A program made the translations under genes and the position numbers. Positions 1-64,000 of a stretch of DNA of 64,000 bases are shown piece after piece (position 1 is the first letter of the stretch; each line of letters starts with the position of its first letter). Where the stretch lies: positions 634,318 through 698,317 of the forward strand of contig CM049314.1 of NCBI GenBank assembly GCA_026874595.1, in the 5' to 3' direction. The notes under the pieces are model-generated. The model was not told the origin of the DNA. It did no database searches and was given only the letters and a program-made list of their open reading frames with translations. Source of the stretch: Sipunculus nudus (Eukaryota > Annelida > Sipuncula > Golfingiida > Sipunculidae).

Positions 1-3
1 AGC

Positions 4-200
4 TTCAACATAGCATAAGTTGATCAACTTAAATCAACTTAACTTAAGTTGAATTCTTAAGTTGATCTTAAGTTGATCAACTTATTCTATCTTGAATGGT
101 AAGTTGATCAACTTATGCTATGTTGATCGACTTAAGCTTATGTTGAATGGTAAGTTGACCAACTTAGGCTATGTTGATTACTTAAGTTGAATCTGACTTT
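4..200. repeat. GATC-centred palindromic repeat block
   Basis: The block is built from AAGTTGATCAACTT and relatives (TTAAGTTGAATTCTTAA, TATGCTATGTTGAT). Positions 4-96 form an imperfect inverted repeat whose arms begin TTCAACATAGCATAAG and end with its complement. The same vocabulary recurs at 6.1-6.35, 7.74-8.13, 9.54-9.92, 11.64-12.12, 57.35-57.85 and 59.98-60.44 kb. Confidence 0.9.
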
Positions 201-440
201 AGATTAAAAATTATTTCGATGCTATAACCTTGTTATACTGAACAACCTCGTTATTATGTCCAACTTGGTCATTATGAACATCCTCAATATTATGAAAAAC
301 CTCGTTATTATGAACAACCTCGTTATACTGTCCAACCGGGTTTATTTGTGAACAACTAGGTTATAATCGACAGGAACGTTATTATGAACTATCTTGTCAG
401 AATGAACAACATGGTTATAATGGACAACCTTTGTGTATGT
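201..440. repeat. Degenerate 18-bp minisatellite
   Basis: Short runs of the 18-bp unit GTTATTATGAACAACCTC are separated by unrelated sequence. It is the decayed edge of the larger array that starts near 715. Confidence 0.75.
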
Positions 441-477
441 ATCTATATATGTGTACATGTATGCATATTCTACTCAA

Positions 478-660
478 GGACGTGGCGCACCCTGTAGGTT
501 TACGTTACTATTATGGTCCTAAACTTATAGTTTACTCTAGGACGTGGCTCACCCTGTAGTTGTAAGTCACTATTATGGTCCTAAACTTATAGCTTACTCT
601 AGCACGTGGCGCCCCTACAGTTGTAAGTCACTATTATGGTCCTAAACTTAAGAGTTTTAT
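478..660. repeat. 62-bp tandem repeat, 3 units
   Basis: Units begin GGACGTGGCGC or a variant at 478, 540 and 602. Each ends with CACTATTATGGTCCTAAACT, which is the reverse complement of the dispersed TTTAGGACCATAA motif. Related inverted copies with GGCGCCACGTCCTAG occur near 20,715, 37,640-37,700 and 56,410-56,450. Confidence 0.85.
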
Positions 661-714
661 GGTGCGAACTGTTATGTCAGGGAAATGCAGTTCATCAAGC
701 GTACAAGTGGTCAA

Positions 715-1005
715 TGAAAATCCTCGTAATTATGAACAACCTCGTTATTGTGAACAACCTCGTTATACTGTCCATCCTATTGTGAACAACCTGGTTACAA
801 TGTAAAACCTGGTTATAATGAACAATTTTGTTATTATGAACAACCTGATTATTATGAACAACCTGGTTATTATGAACAACTTGGTTTTAATGAACAACCT
901 CGTTATTATGGACAACCTCACTATTATGAACAACCTAGTTATTATGAACTACCTTGTCAGATTGAAGAACATTGTTATAATGGACAACCTTTGTGTATGA
1001 ATGCA
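715..1005 (-). repeat. 18-bp minisatellite, first orientation
   Basis: The repeated unit on the plus strand is GAACAACCTGGTTATTAT with variants. The period is six codons, so several frames stay open by chance. It meets an oppositely oriented array at about 1,005. Confidence 0.9.
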
Positions 1006-2010
1006 TTATGACCAGGTTGTTCAAAATAATCGGGTTGTTCATAATAACAAGGTTGGACATAATATCGAGGTTGTTCATAAAAACAAGGTTTATCATTATA
1101 ACAAGGTTGCTCTTTATAACCAGATTGGACATTTTCACCAGATTGCTCATAATAACCAGGTTGTTCATTATAACAAGGTTGCTCATAATATGAAGGTTGG
1201 GCATAATAGCGAGGTTGTTCATTATAACGATGTTGTTCATTATAACGAGGTTGGTCATAATAATTAGGTTGGACATAATAAGCAGATTGTTCATTATAAC
1301 AAGGTTTTCATTATAGTGATGTTGGACATAATAACGAGGTTGTTCATTATAACCAGGTTGTTCATTGGACAGTATAACATAGTTTATCATTATAACAAGT
1401 TCATTATAGCAAAGTTGTTTATAATAACCAGGTTGTTCATAGATACCAGGTTGTTCATAATAACCATGTTGTTCACAATGACCAGGTTGGAAATTATAAC
1501 CAGGTTGTTCATAATAACAGGGTTGTTCATTATAACCAGATTGTTCATTCTGACCAGGTTGGACATTAAAATCTGGTTGGACCTTAAAGTCAGGTTGGAA
1601 CTAATAACGAGGGTGTTCATAACCAGGTTGGCCATAATAACAAAGTTGTTGATTATAGCGAGGTTGGTCATTGTAACCAGGTTTTTCATTTTAACCAGGA
1701 TGTTCATTATAACCAGGTTTTTTATTAAAACAACGTTGTTCATAATAACCAGGTTTTAAATTAAAATATGGTTGTTCATTATAATGAGGTTTTTCATTAT
1801 AAAAAGGTTGTTCATAATGATGTTGTTCATTATAACCAGGTTGTTCATTATAACCAGGTTGTTCATAATAACACGGTTGTTCATAATAACAATGTTGTTC
1901 ATTATAACAAGGTTTTTTTCCCTTTAGCCAGGTTAATCTAAGAACGACGTTTTTCATAATGAAGTTGTTCATTATAACCAGGTTGGTCATAATAACCAGG
2001 TTGTACTATC
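1006..2010 (+). repeat. 18-bp minisatellite, inverted orientation
   Basis: The unit is GGTTGTTCATTATAACCA with variants, the reverse complement of the array just upstream. Roughly 55 units fit in the block. Apparent ORFs of 90-150 codons on both strands arise because 18 is a multiple of 3; they lack a consistent frame and are not taken as genes. Confidence 0.9.
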
Positions 2011-3879
2011 ACAAACGAGACGGTATTTTTTTGCAGATTTTCACTAACACACTGTCTCTGTCTGTCTGTCTCTCTCTCTTTTATCTCATTCTCTCACTCC
2101 CCTTGCACTGAAACAACATAACAAATCGAAAAAGACCGTAAACATTTTTATACTATATATTTTATAGAATTCCACAGCTTGTCTTCGAACATGAGGTTGG
2201 CATTGTTGCGGCATTGCAAAACATTATAATGAAATGGTTTAAAAGATTACAGTAGCATAATACTGAAATTAATGACGAACATGCAAAAAGAAAAATACCT
2301 GTTGATATGTGCATTTTACAAAGGAATCATTTCACAAGATTAAAAAGCGTTTACTGAAAACTAGACCTAAGGAGAAAATTACCATTTTGATATTTATCTC
2401 TTTTCCGAGAGCGGCGTGCTCTTAAGTTAATAAATTTACACAGTGTCGACTATCTCTTATCATTTACATTCAACCAGAATGCGAAACATTTTAAAAAGGA
2501 TGTAATTTTAGAGATACAATATATGAATATTAACCCATTGCAAAAGACACCTATGAACACAAGTGACGTTTTATGTCTATGCGTTTTTATTCTAAGTATG
2601 AAAGCACAGCAATACATATTCCATCATGATACGTAACCGTTTTCTCAAGGTAGATGACTGAAACACACTAGAGACGTTGTATGGTATATATAAACTATTC
2701 AAGTCTGTATAAATAAATGGAAGAAAGAATATGTTATGGAAAAGGGGAAACATAAACACATATGATAAGGAAATCATAATGGAAAGTTGTACATATTTTG
2801 CACCGGCCAAACATATGAACAAAAGAAAGAAAATGTATTCATTAAAAATATACCATACATTTATATACACTTTACATATATATATTTACAAGATTATATA
2901 CATGAAATCCTATATACAAAACTGTCTTTGAATCCGCGTCGTTAATAGCGATTATAGTCGTATAGTGAAGCAGATGTTTTACAGAAAGGAAAATTTGGAG
3001 GTAACGTATACATCGTTATATTTCAACAGATGCTTTTACAAACTAAGCCTAACAGCGTTGCAGAAAGCTACATAATAATTACAAACAGTTTTGAAATTAT
3101 ACACTTTTATCACATTGAAAGAAACAGAAAACAACATATACACATATACATATATATATGTATGTTTTTATATTACTGTTTGTCTTACATGGGTATACCC
3201 TAACAGCGTTGCAGAAAGGTAAATAATAATTAAGAACCGTTTTGCAATTATGGTTCATGGGGAATCACGTAACATCTCCCCCTTTTTAAAAAGCATAATG
3301 CAGTTCATTTACTTTAAGAGCATATATATAAGGTCCATTATACAGTCTTTGGTATTATAATGAAATGCAAGAAAGGAAGCACTGATGATCTTCCCTGGTT
3401 ATTTTAGTGCATCTACCGGCGGATTTAACCAAATGGAAAACATTATGAAAAGTGTTTCACGAATTAAACTTGTGGGTAGAGGTTACCAGCACATATCCCA
3501 CATCACTGGTTCTCAGTACCAGTGTTCCCTATCTACCTACTTAACCTAATGATGACCCGATCCTCAGGCGTCATAGCGCACCGGCCTTCTGACAACGCGG
3601 CCACAGCGTGTAACAGTTGGGGCAGCTTCTCGTGGCCAGTAGGGGTCGTTTCCTTAATGCAGGTTTCTTTTCAAACTATGTAAAAATTTAAAAAATAACA
3701 GTGGTATAATAAAAAAGAAAAGATAAAATGCTAAAGATATCTGTCGATGTGTGCATTTTGCTGGAATGAAAAAGGTTAACTTAAAACTAGACGTAATAGT
3801 GAATTACCGTTTGACTTTTTTTCCCTTTTGGGTTGGACACGGCATGCTGAACACTTAAAAAATTAAAAAAAATTTGCCA
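2011..3879. other. Plain AT-rich sequence, no gene seen
   Basis: After a CT-rich tract at 2,055-2,095 this is ordinary AT-rich DNA with no convincing ORF, splice pair or RNA gene. The segment to 3,757 is nearly identical at 62,250-64,000. A short internal repeat, CCTAACAGCGTTGCAGAAAG, occurs near 3,048 and 3,199. Confidence 0.7.
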
Positions 3880-4500
3880 TCCTATTATCATTATGGAACA
3901 CATGGTTGGAACGTGGCATATACATGCATACCAGACAAAAATAACATATGAAGTGGCCACACCCTAAAATGTACAGTTTATAGTCTCCATTACAATTTGT
4001 TTTCCAACACTTAGGCATGTTGAAAAAAATTCAACTAATGTTATACTGCTGTAATGGTCCTTAAAAGAACTACACCAAACCATTGAATGAGCCGACTGCT
4101 TGGTTTGATGTATACAGATGCATTATAATTTAAATCCATCAGACTGAATGGAATCCTTTATTATTCTTTTAATGAATATGCCCTTCATCATTGTGTTAGA
4201 CCAGCGGTGAAGAATATTAAATTTTCTATTTTTTCGGGTTATGTCTTTCTGCATTTTGTTATTTCAACCATTCAATCTTCTTTTCAGGAATGGGCAGTAA
4301 ATCATTAGGTCATCATCATATCTTGGGTGTGTGTGTGTGTGGGGGGGGGGGGAGATGGTTTCGTCTGTTCTGCAATGACAACACCCTCGGCTGGACTCCT
4401 GCAAAAAATATTTAAGAATTGCACGTATATACATATACAAATATGCATTGATACGGACTCCTACAACAAGTATTTAAGAATTGTACACTGTGTAATTTTT
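3880..4500. repeat. Diverged copy of the 34.4-34.96 kb segment
   Basis: Phrases such as ATTATCATTATGGAA, CCAAACCAT, GATGTAT.CAGATGCA and TTAAATTTTCTATTTTTT occur in the same order at 34,395-34,960. It starts a larger duplicated order that continues into the TTTAGGACCATAA block and the CTC-rich repeats (3.9-6 kb against 34.4-37.3 kb). Confidence 0.8.
4285..4430 (+). repeat. Interspersed ~145-bp repeat (GTCATCATGATATC family)
   Basis: Starts near CAGGAATGGGCAGT, contains a GTCATCAT core and a GT- or G-rich run, and ends GGACTCCTACAACAA, TATTTAAGAATTGTAC. The 3' part is repeated again at about 4,450-4,495. Other copies lie at 5,631, 7,287, 9,071, 17,876, 34,815, 36,017 and 37,068. It could be a short interspersed element or simply a module of the mosaic; no target-site duplication was identified. 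Confidence 0.8.
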
Positions 4501-4619
4501 TTTTATTTTAATGGAATTACATATATTGAATTATACTTTTAAGCTGAGGACCATATCACGGTATGTTTAGGACCATAACAATGTAAGTTTATGACCATAC
4601 CACTGTTTTTTCAAGACTG

Positions 4620-5320
4620 TAATACTGCATGTTTATGAGCATAACATTCAACTTAATTTTGTATTGGTCCTGTATTTTCAACTTAATATGCTTAGGACTA
4701 TAACACTGTATGTTTAGGACCATAATACTGTATGTTTAAAACCATAACATTCAACTTAATTTTGTATTGGTCCTGTATTTTCAACTTTATATGCTTAGGA
4801 CTATAACACTGTATGTTTAGGACCATAATACTGTATGTCTAAAACCATAACATTCAACTTAATTTTGTATTGGTCCTGTATTTTCAACTTAACAAGTTTA
4901 GGACTATAACACTGTATGTTTAGGACCATAATATTGTATGTTTAGGACCATAATAATCAACTTAATTTTGTATTGGTCCTGTATTTTCAACTTAATATGC
5001 CTAGGACTATAACACTGTATGTTTAGGACCATAATACTGTATGTCTAGAACCATAACATTCAACTTAATTTTGTATTGGTCCTGTATTTTCAACTTAATA
5101 TGCTTAGGACTATAACACTGTAGGTTTAGGACCATAATACTGTATGTCTAAAACCATAACGTTCAACTTAATTTTGTATTGGTCCTGTATTTTCAACTTA
5201 ACAAGTTTAGGACTATAACACTCTATGTTTAGGACCATAATACTGTATGTTTAGGACCATAATAATCAACTTAATTTATGTATTGCTCCTGTATTTTCAA
5301 CTTAACAGGTCTTTAAGTTT
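4620..5320. repeat. 103-bp tandem repeat, about 7 units
   Basis: The landmark ATTTTGTATTGGTCCTGTAT recurs at about 4,656, 4,759, 4,862, 4,965, 5,068, 5,171 and 5,275, a spacing of 103 bp. Each unit carries two or three copies of TTTAGGACCATAA-type sequence. Confidence 0.95.
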
Positions 5321-5570
5321 ATTCAACTTAGAATTAAGTTTACACAACTTAGGCTTACGTTGATTCCGAACTCAAGTTAGTTTGTACATTCATGTGTCTT
5401 CACTCCTCACTGGACCTTTGTACTTTCCAGTGCATTCGCATTGTATTTACCTCTCTCGATTCCTGTGCCTTGGTTCTCAGTTCACCTGTGAAGATTCATG
5501 TGCTTAGACGCTCTACTTACCTCAGTACATCCCTTTCCTTTGATTTTCAGTTTTCCTACGTGAAACAGCG
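5321..5570. repeat. Edge of the CTC-rich repeat domain
   Basis: Contains degenerate units related to CTCTGTACATTCCTGTGCTT and GACGCTCTACTTACCTCAGT, the building blocks of the large arrays downstream. The same text recurs at about 36,295-36,480. Confidence 0.75.
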
Positions 5571-5917
5571 AAGGGCCAAAACGTTCTAGAATAATACATA
5601 CATATACACATACATACATACATACCTTTTTTTTAGGAATAGGCTGTCAATCATTACGTCATCATGATATCTATAGTGTGAGGGGGATGGTTTCATCTGG
5701 TCTGCCAAAAGCGCGCCCTGATCCGGACTCCTACAACAATTATTTAAGAATTGTACACTGTGTACCATTTTTTAATGAAATTATATATATTTAAATATAA
5801 TTTATAGATATATCATGAAATAGAATATGTATATGCAAATATAGGACTGTTCGTGATTGTGTGTATAAATATAGAATTGATGCTCCTTTTTCAAGATAGC
5901 CGCTATAACCCTAGGTT

Positions 5918-5957
5918 GTTATAAACCTATAGGTTAACAACCCTAGTCAACTATGTT
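5918..5957. repeat. CCTAGGTTGTT hairpin
   Basis: An imperfect inverted repeat pairs CCCTAGGTTGTTATAAACC with GGTTAACAACCCTAG across a short loop. It recurs in each 1,785-bp unit, at about 57,210-57,250 and, shortened, near 59,825. It is conserved with its surroundings, so conservation alone does not show function. Confidence 0.7.
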
Positions 5958-7975
5958 TCGGACCATAACATTAAGTTTAGCACCATAATCAATAAAATTG
6001 TCATTTCAGACCTGAGAAATGGCCTTTGGAGTCCGATCGGTCAGTCAGACTCCATCGGGTCAAGAAAAATGAGTTCTCCTCATGTGTCATCTATACCTTA
6101 GGTTGAATGGTAAGTTGATCAACTTATGATATGTTGATCGACTTAACTTAAGTTGAATTCTTAAGTTGATTTAAGTTGATCAATTTATGCTATATGGAAT
6201 GGTAAGTTGATCAACTTAAATCAACTTAACTTAAGTTGAATTCTTAAGTTGATCTTAAGTTGATCAACTTATGCTATGTTGAATGGTATGTTGATCAACT
6301 TATGCTATGTTTATCAACTTCAGCTTATGTTTATCAACTTAAGAATTCAACAAAAGCTATTTAACTCTTGAGATTGCTGAGTTCAGCTCTGCATATTCCT
6401 CTGCTTCGAATATAAACTTATCTCAGTAACTCACTTTGATTTGCTACTCATTTTTCCTCTGTATTTTGCTTTCCTTTGGCCCTCACTGTAGCTCTGTAAA
6501 TGCATTCGCATTGTGTTTACCTCTCTCGATTCCTGTGCTTTGGTTCTCAGTTCACCTGTGAAGATTCATGTGCTTAGACGCTCTACTTACCTCAGTACAT
6601 CCCTTTCCTTTGATTTTCAGTTTTCCTACGTACATTACTCTGCTCTGACTTAGTTTGACTCTGTAGATTCCTGTGCTTTGACTTTCAGTTCAGCTCTGCA
6701 CATTCCTCTGCTTTACTTACCTCGTAAATCACTTTGCTTTGATGATCATTTCCCTCTGTATATTGCTTTGCTTATGCATTCACTGTAGCCCTGTACATTT
6801 GTGTGTTTTCATTCCTCACTTGACTTAATTACTGTAAAATGCTTAAGCACTCAGTTTACATCTTTGGATTCCAATTTTGGTTCTCAATCCAACTGCTAAG
6901 AGTAGTGTGCTTAGACGCTCTACTTACCTCAGTACATCAATTTGCTTTGATCCTCAGCTTTTCCATTGTATATTTCTCTGCTGTGACTCATTTTAACTAT
7001 GTCCACTGTTGTGCTTTGACTCTCTTATAAACTCTCTCCTTTAAAAGTCAACTTACCTCGTTAATGTTTCACTTCGGTTTGGCCATCATTTTATTATCTC
7101 AAAACTGCTGTGCTTTAGCTCACAGGGTACCTCTGTACATTGGTGTGTTTTCAGGGCTCAGTTTACCTCTGTCTGTTATTTTCCCTTGGCCCTAAGTGTA
7201 ACGTGAAACAGCGAAGGGCCAAAACGTTCTAGAATAATACTTACATATACACATACATACATACATACATACATACCTTTTTTTTAGGAATAGGCAGTCA
7301 ATCATTACGTCATCATGATATCTATAGTGTGAGGGGGATGGTTTCATCTGGTCTGCCAAAAGCGCGCCCTGATCCGGACTCCTACAACAATTATTTAAGA
7401 ATTGTACACTGTGTACCATTTTTTAATGAAATTATATATATTTAAATATAATTTATAGATATATCATAAAATAGAATATGTATATGCAAATATAGGACTG
7501 TTCGTGATTGTGTGTATAAATATAGAATTGATGCTCCTTTTTCAAGATAGCCGCTATAACCCTAGGTTGTTATAAACCTATAGGTTAACAACCCTAGTCA
7601 ACTATGTTTCGGACCATAACATTAAGTTTAGCACCATAATCAATAAAATTGTCATTTCAGACCTGAGAAATGGCCTTTGGAGTCCGATCGGTCAGTCAGA
7701 CTCCATCGGGTCAAGAAAAATGAGTTCTCCTCATGTGTCATCTATACCTTAGGTTGAATGGTAAGTTGATCAACTTATGATATGTTGATCGACTTAACTT
7801 AAGTTGAATTCTTAAGTTGATTTAAGTTGATCAATTTATGCTATATGGAATATTAAGTTGATCAACTTAAATCAACTTAACTTAAGTTGAATTCTTAAGT
7901 TGATCTTAAGTTGATCAACTTATGCTATGTTGAATGGTAAGATGATCAACTTATGCTATGTTGATCGACTTAAGC

Positions 7976-8068
7976 TTCAACATAGCATAAGTTGATCAAC
8001 TTAAATCAACTTAACTTAATTTGAATTCTTAAGTTGATCTTAAGTTGATCAACTTATGCTATGTTGAA
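7976..8068. repeat. 93-bp palindrome with nested GATC palindromes
   Basis: Outer arms of about 29 bp, beginning TTCAACATAGCATAAGTTG and ending with its reverse complement, flank further inverted matches. Equivalent copies are at about 9,762-9,855, 11,999-12,079, 57,557-57,649, 60,204-60,296 and, imperfectly, 4-96. It could form a cruciform or be the remnant of a short foldback element. Confidence 0.85.
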
Positions 8069-10560
8069 TGGTATGTTGATCAACTTATGCTATGTTTATC
8101 AACTTCAGCTTATGTTTATCAACTTAAGAATTCAACAAAAGCTATTTAACTCTTGAGATTGCTGAGTTCAGCTCTGCATATTCCTCTGCTTCGAATATAA
8201 ACTTATCTCAGTAACTCACTTTGATTTGCTACTCATTTTTCCTCTGTATTTTGCTTTCCTTTGGCCCTCACTGTAGCTCTGTAAATGCATTCGCATTGTG
8301 TTTACCTCTCTCGATTCCTGTGCTTTGGTTCTCAGTTCACCTGTGAAGATTCATGTGCTTAGACGCTCTACTTACCTCAGTACATCCCTTTCCTTTGATT
8401 TTCAGTTTTCCTACGTACATTACTCTGCTCTGACTTAGTTTGACTCTGTAGATTCCTGTGCTTTGACTTTCAGTTCAGCTCTGCACATTCCTCTGCTTTA
8501 CTTACCTCGTAAATCACTTTGCTTTGATGATCATTTCCCTCTGTATATTGCTTTGCTTATGCATTCACTGTAGCCCTGTACATTTGTGTGTTTTCATTCC
8601 TCACTTGACTTAATTACTGTAAAATGCTTAAGCACTCAGTTTACATCTTTGGATTCCAATTTTGGTTCTCAATCCAACTGCTAAGAGTAGTGTGCTTAGA
8701 CGCTCTACTTACCTCAGTACATCAATTTGCTTTGATCCTCAGCTTTTCCATTGTATATTTCTCTGCTGTGACTCATTTTAACTATGTCCACTGTTGTGCT
8801 TTGACTCTCTTATAAACTCTCTCCTTTAAAAGTCAACTTATCTCGTAAATCTTTCACTTCGGTTTGGCCATCATTTTATTATCTCAAAACTGCTGTGCTT
8901 TAGCTCACAGGGTACCTCTGTACATTGGTGTGTTTTCAGGGCTCAGTTTACCTCTGTCTTTTATTTTCCCTTGGCCCTAAGTGTAACGTGAAACAGCGAA
9001 GGGCCAAAACGTTCTAGAATAATACATACATATACACATACATACATACATACATACATACCTTTTTTTTAGGAATAGGCAGTCAATCATTACGTCATCA
9101 TGATATCTATAGTGTGAGGGGGATGGTTTCATCTGGTCTGCCAAAAGCGCGCCCTGATCCGGACTCCTACAACAATTATTTAAGAATTGTACACTGTGTA
9201 CCATTTTTTAATGAAATTATATATATTTAAATATAATTTATAGATATATCATAAAATAGAATATGTATATGCAAATATAGGACTGTTCGTGATTGTGTGT
9301 ATAAATATAGAATTGATGCTCCTTTTTCAAGATAGCCGCTATAACCCTAGGTTGTTATAAACCTATAGGTTAACAACCCTAGTCAACTATGTTTCGGACC
9401 ATAACATTAAGTTTAGCACCATAATCAATAAAATTGTCATTTCAGACCTGAGAAATGGCCTTTGGAGTCCGATCGGTCAGTCAGACTCCATCGGGTCAAG
9501 AAAAATGAGTTCTCCTCATGTGTCATCTATACCTTATGTTGAATGGTAAGTTGATCAACTTATGATATGTTGATCGACTTAACTTAAGTTGAATTCTTAA
9601 GTTGATTTAAGTTGATCAATTTATGCTATATGGAATGGTAAGTTGATCAACTTAAATCAACTTAACTTAAGTTGAATTCTTAAGTTGATCTTAAGTTGAT
9701 CAACTTATGCTATGTTGAATGGTAAGATGATCAACTTATGCTATGTTGATCGACTTAAGTTTCAACATGGCATAAGTTGATCAACTTAAATCAACTTAAC
9801 TTAATTTGAATTCTTAAGTTGATCTTAAGTTGATCAACTTATGCTATGTTGAATGGTATGTTGATCAACTTATGCTATGTTTATCAACTTCAGCTTATGT
9901 TTATCAACTTAAGAATTCAACAAAAGCTATTTAACTCTTGAGATTGCTGAGTTCAGCTCTGCATATTCCTCTGCTTCGAATATAAACTTATCTCAGTAAC
10001 TCACTTTGATTTGCTGCTCATTTTTCCTCTGTATTTTGCTTTCCTTTGGCCCTCACTGTAGCTCTGTAAATGCATTCGCATTGTGTTTACCTCTCTCGAT
10101 TCCTGTGCTTTGGTTCTCAGTTCACCTGTGAAGATTCATGTGCTTAGACGCTCTACTTACCTCAGTACATCCCTTTCCTTTGATTTTCAGTTTTCCTACG
10201 TACATTACTCTGCTCTGACTTAGTTTGACTCTGTAGATTCCTGTGCTTTGACTTTCAGTTCAGCTCTGCACATTCCTCTGCTTTACTTACCTCGTAAATC
10301 ACTTTGCTTTGATGATCATTTCCCTCTGTATATTGCTTTGCTTATGAATTCACTGTAGCCCTGTACATTTGTGGGTTTTCATTCCTCACTTGACTTAATT
10401 ACTGTAAAATGCTTAAGCACTCAGTTTACATCTTTGGATTCCAATTTTGGTTCTCAATCCAACTGCTAAGAGTAGTGTGCTTAGACGCTCTACTTACCTC
10501 AGTACATCAATTTGCTTTGATCCTCAGTTCAGTTTAACTCTGTAGATTGCTGTGTTCAGC

Positions 10561-11125
10561 TCTGCACATTACTCTGTTTTCACAATCAACTTACCTCAGC
10601 ATCTGTTCCTCATTTTACATCTTTATTTTGCGTTCGGTTAGTAGCTCGCTGTAGCTCTGTAAATTTTCCTGTGTTTCACTCCTCACTGGACCTGTGTACT
10701 ATCCAGTGTGTTAGCACTCGGTGTACATTTCTGTATTTCTTTACTTTGGTTCTCCATGAACTGGTGTGCTAAGACGCTCTACTGACCTCAGAACATCACT
10801 TTTGCTTTGATCCTCAGCTTCTCCATTTTCTGCAGATTCCTCTGCCCGGACAATCAACTTACCTGGTAAATCTGTCTGCTCTGGTTTGGGGGTCATGTTT
10901 TCCTCTGTAAACTAAGATTAAGTTTAAGACCATAACACTGAAGAATTAGGACTGAGACATCGTAAGTTTAGCTTGGGGCCTTAAAACTGATTCCTCTGCC
11001 TGGACAATAAACTTACCTGGTAAATCTGTTAGCTCTGGTTTGGTGGACATTGTTTTCCTCTGTATACTAAGCTTAAGTTTAGGACCATAACTCTGTAAGT
11101 CTAGGACCACAACAGGGAAATTAAT
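10561..11125. repeat. Degenerate CTC-rich repeats passing into TTTAGGACCATAA motifs
   Basis: Shortened copies of the GCTCTGTAAATT and CTCTACTTACCTCAG modules give way to TTTAGGACCATAAC repeats. The section with CTGAAGAATTAGGACTG has a second copy at 19,375-19,460. Confidence 0.75.
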
Positions 11126-11560
11126 CCATACATACATTCATAAATAGATACAAGTATCCACACATATACAAACACATACATACATATGTGTAACACTGTT
11201 AACAGTATTCTTAGCTTAAGTTTGGGACCACAACATAACAACGTAAGTTTAGGACCATAAGTTCTTTCCCACGCTCAGGCCTCACCTCTGGTCTGTGGTT
11301 TTGGCGCGAAATACAACATCAAAAACATCACATTACTATATTTCCAAGGATTCTAAACTTCAAATTTAAGTCTGCCGGACAAGAGATTCTCATACTGAAT
11401 GCTGCACGTTTAAGCATTTGTACAATTTGTACATTAATTTACCAATTACGAGTAAAAACGTAACAGACAGTACTCGCCCACGTCTTGTTCCTGTGCACCT
11501 GGTCCGATATTATGTGGGTCGTTGCCTTGGCGACGTTGCCTCATTATCATAAGCTTAGGT
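11126..11560 (+). repeat. Segment duplicated at 18,641-19,085
   Basis: Contains (CATA)n sequence and then a moderately complex stretch including GGTTTTGGCGCGAAATACAAC and CAAGAGATTCTCATACTGAA. The copy at 18,641-19,085 matches almost base for base with a few substitutions. No coding frame is convincing in either copy. Confidence 0.9.
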
Positions 11561-12110
11561 TTAGGACCATAACATTATATTTAAGATAACAGTGAATAAA
11601 TTATCATTTCAGACCTGAGAAATGACGTTATGTTGAAATATTAGGTTTATGTTGATTTCTTAAGTTGATCAAATCAAGCTAAGTTGATCAACTTATGCTT
11701 AAGTGGATTCTTATGTTGATCAGCTTAAGCTTAAGTTGATCAACTTATGCTTAAGTGGATTCTTATGTTGATCAGCTTAAGCTTAAGTTGATCAACTTAT
11801 GATATGTTGATCGACTTAACTTAAGTTGAATTCTTAAGTTGATTTAAGTTGATCAATTTATGCTATATGGAATGGTAAGTTGATCAACTTAAATCAACTT
11901 AACTTAAGTTGAATTATTAAGTTAATCTTAAGTTGATCAACTTATGCTATGTTGAATGGTAAGATGATCAACTTATGCTATGTTGATCGACTTAAGCTTC
12001 AACATAGCATAAGTTGATCAACTTAAGAAATCAACTTAAGTTAAGTTGATTTAAGTTGATCAACTTATGCTATGTTGAAGCTTAAGTTGATCAACTTAAG
12101 CTATGTTTAT
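11561..12110. repeat. Palindromic AAGTTGATCAACTT block
   Basis: Dense GATC-centred palindromes and short directly repeated pieces such as TGCTTAAGTGGATTCTTATG. The first part matches 57,250-57,480. Confidence 0.9.
11999..12079. repeat. 81-bp palindrome of the 93-bp class
   Basis: Same outer arms as the 7,976-8,068 palindrome, with a shorter and differently mutated centre that remains self-complementary. Confidence 0.8.
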
Positions 12111-15100
12111 CAACTTAAACTTATGTTTATCAACTTAAGAATTCAACAAAAGCTATTTAACTCTTGAGATTGCTGAGTTCAGCTCTGCATATTCATCTGC
12201 TTCGAATATAAACCTATCTCAGTAACTCACTTTGATTTGCTACTCATTTTTCCTCTGTATTTTGATTTCCTTTGGCCCTCACTGTAGCTCTGTAAATGCA
12301 TTCGCATTGTATTTACCTCTCTCGATTCCTGTGCTTCGGTTCTCAGTTCACCTGTGAAGATTCATGTGCTTAGACGCTCTACTTACCTCAGTACATCCCT
12401 TTCCTTTGATTTTCAGTTTTCCTACGTACATTACTCTGCTCTGACTTAGTTTGACTCTGTAGATTCCTGTGCTTTGACTTTCAGTTCAGCTCTGCACATT
12501 CCTCTGCTTTACTTACCTCGTAAATCACTTTCCTTTGATGATCATTTCCCTCTGTATATTGCTTTGCTTATGCATTCACTGTAGCCCTGTACATTTGTGT
12601 GTTTTCATTCCTGACTTGACTTAATTACTGTAAAATGCTTAAACACTCAGTTTACATCTTTGGATTCCAATTTTGGTTCTCAACCCAACTGCTAAGAGTA
12701 GTGTGCTTAGACGCTCTACTTACCTCAGTACATCAACATGCTTTGCTCCTCAGCTTTTCCATTGTATATTCCTCTGCTGTGACTCATTTTAACTATGTCC
12801 ACTGTTGTGCTTAAGTTGATCAGTATAGCTTAAGTTGATAAACTTAAGATTCAACTAAACTAAGTTAACCAACTTAAGATTCAACTTAAGGTTAAGTTGA
12901 ACCTTAAGTTGGTCAAGGTAGTTATGTTGAATCTGAAGTTGATCAACTTAAGCTATGTTTATCAACTTAAGCTTATGTTTATCAACTTAAGAATTCAACA
13001 AAAGCTATTTAACTCTTGAGATTGCTGAGTTCAGCTCTGCATATTCCTCTGCTTCGAATATAAACTTATCTCAGTAACTCACTTTGATTTGCTACTCATT
13101 TTTCCTCTGTATTTTGCTTTCCTTTTGCCCTCACTGTAGCTCTGTAAATGCATTCGCATTGTATTTACCTCTCTCGATTCCTGTGCTTTGGTTCTCAGTT
13201 CACCTGTGAAGATTCATATGCTTAGACGCTCTACTTACCTCAGTACATCCCTTTCCTTTGAATTTCAGTTTTCCTACGTACATTACTCTGCTCTGACTTA
13301 GTTTGACTCTGTAGATTCCTGTGCTTTGACTTTCAGTTCAGCTCTGCACATTCCTCTGCTTTACTTACCTCGTAAATCACTTTGCTTTGATGATCATTTC
13401 CCTCTGTATATTGCTTTGCTTATGCTTTCACTGTAGCCCTGTACATTTGTGTGTTTTCATTCCTCACTTGACTTTATTACTGTAAAATGCGTAAGCACTC
13501 AGTTTACATCTTTGGATTCCAATTTTGGTTCTCAATCCAACTGCTAAGAGTAGTGTGCTTAGACACTCTACTTACCTCAGTACATCAATTTGCTTTGATC
13601 CTCAGCTTTTCCATTGTATATTTCTCTGCTGTGACTCATTTTAACTATGTCCACGGTGTGCTTTGACTCTCTTATAAACTCTCTCCTTTAAAAGTCAACT
13701 TACCTCGTAAATGTTTCACTTCGGTTTGACCATAATTTTATTATCTCAAAACATCTGTGCTTTAGCTCACAGGGTACCTCTGTATATTGGTGTATTCACT
13801 GTTGTGCTTAAGTTGATCAGTATAGCTTAAGTTGATCAACTTAAGATTCAACATAACTAAGTTGACCAACTTAAGATTCAACTTAACCTTAAGTTGAATC
13901 TAAAGTTGGTCAACTTAGTTATGTTGAATCTTAAGTTGATCAACTTAAGCTATGTTTATCAACTTAAGCTTATGTTTATCAACTTAAGAATTCAACAAAA
14001 GCTATTTAACTCTTGAGATTGCTGAGTTCAGCTCTGCATATTCCTCTTCTTCGAATATTAACTTATCTCAGTAACTCACTTTGATTTGCTACTCATTTTT
14101 CCTCTGTATTTTGCTTTCCTTTGGCCCTCAATGTAGCTCTGTAAATGCATTCGCATTGTATTTACCTCTCTCGATTCCTGTGCTTTGGTTCTCAGTTCAC
14201 CTGTGAAGATTCATGTGCTAAGACGCTCTACTTACCTCAGTACATCCCTTTCCTTTGATTTTCAGTTTTCCTACGTTCATTACTCTGCTCTGACTTAGTT
14301 TGACTCTGTAGATTCCTGTGCTTTGACTTTCAGTTCAGCTCTGCACATTCCTCTGCTTTACTTACCTCGTAAATCACTTTGCTTTGATGATCATTTCCCT
14401 CTGTATATTGCTTTGCTTATGCATTCACTGTAGCCCTGTACATTTGTGTGTTTTCATTCCTCACTTGACTTAATTACTGTAAAATGCTTAAACACTCAGT
14501 TTACATCTTTGGATTCCAATTTTGGTTCTCAATCCAACTGCTAAGAGTAGTGTGCTTAGACGCTCTACTTACCTCAGTACATCAACATGCTTTGATCCTC
14601 AGCTTTTCCATTGTATATTCCTCTGCTATGACTCATTTTAACTATGTCCACTGTTGTGCTTAAGTTGATCAGTATAGCTTAAATTGATAAACTTAAGATT
14701 CAACATAACTAAGTTGACCAACTTAAGATTCAACTTAACCTTAAGTTGAATCTTAAGTTGGTCAACTTAGTTATGTGGAATCTTAAGTTGATCAACTTAA
14801 GCTATGTTTATCAACTTAAGCTTATGTTTATCAACTTAAGAATTCAACAAAAGCTATTTAACTCTTGAGATTGCTGAGTTCAGCTCTGCATAGAGTAGTG
14901 TGCTTAGACGCTCTACTTACTTAGTACATCAACATGCTTTGATCCTCAGTTTTCCATTGTATATTCCTCTGCTGTGACTCATTTTAACTATGTCCACTGT
15001 TGTGCTTAAGTTGATCAGTTTAGCTCAAGTTGATAAACTTAAGATTCAACATAACTAAGTTGACCAACTTAAGATTCAACTTAACTTTAAGTTGAATCTT

Positions 15101-17780
15101 AAGTTGGTCAACTTAGTTATGTTGAATCTTAAGTTGATCAACTTAAGCTTATGTTTATCAACTTAAGCTTATGTTTATCAACTTAAGAATTCAACAAAAG
15201 CTATTTAACTCGAGATTGCTGAGTTCAGCACTGCATATTCCTCTGTTTCGAATATAAACTTATCTCAGTAACTCACTTTGATTTGCTACTCATTTTTCCT
15301 CTGTATTTTGCTTTCCTTTGGCCCTCACTGTAGCTCTGTAAATGCATTCGCATTGTATTTACCTCTCTCGATTCCTGTGCCTTGGTTCTCAGTTCACCTG
15401 TAAAGATTCATGTGCTTAGACGCTCTACTTACCTCAGTACATCCCTTTCCTTTGATTTTCAGTTTTCCTACGTACATTACTCTGCTCTGACTTAGTTTGA
15501 CTCTGTAGATTTCTGTGCTTTGACTTTCAGTTCAGCTCTGCACATTCCTCTGCTTTACTTACCTCGTAAATCACTTTGCTTTGATGATCATTTCCCTCTG
15601 TTTATTGCTTTGCTATGCATTCACTGTAGCCCTGTACATTTGTGTGTTTTCATTCCTCACTTGGCTTAATTACTGTAAAATGCTTAAGCACTCAGTTTAC
15701 ATCTTTGAATTCCAATTTTGGTTCTCAATCCAACTGCTAAGAGTACTGTGCTTGGACGCTCTACTTACCTCAGTACATCAACATGCTTTGATCCTCAGCT
15801 TTTCCATTGTATATTCCTCTGTTGTGACTCATTTTAACTATGTCCAATGTTGTGCTTAAGTTGATTAGTATAGCTTAAGTTGATAAACTTAAGATTCAAC
15901 ATAACTAAGTTGATAAACTTAAGATTCAACTTAACCGTAAGTTGAATCTTAAGTTGGTCAACTTAGTTATGTTGAATCTTAAGTTGATCAACTTAAGCTA
16001 TGTTTATCAACTTAAGCTTCATTTTATCAACTTAAGCTTATGTTTATCAACTTAAGAATTCAACAAAAGCTATTTAACTCGAGATTGCTGAGTTTAGCAC
16101 TGCATATTCCTCTGCTTCGAATATAAACTTATCTCAGTAACTCACTTAGATTTGCTACTCATTTTTTCTCTGTATTTTGCTTTCCTTTGGCCCTCACTGT
16201 AGCTCTGTAAATGCATTCGCATTGTATTTACCTCTCTCGATTCCTGTGCCTTGGTTCTCAGTTCACCTGTGAAGATTCATGTGCTTAGACGCTCTACTTA
16301 CCTCAGTACATCCCTTTCCTTTGATTTTCAGTTTTCCTACGTACATTACTCTGCTCTGACTTAGTTTGACTCTGTAGATTCCTGTGCTTTGACTTTCAGT
16401 TCACATCTGCACATTCCTCTGCTCTCTGCTTTACTTACCTCGTAAATCACTTTGCTTTGATGATCATTTCCCTCTGTATATTGCTTTGCTGATGCATTCA
16501 CTGTAGCCCTGTACATTTGTGTGTTTTCATTCCTCACTTGACTTAATTACTGTAAAATGCTTAAGCACTCAGTTTACATCTTTGGATTCCAATTTTGGTT
16601 CTCAATCCAACTGCTAAGAGTAGTGTGCTTAGACGCTCTACTTACCTCAGTACATCAACATGCTTTGATCCTCAGCTTTTCCATTGTATATTCCTCTGCT
16701 GTGACTCATTTTAACTATGTCCACTGTTGTGCTTAAGTTGATCAGTATAGCTTAAGTTGATAAACTTAAGATTCAACATAACTAAGTTGACCAACTTAAG
16801 ATTCAACTTAACCTTAAGTTGAATCTTAAGTTGGTCAACTTAGTTATGTTGAATCTTAAGTTGATCAACTTAAGCTATGTTTATCAACTTAAGCTTATGT
16901 TTATCAACTTAAGCTTATGTTTATCAACTTAAGAATTCAACAAAAGCTATTTAACTCTTGAGATTGCTGAGTTCAGCTCTGCATGTTCCTCTGCTTCGAA
17001 TATAAACTTATCTCAGTTACTCACTTTGATTTGCTACTCATTTTTCCTCTGTATTTTGCTTTCCTTTGGCCCTCACTGTAGCTCTGTAAATGCATTCGCA
17101 TTGTATTTACCTCTCTCGATTCCTGTGCTTTGGTTCTCAGTTCACCTGTGAAGATTCATGTGCTTAGACGCTCTACTTACCTCAGTACATCACTTTCCTT
17201 TGATTTTCAGTTTTCCTACGTACATTACTCTGCTCTGACTTAGTTTGTCTCTGTAGATTCCTGTGCTTTGACTTTCAGTTCAGTTCTGCACATTCCTCTG
17301 CTTTACTTACCTCGTAAATCACTTTGCTTTGATTATCATTTCCCTCTGTATATTGCTTTGCTTATGCATTCACTGTAGCCCTGTACATTTGTGTGTTTTC
17401 ATTCCTCACTTGACTTAATTACTGTAAAATGCTTAAGTACTCTGTTTACATCTTTGGATTCCAATTTTGGTTCTCAGTCCAACTGCTAAGAGTAGTGTGC
17501 TTAGACGCTCTACTTACCTCAGTACATCAATTTGCTTTGATCCTCAGCTTTTCCATTGTATATTTCTCTGCTGTGACTCATTTTAACTATGTCCACTGTT
17601 GTGCTTTGACTCTCTTATAAACTCTCTCCTTTAAAAGTCAACTTACCTCGTAAATGTTTCACTTCGGTTTGACCATCATTTTATTATCTCAAAACTGCTG
17701 TGCTTTAGCTCACAGGATACCTCTGTACATTGGTGTATATTCAGGGCTCAGTTTACCTCTGTCTTTTATTTTCCCTTGGC
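12111..17780 (+). repeat. 0.85-1.0 kb tandem array, 7 units
   Basis: AACAAAAGCTATTTAACTC marks unit starts near 12,146, 12,997, 13,994, 14,847, 15,192, 16,059 and 16,940, with spacings of about 851, 997, 853, 345, 867 and 881 bp; the 345-bp unit is internally deleted. Each unit is a CTC-rich degenerate tandem followed by ACTGTTGTGCTTAAGTTGATC and GATC palindromes. It is the CTC-rich part of the 1,785-bp unit amplified separately. ORFs of 60-90 codons recur with the units and are treated as repeat translation. Confidence 0.95.
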
Positions 17781-17793
17781 CCTAAGTGTAACG

Positions 17794-18092
17794 TGAAACA
17801 GAGAAGGGCCAAAACGTTCTAGAATAATACATACATATACACATACATACATACATACATACATACCTTTTTTTTAGGAATAGGCAGTCAATCATTACGT
17901 CATCATGATATCTATAGTGTGAGGGGGATGGTTTCCTCTGGTCTGCCAAAAGCGCGCCCTGATCCGGACTCCTACAACAATTATTTAAGAATTGTACACT
18001 GTGTACCATTTTTTAATGAAATTATATATTTAAATATAATTTATAGATATATCATAAAATAAAATATGTATATGCAAATATAGGACTGTTCG
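17794..18092 (+). repeat. Fourth copy of the 1,785-bp unit start, cut by satellite
   Basis: CGTGAAACAGAGAAGGGCC and the ~145-bp interspersed repeat (17,876-18,015) reappear as at 7,202 and 8,987. The match ends abruptly near 18,096 in GACTGTTCGTGATT, where the 169-bp satellite begins. Confidence 0.9.
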
Positions 18093-18618
18093 TGATTGGC
18101 TGGAATCTCCCAATTTCTACGGGAAGTGCGGAATGCGGCTTGAAACACGAGAAAAGTTATGTTTCGCATATACGAGTAGCGTTGAACCACACCCTGGCAC
18201 TTTCGGGTCCCCCTGAAAACCCGAAACAATTCTCTTAATTATTTAATTTTCTTGAAACCTCAGGTAGCCTGGAATCGCCCAATTTCAACTCGAAGTGCGG
18301 AATGCGGCTTGAAACACGAGAAAAGTTCCATTTCGCATATACGAGTAGCGTCAAATCACACCCTGGCACTTCTAGGTCAAGCCGAAACCCCGAAACAATT
18401 CTTTTCATTATAAAATTATGTTAAAAACTAAGGTCGGCTGGAATCTTACAATTTCCGCGTGAAGCCGGGAATGCGGCTTGAGACGCGACAAAAGATCTAT
18501 TTCGCATATACGAGTAGCGTCGAACCACACCCTGGCACCCCCGTATCGCGCCGAAACCCCGAAACAATTCTCTTCATTATAAAATTATGTTAAAAACTCA
18601 GGTCGGCTGGAATCTTAC
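18093..18618 (+). repeat. 169-bp satellite, about 3 units
   Basis: Three units of the satellite that fills 43.06-55.72 kb, including both subtypes: one with CAATTTCAACTCGAAGTGCG and one with CAATTTCCGCGTGAAGCCGG. It sits more than 24 kb from the main array in the same orientation, inside a copy of the 1,785-bp unit. Confidence 0.95.
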
Positions 18619-19780
18619 AATTTAGGACCACTGCAGGTAAATTAATCCATACATACATTCATAAATAAATACAAGTATCCGCACATATACATACACATAC
18701 ATACATATGTACAACACTGTTAACAGTATTCTTAGCTTAAGTTTGGGACCACAACATAACAACGTAAGTTTAGGACCATAAGTTCTGTCCCACGCTTAGG
18801 CCTCACATCTGGTCTTTGTGGTTTTGGCGCGAAATACAACATCAAAAACATCACATTACTATATTTCCAAGGATTCTAAATTTCAAATTTAAGTCTGCCG
18901 GACAAGAGATTCTCATACTGAATGCTGCACGTTTAAGCATTTGTACAATTTGTACATTAATTTACCAATTACAAGTAAAAACGTAACAGACAGTACTCGC
19001 CCACGTCTTGTTCCTGTGCACCTGGTCCGATATTATGTGGGTCGTTGCCTTGGCGACGTTGCCTCGTTATCATAAGCTTAAGTTCAGGACCATAACTCTG
19101 TAAGTTTTGGACCATAACACTGTAAGTTTAGGACCATAACACTGTAAGTTTAGGACCATAAGGTAAGTTTGGGACTAAAACACACTGTATTTAGGACCAT
19201 AATATTATGTTTAGGACCACAACGCAGTCTAAAGTTGAAATTGAAGTCAACTTAATTATGTATTGGTCCTGTATTTTTCAACTTAACATGTCTTAAGTTT
19301 ATTCAACTTAGGCCTAAGTTTATTAAACTCAGGCTTATGTCGATTCCGAACTCAAGTTTTTGTACATTCCTCTGTAAACTAGGCATAAGTTTAAGACCAT
19401 AACACTGAAGAATTAGGACTGCGACATCGCAAGTTTAGCTTAGGGCCTTAAAACTGATTCCTCTGCCTGAACAATAAACTTACCTGGTAAATCTGTCTGC
19501 TCTGGTTTGGTGGACATTGTTTACCTCTGTATACTAAGCTTAAGTTTAGGACCATAACTCTGTAGGTTTCGGACCATAACACTGTAAGATTAGCACCATT
19601 GCAACGTAAGTTTAGGACCCTAACTACGTAAGTTTAGGACCTTAATGTAAGTTTAGGACCCAATAAACCCAAGTTCAGGATCATGACAAGTAAGTTTAGG
19701 ACCATAGCACTGTAAGTCTAGGACTACAACAGGGAAATTAATCCATACATACATTCATAAATAGATACAAGTATCCATAC
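18619..19780. repeat. TTTAGGACCATAACA repeat block
   Basis: Many degenerate 20-22 bp units of the type GTAAGTTTAGGACCATAACA surround the copy of 11,126-11,560. The same motif appears at 4.55-5.3, 10.9-11.3, 42.83-43.0, 56.4 and 58.2-58.55 kb. Confidence 0.9.
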
Positions 19781-20580
19781 ATATTGGTGATTATTATAAC
19801 CAGGGTGATCATCATAACCATGGTGGTGATTATAACCAGGGTTGTCATTATAACCAGGGTTATCATTATAACCAGGCTGGTCAGTATAACCACTTTGATC
19901 ATTATAGCCAGGCTGATCATTATAACCAGGGTGGTCGTAATAACCATTGTGCTCATTATAACCAGAGTGTTCATTATAGCCAGTGTTGTCATTGTAACCA
20001 GGGGGATCATTATAATCAGGGTGGACATTATAAGCAGTGTGCTCATTATAACAAGGGTTGTGATTATAACCAGGGCGGTGGTTATAACCAGGGTCGTCAT
20101 TATAACCAGGACGATCATCACTACCAGGTTGTTCATTCAACCAAGACAATTATTATGACCAGGACGGTGGCTTTGACCATGACGGTCATTTTAACCAGGA
20201 CAGTCATTAGAACCAGGGTGATCATTATAACCAGGGTGATCATTATAACCAGGGTCTTCATTATAAGGAGGGTGGTGATTATAACAAGGGTGGTGATTAA
20301 AACCATGGTGATCATTAAAACCAGGGTGGTCATTATAACCTGTGTGATCATTATAACCAGCGTGATCATTATAACAAGGGTGGTCATTATAACTATTGTG
20401 GTCATTATAACCAGGCTGATCATTATAACCAGGGTTCTCATTATAACCAGGGTTCTCATTATAACCAGGGTGGTCACTATAACCAGGTTTGTCATTATAA
20501 CCAGGTTTGTCATTATAAACAGGGTGGTCGTTATAAGCAGGGTTGTTATTATAACCAAGGTGGGCATTACAACCAGGGTG
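19781..20580 (+). repeat. 18-bp minisatellite, GGGTG variant
   Basis: About 44 units of ATTATAACCAGGGTGGTC and variants. Six-codon periodicity leaves several frames open on both strands, up to 215 codons on the minus strand (Gly-Tyr-Asn-Asp type hexapeptides). No start context, splice pattern or frame preference marks any as real. Confidence 0.9.
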
Positions 20581-21480
20581 GGTAGGACCATAATAAATAA
20601 ACACACATACACATACATAAATAGGGATATATACATGCATACGCGCATATAACAGTGTGAATAGTATTCTAAACTTAACTTTAGGACTAGAATAATGTAA
20701 GTTTAGGACCATAACAGTGACGTTAAACGGCCAGGGTGCGCCAAGTCCTTGAGTAATACATAAATACATATAAACACACATACATACAACTGGATTTAAA
20801 ATATTTGAGAGCCAGAAAAATAAACACAAGACAAACAAAATTTATAAAAAATAATTTAATAAATTATTAACTTCAACAATAAAGCGTAATACATAAATTC
20901 AATATCACACTAATAATACTGTCATTGTATTCACTACAAAATTTTATTAAAACTGATCCGCTTTACACAAAGTAAACACATCAATACTAAATCACAATAA
21001 CACGTGATAAAAACTCTATCGCAAACTTATCATAAAACTTATAAACTTATATAAGTAAAAGCATTTTTTTTTATTTCCAGCTGTATAATTAATATGTTAA
21101 TATGGAATAAGGCATATTGTCTACATAAACAATCTAAGCTCATGTAAATCTATCACCATCTATCACCATCTTTCTAAAAGGATGAAAACCCACTACAAGT
21201 GTTATGTACATAAACAGGCATTTTGAATGAAACATCACAGGCACACTAATTAAAACAACCACCTAAAAAAACTTTATTATACTTGCCAATATCTCACTTC
21301 TTCTCTTTGGCCAGTTTGTGAAGTGACAGACTTTAAATTATTTCCAGCTGTATAATCATTAAGTTAATATGGAATAAGGCATATTGTCTACCGAGATTTT
21401 TTTCATACAAACAGGGTTATGTAACATAACTGAAGAACAAGTGTGCAAGAATCATATAAGCGGTATCACGACTTACGGGA
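20581..21480. other. AT-rich transition, no gene seen
   Basis: Begins with (CATA)n-like sequence and a copy of the GTGACGTTAAACGGCCAGGG module, then becomes AT-rich. A direct repeat of about 50 bp beginning TATTTCCAGCTGTATAAT occurs at about 21,073 and 21,339. No coding signal. Confidence 0.6.
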
Positions 21481-21496
21481 GCAAGAATTGGAAGAA

Positions 21497-21820
21497 ATAA
21501 CAACAACAACAACAAGCACACTGTCAGCGATTTTCTTGCTTGTAATATACGTGAACATGCTGGGAGTTTTCAAAAGCATATCCACATAGATAATGAATTG
21601 CAAATGGAACGGTAGCACAGAGTTGGTGAAGCTCTAGCCGAAGAGACAGTATTGCAATTAGAAAGCACAGCCGCTTCGTGTGAAATCGTGAAGCTGCCGA
21701 AAATGTAGAAGATAGAAGACCAGGAAAGGACACGTAGCTGTTATTCGTGCCGACAGAATACTATGAAGAGTCTCTAGCGGGTGTTCGAAGCAGTGATGAC
21801 ATGAAGGTCTGTTATCTTTT
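21497..21820. repeat. Diverged modules shared within the 21-31 kb island
   Basis: 21,497-21,590 resembles 25,209-25,300 (the AACAACAACA..AGCAC, GTGAACAT and GATTTTCAAAA phrases in order). 21,730-21,800 resembles 23,430-23,500 (CACGTAGC, ATTCGTGCCG, TCTAGCGGGT) and more weakly 24,225-24,300. These are ancient duplications, since blocks differ by many substitutions. Confidence 0.6.
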
Positions 21821-21827
21821 TGTTCAG

Positions 21828-21914
21828 GATGAAGACTTGATTGGGCCTCTGCGCCGGGATGCGGATGTGAACAACCTCAGGTTTCTGAATGTGCTCTATG
21901 ACTTCACTCCCTAG
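21828..21914 (+). pseudogene. Exon-like 28-codon ORF upstream of the p53-type segment
   Basis: A pyrimidine-rich acceptor-like tract ending TTTTTGTTCAG precedes an open frame that closes at a TAG after 28 codons. The frame contains the string DADVNNLRFLNVLYDF. A p53-family protein has a loosely similar VEGNLRVEYLDD stretch roughly 40-45 residues before the zinc-binding MCxSSC motif, and the p53-type segment follows here about 30 bp downstream. The resemblance is weak and the stop codon means this could not read straight into the next segment without splicing. An unrelated random ORF is equally possible. Confidence 0.25.
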
Positions 21915-21925
21915 TATTTGTTTAG

Positions 21926-22180
21926 TTTGGGTGTTGTTTAGTTAGGGTAATTATAAGATCAGATAAAACAGAACGCAAAGATCAAGTGGTCATAAACATT
22001 TACCTACTAAAGCGGGACAGGCGCGAGAGTTACGTTGGTAACCAATTGATAACCAACCTGTACCAGTTGATGTGCTTATCTTCCTGTGTGGGTGGAATGA
22101 ACAGACATCCTGTGAGGGTCATATTCACGCTGGAAGACCAGGGGCACGTCCTGCGCAGACCGTCTGCCGAAGTCACATGA
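21926..22180 (+). pseudogene. p53-family DNA-binding domain fragment
   Basis: The open frame encodes a stretch matching the core DNA-binding domain of p53/p63/p73 transcription factors. The decisive part is MCLSSCVGGMNRHPVRVI followed by FTLEDQGHVL. In human p53 the corresponding segment carries two of the four zinc ligands (Cys238 and Cys242; the first Cys codon here is 22,073-22,075) and the DNA-contacting Arg248, which is kept as the R of MNRH; the next position, Arg249 in human, is His here. Upstream VGNQLITNLYQLMC aligns with the VGSDCTTIHYNYMC part. The frame stops at TGA just after an AEV that matches FEV, so the FEVRxCACPGRDR segment with Arg273 and everything beyond is missing. No other p53 exons were found nearby. 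It is a pseudogene, an isolated exon of a fragmented gene, or a captured piece. Family assignment is fairly sure; functionality is doubtful. Confidence 0.7.
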
Positions 22181-22212
22181 CTGTATACTTGTTAACTGTT
22201 GCTATATAAATG

Positions 22213-22222
22213 AAATAAATAT
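22213..22222 (+). promoter_or_regulatory. Possible polyadenylation signal
   Basis: An AATAAA hexamer lies in GAAATAAATATG, about 35 bp after the stop of the p53-type frame. In AT-rich DNA such hexamers are common, so this only permits, and does not show, that the truncated frame is a terminal exon. Confidence 0.3.
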
Positions 22223-22394
22223 GTTCAATTCACTGTCAGAAGTTAGTTTCACTTTGTGATAAGAATACACGCAGAAATATACACAATTAATGGGTTGTGC
22301 ATTTCCCCCAGGCTCTCGTGAATTAATCGCGCAAATTAACACGCCCATTCAAAGACTCGTGGTGAAGTGTAATAACAGATGTTCAGATCAAAGT

Positions 22395-22638
22395 CCAGGA
22401 GATACAGAAGCCCCCGAACTAAAACGTGAAAGTCAAGAGTTGATAATATGAGGGAAGAACAAACTTGATGTAACAGCCAAGTCATGTGCAAGAAACAGCG
22501 ACGAAAACAGTCACAGAAGATCCACAAGCCCAAGAACTAATACGTGAAAGTCAAGTGTTGATAATATCAGGGAAAAACAAACTTGATGTAACAGCCAAGT
22601 CATGTGCAGGAAAACCCGACGAAAAGAGTCACAGAAGA
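22395..22638 (+). repeat. 118-bp direct duplication ending in a splice-donor-like site
   Basis: Two copies share ACGTGAAAGTCAAG, GTTGATAATAT and GATGTAACAGCCAAGTCATG with an offset of about 118 bp. The second copy ends CACAGAAGATG then GTAAGTG, an excellent donor match, whereas the first has GATCCAC at that place. A translated membrane-like frame on the minus strand also repeats with the unit and is not considered real. Confidence 0.8.
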
Positions 22639-22639
22639 T

Positions 22640-25048
22640 GGTAAGTGCCGTAAGCGGAAGAAGGAGAGAGCGTAGGAAATAGTGATGGCTTACGGAAAAG
22701 AGCTTAGCAGCCACAAGGAATTGATGTCCAATCTTTCGGGATTACATGACATATTTACACTTATTTCACGATGAGGGGTCGCCTGCGTGCGCAAGTTCAG
22801 CCTTTAAAGAGCAAAGTTGTACATCATAAGCCCACGTGCTCACGACATTGTACAAGATTTGAGAGAAAGGTACTGAGCCCCCCGCTTACGGGAGCAAGAA
22901 ATGGAAAAAAAAAACAAAGACAGACAAGAACTGTGTAATATAATGTTTCACATTACTCCAGTAATTAAACTATGCTTTATATGCATATTTATATTTCAAA
23001 CCACTTTAAAGTAAGTATATCATCAACCTTTAAGTTATACTAACAGTAATTTGAATGCAAGTCATTTTGGCAGCTGTGAAAAAAAGTGTTCATGATAGAC
23101 AAGGCATTTACAAGTCCCGATGTTGGTCTGTCACAGCACAAAAACTGATGCATAATTCACTTTAAATATACACCTTTATTGACAGGTTCATCATTACAAG
23201 TTTGTGAACCAGTTTACTTATATGACTGAGTGTATAATGCGAATTTCAGTGCTGTCTGATGTACATGGTACACTTGGTTCTGCTCAGAATGTAATATCTA
23301 CCCTAGACACATATACCTGTTATAAGTCATTTTCATCGATATAGAGGTTCTAGACTGTGAGAGAAACAAATTGCTAAACTTTTTTTTATGAAATTTTGTA
23401 TTAAAAAACTTTCATTAATAAAAAAAAGAGCACACGTAGCAGCAATTCGTGCCGGAAGAACTTTATGAACAGACTTCTAGCGGGTTTTCGTAGCACTGAT
23501 CAAAAACCTTGTTCATGACGAGTTTTTGATCAGCCAAATGGAGAGCATGACTAAGGTAAGATAAAGATAATTATAAAAGTCAGTAAATGGCACATACGTG
23601 TGGATGATTATACATAGACATATATATTTGTTGTATGCCAATGCACCCTCCATTGAAAAACTTCTAATGTCGCAAATCGCTTTTAATTTTGTGTCGAAAG
23701 TACCTCGATTTACATGTCGCGGGCTGCAGCTCAGAATGTTCTTCCGTGCTGGAGGTTGAAATTTTTTTACGCCTCGTGCTTGAAGGTTCAGTGGAAGAAA
23801 ACTGTCGGAGCTACGAGAGAAGAAGTACTGATACCCATACGAGGTAAATAAGATGTGCCGCACACACGTATATATCACCCACCATGAATAGTGACATAAA
23901 TAACAAAACGTGTCGTGAAGAGATATGCACAAAAAAATTAACACGATCTGGCAAGTATGAACAAGGAAGATTAAGGGAGATGCTTGACCGATCCTTGCAG
24001 AAAAACATGCAACTGAAAAAAAGAAGACAAAAAGATAAGATCCTTAAACAATAAATGCTCCCCATAACACAACATACATACGCTGCAAGACCATAACAAT
24101 GAGAAAAGTGTTATGGCGGTGTGTGATAAAACAAAGAAACGCAAGAAGGAACATAACTGACAAAGAACGAAAACTATGAAAATGCACTCTAGAAAAAATA
24201 TGGAAAAAAACAGGGGGTTTCTTACGGCTGTTTGAAGCACTGGAGGAAAGCCTTCTGTTCTTGACGAAGTCTTGATAAGCCGAATGGAGAGCGTGAGAAC
24301 GAGATCTGGGTACTGGGCATTTACTTGACGCTTTAACTAAAGGGGGAAGCTCAAAGACTTCTACCGTAACAATAAACGGGACACGGTTTGTCTTTGGAAG
24401 ATGATATGGAGTGAACATAGTTACAAGATACTGCAACAAGTCTTGTTACAAGCACGGGAGGAAACATCCGTTACCGCAGTTATCACTGCGTACATTTTTT
24501 TCATACAGGGATCTAGACAATACATTCAAACTCTCAGCTCCCACAGGTCTAATGACAGCGACCGTTGAGCAATTGACAGATTGTAGATTCATATTGAAAA
24601 GGTTCTTTGAGAGTTCTGAAGGGGTCTGAAATATAACCCTTACAGAGAACAATACGCCTGTTAATCCAGGCAAAGGTAGTTGCCACAACTGATCATAGCC
24701 AGAGTGATTAAACGAATAACCAGGGCTATAAATGGAGTCGCGGAATACAACAGTAGGAAAGTTCAAATGCATTATATCCCGGCTGTCCTAACCGGTTCGT
24801 TAAAGAAGAAAAACATATGAAGGACAATTTAAATGCCCGATTATTTTATCAGAGAGTGCTATTGCATAATCACAACTTGGTAAGAGAAATGTGATCGTAA
24901 ACAAAAGACCTTCAGAGAAGAATAGAAAACATGCTACAGAGCCAGCGGGAATAGTAAGAAAGAAAAGCAGGCACGCACACAAGAGAAGCAAGGAGACGAC
25001 AGCGGCACGTCTGCATAATACAGAGGATGATGGAATCTGAAATTCGTG
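22640..25048. other. Low-repeat sequence with diverged modules, no recognised gene
   Basis: ORFs of 70-140 codons on the minus strand near 23.5-24.4 kb are rich in Phe, Leu, Cys and Ser and show no family motif; they read as the complement of A-rich DNA. Modules at 23,430-23,560 and 24,225-24,310 resemble each other and 21,730-21,800. A block at 23,637-23,720 (TTGAAAAACT, AATGTC, GAAAGTAC) resembles 30,637-30,715. Confidence 0.5.
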
Positions 25049-25186
25049 ATGTTCAAGGAATATGAGGCAATCTTGGAAAAGCATCATTGGGTAAAGGAAA
25101 TCAAAACTTTCACCGCAGAGTGGTTCTTTCTTCAAGGAGCTGAGGGACATACAGGCAGAGGCAACGTCTATTCATCACTAAAATGA
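25049..25186 (+). CDS. Small ORF of unknown function, 45 codons
   Basis: An ATG-initiated frame whose product is balanced in composition and contains the segment EYEAILEKHHWVKEIKTF. Its codon use looks less biased by A/T runs than neighbouring ORFs. I do not recognise a family and it may be a single exon or a chance ORF. It lies just before the module at 25,209 that is shared with 21,497. Confidence 0.2.
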   Translation: MFKEYEAILEKHHWVKEIKTFTAEWFFLQGAEGHTGRGNVYSSLK

Positions 25187-25324
25187 AAATGGAAGGGAGA
25201 AAGAAAACAACAACAGCAACGACTATGTCACCGATTCTCTTACATGGAGTATAAGTGAACATCATGGGGATTTTCAAAACCCCTCACGGGGAAAATCAGC
25301 TGCACTGCCCTGAAAGGGACAGAT

Positions 25325-25525
25325 GCGTACGGAGGAGACAGACGAAAGCAATATGGAAGGAGGCTCGGGGATGGGCAGTGTACAGGCTGTGAGACACTTT
25401 GAAGCGGACTTAAAGGGCAATACAGTTCTCCACAAGAAATTAAGAGTCTATGTTCAGGAAAATGTGACACGATTGAAGAAAGAGAGGAAAGTCCGACAAG
25501 GGTGGCTTGATCAATCTGGATGAAG
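25325..25525 (+). pseudogene. Module with ATGGAAG start, first of three diverged copies
   Basis: The text GGAGACAGAC then AATATGGAAG, GGGCAGTGTACAGGCTGTGA is matched in order at 26,120-26,200 (GGAGACAGACGG, AAAATGGAAAG, ACTGTGCAGGCTGTGA) and 30,865-30,935 (GAAGACAGACTG, GAAATGGAAG, ATGTCCAGGCTGCGAGA). Here the frame is open to 25,523 and gives a Lys/Arg-rich tail. The three copies do not preserve a common reading frame, so a repeated non-coding or pseudogene module is the better reading. Confidence 0.4.
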
Positions 25526-25862
25526 AATCTGCAGACACCAAGTGTGACACATGTGACATTGAAGGAATGCATAAATAATACTAATGGTTGACACTTAGTG
25601 TTTGAGTTTGTCATAAACGGTAATATACTGGCCTCGTCGGGGGCATCCAAAGGTAACTGCGTTACACATAGTTTGTAGGTATTATAACACAACGTAGGTG
25701 ACTTGTCAAGTGACATATGGATATGAATTTATATTTCACATGGGCAAACTGAGACCGAAGGCATCAGTGAGTTCAAAGTAGGGAGAGCCATGTCCTATCT
25801 CATCGTACAAATTCAAACAACGAGCAGGTTTTATATATTTCAGTCCGGTAATTGATAGACAA

Positions 25863-26110
25863 TCACCGTTTCACAGGAGAGGCCAAAGGATAGATATAAC
25901 ATAACGCCTGTCAATCATAAGTGTAGGAAAAAGACTCTCACTCTGCCAGTCACAAGGCATGGCTGGTGCAAACTTATAACGTATTTGAAAACCACTGTTT
26001 CACAAAAGAGACCAAAGGATTTGAATAACAGTAGGCCTGTCGATACCAGATGTAGGAAAAAGATTCTCTATCTGCCAGTCACAATGCATGACTGCTGCAA
26101 ACTTATAACG
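25863..26110 (+). repeat. 129-bp tandem duplication, 2 units
   Basis: The blocks at about 25,863-25,981 and 25,992-26,110 share TTTCACA..AGAG.CCAAAGGAT, TGTAGGAAAAAGA, TCTGCCAGTCACAA and GCAAACTTATAACG in order, with an offset of 129 bp and moderate divergence. Confidence 0.9.
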
Positions 26111-26119
26111 AAAAAGACG

Positions 26120-27007
26120 GCAAACGAACAGAGGAGACAGACGGAACCAAAATGGAAAGTGGCACTGGTGGTGCACACTGTGCAGGCTGTGATGGACCTC
26201 GAAGAAAACTTTGGTGTCTGTGCAGGCTATCAACAAGAAGGCAGGACTCTACCACTGGACAGTGCTTGTCGTTCAACATTGTGGTACCGATATCTTTGTC
26301 AAGTCCAAACCAGACGATGGGTTGCCCCTGCCGCTACAGTGGATGGCCTTTGCGCGTGTACTTTTTCAAAAATGGACAGTTACCCCCGGCCATATTTGCA
26401 CCGACAAAAATGAAGAGAAACTAGAGAAACAGAGAGAAACTAGAGAACCATCTCTGTGTCCAGCCTGGAAAACGAGCGATGTTCGTTCGGCGTTGAAAAA
26501 CTGCGCATGTGTCACGTTCGATTACACATCATCACGTCTCTGAACTTAGATAATCATGTACAGCCATCGAAAACAAAACAGAAAGTGGCAAAAGAAAAAC
26601 GGTATGTGGAAAAACTTTACCGGGAGGAGGTGGGAAATCTGAAAAAAAAAGCAGGAGGCAGGGGGACAACCCATGTATACAAGGATATGGGGGTCGCCGA
26701 ATGTGTCAAGAAAAATGTGACGTCATTGAATAAAGCCTGCCTTTGACGGTGGCGTTCCCTTCTGTGGAACAAGCGTCTAAAAAAGAACAGGGGAAAAAAC
26801 CGTCAGCCCGTGAGACTTTTTTTCTGTATGTCAAAAGCATTGTGCAATTACCACACAAGATGCGAGACTCTACCACTCGACTGGTCATGCATTCGGAGCA
26901 GCAGAATAGGAAAAAAAGGGGATCAGCCAAATCAATGACAAACAAGCAGGCACAAGTGACAGGCAAAAAAGAAGAAGGAGCAACACGAATAAGTCAAACG
27001 GAAAAGG
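26120..27007 (+). other. Overlapping ORFs of unknown meaning
   Basis: Three plus-strand frames of 90-142 codons overlap at 25,985-26,543, and two more of 96-99 codons occur at 26,456-26,746 and 26,743-27,042. The later frames give Lys/Glu-rich products (for example GNLKKKAGGRGTTHVYKDMG). None carries a domain I can name, and the frame changes every 200-300 bp. Either decayed exons joined by unrecognised introns or chance ORFs in A-rich DNA would explain them. Confidence 0.35.
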
Positions 27008-27172
27008 ATGATGATGTCACCGCCAAACATGCAGCACCCTAACAACGAAACGTATCTGAAACGTAAAAAGTTCGCAGTTGGATCTCGGATGCTGGCTCGC
27101 GGTTCGCATGGTGCCGTTTACTGGATAGGATGTGCAAAAACAAGATGTGCAAGAGAAAAAAATGTGCGGTAA
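27008..27172 (+). pseudogene. Possible protein-kinase glycine-loop exon
   Basis: Three consecutive ATG codons open a 54-codon frame. Residues about 30-42 read VGSRMLARGSHGAVYW, which resembles the nucleotide-binding loop of eukaryotic protein kinases (hydrophobic-G-x-G-x-x-G-x-V-Y) with the first loop Gly replaced by Ala. The frame ends at a strong donor-like GTGCG then GTAAGTA at 27,168/27,169. About 70 bp further on, at 27,214-27,250, a separate frame reads GAEIGVKKVFV, which resembles the VAVKK strand bearing the catalytic lysine, but no acceptor joins the two. No HRD or DFG motif was found. A single short motif can match by chance. Confidence 0.35.
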
Positions 27173-27312
27173 GTAAAAGGGGTACGACCGGTTACACCCT
27201 AACCTGCTACACATATGGGTGCTGAAATTGGGGTGAAGAAAGTGTTCGTAATGTTGAGGTGTCGCTATTGTTTCGTGAAAACTTGTTTTTTGATCCGCAT
27301 AAAGCTTCGATC

Positions 27313-27579
27313 ATGTTGAGCGGGGAAAACGCACATAGTAAGCACACATTCGGCATTATTGCGCCACGTGAATCATTTTTGGCACTGTTTCAGTTTAGGC
27401 ACAACAAAGTTGTGGTAAGCCATAGTTTGTTCCGTTTTTTTTCGTCTAAGCCCCTGTGTGTGCGTAGCGGAAAAAGTTCAGGTGTACCGCGCAAATCAGA
27501 GTTCGACATGTTCCACCTCACTTTTCCGTTCCTCCGGATCGTGTTGTGGAGGTTATGCCCCACAGGACGGCAAACATAA
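27313..27579 (+). CDS. Unrecognised ORF, 88 codons
   Basis: An ATG-initiated frame with mixed composition ends at TAA. The product has a basic centre and a hydrophobic C-terminal third ([14 protein letters not shown]). Codons include many non-A/T third positions, unlike chance ORFs in the AT-rich surroundings. No family motif is recognised. It follows the possible kinase fragment by 140 bp in a different frame, and what links them, if anything, is unknown. Confidence 0.3.
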
Positions 27580-28007
27580 CATGCGGGTCAATGGGCTCAC
27601 CCATGCCCTATGTCAAATATACAGAATTTAAAGAATTACTAAATTATGACCCTGCAGGTATTATTATGAGATATTGGTATTGTTATGAGATAAGGCTAAA
27701 GTGAGGAGAATAACATTCCTTCTCATCTGAATTTACCTCTTAACAATGATGGCTTCAATTTGATTTAGGCAAATGCAAATGATACTACTTTTAAGCATGA
27801 GTGGGGGCGAAGAAAAAGCAACCGCATATCCTGAAAGTGGGACTTTGCTTGTCAAAGGAAGGAAGGGACAGAATTTAAAATCACTTTCTACAAGAAAAAA
27901 TGTATTTTGGCAGACATTGTTCTGTGGGGTCGTTATGGGCGTTTGAAGATGTGAAAAAGGTCGTAAAACTTTCTGCGCTATGGAAATGAACCCAGGCCTC
28001 CTGTAGA

Positions 28008-28208
28008 ATGGGCTTCTTGCTTGTGTTAATGTTTGGGATGGAAGACAAGGAGAATGCCTCCGCAGCAGGACTAGTCGATCAGTTAATCTCGGAACTTATG
28101 GAGGAGGGATACGAAAGGGCAGCCGTCGTAAAGGCACTCGCTATCGCACAGAACAACATCAGATTAGCCAGGGACATTTTACGGGAATTTGGTCATAAAA
28201 ACGCGTAA
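28008..28208 (+). CDS. Cbl-type C-terminal UBA domain (terminal exon)
   Basis: Residues about 25-62 of this frame form a ubiquitin-associated domain closest to that at the C-terminus of Cbl E3 ubiquitin ligases. The hallmark is VKALAIAQNNIRLARDILRE, matching the KALxIAQNNIxxAxxILREF signature of metazoan Cbl, preceded by LISELMEEGY, which matches helix 1 and the xGY loop. The frame ends with TAA six residues after the domain, as in Cbl, where the UBA is C-terminal. The real exon start is uncertain: AG sites at 28,005-28,006 and about 28,042-28,043, the latter after a T-rich tract, are candidates, so the first residues may be intronic. No tyrosine-kinase-binding or RING domain of Cbl was found in the window. 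It may be the last exon of a gene extending through unrecognised exons, or a detached fragment. UBA domains bind ubiquitin or dimerise; the role here is inferred from the family only. Confidence 0.7.
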   Translation: MGFLLVLMFGMEDKENASAAGLVDQLISELMEEGYERAAVVKALAIAQNNIRLARDILREFGHKNA

Positions 28209-28446
28209 TATTTCCTTGTCCAGGAATGTTAGGCCATGGTTTAAAGTTATTTTCTTACAGCTATCACTTGCACAAAAAAATTTAGGAAAATATTTAACTG
28301 GTATGAGTGAGATAGGTGGTCATGATGTGGTGACTGCCGTGCATTTCTGAGCATTAAAGTAATCAGAATTTCACATCTTCAGTGTAAACAGATCACTTGT
28401 GCTGTCACCATGAGAGACGTTACTTCAGTATTCCCGGGCAACAAGG

Positions 28447-28456
28447 CAAATAAACC
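28447..28456 (+). promoter_or_regulatory. Possible polyadenylation signal after the UBA exon
   Basis: AATAAA at 28,449-28,454 lies about 240 bp after the stop of the UBA frame; a weaker ATTAAA is near 28,353. Consistent with a 3' untranslated region of normal length but not proof. Confidence 0.35.
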
Positions 28457-28609
28457 AATCAATTGCTTGCTTGAATAATTATGCTTGCTCAAGACGGTCA
28501 AATCAGCACGGTTGTATGACTGATTTGTCTTGTGAAGCTGCTCAGTATGTATTGAATTTACCCTTGATCACATAAATGCTCATTGCCCTCCTTCCTCTCT
28601 TATTTCCAG

Positions 28610-28661
28610 GAAAAAAGGGCATGCGGAGGCAACAACCTGTCAGAACAGAGATCAAGATGCG
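28610..28661 (+). other. Exon-like interval with strong splice sites
   Basis: A pyrimidine-rich acceptor (CCTTCCTCTCTTATTTCCAG) and a near-consensus donor (ATGCG then GTAAGTAA) bracket 52 bp. The donor context resembles the one after the possible kinase frame (GTGCG then GTAAGTA). It is too short to assign a product. If used, it would lie downstream of the UBA stop codon and so belong to a different transcript. Confidence 0.35.
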
Positions 28662-28689
28662 GTAAGTAATAATGCTATGACGCATACGG

Positions 28690-28690
<1 letters not shown>

Positions 28691-28725
<35 letters not shown>

Positions 28726-28884
28726 TGAAATATACGGAAATCAAGTTAGTTAAGACATTTTACTACTGCGCAGTTTCGTACAGCGTGTTGCTGCACTAAT
28801 CGGGTAAGGCTGACAGCAGCAACACGCTGTACGAAACTGCCCAGTAGTAAAATGTCTTAACTAACTTGATTTCCGTATATTTCA

Positions 28885-28926
<42 letters not shown>
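28691..28926. mobile_element. Snapback inverted repeat 1, flanked by (TA)n
   Basis: Arms 28,721-28,794 and 28,816-28,889 are reverse complements over 74 bp with about one mismatch, separated by a 21-bp loop. (TA)n tracts of about 30-38 bp continue the symmetry outwards. The near-perfect pairing implies a recent origin or ongoing gene conversion. Consistent with a foldback or MITE-type element inserted in TA-rich DNA; no coding capacity. Confidence 0.85.
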
Positions 28927-28927
<1 letters not shown>

Positions 28928-29195
28928 CTCTGAAGAAAAACAACACTGTTAATTCACAACAGACTGTTTCACGGGATGCGACCCGATCATCAGGTGAATG
29001 TGATTAGAATGAAGCTAACGTCGTGGTTTGAAAAGCCGAGACTTTACGAGATTACGAGATTATGCTTTGTGCGATTCGGGTCGGGGGGGGGGCATGTGAG
29101 TTAGCTTCATTCTAACCACATTCACCTGATGATCGGGTCGCATCCCGTGAAACAGTCTGTTGTGAATTAACAGTGTTGTTTTTCTTCAGAGTTAT
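28926..29195. mobile_element. Snapback inverted repeat 2
   Basis: Arms 28,926-29,019 and 29,100-29,195 pair over about 95 bp with one visible mismatch, around an 80-bp loop that includes a run of ten G. The arm contains CACGGGATGCGACCCGATCA. It starts where the (TA)n of the first snapback ends, so the two elements are adjacent and share the TA tract. A second, independent arm sequence makes an assembly fold-back artefact less likely, though not excluded. Confidence 0.85.
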
Positions 29196-29253
29196 ACCGC
29201 TCTGGCCTAGCTTGTAGGCCATAGAGCACTTTACATCGGAGGGTAACGCTACC

Positions 29254-29256
<3 letters not shown>

Positions 29257-29297
<41 letters not shown>
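29257..29297. repeat. (TA)n microsatellite
   Basis: Uninterrupted TA dinucleotides. Other TA tracts in the window lie at about 30,586-30,624, 31,460-31,506, 33,185-33,264, 33,884-33,913, 34,986-35,036, 37,297-37,328 and 37,537-37,572. Confidence 0.95.
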
Positions 29298-29300
<3 letters not shown>

Positions 29301-29686
29301 TAACTTGAAGGAAAAGAACATTGGACATGGTACGTGAGATGAAAGCAAGTAACAGGCATGAAGGAACGCTTCCTTTAACGAGGTAAGTAAGATGTACGGT
29401 ACACAACATTCATATGGGATCAGATACGTGGAAGGTCTCTAAGATAGGGAGTTTTAGTTTATGTCACATGTTGGTCCCTCCGTTTAACACACAGAGCACA
29501 ACTGGCTTTGGCCTGTACCGATGTCTTGTCCGTAGTTATTAAGGATCGAATTAAACACATGCCATTTGTCCGACCGGCGGTGTTTCGGACCTGTTGGGCA
29601 CAGAAAGTACATGATGTATTGCTTTTGGTAAAAGAATATTTCTCGTTGCACGTAAGAGGATCGTGTTGTGACCCCTGAGCCTTTCT

Positions 29687-29741
29687 TAAGCACTGCAGTA
29701 CGCCGCAGTGCTAAACACAATCACCGCGGCACTGCAGTGCT
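29687..29741. repeat. GCACTGCAGT inverted repeat
   Basis: AGCACTGCAGTACGCCGC faces CGCGGCACTGCAGTGCT about 20 bp later, giving a GC-rich stem in otherwise AT-rich DNA. It may mark the end of a small mobile element together with the hairpin at 29,898-29,971. Confidence 0.6.
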
Positions 29742-30061
29742 CAACAGAGGGACAGGGTCGGGCTGCTTCAAAAAAATTCCATGTGCATATTTCTCCGGGT
29801 ATGACAGGGAAATTTATGGACTTTCGATATTGGCAAAATTCAATTTTAAGAGCTCAGTTAGGCTTTTATAGGACAGCGGTACATCAGCGTTTGCGGGCCT
29901 GTCGTAGTCGGCGTCATGAATGGAAGCGTGTGAAAGAATGCTTCCATTCACGACTTCGACGATTACAGGCTTCCAGGTACGCCGGCCGTGAACGCGGGAC
30001 GACTGAAGCTTGTAAATGTAGATGGATGTTACATGCGAATAACGGTTACTTCGTTAAATAG
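29708..30061 (+). other. 117-codon basic ORF overlapping a hairpin, probably not a gene
   Basis: The frame starts at a non-ATG codon and its Arg-rich middle (HEWKRVKECFHSRLRRL) comes from an imperfect 31-bp inverted repeat: GTCATGAATGGAAGC at about 29,912 pairs with GCTTCCATTCACGAC at about 29,940. Part of the same sequence (29,795-29,940) is duplicated in diverged form at 30,190-30,345 without keeping the frame. That argues for an element-derived structure, not a protein. Confidence 0.4.
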
Positions 30062-30189
30062 TTTGAAAATAAGTTGTATTTTTCAATGAAAACCTGAACT
30101 TTGTGTGCACAACTAGTAGGGGCAGGTTGCCGCGGTCTAATCCTAACAGCTGGCGCTCAGATAATACTAAACATGCATGCCATGTGTAT

Positions 30190-30345
30190 ATTTTCCTGCG
30201 CATGAGACGGAATATCTAAAGACTGTGGGGATTGGCCCAATATTAACATCTCGAACAGGCCTTTCAGGGAACAGCGATAAAACAGCGTTTGGATGTGTGC
30301 ATTAATTGGGGTCGTGAATGCTGAAAAGCATTATGATGACCAGAA
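30190..30345 (+). repeat. Diverged copy of 29,795-29,940
   Basis: Shared ordered phrases include CAT.TGTATATTT.C, GACTGTGGG or GACTTTCGATATTGGC, AGC..T.AGGC.TTT, GACAGCG, AACAGCGTTTG and GTCGTGAATG, with about a 395-bp offset. Confidence 0.6.
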
Positions 30346-30578
30346 ACATCGATCCGCCATATATATATATATAATAACGCCATATATAATACTATATATA
30401 ATAACCAAAGCTAATAACTTTGTTACATCATCCTCAGTGAGGGCGAGGTTTTCAAAACCTACGGACATCTTGAATGTTGACCACTAAGAGCTACGGGGCA
30501 CCAACGTTTTCGCGTGATGCCCAAGCATAAAAATGTCAAATGTAAAGAGGCTACCGAAGCGTGGTTCATTATTCTTAG

Positions 30579-30628
<50 letters not shown>

Positions 30629-30636
30629 ATTTTTGT

Positions 30637-30783
30637 TGTGTGCCGATTACCCCCTCAGTTGAAAAACTGCCAATGTCTCAAGATGCTTTCGATTTCCTGT
30701 GGAAAGTACAGCGAGAGAAGAATTTGCCGTCGTTTTTGAACTCTAATGATTTGGAAGCTGATCCAGTGCGCAGTGACGAGTGA
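30637..30783 (+). pseudogene. Exon-like frame shared with 23.64 kb
   Basis: After a (TA)n tract, the frame gives a product with SQDAFDFLWKVQREKNLPSF, ending at TGA. The nucleotide sequence at 23,637-23,720 is a diverged copy (TTGAAAAACT, AATGTC.CAA, GCTTT..ATTT, GAAAGTAC) in which the frame is broken. No family recognised. The upstream (AT)n and TTTTGTTGTATGCC context is also shared, so the duplicated unit is longer than the frame. Confidence 0.35.
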
Positions 30784-30913
30784 GCCAGGGGAAAACAGAA
30801 AGGTGTTTGCCATCATCGGCAGTACAAAGCTGCACTGCCTATCTCCCAGAGGACCGGATACGAACAGAGAAGACAGACTGAACTGAAATGGAAGTCTGCT
30901 CTGGAGATGGACC

Positions 30914-31180
30914 ATGTCCAGGCTGCGAGACTGCCTGTTTGCAAAACATAAGTGCCAAACACCAAAACGCGAGCGACCAGTTAAAGCGAAGCAACAAGAT
31001 ATTAAGATTATGAAGAAATCAAGCGGTAGGTATAATATTGTCACGGCCAAACAGGCAGGACCTATGTATGGACTTATACGAAAAGCTGCAGCAAACACTA
31101 AAACCATCAAAGGGACACCGTATGCGGTTTTTTCGTCAGGAAACCCGTTGAAAAATCACAGAAACTTATGTAAAAGGTAG
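30914..31180 (+). CDS. Unrecognised Lys-rich ORF, 88 codons
   Basis: The frame gives a basic product with the segment SGRYNIVTAKQAGPMYGLIR, followed by TAG. Composition is protein-like but no domain is recognised. It follows the third copy of the ATGGAAG module at 30,865-30,935 and precedes the tyrosine-recombinase remnant. It might be an upstream exon of the same mobile element, which is a guess from proximity. Confidence 0.3.
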   Translation: MSRLRDCLFAKHKCQTPKRERPVKAKQQDIKIMKKSSGRYNIVTAKQAGPMYGLIRKAAANTKTIKGTPYAVFSSGNPLKNHRNLCKR

Positions 31181-31456
31181 AAAGACAAGACGAGACAAAT
31201 AAAGCTGTCACAATACTGCGACAAACTTTGTTTGTACCATCGGGAAAACATCCACCGATGTAGGTAAAGAGCAGCCGATCAGGTTCGCTGAAGGCGTTTT
31301 ACAGTAACATTTGAAGGCGCCAGATGGAAGAGTGTTTAATTTTCTGGAGACACCTGTAACAAAGCCAAATCCAGACGTTATAGGAAATCTGGCAAGGGTA
31401 TTATATTTTAGAAATCGCAATAAATAATTAAGAACCGTTTTGCAATTATGATCAAA

Positions 31457-31509
<53 letters not shown>

Positions 31510-32181
31510 CATGGGCAAGATGTGCCCGAGGTCACAGGAACTCTTGATCGAGGACTTTAAGAAACATTTACAATCGTTTAGCGGGGTGCACGCAGTGCAG
31601 CCACCGCAAAACAGCACGCTGACCAAGTGGGAAAAATGCTGAAAGACGTTCTGACAGTAAATGACTTTACAGTCACAAAACTGCAGCAGTCGCTGGAATG
31701 CGGGACAATAAAGTTCACACAGGAACACCAGCAGCCAGGCATTTTCCGTAGTTACCTGCACTCGCTGCAGCTCTATACAACATTCCTGATATTTAAAGTC
31801 CAAACTGAAGGCGCTTTAGGATCAGGTTCGATCACCACCGCGACGTTGACGGCCGTATCAAATCTTTTAAAGAATTGGTTAAAATCGACATCAAAACAAA
31901 GTGCCCAGAGGCAGGCAGAGCTCAAGATTGCTGAGCAATCCCTTATACCAAGTACAACTGATTTAGAGAGGTACCTGTCTAGCAGGTATGCGAAGGACAT
32001 TTCGAAGAAGGAAAAGGGCCTGTAATACAAATGAGAAATCACCTCCTAGTTCAATTCCTTATCCACAACGCTCCGCGGCCAGGGCCCCTAATCAATATGT
32101 CGATAAGAGACTACAAGAACGCAAGCATCCACGGCGACCAGAAGGTGATCCTAGTACGTAACCCTTTTTGTAATATTTGAA
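31510..32181 (+). pseudogene. Crypton-like tyrosine recombinase remnant
   Basis: Three same-strand frames follow one another. The first (31,510-31,644) includes ELLIEDFKKHLQSFSG. The second (open from about 31,582 to 32,025) includes KMLKDVLTVNDF and, further on, SLIPSTTDLERYLSS, like the helical core-binding domain of Crypton-type recombinases, where a lysine-rich linker and a P-x-x-x-D/E-hydrophobic helix precede the catalytic domain. The third (32,032-32,181) includes LLVQFLIHNAPRPGPLINM, matching the NAQRPGAV box around the first catalytic arginine of this family, then DYKNASI and VILV. The frame changes twice, and the H-x-x-R and Tyr boxes are not seen, so it is broken or split by introns and probably inactive. 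A (TA)n tract lies directly upstream. Family assignment rests mainly on the NA-RPG box and is good but not certain. Confidence 0.6.
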
Positions 32182-32207
32182 GCAAGTGTCCATTTTAATA
32201 ACCTTAG

Positions 32208-32262
32208 ATGGAAATTAAATGCCTGGTTTGCAATTCAAAGTGCCTAAGGTTCAACAAAGATG
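32208..32262 (+). other. Exon-like interval with a Cys motif
   Basis: An acceptor-like ATAACCTTAG precedes ATG; the frame reads MEIKCLVCNSKCLRFNK and meets a donor-like GATG then GTGAGT at 32,261-32,266. The C-x2-C-x3-C spacing could belong to a small zinc knuckle. It lies 26 bp after the recombinase remnant and may be unrelated. Too short for a confident call. Confidence 0.25.
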
Positions 32263-32379
32263 GTGAGTTGTGGAATGTTTTGATCTGCCAAACAATTTTA
32301 TCTATTTATATAATATCGTATTATAATAATTTTGTTTTTGGACAATTAGCGTTAATATTTTGCCAATTGGAATAATTAG

Positions 32380-32890
32380 TGCGAATAATGCTCACTTATG
32401 CTCACTTAAAGATACAGGTTGCCGAGATGCTGGTTAATTCCTCAACAGGATCATGGGAACGAACGTTAAATGACTGAACTGGTCTTTAACTACATGTTCC
32501 AGGCCATGAAAGCATATGTGTCCAGAGACAAGAAAGAAGGCACTTGCAACGAAGGTTTGGTTTACATCATGGCAACTAAGGTAGAAAAGGTCAGAGAACA
32601 TTGAGAAGTATTGAAGGGAGCAGCCACTCAAGGATAACTTCTATCAAAGGTCTGGAGTCTCCATCTCTGCCAAACCATGGAAGGAAAACTAAGATTCAAA
32701 CATGAAAACATGCAAGTATAAAAGCCTATTACCCAAATGGGAAGATGATGACAGTTCTGATATATCTGTAGATTATGATATAATAGATTCCATTAATGAT
32801 AACACTCCAAATCACCAAATTCTCCAAGGTGCAATGTCTACTTTGGAGAACACACGAAAAACACGGAGTGCAGAATCTGTCAGATTATAT
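32380..32890 (+). other. Low-repeat DNA with one acidic ORF
   Basis: A frame at 32,702-32,929 gives an acidic product (KWEDDDSSDISVDYDIID). A plus-strand stretch near 32,470-32,600 gives MFQAMKAYVSRDKK in another frame. No domain is recognised and the two are out of frame. The end of this interval merges with the duplicated segment described next. Confidence 0.3.
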
Positions 32891-33181
32891 AGCAAAGTTG
32901 AAGAAAATCTTTCTTTCATATATTTATGACTTGACCAGCACATGCATGTGAACATTTCAAGAGAGTTATAGCAGAAAGAAAGGCAGATGAACTCAAGAAA
33001 CTTCAAGACTTTGAATCATCACAACTCTGTAGCAATTCACTCTATGAAATTGAAGGTGACACTCATTGAATACCTTGAGTTAAGGAGATTCTTTTCATAT
33101 TTTGGCCGGAGGCTTGGAATAATTTTTTGTTCCCTTGCTCGGGAGAAAATGTCCGTTAAACGGTCGAAAAGAGGGGTCGCG

Positions 33182-33267
<86 letters not shown>

Positions 33268-33300
33268 GTTAAATCTTGCTACCCAAGAGAGGGCAGAAAA
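32890..33300 (+). repeat. Left copy of a 400-bp duplication around (TA)n
   Basis: GAAGAAAATCTTTCTTTC, AACATTTCAAGAGAGTTATAG, GACTTTGAATCATCACAACT, GAGAAAATGTCCGT and CTACCCAAGAGAGGGCAGAA appear in the same order at 33,590-33,960. The TA tract (33,185-33,264) is much longer here than in the right copy. Confidence 0.9.
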
Positions 33301-33572
33301 GACGGCATCAGCTGTGTGACGAAGACGCCCAAGACTTCGAACAGGAGTGGGACGGATCTGACGTTAAGTTTGTTGTTGAAGAAAAGAAACTACACGCAAG
33401 AAGACTTGTATTTGGAATGTGGTCGCCAGTGTTTAAGGCGATGTTTACGAGAATTTTTACAGAAAAACATCTTCAGGAGAAAACGGCCAAGGACTACCCA
33501 AACGGATCTCCCGACTCACGGGAACATGATCCCAGCCACATGACGGTCAACAGGTACCAGGATCAGCGGTGA
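33276..33572 (+). pseudogene. BTB/POZ domain fragment
   Basis: The open frame contains EWDGSDVKFVVEEKKLHARR followed by WSPVFKAMFTRIFTEK, the N-terminal half of a BTB/POZ domain: the D-V-x-F-V-V strand, the H-x-x-R helix and the SPVFKAMF helix. About 50 residues of a domain of about 100 are visible; after EKTAKDYP the match fades and the frame closes with TGA. There is no ATG before the domain because the 5' side is a (TA)n tract. The first 45 bp also occur at 33,917-33,955, where the sequence then diverges. BTB domains mediate dimerisation and Cullin-3 binding in many animal proteins. This copy is truncated on both sides and probably a pseudogene or one exon. Confidence 0.6.
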
Positions 33573-33589
33573 GGTCGAGTGGCAGAAAA

Positions 33590-33882
33590 TTTGAAGAAAA
33601 TCTTTCTTTCTTATATTGATGACTTTAACAGCACATGCATGTGAACATTTCAAGAGAGTTATAGCAGACAGAAAGGCAGATGAACTCGAGAAAGTTAAAG
33701 ACTTTGAATCATCACAACTCTGTAGGAATCCACTCTATGGAATTGAAGATGAGACTCATTAAATACTTTGAGTTAAGGAGATTCTTGGAGATTTTGAGAT
33801 TTTGCCCGGACGCTTGGGATAATTTTTTGCTCGTTTGCTCGGGAGAAAATGTCCGTAAAACGGTCAAAAATGAGGGGTCGCG

Positions 33883-33916
<34 letters not shown>

Positions 33917-33960
33917 GTTAAGTCTTGCTACCCAAGAGAGGGCAGAAAAGACGGCACACT
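33590..33960 (+). repeat. Right copy of the (TA)n-associated duplication
   Basis: Same ordered text as 32,890-33,300 with scattered substitutions and a shorter (TA)n (33,884-33,913). Its end joins a different sequence, GTGTTCAGAAGAGGTTGGTC, that itself recurs at about 34,332-34,365. Confidence 0.9.
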
Positions 33961-34390
33961 TCTGCAAGGTGTTCAGAAGAGGTTGGTCTTAAATAAATGG
34001 CCATAAGTCCAAAGACAGAGGGCAACCAGACTGTCTCTGAAGAAACCTAACAGAGAGGAGACACAGAGGAGCAATGAGAGCCAGAGGAGCAATGAGACCA
34101 AAAGGAGCAACGGGAGCGTGTCATCTTTGGGGGATGGTTGGCTCACTGCCAGTAAAACCCCTGCCAAAAGAGTAGTTACAAGATTGAATAGAAACAAAGA
34201 ACTCAATTGCCTAGCGACTCTGATGAAATCACTGACCTGGGTGTACCACTCACCAACTTACTAACAAACAAACTTGTACCAAATTCTTATCAACCACCAA
34301 GGAGTTTAAGTGTTTCATCAACCACCTCTGCCAGGTGTTCAGAAGAGGTTGGTCTTAAATAAATGGACCGAGAAACGATTCACATTCACA
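33960..34390 (+). other. Purine-rich sequence between two short direct repeats
   Basis: The text AGGTGTTCAGAAGAGGTTGG then TCTTAAATAAATGG occurs at about 33,968 and 34,330. Between them is a GAGGAGCAATGAGA-rich tract at 34,050-34,110. No convincing gene; the minus-strand Leu-rich frame is the complement of the purine tract. Confidence 0.5.
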
Positions 34391-34394
34391 AAAT

Positions 34395-34960
34395 CTTACA
34401 TTTCTATTATCATTATGGAAGACACGGTTGCAACGTGTCAGATACATGCAAACCACACAAAATTAACACGTGTAGTGCCCACATCCCTGAATATACAATT
34501 TTTAGTATCATTACAAATTCTTTCCTAAAACCTAGGCATGATAAAACAATCAACCTTTAATATGATGATGTGATGCTCCTTGAAGGAAGTACGCCAAACC
34601 ATGAAATGCGCCGTTTCGTTTGATGTATGCAGATGCAAGTCACTGCACTTCACAATTTTAATCCATCAGACTGGTTGAAAAACTCGGTTATGCTTTTCAT
34701 GAATATGCAGTTTATCTTGGCCTTAGAACAACAATCAAGAATGTTAAATTTTCTATTTTTTTTCTGGTAATGCCTTTCTGCATTTTCTCATTTCAATCCA
34801 TTCCATTTTTTTTCAGGAATGGTAGTAACTCATTGCGTCATCATGCTATATCGTGTGTGTGTGGGGGGAGAGAAGAGTTTCGTCTGCTCTGTCATGACAG
34901 CGCCCTCGGTTGGACTCCTACAAAAATATTTAAAAATTGTACATATATAGATTAGATATA
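34395..34960. repeat. Diverged copy of 3.88-4.46 kb
   Basis: Same ordered phrases as the left segment, including ATTATCATTATGGAA and the TTTTCAGGAATGG start of the ~145-bp interspersed repeat (34,815-34,945). Confidence 0.8.
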
Positions 34961-34984
34961 TAAACATACTTTCATACATCCATA

Positions 34985-34985
<1 letters not shown>

Positions 34986-35036
<51 letters not shown>
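34986..35036. repeat. (TA)n microsatellite
   Basis: About 25 uninterrupted TA units at the point where the duplicated segment meets TTTAGGACCATAA-type sequence. Confidence 0.95.
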
Positions 35037-35039
<3 letters not shown>

Positions 35040-36010
35040 CACTGTAAGTTTATTACCATAACACTGTTTGTTCAGGACTATAATACTGCATGTTTAGGAA
35101 CATAACATTCAACTTTATTTTGTATTGGTCCTGTATTTTCAACTTAATAGGTCTTTAAGTTTATTCAACTTAGGCTTATGTTGATTCCGAACTCAAGTTT
35201 TTTGTACATTCATGTGTCTTCAGTCCTCACTGGACATATGTACTTTCCAGTACATTTGCATTCAGTTTACCTGTCTGGATTCCGGTGTTTTTGTTCTCAG
35301 TTTAAATGTAAAGATTCATGTTCTTAGGCGCTCTACTTACCTCAGTACATCCCTTTGCTTTGATTGACAGTTTTCCTAGGAACATTACTCTGCTGTCACC
35401 TCAATTTGACTCTTCCCATTCCTATGCTTTGACTTTCAGTTCAGCTCTGCATATTGCTCTGCTTTACTTACCTCGTAAATCACTTTGGTTTGATAATTAT
35501 TTTCCCTCTGTATATTGCTTTGCTTTCGCATTCACTGTAGCACTGTACATTCGTGTGTTTTCTTTCCCCACTTGACTTAATAACTGTTCAATGCTTGAGC
35601 CCTCAGTTTTCACCTTGGGATACCAATTTTAGTTCTCAACTCAACTGCGAAGAGTAGCATACTATGACGCTATACTTACTTCAGTACATCAATTTGGTTT
35701 GATCCGCAGCTGTTCCATTGTATATTCCTCTGCTGTTATTCATTTTGACTCTGTCCATTGTTGTGCTTTGACTCTCTCATAAACTGTCTCTTTTAACCGT
35801 CAACTTACCTCGTAAATCACTTGGGTTTGACCCTCATTATATTCTCTATACACTTTTGTACTTTATTTCACAGTGTACCTCTGGACATTGGTGTCTTTTC
35901 ACCGCTCAGTTTACCTCTATCTTTTACTTTCCTTTGGTTATAAGTGTAACGTGAAACAGCAAGGGGCCGCAACATCCTAGATAAATACAAACATATGTAA
36001 ATACATACCG
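35040..36010. repeat. Older copy of the CTC-rich repeat domain
   Basis: A single 103-bp-type unit (35,060-35,160) is followed by about 800 bp matching the CTC-rich modules of the 1,785-bp unit, more diverged than the copies at 6-17 kb, which match each other closely. This appears to be an old copy that escaped homogenisation. Confidence 0.8.
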
Positions 36011-36016
36011 TTTTTT

Positions 36017-36295
36017 CAGGAATGGGCAGTCAATCATTACGTCATCATGATATCTTTTGTGTGAGGGGGAATGGTTCATCTGCTCCGTTAACAGCGCAAT
36101 CTGGGTCGGACTCCTACAACAAGTATTTAAGAATTGTACACTGTGTAACATTTTTTTTATTTTAATGGAATTACATATATTGAATTATACTTTTAAGCTG
36201 AGGACCATATCACGGTATGTTAAGGACCATAACAATGTAAGTTTATGACCATACCACTGTTTTTTCAAGACTGTTATACTGCATGTTTATGATGT
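36017..36295 (+). repeat. ~145-bp interspersed repeat plus TTTAGGACCATAA-type tail
   Basis: The ~145-bp repeat is followed by GTATGTTAAGGACCATAACA and related text that matches 4,500-4,640 closely and then stops at about 36,293, joining CTC-rich sequence. Confidence 0.85.
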
Positions 36296-36960
36296 GTCTT
36301 CACTCCTCACTGGACCTTTGTACCTTCCAGTGCATTCGCATTGTATTTACCTCTCTCGATTCCTGTGCTTTGGTTCTCAGTTCACCTGTGAAGATTGATG
36401 TGCTTAGACGCTCTACTTACCTCAGTACATCCCTTTGCTTTGATTTTCAGTTTTCCTACGTACATTACTCTGCTCTGACTTAGTTTGACTCTGTAGATTC
36501 CTGTGCTTTGACTTTCAGTTCAGCTCTGCACGTTCATCTGCTTTACTTACCTCGTAAATCACTTTGCTTTGATGATCATTTCCCTCTGTATATTGCTTTG
36601 CTTATGCATTCACTGTAGCCCTGTACATTTGTGTGTTTTCATTCCTCACTTGACTTAATTACTGTAAAATGCTTAAGCACTCAGTTTACATCTTTGGATT
36701 CCAATTTTGGTTCTCAATCCAACTGCTAAGAGTAGTGTGCTTGGACGCTCTACTTACCTCAGTACATCAACATGTTTTGATCCTCAGCTTTTCCATTGTA
36801 TATTCCTCTGCTGTGACTCATTTTAACTATGTCCACTGTTGTGCTTAAGTTGATCAGTATAGCTTAAGTTGATAAACTTAAGATTCAACATAACTAAGTT
36901 GACCAACTTAAGATTTAACTTAACCGTAAGTTGGTGTCTTTTCAGCTCTCAGTTTACCTC
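36296..36960 (+). repeat. Recent copy of the 0.85-1.0 kb unit
   Basis: Close match to units at 12-17 kb, including CTGTTGTGCTTAAGTTGATC at the 3' end (36,836). The closeness contrasts with the older copy at 35.2-36.0 kb right beside it. Confidence 0.9.
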
Positions 36961-37067
36961 TGTCTTTTTTTTACTTTCCCTTGGCCCTAAGTGTAACGTG
37001 AAACAGCGAGGGACCGCGACGTCCTAGATTAATATATACATATATACATACATACATACCCTTTTTT

Positions 37068-37270
37068 TAGGAATAGGCAGTCAATCATTACGTCATCATG
37101 ATATCTTTTGTGTGAGGGGGATGGTTTCATCTAGTCTGCCAAAAGCGCGCCCTGATCCGGACTCCTACAACAATTATTTAAGAATTGTACACTGTGTACC
37201 ATTTTTTAATGAAATTATATATATTTAAATATAATTTATAGATATATCATAAAATAGAATATGTATATGC
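37068..37270 (+). repeat. ~145-bp interspersed repeat, most 3' copy
   Basis: Same text as at 7,287 and 9,071 including AAAAGCGCGCCCTGATCCGG, continuing into AAATATAATTTATAGATATATC before the TA tract. Confidence 0.9.
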
Positions 37271-37289
37271 AAATAAAGGACTGTTCGTG

Positions 37290-37291
37290 AT

Positions 37292-37332
<41 letters not shown>

Positions 37333-37531
37333 TATATATCTGTATATATTGAAAGAATGGTTGTGAAGGGAATATATAGATATATATATATATCTTTGTG
37401 TAAATGTATATATATATATATGTATATGTGTGTGTCTGTGTGTTTGTGTGTGTATCTGCATATATGTATCAATATATATCTGTATATATGGAAAGCATAG
37501 TAATGATGTAATGATGGGGAAAATACATATG

Positions 37532-37575
<44 letters not shown>

Positions 37576-37760
37576 ATACATCCATATATATAAGTTTCAA
37601 CTATATTTTAAGCTTCAGTCTAGGATAATAACACTGTAAGTTTATTATCATAACAGTGACGTTAAACTGCCAGTAGGCGCCACGTCCTAGAGTTATACAT
37701 ACATACAAACATACATACATACACACATATATACATACATGTATATACAGATATATATAT
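37290..37760. repeat. (TA)n, (TG)n and (CATA)n microsatellite cluster
   Basis: TA tracts at 37,297-37,328 and 37,537-37,572, a TG-rich part near 37,425-37,455 and CATACATACA near 37,700. It includes another GTGACGTTAAACTGCC and GGCGCCACGTCCTAGA module. Low-complexity ORFs (Ile/Tyr repeats) are not genes. Confidence 0.9.
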
Positions 37761-37769
37761 ATGTATTAC

Positions 37770-40352
37770 TAGGGGCATGTAGCTTATAATTTCACCGGGC
37801 CGGCCGTCTGATTCGCGTATGACTTTATTGTAAAGATTGGCTTGCGCGCGCCTTTTAATAATTTAAAAAGAACCCATGCTTTGTCCTCGACTTTTATATA
37901 GAACTGTTGAGAATATTCTTACCCGTCTGTTCCTTTAAACCCCGAATAAATATGTTGAACGATGCATTAACGCCGAATATTTCCTAAAGGAATAGAGCTT
38001 ATAATTTCACCGTTCCGGCCGTCTGATTCGCGCATGGCTTAATTGTAAAGATTGGCTTGCGCGTGCCTTTTAATAATTTAAAAAGAACCCATATTTTGTA
38101 CTCGGCTTTTATATAGAACTGTTGAGAATATTCTTACCGGTCTGTTCCTTTAAACCACGAAAAAATATGTTGAACGATGTATTAACGCCGAATATTTCCT
38201 AAAGGTATGTAGCTTGTAATTTCACCGGGCCGGCCGTCTGATTCGCGCATGGCTTAATTGTAAAGATTGGCTTGCGCGTGCCTTTTAATAATTTAAAAAG
38301 AACCCATATTTTGTACTCGGCTTTTATATAGAACTGTTGAGAATATTCTTACCCTTCTGTTCCTTTAAACCCCGCATAAATATGCTGAACGATGTGTTAA
38401 CGCCGAATATTTCCTAGGGGCATGTAGCTTGTAATTTCACCCGGACGGCCGTCTGCTTCGCGTATGGTTTAATTGTAAAGATTGGCTTGCGAGCGCCTTT
38501 TAATAATTTAAAAAGAACCCATGCTTTGTCCTCGGCTTTTATATAGAACTGTTGAGAATATTCTTACCCTTCTGTTCCTTTTAAACCCCGCATAAATATG
38601 CTGAACCATGTGTTAACGCCGAATATTTCCTAGGGGCATGTAGCTTGTAATTTCACCGGGCCGGCCGTCTGATTCGCGTATGGCTTTATTGTAAAGATTG
38701 GCTTGCGCGCGCCTTTTAATAATTTAAAAAGAACCCATGCTTTGTACTCGGCTTTTATATAGAACTGTTGAGAATATTCTTACCCGTCTGTTCCTTTAAA
38801 CCACGAAAAAATATGTTGAATGATGTATTAACGCCGAATATTTCCTAAAGGTATGTAGCTTGTAATTTCACCCGGACGGCCGTCTGCTTCGCGTATGGTT
38901 TAATTGTAAAGATTGGCTTGCGAGCGCCTTTTAATAATTTAAAAAGAACCCATGCTTTGTCCTCGGCTTTTATATAGAACTGTTGAGAATATTCCTACCC
39001 TTCTGTTCCTTTAAACCCCGAATAAATATGCTGAACGATGTGTTAACGCCGAATATTTCCTAGGGGCATGTAGCTTGTAATTTCACCGGGCCGGCCGTCT
39101 GATTCGCGTATGGCTTTATTGTAAAGTTTGGCTTGCGCGCGCCTTTTAATAATTTAAAAAGAACCCATGCTTTGTCCTCGGCTTTTATATAGAACTGTTG
39201 AGAATATTCTTACCCTTCTGTTCCTTTAAACCCCGAATAAATATGTTGAACGATGTATTAACGCCGAATATTTCCTAAATGTATGTAGCTTGTAATTTCA
39301 CCCGGACGGCCGTCTGATTCGCGTATGGCTTTATTGTAAAGATTGTCTTGCGCGCGCCTTTTAATAATTTAAAAAGAACCCATGCTTTGTCCTCGGCTTT
39401 TATATAGAACTGTTGAGAATATTCCTACCCTTCTGTTCCTTTAAACCCCGAATAAATATGCTGAACGATGTGTTAACGCCGAATATTTCCTAGGGGCATG
39501 TAGCTTGTAATTTCACCGGGCCGGCCGTCTGATTCGCGTATGGCTTTATTGTAAAGTTTGGCTTGCGCGCGCCTTTTAATAATTTAAAAAGAACCCATGC
39601 TTTGTCCTCGGCTTTTATATAGAACTGTTGAGAATATTCTTACCCTTCTGTTCCTTTAAACCCCGAATAAATATGTTGAACGATGTATTAACGCCGAATA
39701 TTTCCTAAATGTATGTAGCTTGTAATTTCACCCGGACGGCCGTCTGATTCGCGTATGGCTTTATTGTAAAGATTGTCTTGCGCGCGCCTTTTAATAATTT
39801 AAAAAGAACCCATGCTTTGTCCTCGGCTTTTATATAGAACTGTTGAGAATATTCCTACCCTTCTGTTCCTTTAAACCCCGAATAAATATGCTGAACGATG
39901 TGTTAACGCCGAATATTTCCTAGGGGCATGTAGCTTGTAATTTCACCGGGCCGGCCGTCTGATTCGCGTATGGCTTTATTGTAAAGTTTGGCTTGCGCGC
40001 GCCTTTTAATAATTTAAAAAGAACCCATGCTTTGTCCTCGGCTTTTATATAGAACTGTTGAGAATATTCTTACCCTTCTGTTCCTTTAAACCCCGAATAA
40101 ATATGTTGAACGATGTATTAACGCCGAATATTTCCTAAATGTATGTAGCTTGTAATTTCACCCGGACGGCCGTCTGATTCGCGTATGGCTTTATTGTAAA
40201 GATTGTCTTGCGCGCGCCTTTTAATAATTTAAAAAGAACCCATGCTTTGTCCTCGGTCCTAATATAGAACTGTTGAGAATATTCTTACCCGTCTGTTCCT
40301 TTAAACCACGAAAAAATATGTTGAACGATGTGTTCACGCCGAATATTTCCTA
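37770..40352 (+). repeat. 215-bp satellite, 12 units
   Basis: The landmark AACGCCGAATATTTCCTA recurs at 215-bp spacing (37,971, 38,186, 38,401, 38,617, 38,832, 39,047, 39,262, 39,477, 39,692, 39,907, 40,122, and a mutated one at 40,337). Units contain CACCGGGCCGGCCGTCTG or CACCCGGACGGCCGTCTG, a GCGCGCGCC core and TTTTAATAATTTAAAAAG. Edges decay: the last unit changes to TCCTAATATAGAAC and is followed by unrelated AT-rich DNA. Confidence 0.97.
39061..40350 (+). repeat. 430-bp higher-order repeat, 3 periods
   Basis: Two monomer types alternate: one with GGGCCGGCCGTCTG and GTAAAGTTTGGC, the other with CCCGGACGGCCGTCTG and GTAAAGATTGTC. The dimer repeats three times with almost no differences (starts 39,061, 39,491, 39,921), a recently amplified dimer. 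Confidence 0.95.
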
Positions 40353-41520
40353 TGGGCATGCAGCTTTAATTTTTATTTATTTTTTTTTGTTTTATTGTAA
40401 AGACTGGCGTTTTGATTATTTAAAAAAATCCATGCCAAGAATAGGCAATGAAACTCGCGGAATATTATGACTTGTTCGTCGTTTTAATAATGGCCGTTTA
40501 TCTTAAAACGCCCAATTTCTAAGAATTAATTATGCGAGCCTGTCGTTTTAAACTGTTTAATGGGGCGACTCTCGCTCTACCACGGCTCTGTTCTAAAAGA
40601 TTTCGTTGTATTTGCACGCGGGTAATTCTAAAAATGCTTCACCGAACTGGACTGAAGGAAGCGTACGCAATATTGTGTATTTCTCGTGTCTTTCCCCTTG
40701 GCCTCGTATTTTAAAACACGCACTTATAACCAATTAATAAGGAGAGCGTGTAAATTCATACAAGTACTAGCATCACACTAGCTCTGACACTGATTTCTAA
40801 CCGCCCTGTCTTCAATTTCCGTCATCGCGCTCTTCGAAACGCATAAATATGTTGTTTGGTTGGTTGAAATCTGACGTTTTTAACATATGAATTATGAGAG
40901 GGCGCTGCTCCATGTGGGTGTGCAAAGAAAAGCAACACAGAAATACACCATTTGTTTATTGATATTCATCAGCATTCACAAAGTAAACAGCAACCAATAT
41001 TCCTGTAAAAACTGCCATGGTGGATAAAAAACAGCCAGCTACAAAATAAATATGATAAATATCAGAAGAAAAGGGCCTTACCAGTGTGTCCAAATCCTGC
41101 ACTGATCCTGAAATCCTGATCTTGACTGTGAGCGTTTACATCTATGCAATGCAAGCTGCGTCAGTGAGGGTACTTGGCTCCGCCCACTTTGGAACACGTG
41201 CAAGCCAGAGCGTGGGAACAATGCACACCGTATCGCCTGGCAAAGGCCAGGCACATGAAGAGTGTGGTTTTGTATAATAGGTAAAAGAAAGAAAGCCAAT
41301 TTTCATATTATTTCTTGAAATGTACACGTCGTGACAAAATAAAATGAAATATGGCGAGCTTTACAAACATACAAACACATTTAGCGCAAACAATTGCAAA
41401 TTGGAAGAGATATTTTTTCTGTGTGGCATGATGGTTTGACGCTTCAAGCGATGTAAGGCCACACATGAAAACTATCGTTCTACGTAATTCTTGATGGATC
41501 TTTTGTTTTCATGTACAGGC
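40353..41520. other. Low-copy sequence between satellites
   Basis: No tandem repeats and no long ORF. It is somewhat less AT-rich than its surroundings. It contains GC-box-like CCGCCC at 41,180-41,185 (minus-strand GGGCGG), E-box-like CACGTG at 41,199 and the possible micro-gene described separately. Confidence 0.5.
40956..41018 (-). CDS. Possible micro-ORF in a compact minus-strand gene
   Basis: On the minus strand an acceptor-like TTTATTTTGTAG ends at 41,039 and is followed by 20 bp and then ATG in a near-ideal initiation context (CCACCATGG). The ATG opens 20 codons for a mostly hydrophobic peptide (AVFTGILVAVYFV core) that ends at TAA. A donor-like CACTG then GTAAGG lies at 41,081, so a 43-bp intron is possible, which is unusually short. 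A GC box is about 100 bp further upstream. An AATAAA overlaps the stop codon, too early for a usual polyadenylation signal. The arrangement is striking but each element is short, and chance is a real alternative. Confidence 0.2.
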   Translation of the reverse strand: MAVFTGILVAVYFVNADEYQ

Positions 41521-41577
41521 TTTGTACTATGGTGTATATATATATAAATGTCCCTGCATGTCTAATGTATGTAATAA

Positions 41578-42830
41578 CGAGGTTACTCATTTTACCGCGC
41601 GCTTGTTCATAATAACGAGGTGGTTCACTGTACAGCGGATGTTCATAAAAACGACGTTATTCATAATAACTAGCTGGTCCATAAAAACATGGTTTTCCAT
41701 AATAATGAGGTTTTTCACTAAAACAAGATTGTCCATAGTAACGAGGTTATCCCAAATAATGATGTTGTCCATAATAACGAGGATGTTCATAAAAACTAGT
41801 AATAACAAGGTTGTTCATGGTAACAAGCTTCTACATAAAAAAGAGGATGTACATATTAACAATATTGTCCATAATTACGAGGACATTACGAGAATTTGTC
41901 CATAACAATGAGCTTGTACATAATAACGATCATGTTCGTAATAACAAGGTGGTCCAAAGTAACGTGGTTGTCCATAATAAGGAAGATGTTCATGATAACG
42001 AGGATGTTCACAATAACAAGATTGTCCATAATAACGAGGTTGTCCATAATAACGAGGATGGTCAAAAAAAAACAAGAATTTTCACTATAACAAGATTGTC
42101 CATAATAACGAGGTTGTCCATAATAATGAGGATGTTCGTAAAAACAAGGTTGTTCACTATATCAAGATTGACCATAAGAACGAGGTTGTGCATCAAAATG
42201 AGGTTGTCCATAATAACGTGTTTGTCCATAATAACGAGGTTGTCCATAACAACGATGATGTTATTGACAACGATGATGTTCATAATAACAAGGTGGTCCA
42301 TAATAATGAGGTTGTCCAAAATAATGGGGTTGGCCATAATAACGGGGTTATAATAACGAGGATGGTCGTAAAAACGAGGATGTTCACTATAACAAGTTTG
42401 TCCATAATAACGAGATTGTCCATAATAATAAGGATGTTCGTTAAAACAAGGTCGTTCACCATAACAAGATTGACCATAATAAAGAGGTTGTGCATCAAAA
42501 TGAGGTTTTCCATAAAAACGTGGTTGTCTATAATAACGAGGATGTCCAAAATAACGAAGATGTTCATGGTAACGATGATGTTCATAATAACAAGGTGGTT
42601 CATAAAAGCGAGGTTGTCCATAATAATGAGGTTGTCCATAATAACGAGCTTGTCCATAATCATGAGGTTTTTCACTCTTATAAGATTGACCATAATAACG
42701 AGGTTGTCCATAATTATGAGGTTGTCCATAATAATGAAATTGTCCATAATAACGAAGATGTTCATAACAACGAGATTTTTCATAATAACCAGGTTGTCCA
42801 TAATAACAAGATTGTACGTTTTGGACCATA
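41578..42830 (+). repeat. 18-bp minisatellite, GTTGTCCAT variant
   Basis: About 65-70 units of CATAATAACGAGGTTGTC with variants. Within it, longer stretches repeat (for example GAGGTTGTGCATCAAAATGA at about 42,182 and 42,484), a roughly 300-bp higher-order period. Multi-frame ORFs up to 255 codons on the minus strand (YYGQPR-type hexapeptides) follow from the 18-bp period. Confidence 0.95.
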
Positions 42831-43059
42831 ATACTGTAAGTTTAGGACCATAACACTGTACCATAAGGTAAGTTTTGGACTAAACACTTGTCCATTATAA
42901 CCAATTTGTATTTTATAACTATGCTGGATATTATAACCAGCTTTCACTAAGCTTACGATTAGGACTATAACATTGTAAGTTTAGGACCAATGACAACCCG
43001 GTTATACTTACCACACTGGTTATACTGACCACACTGGTTATAATGACCACAATGGCTAC
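42831..43059. repeat. TTTAGGACCATAA motifs and a decayed 18-bp array
   Basis: TTTAGGACCATAACACTGTA is followed by a third 18-bp variant, CTGGTTATACTGACCACA, before the 169-bp array begins inside CTTTAATTATCTTGAAAACT. Confidence 0.8.
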
Positions 43060-46000
43060 ATGACAGGATTCTTTAATTATCTTGAAAACTCAGGTAGGCT
43101 GGAATCCCCCAATTTCAACGCAAAGTGCGGAATGCGGCTTGAAACACGAGAAAAGTTCCATATCGCATATACGAGTAGCGTCAAACCAAACACTTGCACT
43201 TCCACATCCCCCTAAAAACCCGAAACAATTCTCTTGATTATTTAATAATCTTGAAAACTCAGGTAGGCTGGAATCGCCCAATTTCAATGCGAAGTGCGGA
43301 ATGCGGCTTGAAACACGAGAAAAGTTCCGTTTCGCATATACGAGTAGCATCGAACCACACCCTGGCACTTCCGGGTCCCCCTGAAAACCCGAAACAATTC
43401 TCTTGATTCTTTAATTATCTTGAAAACTCAGGTAGGCTGGAATCTCCCAATTTCAATGCGAAGTGCGGAATGCAGCTTGAAACACGAGAAAAGTTCCATT
43501 TCGCATATACGAGTAGCGTCGAATCACACCCTGGCACTTCTAGGTCAAGCTGAAACCCCGAAACAATTCTCTTCATTATAAAATTATGTTAAAAACTAAG
43601 GTCGGCTTGAATCTTACAATTTCCGCGTGAAGCCGGGAATGCGGCTTGAGACGCGACAAAAGATGCATTTCGCATATACGAGTAGCGTTGAACCACACCC
43701 TGGCACTTCGGGGTCACACCGAAACCCTGAAACAATTCTCTTCATTATTAAATTATCTTGAAAACTCAGGTCGGCTGGAATCGCACAATTTCAACGCGAA
43801 GTGCGGAATGCGTCTTGAAACACGAGAAAAGTTCCGTTTCGCATATACGAGTAGCGTCGAACCACACCCTGGCACTTCCGGGTCGCCCTGAAAACCCGAA
43901 ACAGTTCTCTTGATTCTTTAATTATCTTGAAAACTCAGGTAGGCTGGAATCGCACAATTTCAATGCGAAGTGCGGAATGCGGCTTGAAACACGAGAAAAG
44001 TTCCATTTCGCATATATGAGTAGCGTCAAAACACACCCTGGCACTTCCGGGTCCCCCTGAAAACCCGAAACAGTTCTCTTGATTCTTTAATTATCTTGAA
44101 AACTCAGGTAGGCTGGAATCGCAAAATTTCAATGCGAAGTGCGGAATGCGGCTTGAAACACGAGAAAAGTTCCATTTCGCATATACGAGTAGCGTCGAAT
44201 CACACCCTGGCACTTCAAGGTGACGCCGAAACCCCGAAACAATTCTCTTCATTATAGAATTATGTTAAAAGCTCAGGTAGGCTGGAATCGCACAATTTCA
44301 ACGCGAAGTGCGGAATGTGGCTTGAAACAAGAGAAAAGTTCCGTTTCGCATATACGAGTAGCGTCAAACCACACCCTGGCACTTCCGGGTCCCCCTGAAA
44401 ACCCGAAACAATTCTCTTGATTATTTAATTATCTTGAAAACTCAGGTATAGGCTGGAATCGCACAAATTCAACGCGAAGTGTGGAATGCGGCTTGAAACA
44501 TGAGAAAAGTTCCGTTTTGCATATATGAGTAGCGTCGCAGCACACCCTGGCACTTCCGGGTCCCCCTGAAAACCCGAAACAATTCTCTTGATTCTTTAAT
44601 TATCTTGAAAACTCAGGTAGGCTGGAATCGCACAATTTCAACGAAAAGTGCGGAATGCAGCTTGAAACACAAGAAAAGTTCCGTTTCGCATATATGAGTA
44701 GCGTTGAACCACACCCTGGCACTTCAGGGTCCCCCTGAAAACCCGAAACAATTCTCTTGATTATTTAATTTTCTTGAAAACTCAGGTAGGCTGGAATCGC
44801 ACAAATTCAACGTGAAGTGCGGAATGCGGCTTGAAACACGAGAAAAGTTCCGTTTCGCATATACGAGTAGCGTCGAACCACACCCTGGCACTTCCGGGTC
44901 CCCCTGAAAACCCGAAACAATTCTCTTGATAATTTAATAATCTTGAAACCTCAGGTAGGCTGGAATCGCACAATTTCAACAGGAAGTGCGGAATATGGCT
45001 TGAAACACGAGAAAAGTTCCGTTTCGCATATACGAGTAGCGTCGAACCACACCCTGGCACTTCCGGGTCCCCCTGAAAACCCGAAACAATTCTCTTGATT
45101 ATTTAATTTTCTTGAAAACTCAGGTAGGCTGGAATCGCCCAATTTCAATGCGAAGTGCGGAATGCAGCTTGAAACACGAGAAAAGTTCCGTCTCGCATAT
45201 ACGAGTTGCGTTGAACCACACCCTGGCACTTCCGGGTCCCCCTGAAAACCCGAAACAATTCTCTTGAGTATTTAATTTTCTTGAAAACTCAGGTAAGCTG
45301 GAATCGCCCAATTTCAACGAGAAGTGCGGAATGCGGCTTGAAACACGAGAAAAGTTCCATTTCGCATATACCAGTAGAGTCAAATCTTACCCTGGCACTT
45401 TTAGGTCAAGCCGAAACCCCGAAACAATTCTCTTCATTATAAAATTATCTTAAAAACTAAGGTTGGCTGGAATCTTACAATTTCCACATGAAGCCGGGAA
45501 TGCGGCTTGAGATGCGACAAAAGATCCATTTCGCATATACAAGTAGCGTCGAACAACACCCTGGCACTTCCTGGTCACGCCGAAACCCCGAAACAATTCT
45601 CTTCATCATTAAATTATCTTGAAAACTCAGGTAAGCGGGAATCGCACAATTTCAATGCAAAATGCGGAATGCGGCTTGAAACACGAGAAAAGTTCCGTTT
45701 CGCATATACGAGTAGCGTTGAACCACACCCTGGCACTTCCGGGTCCCCCTGAAAACCCGAAACAATTCTCTTGATTATTTAATTTTCTTGAAAACTCAGG
45801 TAAGCTGGAATCGCCCAATTTCAAAGCGAAGTGTGGAATGCGGCTTGAAACACGAGAAAAGTTCCATTTCGCATATACGATTAGCGTCAAATCACACCCT
45901 GGCACTTCTAGGTCAAGCCGAAACCCCGAAACAATTCTGTTGATAATTTAATAATCTTGAAAACTCAGGTAGGCTGGAATCGCCTAATTTCAATGCGAAG

Positions 46001-49000
46001 TGCGGAATGCAGCTTGAAACACGAGAAAAGTTCCGTTTCGCATATACGCGTCGCGTTGAACCACACCCTGGCACTTCCGGGTCCCCCTGAAAACCCGAAA
46101 CAATTCTCTTGATTCTTTAATTATCTTGAAAATTCAGGAAAGCGCGAATCGCACAATTTCAACGCAAAGTGCGGAATGCGGCTTGAAACACGAGAAAAGT
46201 TCCATTTCGCATATAGGAGTAGAGTCAAATCTTACCCTGGCACTTTTAGGTCAAGCCGAAACCCCGAAACAATTCTCTTCATTATAAAATTATGTTAAAA
46301 ACTAAGGTTGGCTGGAATCTTACAATTTCCGCGTGAAGCCGGGAATGCGGCTTGAGACGCGACAAAAGATCCATTTCGCATATACAAGTAGCGTCGAACA
46401 ACACCCTGCCACTTCCGGGTCACGCCGAAACCCCGAAACAATTCTCTTCATCATTAAATTATCTTGAAAACTCAGGTAAGCAGGAATCGCACAATTTCAA
46501 TGCAAAGTGCGGAATGCGGCTTGAAACACGAGAAAAGTTCCGTTTCGCATATACGAGTAGCGTTGAACCACACCCTGGCACTTCCGGGTCCCCCTGAAAA
46601 CCCGAAACAATTCTCTTGATTATTTAATTTTCTTGAAAACTCAGGTAAGCTGGAATCGCCCAATTTCAAAGCGAAATGCAGAACGCGGCTTGAAACACGA
46701 GAAAAGTTCCATTTCGCATATACGAGTAGCGTCGAACCACACCCTGGCACTTTTAGGTCAAGCCGAAACCCCGAAACAATTCTCTTCATTATAAAATTAT
46801 GTTAAAAACTAAGGTCGGCTGGAATCTTACAATTTCCGCGTGAAGCCGGGAATGCGGCTTGAGACGCGACAAAAGATCCATTGTGCATATACGAGTAGCG
46901 TTGAACCACACCCTGGCACTTCGGGGTCACGCCGAAACCCCTAAACAATTCTCTTTATTATTAAATTATCTTGAAAACTCAGGTAGGCTGGAATCACAAA
47001 ATTTCAACGCGAAGTGCGGAATGCAGCTTGAAACACGAGAAAAGTTCCCTTTCGCATATACGAGTAGCGTCACCCAAACCCTGGCACTTCCGGGTCCCAC
47101 TGAAAACCCGAAACAATTCTCTTGATTCTTTAATTATCTTGAAAACTCAGGTAAGCGCGAATCACACAATTTCAACGCAAAGTGCGGAATGCGGCTTGAA
47201 ACACGAGAAAAGTTCCGTTTCGCATATACGAGTAGCGTTGAACCACACCCTGGCACTTCCGGGTCCCCCTGAAAACCCGAAACAATTCTCTTGATTATTT
47301 AATTTTCTTGAAAACTCAGGTAGGCTGGAATCGCCCAATTTCAATGCGAAGTGCGGAATGCAGCTTGAAACACGAGAAAAGTTCCGTTTCGCATATACGA
47401 GTCGCGTTGAACCACACCCTGGCACTTCCGGGTCCCCCTGAAAACCCGAAACAATTCTCTTGATTCTTTAATTATCTTGAAAACTCAGGAAAGCGCGAAT
47501 CGCACAATTTCAACGCAAAGTGCGGAATGGGACTTGAAACAAGAGAAAAGTTCCGTTTCGCATATCCGAGTAGCGTCAAACCACACCCTGGCACTTCCGG
47601 GTCCCCCTGAAAACCCGAAACAATTCTCTTGATTATTTAATTTTCTTGAAAACTCAGGTAGGCTGGAATCGCCCAATTTCAATGCGAAGTGCGGAATGCA
47701 GCTTGAAACACGAGAAAAGTTCCGTTTCGCATATACGAGTCGCGTTGAACCACACCCTGGGACTTCCAGGTCCCCCTGAAAACCCGAAACAATTCTCTTG
47801 ATTCTTTAATTATCTTGAAAATTCAGGAAAGCGCGAATCGCACAATTTCAACGCAAAGTGCGGAATGCGGCTTGAAACACGAGAAAAGTTCCATTTCGCA
47901 TATACCAGTAGAGTCAAATCTTACCCTGGCACTTTTAGGTCAAGCCGAAACCCCGAAACAATTCTCTTCATTATAAAATTATGTTAAAAACTAAGGTTGG
48001 CTGGAATCTTACAATTTCCGCGTGAAGCCGGGAATGCGGCTTGAGACGCGACAAAAGATCCATTTCGCATATACAAGTAGCGTCGAACAACACCCTGGCA
48101 CTTCCGGGTCACGCCGAAACCCCGAAACAATTCTCTTCATCATTAAATTATCTTGAAAACTCAGGTAAGCGGGAATCGCACAATTTCAATGCAAAGTGCG
48201 GAATGCGGCTTGAAACACGAGAAAAGTTCCATTTCGCATATACGAGTAGCGTTGAACCACACCCTGGCACTTCCGGGTCCCACTGAAAACCCGAAACAAT
48301 TCTCTTGATTATTTAATTTTCTTGAAAACTCAGGTAAGCTGGAATCGCCCAATTTCAAAGCGAGGTGCAGAATGCGGCTTGAAACACGAGAAAAGTTCCA
48401 TTTCGCATATACGATTAGCGTCAAAACACACCCTGGCACTTTTAGGTCAAGCCGAAACCCCGAAACAATTCTCTTCATTATAAAATTATGTTAAAAACTC
48501 AGGTAGGCTGGAATCACAAAATTTCAACGCGAAGTGCGGAATGCAGCTTGAAACACGAGAAAAGTTCCCTTTCGCATATACGAGTAGCGTCACCCAAACC
48601 CTGGCACTTCCGGGTCCCACTGAAAACCCGAAACAATTCTCTTGATTCTTTAATTATCTTGAAAACTCAGGTAGGCTGGAATCGCACTATTTCAATGTGA
48701 AGTGCGGAATGCAGCTTGAAACACGAGAAAAGTTCCATTTCGCATATACAAGTAGCGTCGAACCACACCCTGGCACTTCCGGGTCCCCCTGAAAACCCGA
48801 AACAATTCTCTTGATTCTTTAATTATCTTGAAAACTCAGGTAAGCGCGAATCACACAATTTCAACGCGAAGTGTGGAATGCGGCTTGAAACACGAGAAAA
48901 GTTCCATTTCGCATATACGAGTAGCGTCAAATCACACCCTGGCAATTCTAGGTCAAGCCGAAACTCCGAAACAATTCTCTTCATTATAAAATTATGTTAA

Positions 49001-52000
49001 AAACTAAGGTTGGCTGGAATCACAAAATTTCAACGCGAAGTGCGGAATGCAGCTTGAAACACGAGAAAAGTTCCCTTTCGCATATACGAGTAGCGTCACC
49101 CAAACCCTGGCACTTCCGGGTCACCCTGAAAACCCGAAACAATTCTCTTCATTATTAAATTATCTTGAAAACTCAGGTTGGCTGGAATCGCACAATTTCA
49201 ACGCAAAATGCGGCTTGAAACATGAGAAAAGTTCCGTTTCGCATATACTAGTAGCGTCAAACCACACCCTTGCACTTCCGGGTCCCGCTGAAAACCCGAA
49301 ACAATTCTCTTGATTATTTAATTATCTTGAAAACTCAGGTAAGCGGGAATCCCACAATTTCAACGCGAAGTGCCGAATGAGGCTTGAAACACGACAAAAG
49401 ATCCATTTTGCATATACGAGTAGCGTCAAACCACCCCCTGGCACTTCCGGGTCACCCTGAAAACCCGAAACAATTCTCTTGATTCTTTAATTATCTTGAA
49501 AACTCAGGTAGGCTGGAATCGCACAAATTCAACGCAAAATGCGGAATGCGGCTTGAAACATGAGAAAAGTTCCGTTTCGCATATATGAGTAGCCTGGAAC
49601 CACACCCTGGCACTTCCGGGTCCCCCTGAAAACCCGAAACAATTCTCTTGATTCTTTAATTATCTTGAAAACTCAGGTAAGCGCGAATCACACAATTTCA
49701 ACGCAAAGTGCGGAATGCGGCTTGAAACACGAGAAAAGTTCCGTTTCGCATATATGAGTAGCGTCGAACCACACCCTGGCACTTCTGGGTCCCCCTGAAA
49801 ACCCGAAACAATTCTCTTGATTATTTAATTTTCTTGAAAACTCAGGTAAGCTGGAATCGCCCAATTTCAAAGCGAAGTGCGGAATGCGGCTTGAAACATG
49901 AGAAAAGTTCCATTTCGCATATACGATTAGCGTCAAATCACACCCTGGCACTTCTAGGTCAAGCCGAAACCCCGAAACAATTCTCTTCATTATAAAATTA
50001 TGTTAAAAACTAAGGTCGGCTGGAATCGCAAAATTTCAACACGAAGTGCGGAATGCGGCTTGAAACACGAGAAAAGTTCCCTTTCGCATATACGAGTAGC
50101 GTCGAACCACACCCTGGCACTTCCGGGTCCCACTGAAAACCCGAAACAATTCTCTTGTTTCTTTAATTATCTTGAAAACTCAGGTAAGCGGGAATATCAC
50201 AATTTCAACACGAAGTGCGGAATGAGGCTTGAAACACGACAAAAGATCCATTTTGCATATACGAGTAGCGTCGAACCACCCCCTGGCACTTCCGGGTCAC
50301 CCTGAAACCCGAAACAATTCTCTTGATTCTTTAATTATCTTGAAAACTCAGGTAGGCTGGAATAGCACAAATTCAACGCAAAATGCGGAATGCGGCTTGA
50401 AACATGAGAAAAGTTCCGTTTTGCATATATGAGTAGCGTCGAACCACACCCTGGCACTTCCGGGTCCCTCTGAAAACCCGAAACAATTCTCTTGATTCTT
50501 TAATTATCTTGAAAACTCAGGTAAGCGCGAATCACACAATTTCAACGCAAAGTGCAGAATGCGGCTTGAAACACAAGAAAAGTTCCGTGTCGCATATACG
50601 AGTAGCTTTGAACCACACCCTGGCACTTCCGGGTCACCCTGAAACCCGAAACAATTCTCTTGATTATTTAATTTTCTTGAAAACTCAGGTAAGCTGGAAT
50701 CGCCCAATTTCAAAGCGAAGTGCGGAATGCGGCTTGAAACATGAGAAAAGTTCCATTTCGCATATACGATTAGCGTCAAATCACACCCTGGCACTTCTAG
50801 GTCAAGCCGAAACCCCGAAACAATTCTCTTCATTATAAAATTATGTTAAAAACTAAGGTCGGCTGGAATCGCAAAATTTCAACACGAAGTGTGGAATGCG
50901 GCTTGAAACACGAGAAAAGTTCCCTTTCGCATATACGAGTAGCGTCGAACCACACCCTGGCACTTCCAGGTCCCACTGAAAACCCGAAACAATTCTCTTG
51001 ATTATTTAATTATCTTGAAAACTCAGGTAAGCGGGAATCCCACAATTTCAACGCGAAGTGCGGAATGAGGCTTGAAACACGACAAAAGATCCATTTTGCA
51101 TATACGTGTAGCGTCGAACCACCCCCTGGCACTTCCGGGTCACCCTGAAACCCGAAACAATTCTCTTGATTCTTTAATTATCTTGAAAACTCAGGTAGGC
51201 TGGAATAGCACAAATTCAACTCAAAATGCGGAATGCGGCTTGAAACATGAGAAAAGTTCCGTTTTGCATATATGAGTAGCGTTGAACCACACCCTGGCAC
51301 TTCCGGGTCCCTCTGAAAACCCGAAACAATTCTCTTGATATTTTAATTATCTTGAAAACTCAGGTAAGCGCGAATCACACAATTTCAACGCAAAGTGCGG
51401 AATGCGGCTTGAAACACGAGAAAAGTTCCGTTTCGCATATACGAGTAGCGTTGAACCACACCCTCGCACTTCCGGGTCCCCCTGAAAACCCGAAACAATT
51501 CTCTTGATTATTTAATTTTCTTGAAAACTCAGGTAGGCTGGAATCGCCCAATTTCAAAGCAAAGTGCGGAATGCGGCTTGAAACACGAGAAAAGTTCCAT
51601 TTCGCATATACGAGTAGCGTCAAATCACACCCTGGCACTTCTAGGTCAAGCCGAAACTCCGAAACAATTCTCTTCATTATAAGATTATGTTAAAAACTAA
51701 GTTTGGCTGGAATCTTACAATTTCCGCGTGAAGCCGGGAATGCGGCTTGAGACGCAACAAAAGATCCATTTCGCATATACGAGTAGCGTCGAACCACACC
51801 CTGGCACTTTTGGGTCACGCCGAAACCCCGAAACAATTCTCTTCATTATTAAATTATCTTGAAAACTCAGGTAGGCTGGAATCGCACAATTTCAATGTGA
51901 AGTGCGGAATGCAGCTTGAAACACGAGGAAAGTTCCATTTCGCATATACGAGTAGCGTCAAACCACACCCTGGCACTTCCGGGTCCCCCTGAAAACCCGA

Positions 52001-55000
52001 AACAATTCTCTTGATTATTTAATTATCTTGAAAACTCAGGTAAGCGGGAATCCCACAATTTCAACGCGAAGTGCCGAATGAGGCTTGAAACACGACAAAA
52101 GATCCATTTTGCATATACGAGTAGCGTCAAACCACCCCCTGGCACTTCCGGGTCACCCTGAAAACCCGAAACAATTCTCTTGATTCTTTAATTATCTTGA
52201 AAACTCAGGTAGGCTGGAATCGCACAAATTCAACGCAAAATGCGGAATGCGGCTTGAAACATGAGAAAAGTTCCGTTTCGCATATATGAGTAGCGTGGAA
52301 CCACACCCTGGCACTTCCGGGTCCCCCTGAAAACCCGAAACAATTCTCTTGATTCTTTAATTATCTTGAAAACTCAGGTAAGCGCGAATCACACAATTTC
52401 AACGCAAAGTGCGGAATGCGGCTTGAAACACGAGAAAAGTTCCGTTTCGCATATATGAGTAGCGTCGAACCACACCCTGGCACTTCTGGGTCCCCCTGAA
52501 AACCCGAAACAATTCTCTTGATTATTTAATTTTCTTGAAAACTCAGGTAAGCTGGAATCGCCCAATTTCAAAGCGAAGTGCGGAATGCGGCTTGAAACAT
52601 GAGAAAAGTTCCATTTCGCATATACGATTAGCGTCAAATCACACCCTGGCACTTCTAGGTCAAGCCGAAACCCCGAAACAATTCTCTTCATTATAAAATT
52701 ATGTTAAAAACTAAGGTCGGCTGGAATCGCAAAATTTCAACACGAAGTGCGGAATGCGGCTTGAAACACGAGAAAAGTTCCCTTTCGCATATACGAGTAG
52801 CGTCGAACCACACCCTGGCACTTCCGGGTCCCACTGAAAACCCGAAACAATTCTCTTGATTCTTTAATTATCTTGAAAACTCAGGTAAGCGGGAATATCA
52901 CAATTTCAACGCGAAGTGCGGAATGAGGCTTGAAACACGACAAAAGATCCATTTTGCATATACGAGTAGTGTCGAACCACCCCCTGGCACTTCCGGGTCA
53001 CCCTGAAACCCGAAACAATTCTCTTGATTCTTTAATTATCTTGAAAACTCAGGTAGGCTGGAATAGCACAAATTCAACGCAAAATGCGGAATGCGGCTTG
53101 AAACATGAGAAAAGTTCCGTTTTGCATATATGAGTAGCGTCGAACCACACCCTGGCACTTCCGGGTCCCTCTGAAAACCCGAAACAATTCTCTTGATTCT
53201 TTAATTATCTTGAAAACTCAGGTAAGCGCGAATCACACAATTTCAACGCAAAGTGCAGAATGCGGCTTGAAACACAAGAAAAGTTCCGTGTCGCATGTAC
53301 GAGTAGCTTTGAACCACACCCTGGCACTTCCGGGTCACCCTGAAACCCGAAACAATTCTCTTGATTATTTAATTTTCTTGAAAACTCAGGTAAGCTGGAA
53401 TCGCCCAATTTCAAAGCGAAGTGCGGAATGCGGCTTGAAACATGAGAAAAGTTCCATTTCGCATATACGATTAGCGTCAAATCACACCCTGGCACTTCTA
53501 GGTCAAGCCGAAACCCCGAAACAATTCTCTTCATTATAAAATTATGTTAAAAACTAAGGTCGGCTGGAATCGCAAAATTTCAACACGAAGTGTGGAATGC
53601 GGCTTGAAACACGAGAAAAGTTCCCTTTCGCATATACGAGTAGCGTCGAACCACACCCTGGCACTTCCGGGTCCCTCTGAAAACCCGAAACAATTCTCTT
53701 GATTCTTTAATTATCTTGAAAACTCAGGTAAGCGCGAATCACACAATTTCAACGCAAAGTGCAGAATGCGGCTTGAAACACAAGAAAAGTTCCGTGTCGC
53801 ATGTACGAGTAGCTTTGAACCACACCCTGGCACTTCCGGGTCACCCTGAAACCCGAAACAATTCTCTTGATTATTTAATTTTCTTGAAAACTCAGGTAAG
53901 CTGGAATCGCCCAATTTCAAAGCGAAGTGCGGAATGCGGCTTGAAACATGAGAAAAGTTCCATTTCGCATATACGATTAGCGTCAAATCACACCCTGGCA
54001 CTTCTAGGTCAAGCCGAAACCCCGAAACAATTCTCTTCATTATAAAATTATGTTAAAAACTAAGGTCGGCTGGAATCGCAAAATTTCAACACGAAGTGCG
54101 GAATGCGGCTTGAAACACGAGAAAAGTTCCCTTTCGCATATACGAGTAGCGTCGAACCACACCCTGGCACTTCCGGGTCCCACTGAAAACCCGAAACAAT
54201 TCTCTTGATTATTTAATTATCTTGAAAACTCAGGTAACCGGGAATCCCACAATTTCAACGCGAAGTGCGGAATGAGGCTTGAAACACGACAAAAGATCCA
54301 TTTTGCATATACGAGTAGCGTCCAACCACCCCCTGGCACTTCCGGGTCACCCTGAAACCCGAAACAATTCTCTTGATTCTTTAATTATCTTGAAAACTCA
54401 GGTAGGCTGGAATCGCCCAATTTCAAAGCAAAGTGCGGAATGTGGCTTGAAACACGAGAAAAGTTCCATTTCGCATATACGAGTAGCGTCAAATCACACC
54501 CTGGCACTTCTAGGTCAAGCCGAAACTCCGAAACAATTCTCTTCATTATAAGATTATGTTAAAAACTAAGTTTGGCTGGAATCTTACAATTTCCGCGTGA
54601 AGCCGGGAATGCGGCTTGAGACGCAACAAAAGATCCATTTCGCATATACGAGTAGCGTCGAACCACACCCTGGCACTTTTGGGTCACGCCGAAACCCCGA
54701 AACAATTCTCTTCATTATTAAATTATCTTGAAAACTCAGGTAGGCTGGAATCGCACAATTTCAACGTGAAGTGCGGAATGCAGCTTGAAACACGAGGAAA
54801 GTTCCATTTCGCATATACGAGTAGCGTCAAACCACACCCTGGCACTTCCGGGTCCCCCTGAAAACCCGAAACAATTCTCTTGATTATTTAATTATCTTGA
54901 AAACTCAGGTAAGCGGGAATCCCACAATTTCAACGCGAAGTGCCGAATGAGGCTTGAAACACGACAAAAGATCCATTTTGCATATACGAGTAGCGTCGAA

Positions 55001-55720
55001 CCACCCCCTGGCACTTCTGGGTCACCCTGAAAACCCGAAACAATTCTCTTGATTCTTTAATTATCTTGAAAACTCAGGTAGGCTGGAATCGCACAAATTC
55101 AACGCAAAATGCGGAATGCGGCTTGAAACACAGGAAAAGGTCCGTTTCGCATATAAGAGTAGCGTGGAACCACACCCTGGCACTTCCAGGTCCCCCTGAA
55201 AACCCGAAACAATTCTCTTGATTATTTAATTTTCTTGAAAACTCAGGTATACTGGAATCGCCCAATTTCAACGCGAAGTGCGGAATGCGGCTTGAAACAC
55301 GAGAAAAGTTCCATTTCGCATATACCAGTAGCATCAAATCACACCCTGGCACTTCTAGGTCAAGCCGAAACTCCGAAACAATTCTCTTCATTATAAAATT
55401 ATGTTAAAAACTAAGGTTGGCTGGAATCTTACAATTTCCGCGTGAAGCCGGGAATGCGGCTTGAGACGCGACAAAAGATCCATTTCGCATATACGAGTAG
55501 CGTCGAACCACACCCTGGCACTTCCGGGTCACGCCGAAACCCCGAAACAATTCTCTTGATTCTTTAATTATCTTGAAAACTCAGGTAGGCTGGAAATGTA
55601 CAATTTCAACGGGAAGTGCGGAATGCAGCATGAAACACGATAAAAGTTCCATTTCGCATATACGAGTAGCGTCAAACCACACCCTGGCACTCCGGGTCCC
55701 CCTGAAAACCCGAAACACTG
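43060..55720 (+). repeat. 169-bp satellite array, about 75 units
   Basis: Landmark GCTGGAATC recurs every 169 bp, all in one orientation. Each unit has GAAGTGCGGAATGCGGCTTG, TTTCGCATATACGAGTAGCG, CACACCCTGGCACTTCCGGG and TTATCTTGAAAACTCAGGTA. Two subfamilies alternate irregularly: the common one, and a rarer one with CTTACAATTTCCGCGTGAAG, GAGACGCGACAAAAGATCCA and AAATTATGTTAAAAACTAAG (near 43,603, 45,464, 46,309, 46,816, 48,000, 51,710, 54,578 and 55,420). As 169 is not a multiple of 3, ORFs break at each unit, and the 80-109 codon frames seen are not genes. The unit length is close to one nucleosome, as for many centromeric satellites. Confidence 0.98.
49300..54166 (+). repeat. Nested higher-order duplications in the 169-bp array
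   Basis: About 1.66 kb at 49,300-50,960 recurs at 52,001-53,661 with an offset of 2,701 bp (16 units). Inside it, 53,205-53,660 recurs at 53,711-54,166 (offset 506 bp, 3 units). A further pair, 51,520-52,200 and 54,389-55,070, has an offset of 2,869 bp (17 units). The copies share private variants, for example GAAACACAAGAAAAGTTCCG followed by TGTCGCAT, indicating unequal exchange or block conversion. Confidence 0.9.
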
Positions 55721-55734
55721 CAAATGACTTTCTA

Positions 55735-56350
55735 GCCTGATTAAGACCCTAAATATTACATAGAGGCCATTGTATTTGGAGCCAAAAGCCTATGGCTCTA
55801 CTCCTATTACTTTAGAATCCAGCCTGCAATGAAATTCAAAATTTCACCCCTACTGCTGAAATCTGATACTACTGCACATTGCTTTTTTCAAACCATTTCA
55901 AAACTATTGGTCACAGCGACTCCATTCTGGTGCCAAAAGGTCAGGTTTACACCCAATATACACCAGGTACAACAATTTTAGCCTACTCCCAAGAGAACTG
56001 GTTTCTCAACCAGCAAAGTTTGCAAAACAACACCCTCTGTCATATGGACACTGAAAATGACCTCCAAGACTGATTCAGACAACCCATATCACACAGAGGC
56101 CCTTGTAATTGACATTTTTAGAAAGCTCTGGGCAAGACAAAACTGGAACAAAAAGCATTTGGCTCAACTCCTATTACTTTAGAATCCAGCCTGCAATGAA
56201 ATTCAAAATATCACCCCTACTGTTGAAATCTCATACTAGTGCACATTGCTTTTTTCAAACCATTTCAAAACAATTGGTCACAACGACCCCATTCCTGGGC
56301 CAAAAGGTCAGGTTTACACCCATTCTACACCCGTGTTCAAATACTGAGAA
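55735..56350 (+). repeat. ~360-bp direct duplication
   Basis: GGCTCTACTCCTATTACTTT or its variant, AGAATCCAGCCTGCAATGAA, CACATTGCTTTTTTCAAACC and GGTCAGGTTTACACCCA appear in both halves with moderate divergence. It ends the satellite array abruptly after a truncated 169-bp unit. The frames at 55,879 and 56,109 are read from the repeats and are not supported as genes. Confidence 0.85.
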
Positions 56351-56399
56351 AAGTAAAGTGATTTCATTGATTGGCACATTTTATTCCATACATAATAAC

Positions 56400-56489
56400 T
56401 TTAAGTTTAGGACCATAACACTACTCTAGGGGGCGCCACGTCCTAGATTCAAACATTCATACATGTACACATATATACACACGAGGTCT
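56400..56489 (+). repeat. TTTAGGACCATAACA and GGCGCCACGTCCTAGA module
   Basis: One TTTAGGACCATAACAC unit is followed by GGGGGCGCCACGTCCTAGAT, the inverted form of the 62-bp repeat at 478-660. Confidence 0.8.
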
Positions 56490-57060
56490 TGTTATAAATT
56501 AAGCCTGCAGAGGTGCCACTTTCTGTTCATGTGCATAAAGCTTTGTCATTTTTCAAATTTCAACCTTAAAACTCAGGATATTTGTAAAAGTCATTAAAAC
56601 TGATATTTTGGAAAAGAAAAAAAAATATTTACCTTAAAATTTTTCGATAAAATTGAGTTTAAAAATTAAGGACCGAAATTACAAAATTCAACTTAAGGCT
56701 AACCATGACTGATTTTAAGCGTTAAAAAACCCAGTAAAAACGCAGAAAACGTCATTTATTTGGTGAACTGTCCTCTGCTATCAGTTTTTATCACCGTCTG
56801 GAAAGCAAAAATAGAAAATTTAAAGTTGAATAAAAAAAAATAAACATTTAAAATTTTTCATTTTTAAATTTGAAATTTACTCATAAATTATGCAAAACGC
56901 ATATTTTGTTTGTTTTCTTTTCCAAATACAAACAGGAATGCGATTACAGAACTAACCCAGGACAAAAATTGATTTTTCCAAGTTTATTCGAAAAGTTATT
57001 AGCATAATTTTAAATTTTAAGAAATTTTAATTTTTAATGACTTTAAGTTCTAATCGTGAT
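56490..57060 (+). repeat. ~550-bp segment duplicated at 59,230-59,780
   Basis: Shared ordered phrases include GAGGTG.CACTTT, AAACTCAGGATATTTGTAAA, CTAACCATGACTGATTTTAA and GCAAAACGCATATTTTGTTT. No coding potential; very A/T rich. Confidence 0.9.
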
Positions 57061-57176
57061 ATGATATGAATGTATTAGCGTTTCTACTTTCGACAGTTCG
57101 TTAAAACAAACTCTATTTCAGTTATTTTGAGTGTTTGTATACTTTTATTATCGTTTCTCTGTTTTTTAATGACTTT

Positions 57177-57910
57177 AAAGAATTGATGCTCCTTTTTTAA
57201 GTATAGCCGCGATAACCCTAGGTTGTTATAACCCTATAGGGTAACAACCCTAGTCAACTTAAGTTTAGGACCATAACATTATATTTAAGATAACAGTGAA
57301 TAAATTATCATTTCAGACCTGAGAAATGACCTTATGTTGAAATATTAGGCTTATGTTGATTTCTTAAGTTGATCAAATCAAGCTAAGTTGATCAACTTAT
57401 GCTTAAGTGGATTCTTATGTTGATCAGCTTAAGCTTTAGTTGATCAACTTATGCTTAAGTGGATTCTTATGTTGATCAGCTTAAGCTTAAGTTGATCAAC
57501 TTATGCTATGTTGAATGGTAAGTTGATCAACTTATGCTATGTTGATCGACTTAAGCTTCAACATAGCATAAGTTGATCAACTTAAATCAACTTAACTTAA
57601 GTTGAATTCTTAAGTTGATCTTAAGTTGATCAACTTATGCTATGTTGAATAGTAAGTTGATCAACTTATGCTATGTTGATCGACTTAAGCTTATGTTGAA
57701 TGGTAAGTTGATCAACTTATGCTATGTTGATCGACTTAAGCTTATGTTGAATGGTAAGTTTATCAACTTAATCTATGTTGATCAAATTAAACTTATGTTG
57801 AATCGTAAGTTGATCAGCTTAGGCTTTGTTGAATCTGACTTTGCACTTGAGATTATGTCGAATAGTTACTTTCATACATACAAACATACATACAAACATA
57901 CGTACAAACA
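57177..57910. repeat. Palindromic block with CCCTAGG hairpin
   Basis: Matches 5,877-5,950 (hairpin) and 11,560-11,780, then GATC-centred palindromes including the 93-bp palindrome at 57,557-57,649. A frame with repeated KLINLCYVDRLKLMLNGK is translation of the palindromes and not a gene. A (CATA)n-like run leads into the next satellite piece. Confidence 0.9.
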
Positions 57911-57914
57911 TAGA

Positions 57915-58200
57915 TATACGAGTAGCGTTGAACCACACCCTGGCACTTCCGGGTCCCCCTGAAAACCCGAAACAAATCTCTTGATTATTTAATTATCTTG
58001 AAAACTCAGGTAGGCTGGAATCGCACAATTTCAACGGGAAGTGCGCAATGCGGCTTGAAACACGAAAAAAGTTCCATTTCGCATATACGAGTAGCGTCAA
58101 ACCACACCCTGGCACTTCCAGGTCCCCCTGAAAACCCGAAACAATTCTCTTGATTATTATTTAATTATCTTGAAAACTCAGGTAGGCTGGAATCGCACAA
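57915..58200 (+). repeat. 169-bp satellite, about 1.7 units, detached
   Basis: Starts mid-unit at ATATACGAGTAGCGTTGAAC and ends mid-unit at GGCTGGAATCGCACAATTAC. Same orientation as the main array, from which it is separated by 2.2 kb. Confidence 0.95.
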
Positions 58201-58205
58201 TTACC

Positions 58206-58735
58206 AGTTCCTCAACTTTAAGTTTCGGACCATAACACTAAGTGTTGGACCATAACACTATACGTTTAAGAGCATACCAGTGTAAAGAAAGCAGGAGATG
58301 GCAAGTACGAATTCAGCTTTTTTTCAACATATTATATATGCGCTTTTATTTTTCTCCTACTTGTAAGGGAAGGGCGCACTATTTTGACCACTTGTAAGCT
58401 TGAAAAACTGCCATTTTCTTCACATATAACAGTTTTTCAACTTTAAGTTTAGGACCATAACATTGTAATTATCCCAAAAAATTTGCAAGTAAATTTAAGT
58501 TTCGGACCATAACATTCTAAGTTAAGGACCATAACATTGTAAAGATCCCAAAAATTGGCAAGTTCACGCTAAGCTCCGAGGTGGCGCTTAGCTAACCCTA
58601 ACCCTAGACCAAAACATTTTTAAGTTGAATGTCATTTTCAACTTAAGATTTTTACCTCTTAAGTTGAAATTTACAAAAATTAAGTTGATTTTAAGACCAA
58701 ATTTACACTTTTTCAACTTACATTAAGTTTGGGAC
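58206..58735. repeat. TTTAGGACCATAACA units leading to telomeric repeats
   Basis: Units such as TAAGTTTCGGACCATAACAC at 58,220-58,550, then CTAACCCTAACCCTAGACC at about 58,590 and AAGTTGAA-rich sequence. The motif's TTTAGG half and telomeric TTAGGG share five bases, which may be coincidence. Confidence 0.75.
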
Positions 58736-58739
58736 TCTA

Positions 58740-58812
58740 GCCCTAACCCTAACCCTAACCCTAACCCTAACCTAACCCTAACCCTAACCCTAACCCTAAC
58801 CCTAACCCTAAT
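58740..58812 (-). repeat. Interstitial telomeric repeat tract
   Basis: Twelve CCCTAA units on the plus strand (TTAGGG on the minus strand) with one CCTAA slip near 58,770. Pure enough to be fairly recent. With the C-rich strand reading left to right, a terminal telomere of this orientation would cap the left side, yet 58.7 kb of DNA lies to its left, so it is internal. Confidence 0.97.
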
Positions 58813-59229
58813 TAGATTCCTAAAACTTAAACCAAACCTCAAAAACGACTAAGTCAAACCATTTTTTGACAAATCCTGCGGTTAGCCCGATTTCTTTTAC
58901 AATCTTTTTCCTTACATTCCATATTTTATAAAATTTATAAAAAAAAGCCTGACCACTTCATTTTTGAAAAAAAAATGTTGAATAAAAAAAAAAACATTCG
59001 GTCCTAAGGGGATGGTTAAGTACTGGCCAGTGGTCACGTGACTACTTTGACTACTTTTGACCACTGGTCAAAAGCACTTTCATGGTGCTACAATCTAACA
59101 AAGTCTAACAAAAAATGGTATCACGTTTAAATAAAATGGTTAGTTAACCACGTTTTTTAGTCCTAATTTTTTTTCACTGGTATCTAATTAGGCGCTCTTG
59201 CTAATTAAGCCCTTCACCCCCCCTGACCT
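58813..59229. other. AT-rich sequence, no gene seen
   Basis: Contains an E-box-like palindrome GTCACGTGAC near 59,032 and an imperfect inverted pair ACTGGCCAGTGGTC and GACCACTGGT at 59,024-59,075. No ORF or splice structure is convincing. Confidence 0.5.
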
Positions 59230-59780
59230 CTGAGATAGTGGCAAATTCAGCCGAGGTGTCACTTTTTATTAATGTGCATATAATTTTGTCATTTATTAAG
59301 TTTCGACCTTTAAACTCAGGATATTTGTAAAAGTCAGTAAAACTGATATTTTGGAAAAGAAAAAAAAATTTTAACTTTAAAAGTTTTTGAAAAAATTGAG
59401 TTTAAAAATGTAGGACCGAAAGTACTAAATTCAACTTAAGGCTAACCATGACTGATTTTAAGCGTTTAAAAACCCAGTAAAAACATAGAAAACGTCATTT
59501 ATATGGTGAACTGTCGTCTGCTATCAGTTTTTATCACCGTCTGGAACGCAAAAACAAAAAATTTAAAGTTGAATAAAAAAAAAATAAACATTTAAAATTT
59601 TTCATTTTTAAATTTGAAATTTACTCATAAATTATGCAAAACGCATATTTTGTTTGTTTTCTTTTCCAAATACAAACAGGAATGCGATTACAGAACCAAA
59701 CCAGGGCAAAAATTGATTTTTCCAAGTTTATTCGATAATTATTAGCATAATTTTAAATTTTAAGAAATTTTCATTTTCAC
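59230..59780 (+). repeat. Second copy of the 56.49-57.06 kb segment
   Basis: Aligns with the first copy throughout with scattered substitutions and small indels. Like the first copy it is followed by AAGAATTGATGCTCCTTTTT and the CCCTAGG module, so the duplication continues into the mosaic. Confidence 0.9.
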
Positions 59781-59784
59781 GACT

Positions 59785-60200
59785 TTAAAGAATTGATGCT
59801 CCTTTTTCAGGATAGCCGCTATAACCCTAGGGTTAACAACCCTAGTCAACTATGTTTCGGACCATAACATTAAAAATTGTCATTTCAGACCTGAGAAATG
59901 GCCTTTGGAGTCCGATCGGTCAGTCAGACTCCATCGGGTCAAGAAAAATGAGTTCTCCTCATGTGTCATCTATACCTTATGTTGAATGGTAAGTTGATCA
60001 ACTTATGATATGTTGATCGACTTAACTTAAGTTGAATTCTTAAGTTGATTTAAGTTGATCAATTTATGCTATATGGAATGGTAAGTTGATCAACTTATAT
60101 CAACTTAACTTAAGTTGAATTCTTAAGTTGATCTTAAGTTGATCAACTTATGATATGTTGAATGGTAAGTTGATCAACTTATGCTATGTTGATCGACTTA
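59785..60200 (+). repeat. Mosaic junction before the right long duplication
   Basis: Shares with 5,880-6,240, 7,510-7,900 and 9,300-9,690 the hairpin, GGAGTCCGATCGGTCAGTCA, CTCATGTGTCATCTATACCT and the palindromes. The right long duplication (from 60,201) begins within the palindromes. Confidence 0.9.
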
Positions 60201-63200
60201 AGCTTCAACATAGCATAAGTTGATCAACTTAAATCAACTTAACTTAAGTTGAATTCTTAAGTTGATCTTATGTTGATCAACTTATGCTATGTTGAATGGA
60301 AAGTTGATCAACTTATGCTATGTTGATCGACTTAAGCTTATGTTGAATGGTAAGTTGATCAACTTATGCTATGTTGATCGACTTAAGCTTATGTTGAATG
60401 GTAAGTTGACCAACTTAGGCTATGTTGATTACTTAAGTTGAATCTGACTTTAGATTAAAAATTATTTCGATGCTATAACCTTGTTATACTGAACAACCTC
60501 GTTATTATGTCCAACTTGGTCATTATGAACATCCTCAATATTATGAAAAACCTCGTTATTATGAACAACCTCGTTATACTGTCCAACCGGGTTTTTTTTT
60601 AACAACCAGGTTATAATCGACAGGATCGTTTTATAGAACTATCTTGGCAGAATGAACAACATGGTTATAATGGACAACCTTTGTGTATGTATCTATATAT
60701 GTGTACATGTATGCATATTCTACTCAAGGACGTGGCGCACCCTGTAGTTTTACGTCACTATTATGGTCCTAAACTTATAGTTTACTCTAGGACGTGGCTC
60801 ACCCTGCAGTTGTAAGCCACTATTATGGTCCTAAACTTATAGCTTACCCTAGCACGTGGCGCCCCTACAGTTGTAAGTCACTATTATGGTCCTAAACTTA
60901 AGAGTTTTATGGTGCGAACTGTTATGTCAAGGAAATGCAGTTCATCAAGCGTACAAGTGGTCAATGAAAATCCTCGTAATTATGAACAACCTCGTTATTG
61001 TGAACAACCTCGTTATACTGTCCATCCTATTGTGAACAACCCGGTTACAATGTAAAACCTGGTTATAATGAACAATTTTGTTATTATGAACAACCTGATT
61101 ATTACGAACAACCTGGTTATAGTGAACAACTTGGTTTTAATGAACAACCTCGTTATTATGGACAACCTCACTATTATGAACAACCTCGTTATTATGAAGT
61201 ACCTTGTCAGATTGAAGAACATGGTTATAATGGACAACCTTGCATTATGACCAGGTTGTTCATAATAACCAGGTTGTTCATTATAACTAGGTTGGACATA
61301 ATATCGAGGTTGCTCATTAAAACAAGGTTTATCATTATAACAAGGTTGCTCTTTATAACCAGATTGGACATTTTGACCAGATTGCTCATAATAACCAGGT
61401 GGTTCATTATAACAAGGTTGTTCATTATATGAAGGTTGGGCATAAAAGCGAGGTTGTTCATTATAACGATGTTGTTTATTATAACGAGGTTGGTCATAAT
61501 AATCGGGGTTGGACATAATAAGCAGATTGTTCATTATAACTAGGTTTTCATTATAGTGATGTTGGACATAATAACGAGGTTGTTCATTATAACCAGGTTG
61601 TTCATTGGACAGTATAACATAGTTTATCATTATAACAAGTTCATTATAGCAAAGTTGTTTATAATAACCAGGTTGTTCATAGATACGAGGTTGTTCATAA
61701 TAACCATGTTGTTCACAATGACCAGGTTGGACATTATAACCAGGTTGTTCATAATAAGAGGGTTGTTCATTATAACCAGATTGTTCATTTTGACCAGGTT
61801 GGACATTATAATCTGCTTGGACCTTAAAGTCAGGTTTGAACTAATAACGAGGGTGTTCATAACCAGGTTGGCCATAATAACAAAGTTGTTGATTAAAGCA
61901 AGGTTGGTCATTATAACCAGGTTTTTCATTTTAACCAAGATGTTCATTATAACCAAGTTTTTCATTAAAACAACGTTGTTCATAATAACGAGGTTTTAAA
62001 TTAAAATATGGTTGTTTATTATAATGAGGTTTTTCATTATAAAAATGTTGTTCATAATGATGTTGTTCATTATAACCAGGTTGTTCATTATAACCAGGTT
62101 TTTCATAATAACACGGTTGTTCATAATAACAATGTTGTTCATTATAACAAGGTTTTTTTTTCATTTTAGCCAGGTTAATCTAAGAACGACGTTTTTCATA
62201 ATGAAGTTGTTCATTATAACCGGGTTGGTCATAATAACCAGGTTGTACTATCACAAACGAGACGGTATTTTATTGCAGATTTTCACTAACACACTGTCTC
62301 TGTCTGTCTGTCTCTCTCTCTCTTTTATCTCATTCTCTCACTCCCCTTGCACTGAAACAACATAACAAATCGAAAAAGACCGTAAACATTTTCATACTAT
62401 ATATTTTATAGAATTCACAGCTTGTCTTCGAACATGAAGTTGGCATTGTTGCGGCATTGCAAAACATTATAATGAAATGGTTTAAAAGATTACAGTAGCA
62501 TAATACTGAAATTAATGACGAACATGCAAAAAGAAAAATACCTGTTGATATGTGCATTTTGCAAAGGAATCATTTCACAAGATTAAAAAGCGTTTACTGA
62601 AAACTAGACCTAAGGAGAAAATTACCATTTTGATATTTATCTCTTTTCCGAGAGCGGCGTGCTCTTAAGTTAATAAATTTACACAGTGTCGACTATCTCT
62701 TATCATTTACATTCAACCAGAATGCGAAACATTTTAAAAAGGATGTAATTTTAGAGATACAATATATGAATATTAAACAATTGCAAAAGACACCTATGAA
62801 CACAAGTGACGTTTTATGTCTATGCGTTTTTATTCTAAGTATGAAAGCACAGCAATACATATTCCATCATGATACGTAACCGTTTTCTCAAGGTAGATGA
62901 CTGAAACACACTAGAGACGTTGTATGGTATATATAAACTATTCAAGTCTGTATAAATAAATGGAAGAAAGAATATGTTATGGAAAAGGGGAAACATAAAC
63001 ACATATAATAAGGAAATCATAATGGAAAGTCGTACATATTTTGCACCGGCCAAACATATGAACAAAAGAAAGAAAATGTATTCATTAAAAATATACCATA
63101 CATTTATATACACTTTACATATATATATTTACAAGATTATATACATGAAATCCTATATACAAAACTGTCTTTGAAACCGCGTCGTTAATAGCGATTATAG

Positions 63201-64000
63201 TCGTATAGTGAAGCAGATGTTTTACAGAAAGGAAAATTTGGAGGTAACGTATACATCGTTATATTTCAACAGATGCTTTTACAAACTAAGCCTAACAGCG
63301 TTGCAGAAAGCTACATAATAATTACAAACAGTTTTGAAATTATACACTTTTATCACATTGAAAGAAACAGAAAACAACATATACACATATACATATATAT
63401 ATGTATGTTTTTATATTACTGTTTGTCTTACATGGGTATACCCTAACAGCGTTGCAGAAAGGTAAATAATAATTAAGAACCGTTTTGCAATTATGGTTCA
63501 TGGGGAATCACGTAACATCTCCCCCTTTTTAAAAAGCATAATGCAGTTCATTTACTTTAAGAGCATATATATAAGGTCCATTATACAAAGTCTTTGGTAT
63601 TATAATGAAATGCAAGAAAGGAAGCACTGATGATCTTCCCTGGTTATTTTAGTGCATCTACCGGCGGATTTAACCAAATGGAAAACATTATGAAAAGTGT
63701 TTCACGAATTAAACTTGTGGGTAGAGGTTACCAGCACATATCCCACATCACTGGTTCTCAGTACCAGTGTTCCCTATCTACCTACTAAACCTAATGATGA
63801 CCCGATCCTCAGGCGTCATAGCGCACCGGCCTTCTGACAACGCGGCCACAGCGTGTAACAGTTGGGGCAGCTTCTCGTGGCCAGTAGGGGTCGTTTCCTT
63901 AATGCAGGTTTCTTTTCAAACTATGTAAAAATTTAAAAAATAACAGTGGTATAATAAAAAAGAAAAAAAAATGCTAAAGATATCTGTCGATGTGTGCATT
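60201..64000 (+). repeat. Right copy of the long direct duplication (cut by window end)
   Basis: Counterpart of 1-3,757. Includes the inverted 18-bp arrays (60,480-61,243 and 61,244-62,250), the 62-bp repeats at about 60,720-60,900 and the plain AT-rich part. The extra length comes mainly from one additional palindromic unit near 60,330-60,400. Multi-frame ORFs up to 205 codons come from the 18-bp period. Confidence 0.95.
61006..62250. repeat. 18-bp minisatellite with orientation switch at about 61,243
   Basis: Same layout as 715-2,010: GAACAACCTGGTTAT-type units to about 61,243, then GGTTGTTCATTATAACCAGG-type units. The switch is preserved in both copies, so it predates the long duplication. 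Confidence 0.9.

Follow-up and report, generated by a model that had tools for sequence, protein, structure and literature searches.

A mosaic duplicon near the ends of three chromosome-scale contigs in Sipunculus nudus, present in two unequal adjacent units on contig C9

A large mosaic block occurs in two adjacent copies on contig C9 of Sipunculus nudus and is also found close to ends of two further chromosomes. The window, that is, the whole stretch of 64,000 bp analysed here (C9:634,318-698,317), lies ~0.63 Mb inward of this chromosome-scale contig's left end, in a 1.43-Gb genome assembled into 17 contigs of 61-111 Mb each. It very probably comprises unit 1 and the start of unit 2 of a subtelomeric duplicon whose blocks have been exchanged between chromosome ends. 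The duplicon itself combines minisatellites, two satellites and one gene-fragment island in a mosaic (Table 1). Since the block is found near the ends of three chromosomes, it looks more like ordinary chromosome-end duplication than like a 60-kb satellite, and most of the nature of the macro-repeat suspected in the first-pass annotation is settled here. The block also offers a worked case of duplicons shifting among chromosome ends, in which two structural classes can be tracked by a common breakpoint. In 300-bp samples from 17 left ends, of which two consist wholly of N, and from six right ends, no two telomere repeats in tandem were found, so that "subtelomere" here means "contig end".

Extent and identity of the direct match

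Positions 1-3,757 (copy A) and 60,201-64,000 (copy B) align in direct orientation with 96.25% identity over 3,816 columns, including 68 mismatches and 11 gap openings, and the duplication reported between them is thus real. The largest gaps measure 51 bp (in the palindromic block) and 11 bp (in the 18-mer array). The match had been described as nearly base for base, which is accurate for 2,005-3,757, where 1,739 of 1,750 aligned bases agree (99.4%), but less so for the tandem part, 1-2,004, where identity is lower (1,934 of 1,991, 97.1%; Fisher p 1e-7). The duplicated length had rightly been given as a minimum: the C9 sequence past 64,000 does match the sequence past 3,757, extending the match beyond the right edge to 65,708, which corresponds to 5,354. 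Across the whole window, the palindromic minisatellite motif (PAL) has 204 matches in 14 blocks. Long open reading frames inside the 18-bp arrays are not taken for genes, since several frames are open on both strands.

Table 1. Features of the window (coordinates from its first base)
Feature	Position	Strand	Remarks
Copy A, PAL palindromic minisatellite block (TTGATCAACTTAA type)	1..206	+	PAL also at 59,990-60,437, before and within copy B
Copy A, 18-bp minisatellite in both orientations	207..2004	+	Turn at ~991-1,004; 62-bp repeat at 471-650
Copy A, single-copy-like segment U	2005..3881	+	Full-length on C9 (twice), C10 and C17
Module M1 with 103-bp tandem repeat	3882..5557	+	Older partial copy at 34,404-36,290
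Module M2, tandem units of 1.65-1.79 kb	5558..10527	+	
Shorter M2-like units with PAL blocks	11657..18098	+	
169-bp satellite, three monomers	18098..18623	+	
Segment in C9 unit 1 and C10	19606..36337	.	Missing from C9 unit 2 and C17
Low-copy island, fragments of unrelated genes	20582..34403	+	
p53-family DNA-binding domain fragment	21926..22177	+	Stop at end; Pfam P53 2.8e-12
LAR-type receptor tyrosine phosphatase, Ig-domain exon fragment	27468..27701	+	
CBL C-terminal UBA exon	27990..28205	+	
p53 transactivation-motif exon	30481..30780	+	Pfam P53_TAD 3e-5; AG and GT borders, by eye
BTB-domain fragment	33273..33569	+	Pfam BTB 5.3e-8
215-bp satellite, 12 copies	37774..40372	+	2.5 copies at the corresponding place in unit 2
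18-bp minisatellite preceding 169-bp satellite	41603..42815	+	
169-bp satellite, 75 copies	43067..55717	+	14 copies in unit 2
Module M4	56496..57250	+	Matches near 19/34 contig ends; a second, partial copy begins at 59,243
Interstitial telomere tract, CCCTAA on + strand	58737..58811	-	Separates unit 1 from unit 2
Copy B, start of unit 2	60201..64000	+	Runs on to ~94,177 in window coordinates

Copies on other contigs and their relationships

A genome search with 2,010-3,750, within segment U, returned four full-length matches at 99-100% identity, two on C9 and one each on C10 and C17 (counts that are lower bounds). This distribution over four places and three contigs suits the segmental duplication that had been listed as an alternative to a macro-repeat. 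Each of the four matches lies within 1.2 Mb of a contig end (the four recent units are 0.6-1.15 Mb away), which points to subtelomeric segmental duplication and not to a macrosatellite array. Blocks longer than 1 kb with at least 90% identity are accordingly present at two or more places, as in segmental duplications generally, including 1.74 kb at 99-100% and ~50 kb of colinear sequence on C10. The C10 copy is colinear with the window from 99 to ~46,300, gene-fragment island included, and the junction 19,605|36,338, created by the missing segment, is common to unit 2 and C17 at the same place within a base or two. Modules M4/M2 adjoin both the unit 2 and the C17 copy on the left.

Judged from the alignments, copies A and B are not each other's closest relatives: the C10 and C17 copies resemble copy A more closely than copy B does. 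The tree over 207-4,560 takes the form (B,C17),A,C10 with an ultrafast bootstrap of 90. Six sites support the split A+C10 / B+C17, two support A+B / C10+C17 and none the third split; the sites are few and the branch is short. An earlier four-way alignment gave 9 to 1, but three of these sites fall in the palindromic block, and the later figures are therefore used. By raw identity, C17 resembles A and C10 more than it does B, in both parts alike, an effect of the long separate branch of B.

An assembly artefact, in which the two units would be allelic versions of a single locus, or a C17-like contig would have been mis-joined to C9, is unlikely. The A-B difference in single-copy sequence (0.6-1.1%) is compatible with allelic difference, joins are unsafe in satellites, and a 500-N run lies in the left flank. 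In PMC9516828, false duplications account for 4-16% of the earlier assemblies that were studied, and gaps between copies are one named mark of them. The false heterotype duplications described there resemble the C9 arrangement in placing two similar copies on one scaffold, whereas here no gap separates the copies (neither the window nor the 70 kb following it on the right contains an N), and more than two copies are spread over three contigs in two structural classes. The closer affinity of A to C10 and C17 than to B also argues against an artefact. Between copy B and the C17 copy, the difference is 0.9% in 2,005-4,560 and 2.8% in the minisatellite, so B is hardly the C17 locus entered twice; it may still be an allele of that locus.

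Unequal units on C9

The flanks were compared by 20-mer chaining over a 194-kb region (words occurring more than six times ignored), covering 52 kb of readable sequence on the left and 70 kb on the right. The module order of unit 1 is repeated past the window edge, to ~94 kb, and the flanks as read contribute only this remainder of unit 2; no third unit was seen in them by this method. Unit 2 measures ~34 kb (60,201 to 94,177), whereas copies A and B are spaced 60.2 kb apart, and it is without 16.7 kb that unit 1 has. Within unit 1, the longer 169-bp satellite array contains recent duplications of 16 and 17 monomers. A pattern of this satellite found no match when run against the viral_contigs and genome_contigs collections.

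The ~60-kb macrosatellite period suggested as one possibility in the first-pass annotation is largely contradicted by this arrangement, in which no periodic array was found. A true macrosatellite, that is, a tandem array of many ~60-kb units of which the window would be one period, is highly improbable: C9 does carry two tandem units, and the match does go on beyond the right edge, but the two units are unequal in length and content, no third unit was seen in the flanks read, and the full-length U matches found number four (at least), of which two are on C9. In PMC3599962, the macrosatellites DXZ4, RS447, RNU2 and CT47 have units of 3-6.6 kb. The C9 block is like them in that a large unit is repeated in tandem, and unlike them in that the two tandem units are unequal and other copies reside on other chromosomes.

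Concentration near contig ends

Copies of the block and its modules are concentrated near contig ends. Matches to window positions 1,000-2,500 lie within 1.2 Mb of a contig end in 111 of 114 cases, against 2.9% expected, and are distributed over 19 of the 34 ends; these 114 are not independent, as many are adjoining pieces of one array. The same distance holds for all 41 matches of module M4 and, among matches to 2,010-3,750, for 29 of 29 at E up to 1e-40 and 47 of 67 overall. Block ends fall inside PAL blocks in 29 of 88 cases (12.2 by rotation, p 0.007), an excess that is biased because alignments tend to break within tandem repeats.

The interstitial telomere tract (~75 bp) is the one TTAGGG-like tract found at a block boundary facing the chromosome end, its TTAGGG direction pointing to the near, left contig end; no further tract was found in the readable C10 and C17 stretches. 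It may represent a former chromosome end or the border of a duplicon. Both this tract and the mosaic blocks common to different chromosome ends, variable in order and content, recall human subtelomeric duplicons as described in PMC2323237. Unlike the human duplicons, much of the S. nudus block is satellite and minisatellite, its recent units lie as far as 0.6-1.15 Mb from the contig end, and its orientation to the chromosome end varies among copies, the C9 units being opposite to those on C10 and C17. The reversed C9 orientation is not produced by a simple swap of chromosome tips.

We infer that blocks would have been transferred among chromosome ends via ectopic recombination, by either unequal exchange or break-induced copying; such transfer would leave C9 with one unit containing the island and one without it. 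The satellite arrays may afterwards have expanded and contracted locally. That A and B are two insertions of a single dispersed mobile element is barely credible: no match ends are visible in the window, whose edges might have clipped a bounded element of more than 3.8 kb, but the match continues outside and is followed by further modules in the same order, no transposase or reverse-transcriptase family is among the Pfam matches of the scanned pieces, and the full-length U matches (four as a lower bound) are all near contig ends.

Gene-fragment island

In the genome search, the island (20.6-34.4 kb) is nearly full-length only on C9 and C10. Pfam scanning covered 95 of 110 non-satellite stop-free pieces of at least 62 aa (85 + 10) and, among pieces of 32-61 aa, 75 of 77 on the + strand and 0 of 87 on the - strand. 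The frame at 31,582-32,022 had no PDB match up to E 1 and sub-threshold Pfam matches only, and neither Rfam (at gathering scores) nor a tRNA scan gave any match in the whole window. The p53 DNA-binding fragment has 7pc6 as its best PDB match (4.4e-14), an entry mentioned in PMC8901663, which describes the annelid Alvinella; this match by itself would point to an invertebrate, probably a lophotrochozoan.

Likely donors lie at C4:52.86 Mb for the LAR-type phosphatase fragment and at C17:49.91 Mb (93%) for the CBL UBA exon, and with these two loci the island renders exon capture into chromosome ends testable. A speculative and rather doubtful extension is that chromosome ends might form an exchange pool in which exons of interior genes are collected among minisatellite arrays and passed on from one end to another, with the p53-type exon belonging to a subtelomeric p53-like family. 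The interior genes named in the exchange-pool reading are the p53 family, CBL, the LAR phosphatase and BTB. Genome matches to the p53-type exon, whose splice borders look intact, were obtained only at four sites, which are located near ends of C9, C10 and C15.

The duplicated block on C9

The assembly comprises 1,426,538,692 bases in 153 contigs, with C1-C17 measuring 61-111 Mb each (1.397 Gb in total) and C18 52.5 kb. The window (C9:634,318-698,317) begins about 0.63 Mb into C9 (79.8 Mb), counted from the left. The first-pass annotation had reported a direct duplication of 1-3,757 (copy A) at 60,201-64,000 (copy B), which is real: direct alignment gives 96.25% identity over 3,816 columns, with 68 mismatches and 11 gap openings. 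These differences are unequally distributed, amounting to 57 in 1,991 aligned bases of the tandem part (1-2,004) and 11 in 1,750 of 2,005-3,757, a segment whose sole further match inside the window is 28 bp long. An 18-bp minisatellite switches strand within its array in both copies (207-2,004 and 60,444-62,246), and the turn is therefore older than the duplication.

The flanks compared were 70 kb on the right and, of 60 kb on the left, the readable 52 kb. The check proposed with the initial report, whether the match goes on beyond the right edge, gave a positive result: 509-5,354 pairs with 60,759-65,708. Beyond 65,708, unit 2 (the block beginning with copy B) keeps the module order of unit 1, its neighbour containing copy A. 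Unit 1 holds 12 copies of a 215-bp satellite and 75 of a 169-bp satellite, compared with 2.5 (at the corresponding place) and 14 in unit 2, and further 215-bp repeats follow past 94,177. A 46/23-bp minisatellite array spanning about 30 kb (103,368-133,992) reaches the end of the sequence covered.

Corresponding segments of the two C9 units, in window coordinates continued past the right edge
Feature	Unit 1	Unit 2
M2 repeat-module array		65,055-83,471
Paired segment	9,062-12,790	83,452-87,327
Paired segment	18,634-19,605	85,848-86,842
Paired segment	36,378-38,180	86,881-88,839
Paired segment	39,667-44,812	88,389-94,033

The readable 52 kb of the left flank are mostly a different tandem array (unit about 5.9-8.9 kb, with inverted copies), in which no chain to the unit's modules was found. 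This array, at -59,999 to -8,000, includes repeats of 365 bp and 331 bp, and its inverted copies lie beyond a 500-N run; by eye, the first bases of C9 resemble the 365-bp repeat.

Two structural classes

On C10, positions 78,756,097-78,806,125 are colinear with the window from 99 to about 46,300, including the island of gene fragments (20,582-34,403) at about 98% identity. The island is absent from C9 unit 2 and from C17, where sequence matching window 19,605 runs straight into that from about 36,338. Because this joint occupies the same place in both, coinciding to within a base or two, it is most simply common by descent. The M4/M2 repeat modules lie on the left side in both unit 2 and C17, the two copies covered by this comparison.

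Base differences fit the A+C10 and B+C17 classes weakly. Within 207-4,560, six split sites separate A+C10 from B+C17, two separate A+B from C10+C17, and none separates A+C17 from B+C10; the tree of this region joins B to C17 (ultrafast bootstrap 90, branch 0.0015), and its longest branch is that of B (0.014). Identities over 2,005-4,560 are 98.9% (A-B), 99.3% (A-C10, A-C17 and C10-C17), 98.8% (B-C10), and 99.1% (B-C17), and those in the minisatellite are 96.7% (A-B), 98.4% (A-C10), 98.6% (A-C17), 98.5% (C10-C17), and 97.2% (B-C17). By raw identity, therefore, B is less close to C17 than A and C10 are. That A is closer to the C10 and C17 copies than to B is firm; one C9 copy is therefore no simple recent tandem duplicate of the other, unless B changed faster.

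Distribution across the genome

Genome match counts are lower bounds, as only the best candidates were scored. Query 2,010-3,750 gave at least 67 matches, four of them full-length at 99-100% (two on C9, one each on C10 and C17). All 29 listed matches with E up to 1e-40, and 47 of the 67 listed overall, lie within 1.2 Mb of a contig end; the other 20 are at most 139 bp long (E 5e-18 or weaker). Query 1,000-2,500 gave at least 114 matches, on 19 of 34 contig ends; 111 are no more than 1.2 Mb from an end, against an expected 2.9%, 96 of them no more than 500 kb, and the three exceptions lie on C3 and C5. For M4 (query 56,500-57,240), all 41 listed matches fall within 1.2 Mb of an end, at 19 ends. 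The island query (24,000-27,400) had at least 70 matches, nearly full-length in C9 itself and C10 (99%); the remaining 68 listed are pieces at 68-87% near the ends of C4, C8, C12, C13, C15, and C17, except for one inside C1. We read these matches as a chromosome-end sequence family, in which four units form a recent subgroup and copies at other ends belong to an older layer.

Segment U (2,005-3,881) and the island each lie between an 18-bp array and the M1 module, as if in one cassette slot. On C15, the stretch at 12-23 kb has an 18-bp array, next U-like pieces, and after them pieces resembling the island.

Origin of the block

A macro-repeat, the reading first put forward, is not upheld, given that unit 2 lacks the island and that further copies lie on C10 and C17. 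An artefactual joining of the units is unlikely: no N separates them inside the window, the four copies are spread over three contigs, and in single-copy sequence B and C17 are about 1% apart. The joint nevertheless stands as a claim of the assembly. The segmental duplication named as an alternative fits the four full-length copies at contig ends on three contigs, and the duplication looks subtelomeric, that is, located at contig ends. Segmental duplication of chromosome ends is already known; no earlier description of this block was found among the titles and abstract openings listed.

The units stand at three contig ends, in two classes that adjoin on C9, with unequal array sizes. Ectopic recombination between chromosome ends may have led to exchange, after which arrays would have gained and lost copies locally. 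The C9 units are oriented to the contig end opposite to those on C10 and C17, which counts against a simple exchange of chromosome tips. A telomere tract some 75 bp long, pointing to the near contig end, lies between units 1 and 2; it is the only site in the readable C9, C10, and C17 stretches where three or more exact repeats follow one another. Tracts of this kind are described at duplicon boundaries of human subtelomeres (PMC2323237). Of 88 block ends, 29 fall in palindromic minisatellite blocks, against 12.2 by rotation (p 0.007), but this excess is biased by the ease with which alignments break in tandem repeats.

The 169-bp satellite (43,067-55,717) has no single regular higher-order repeat, and blocks of 16 and 17 monomers have been duplicated within it recently. 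Among 58 monomer pairs at distance 16, 10 share at least 97% identity, and monomers 50-52 are 99-100% identical to 67-69.

Gene fragments

The window contains a p53-family domain (Pfam 2.8e-12; nearest solved structure 7pc6), together with a CBL UBA exon, a LAR-type Ig exon, a BTB fragment, and a p53 transactivation motif, a set that indicates animal DNA. The CBL and LAR exons each have three listed matches, on C9, on C10, and in the interior, at C17:49.91 Mb (CBL, 93%) and C4:52.86 Mb (LAR-type phosphatase, 69%); these interior copies are the likely donors. The p53 transactivation exon has four listed matches, on C9, on C10, and at two places at C15:108-109 kb; apart from C9, the search made placed it only close to contig ends, of C10 and of C15. 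This exon (30,481-30,780) is bordered by AG and GT, and by eye has a decayed look-alike at 23,577-23,756. The LAR-type phosphatase and CBL fragments, from unrelated genes, together occupy less than 800 bp (27,468-28,205). Inverted repeats surrounding (TA)n tracts (28,692-29,196), in which 28,923-29,000 matches 29,119-29,196 in inverted orientation at 100%, are possibly a small DNA transposon.
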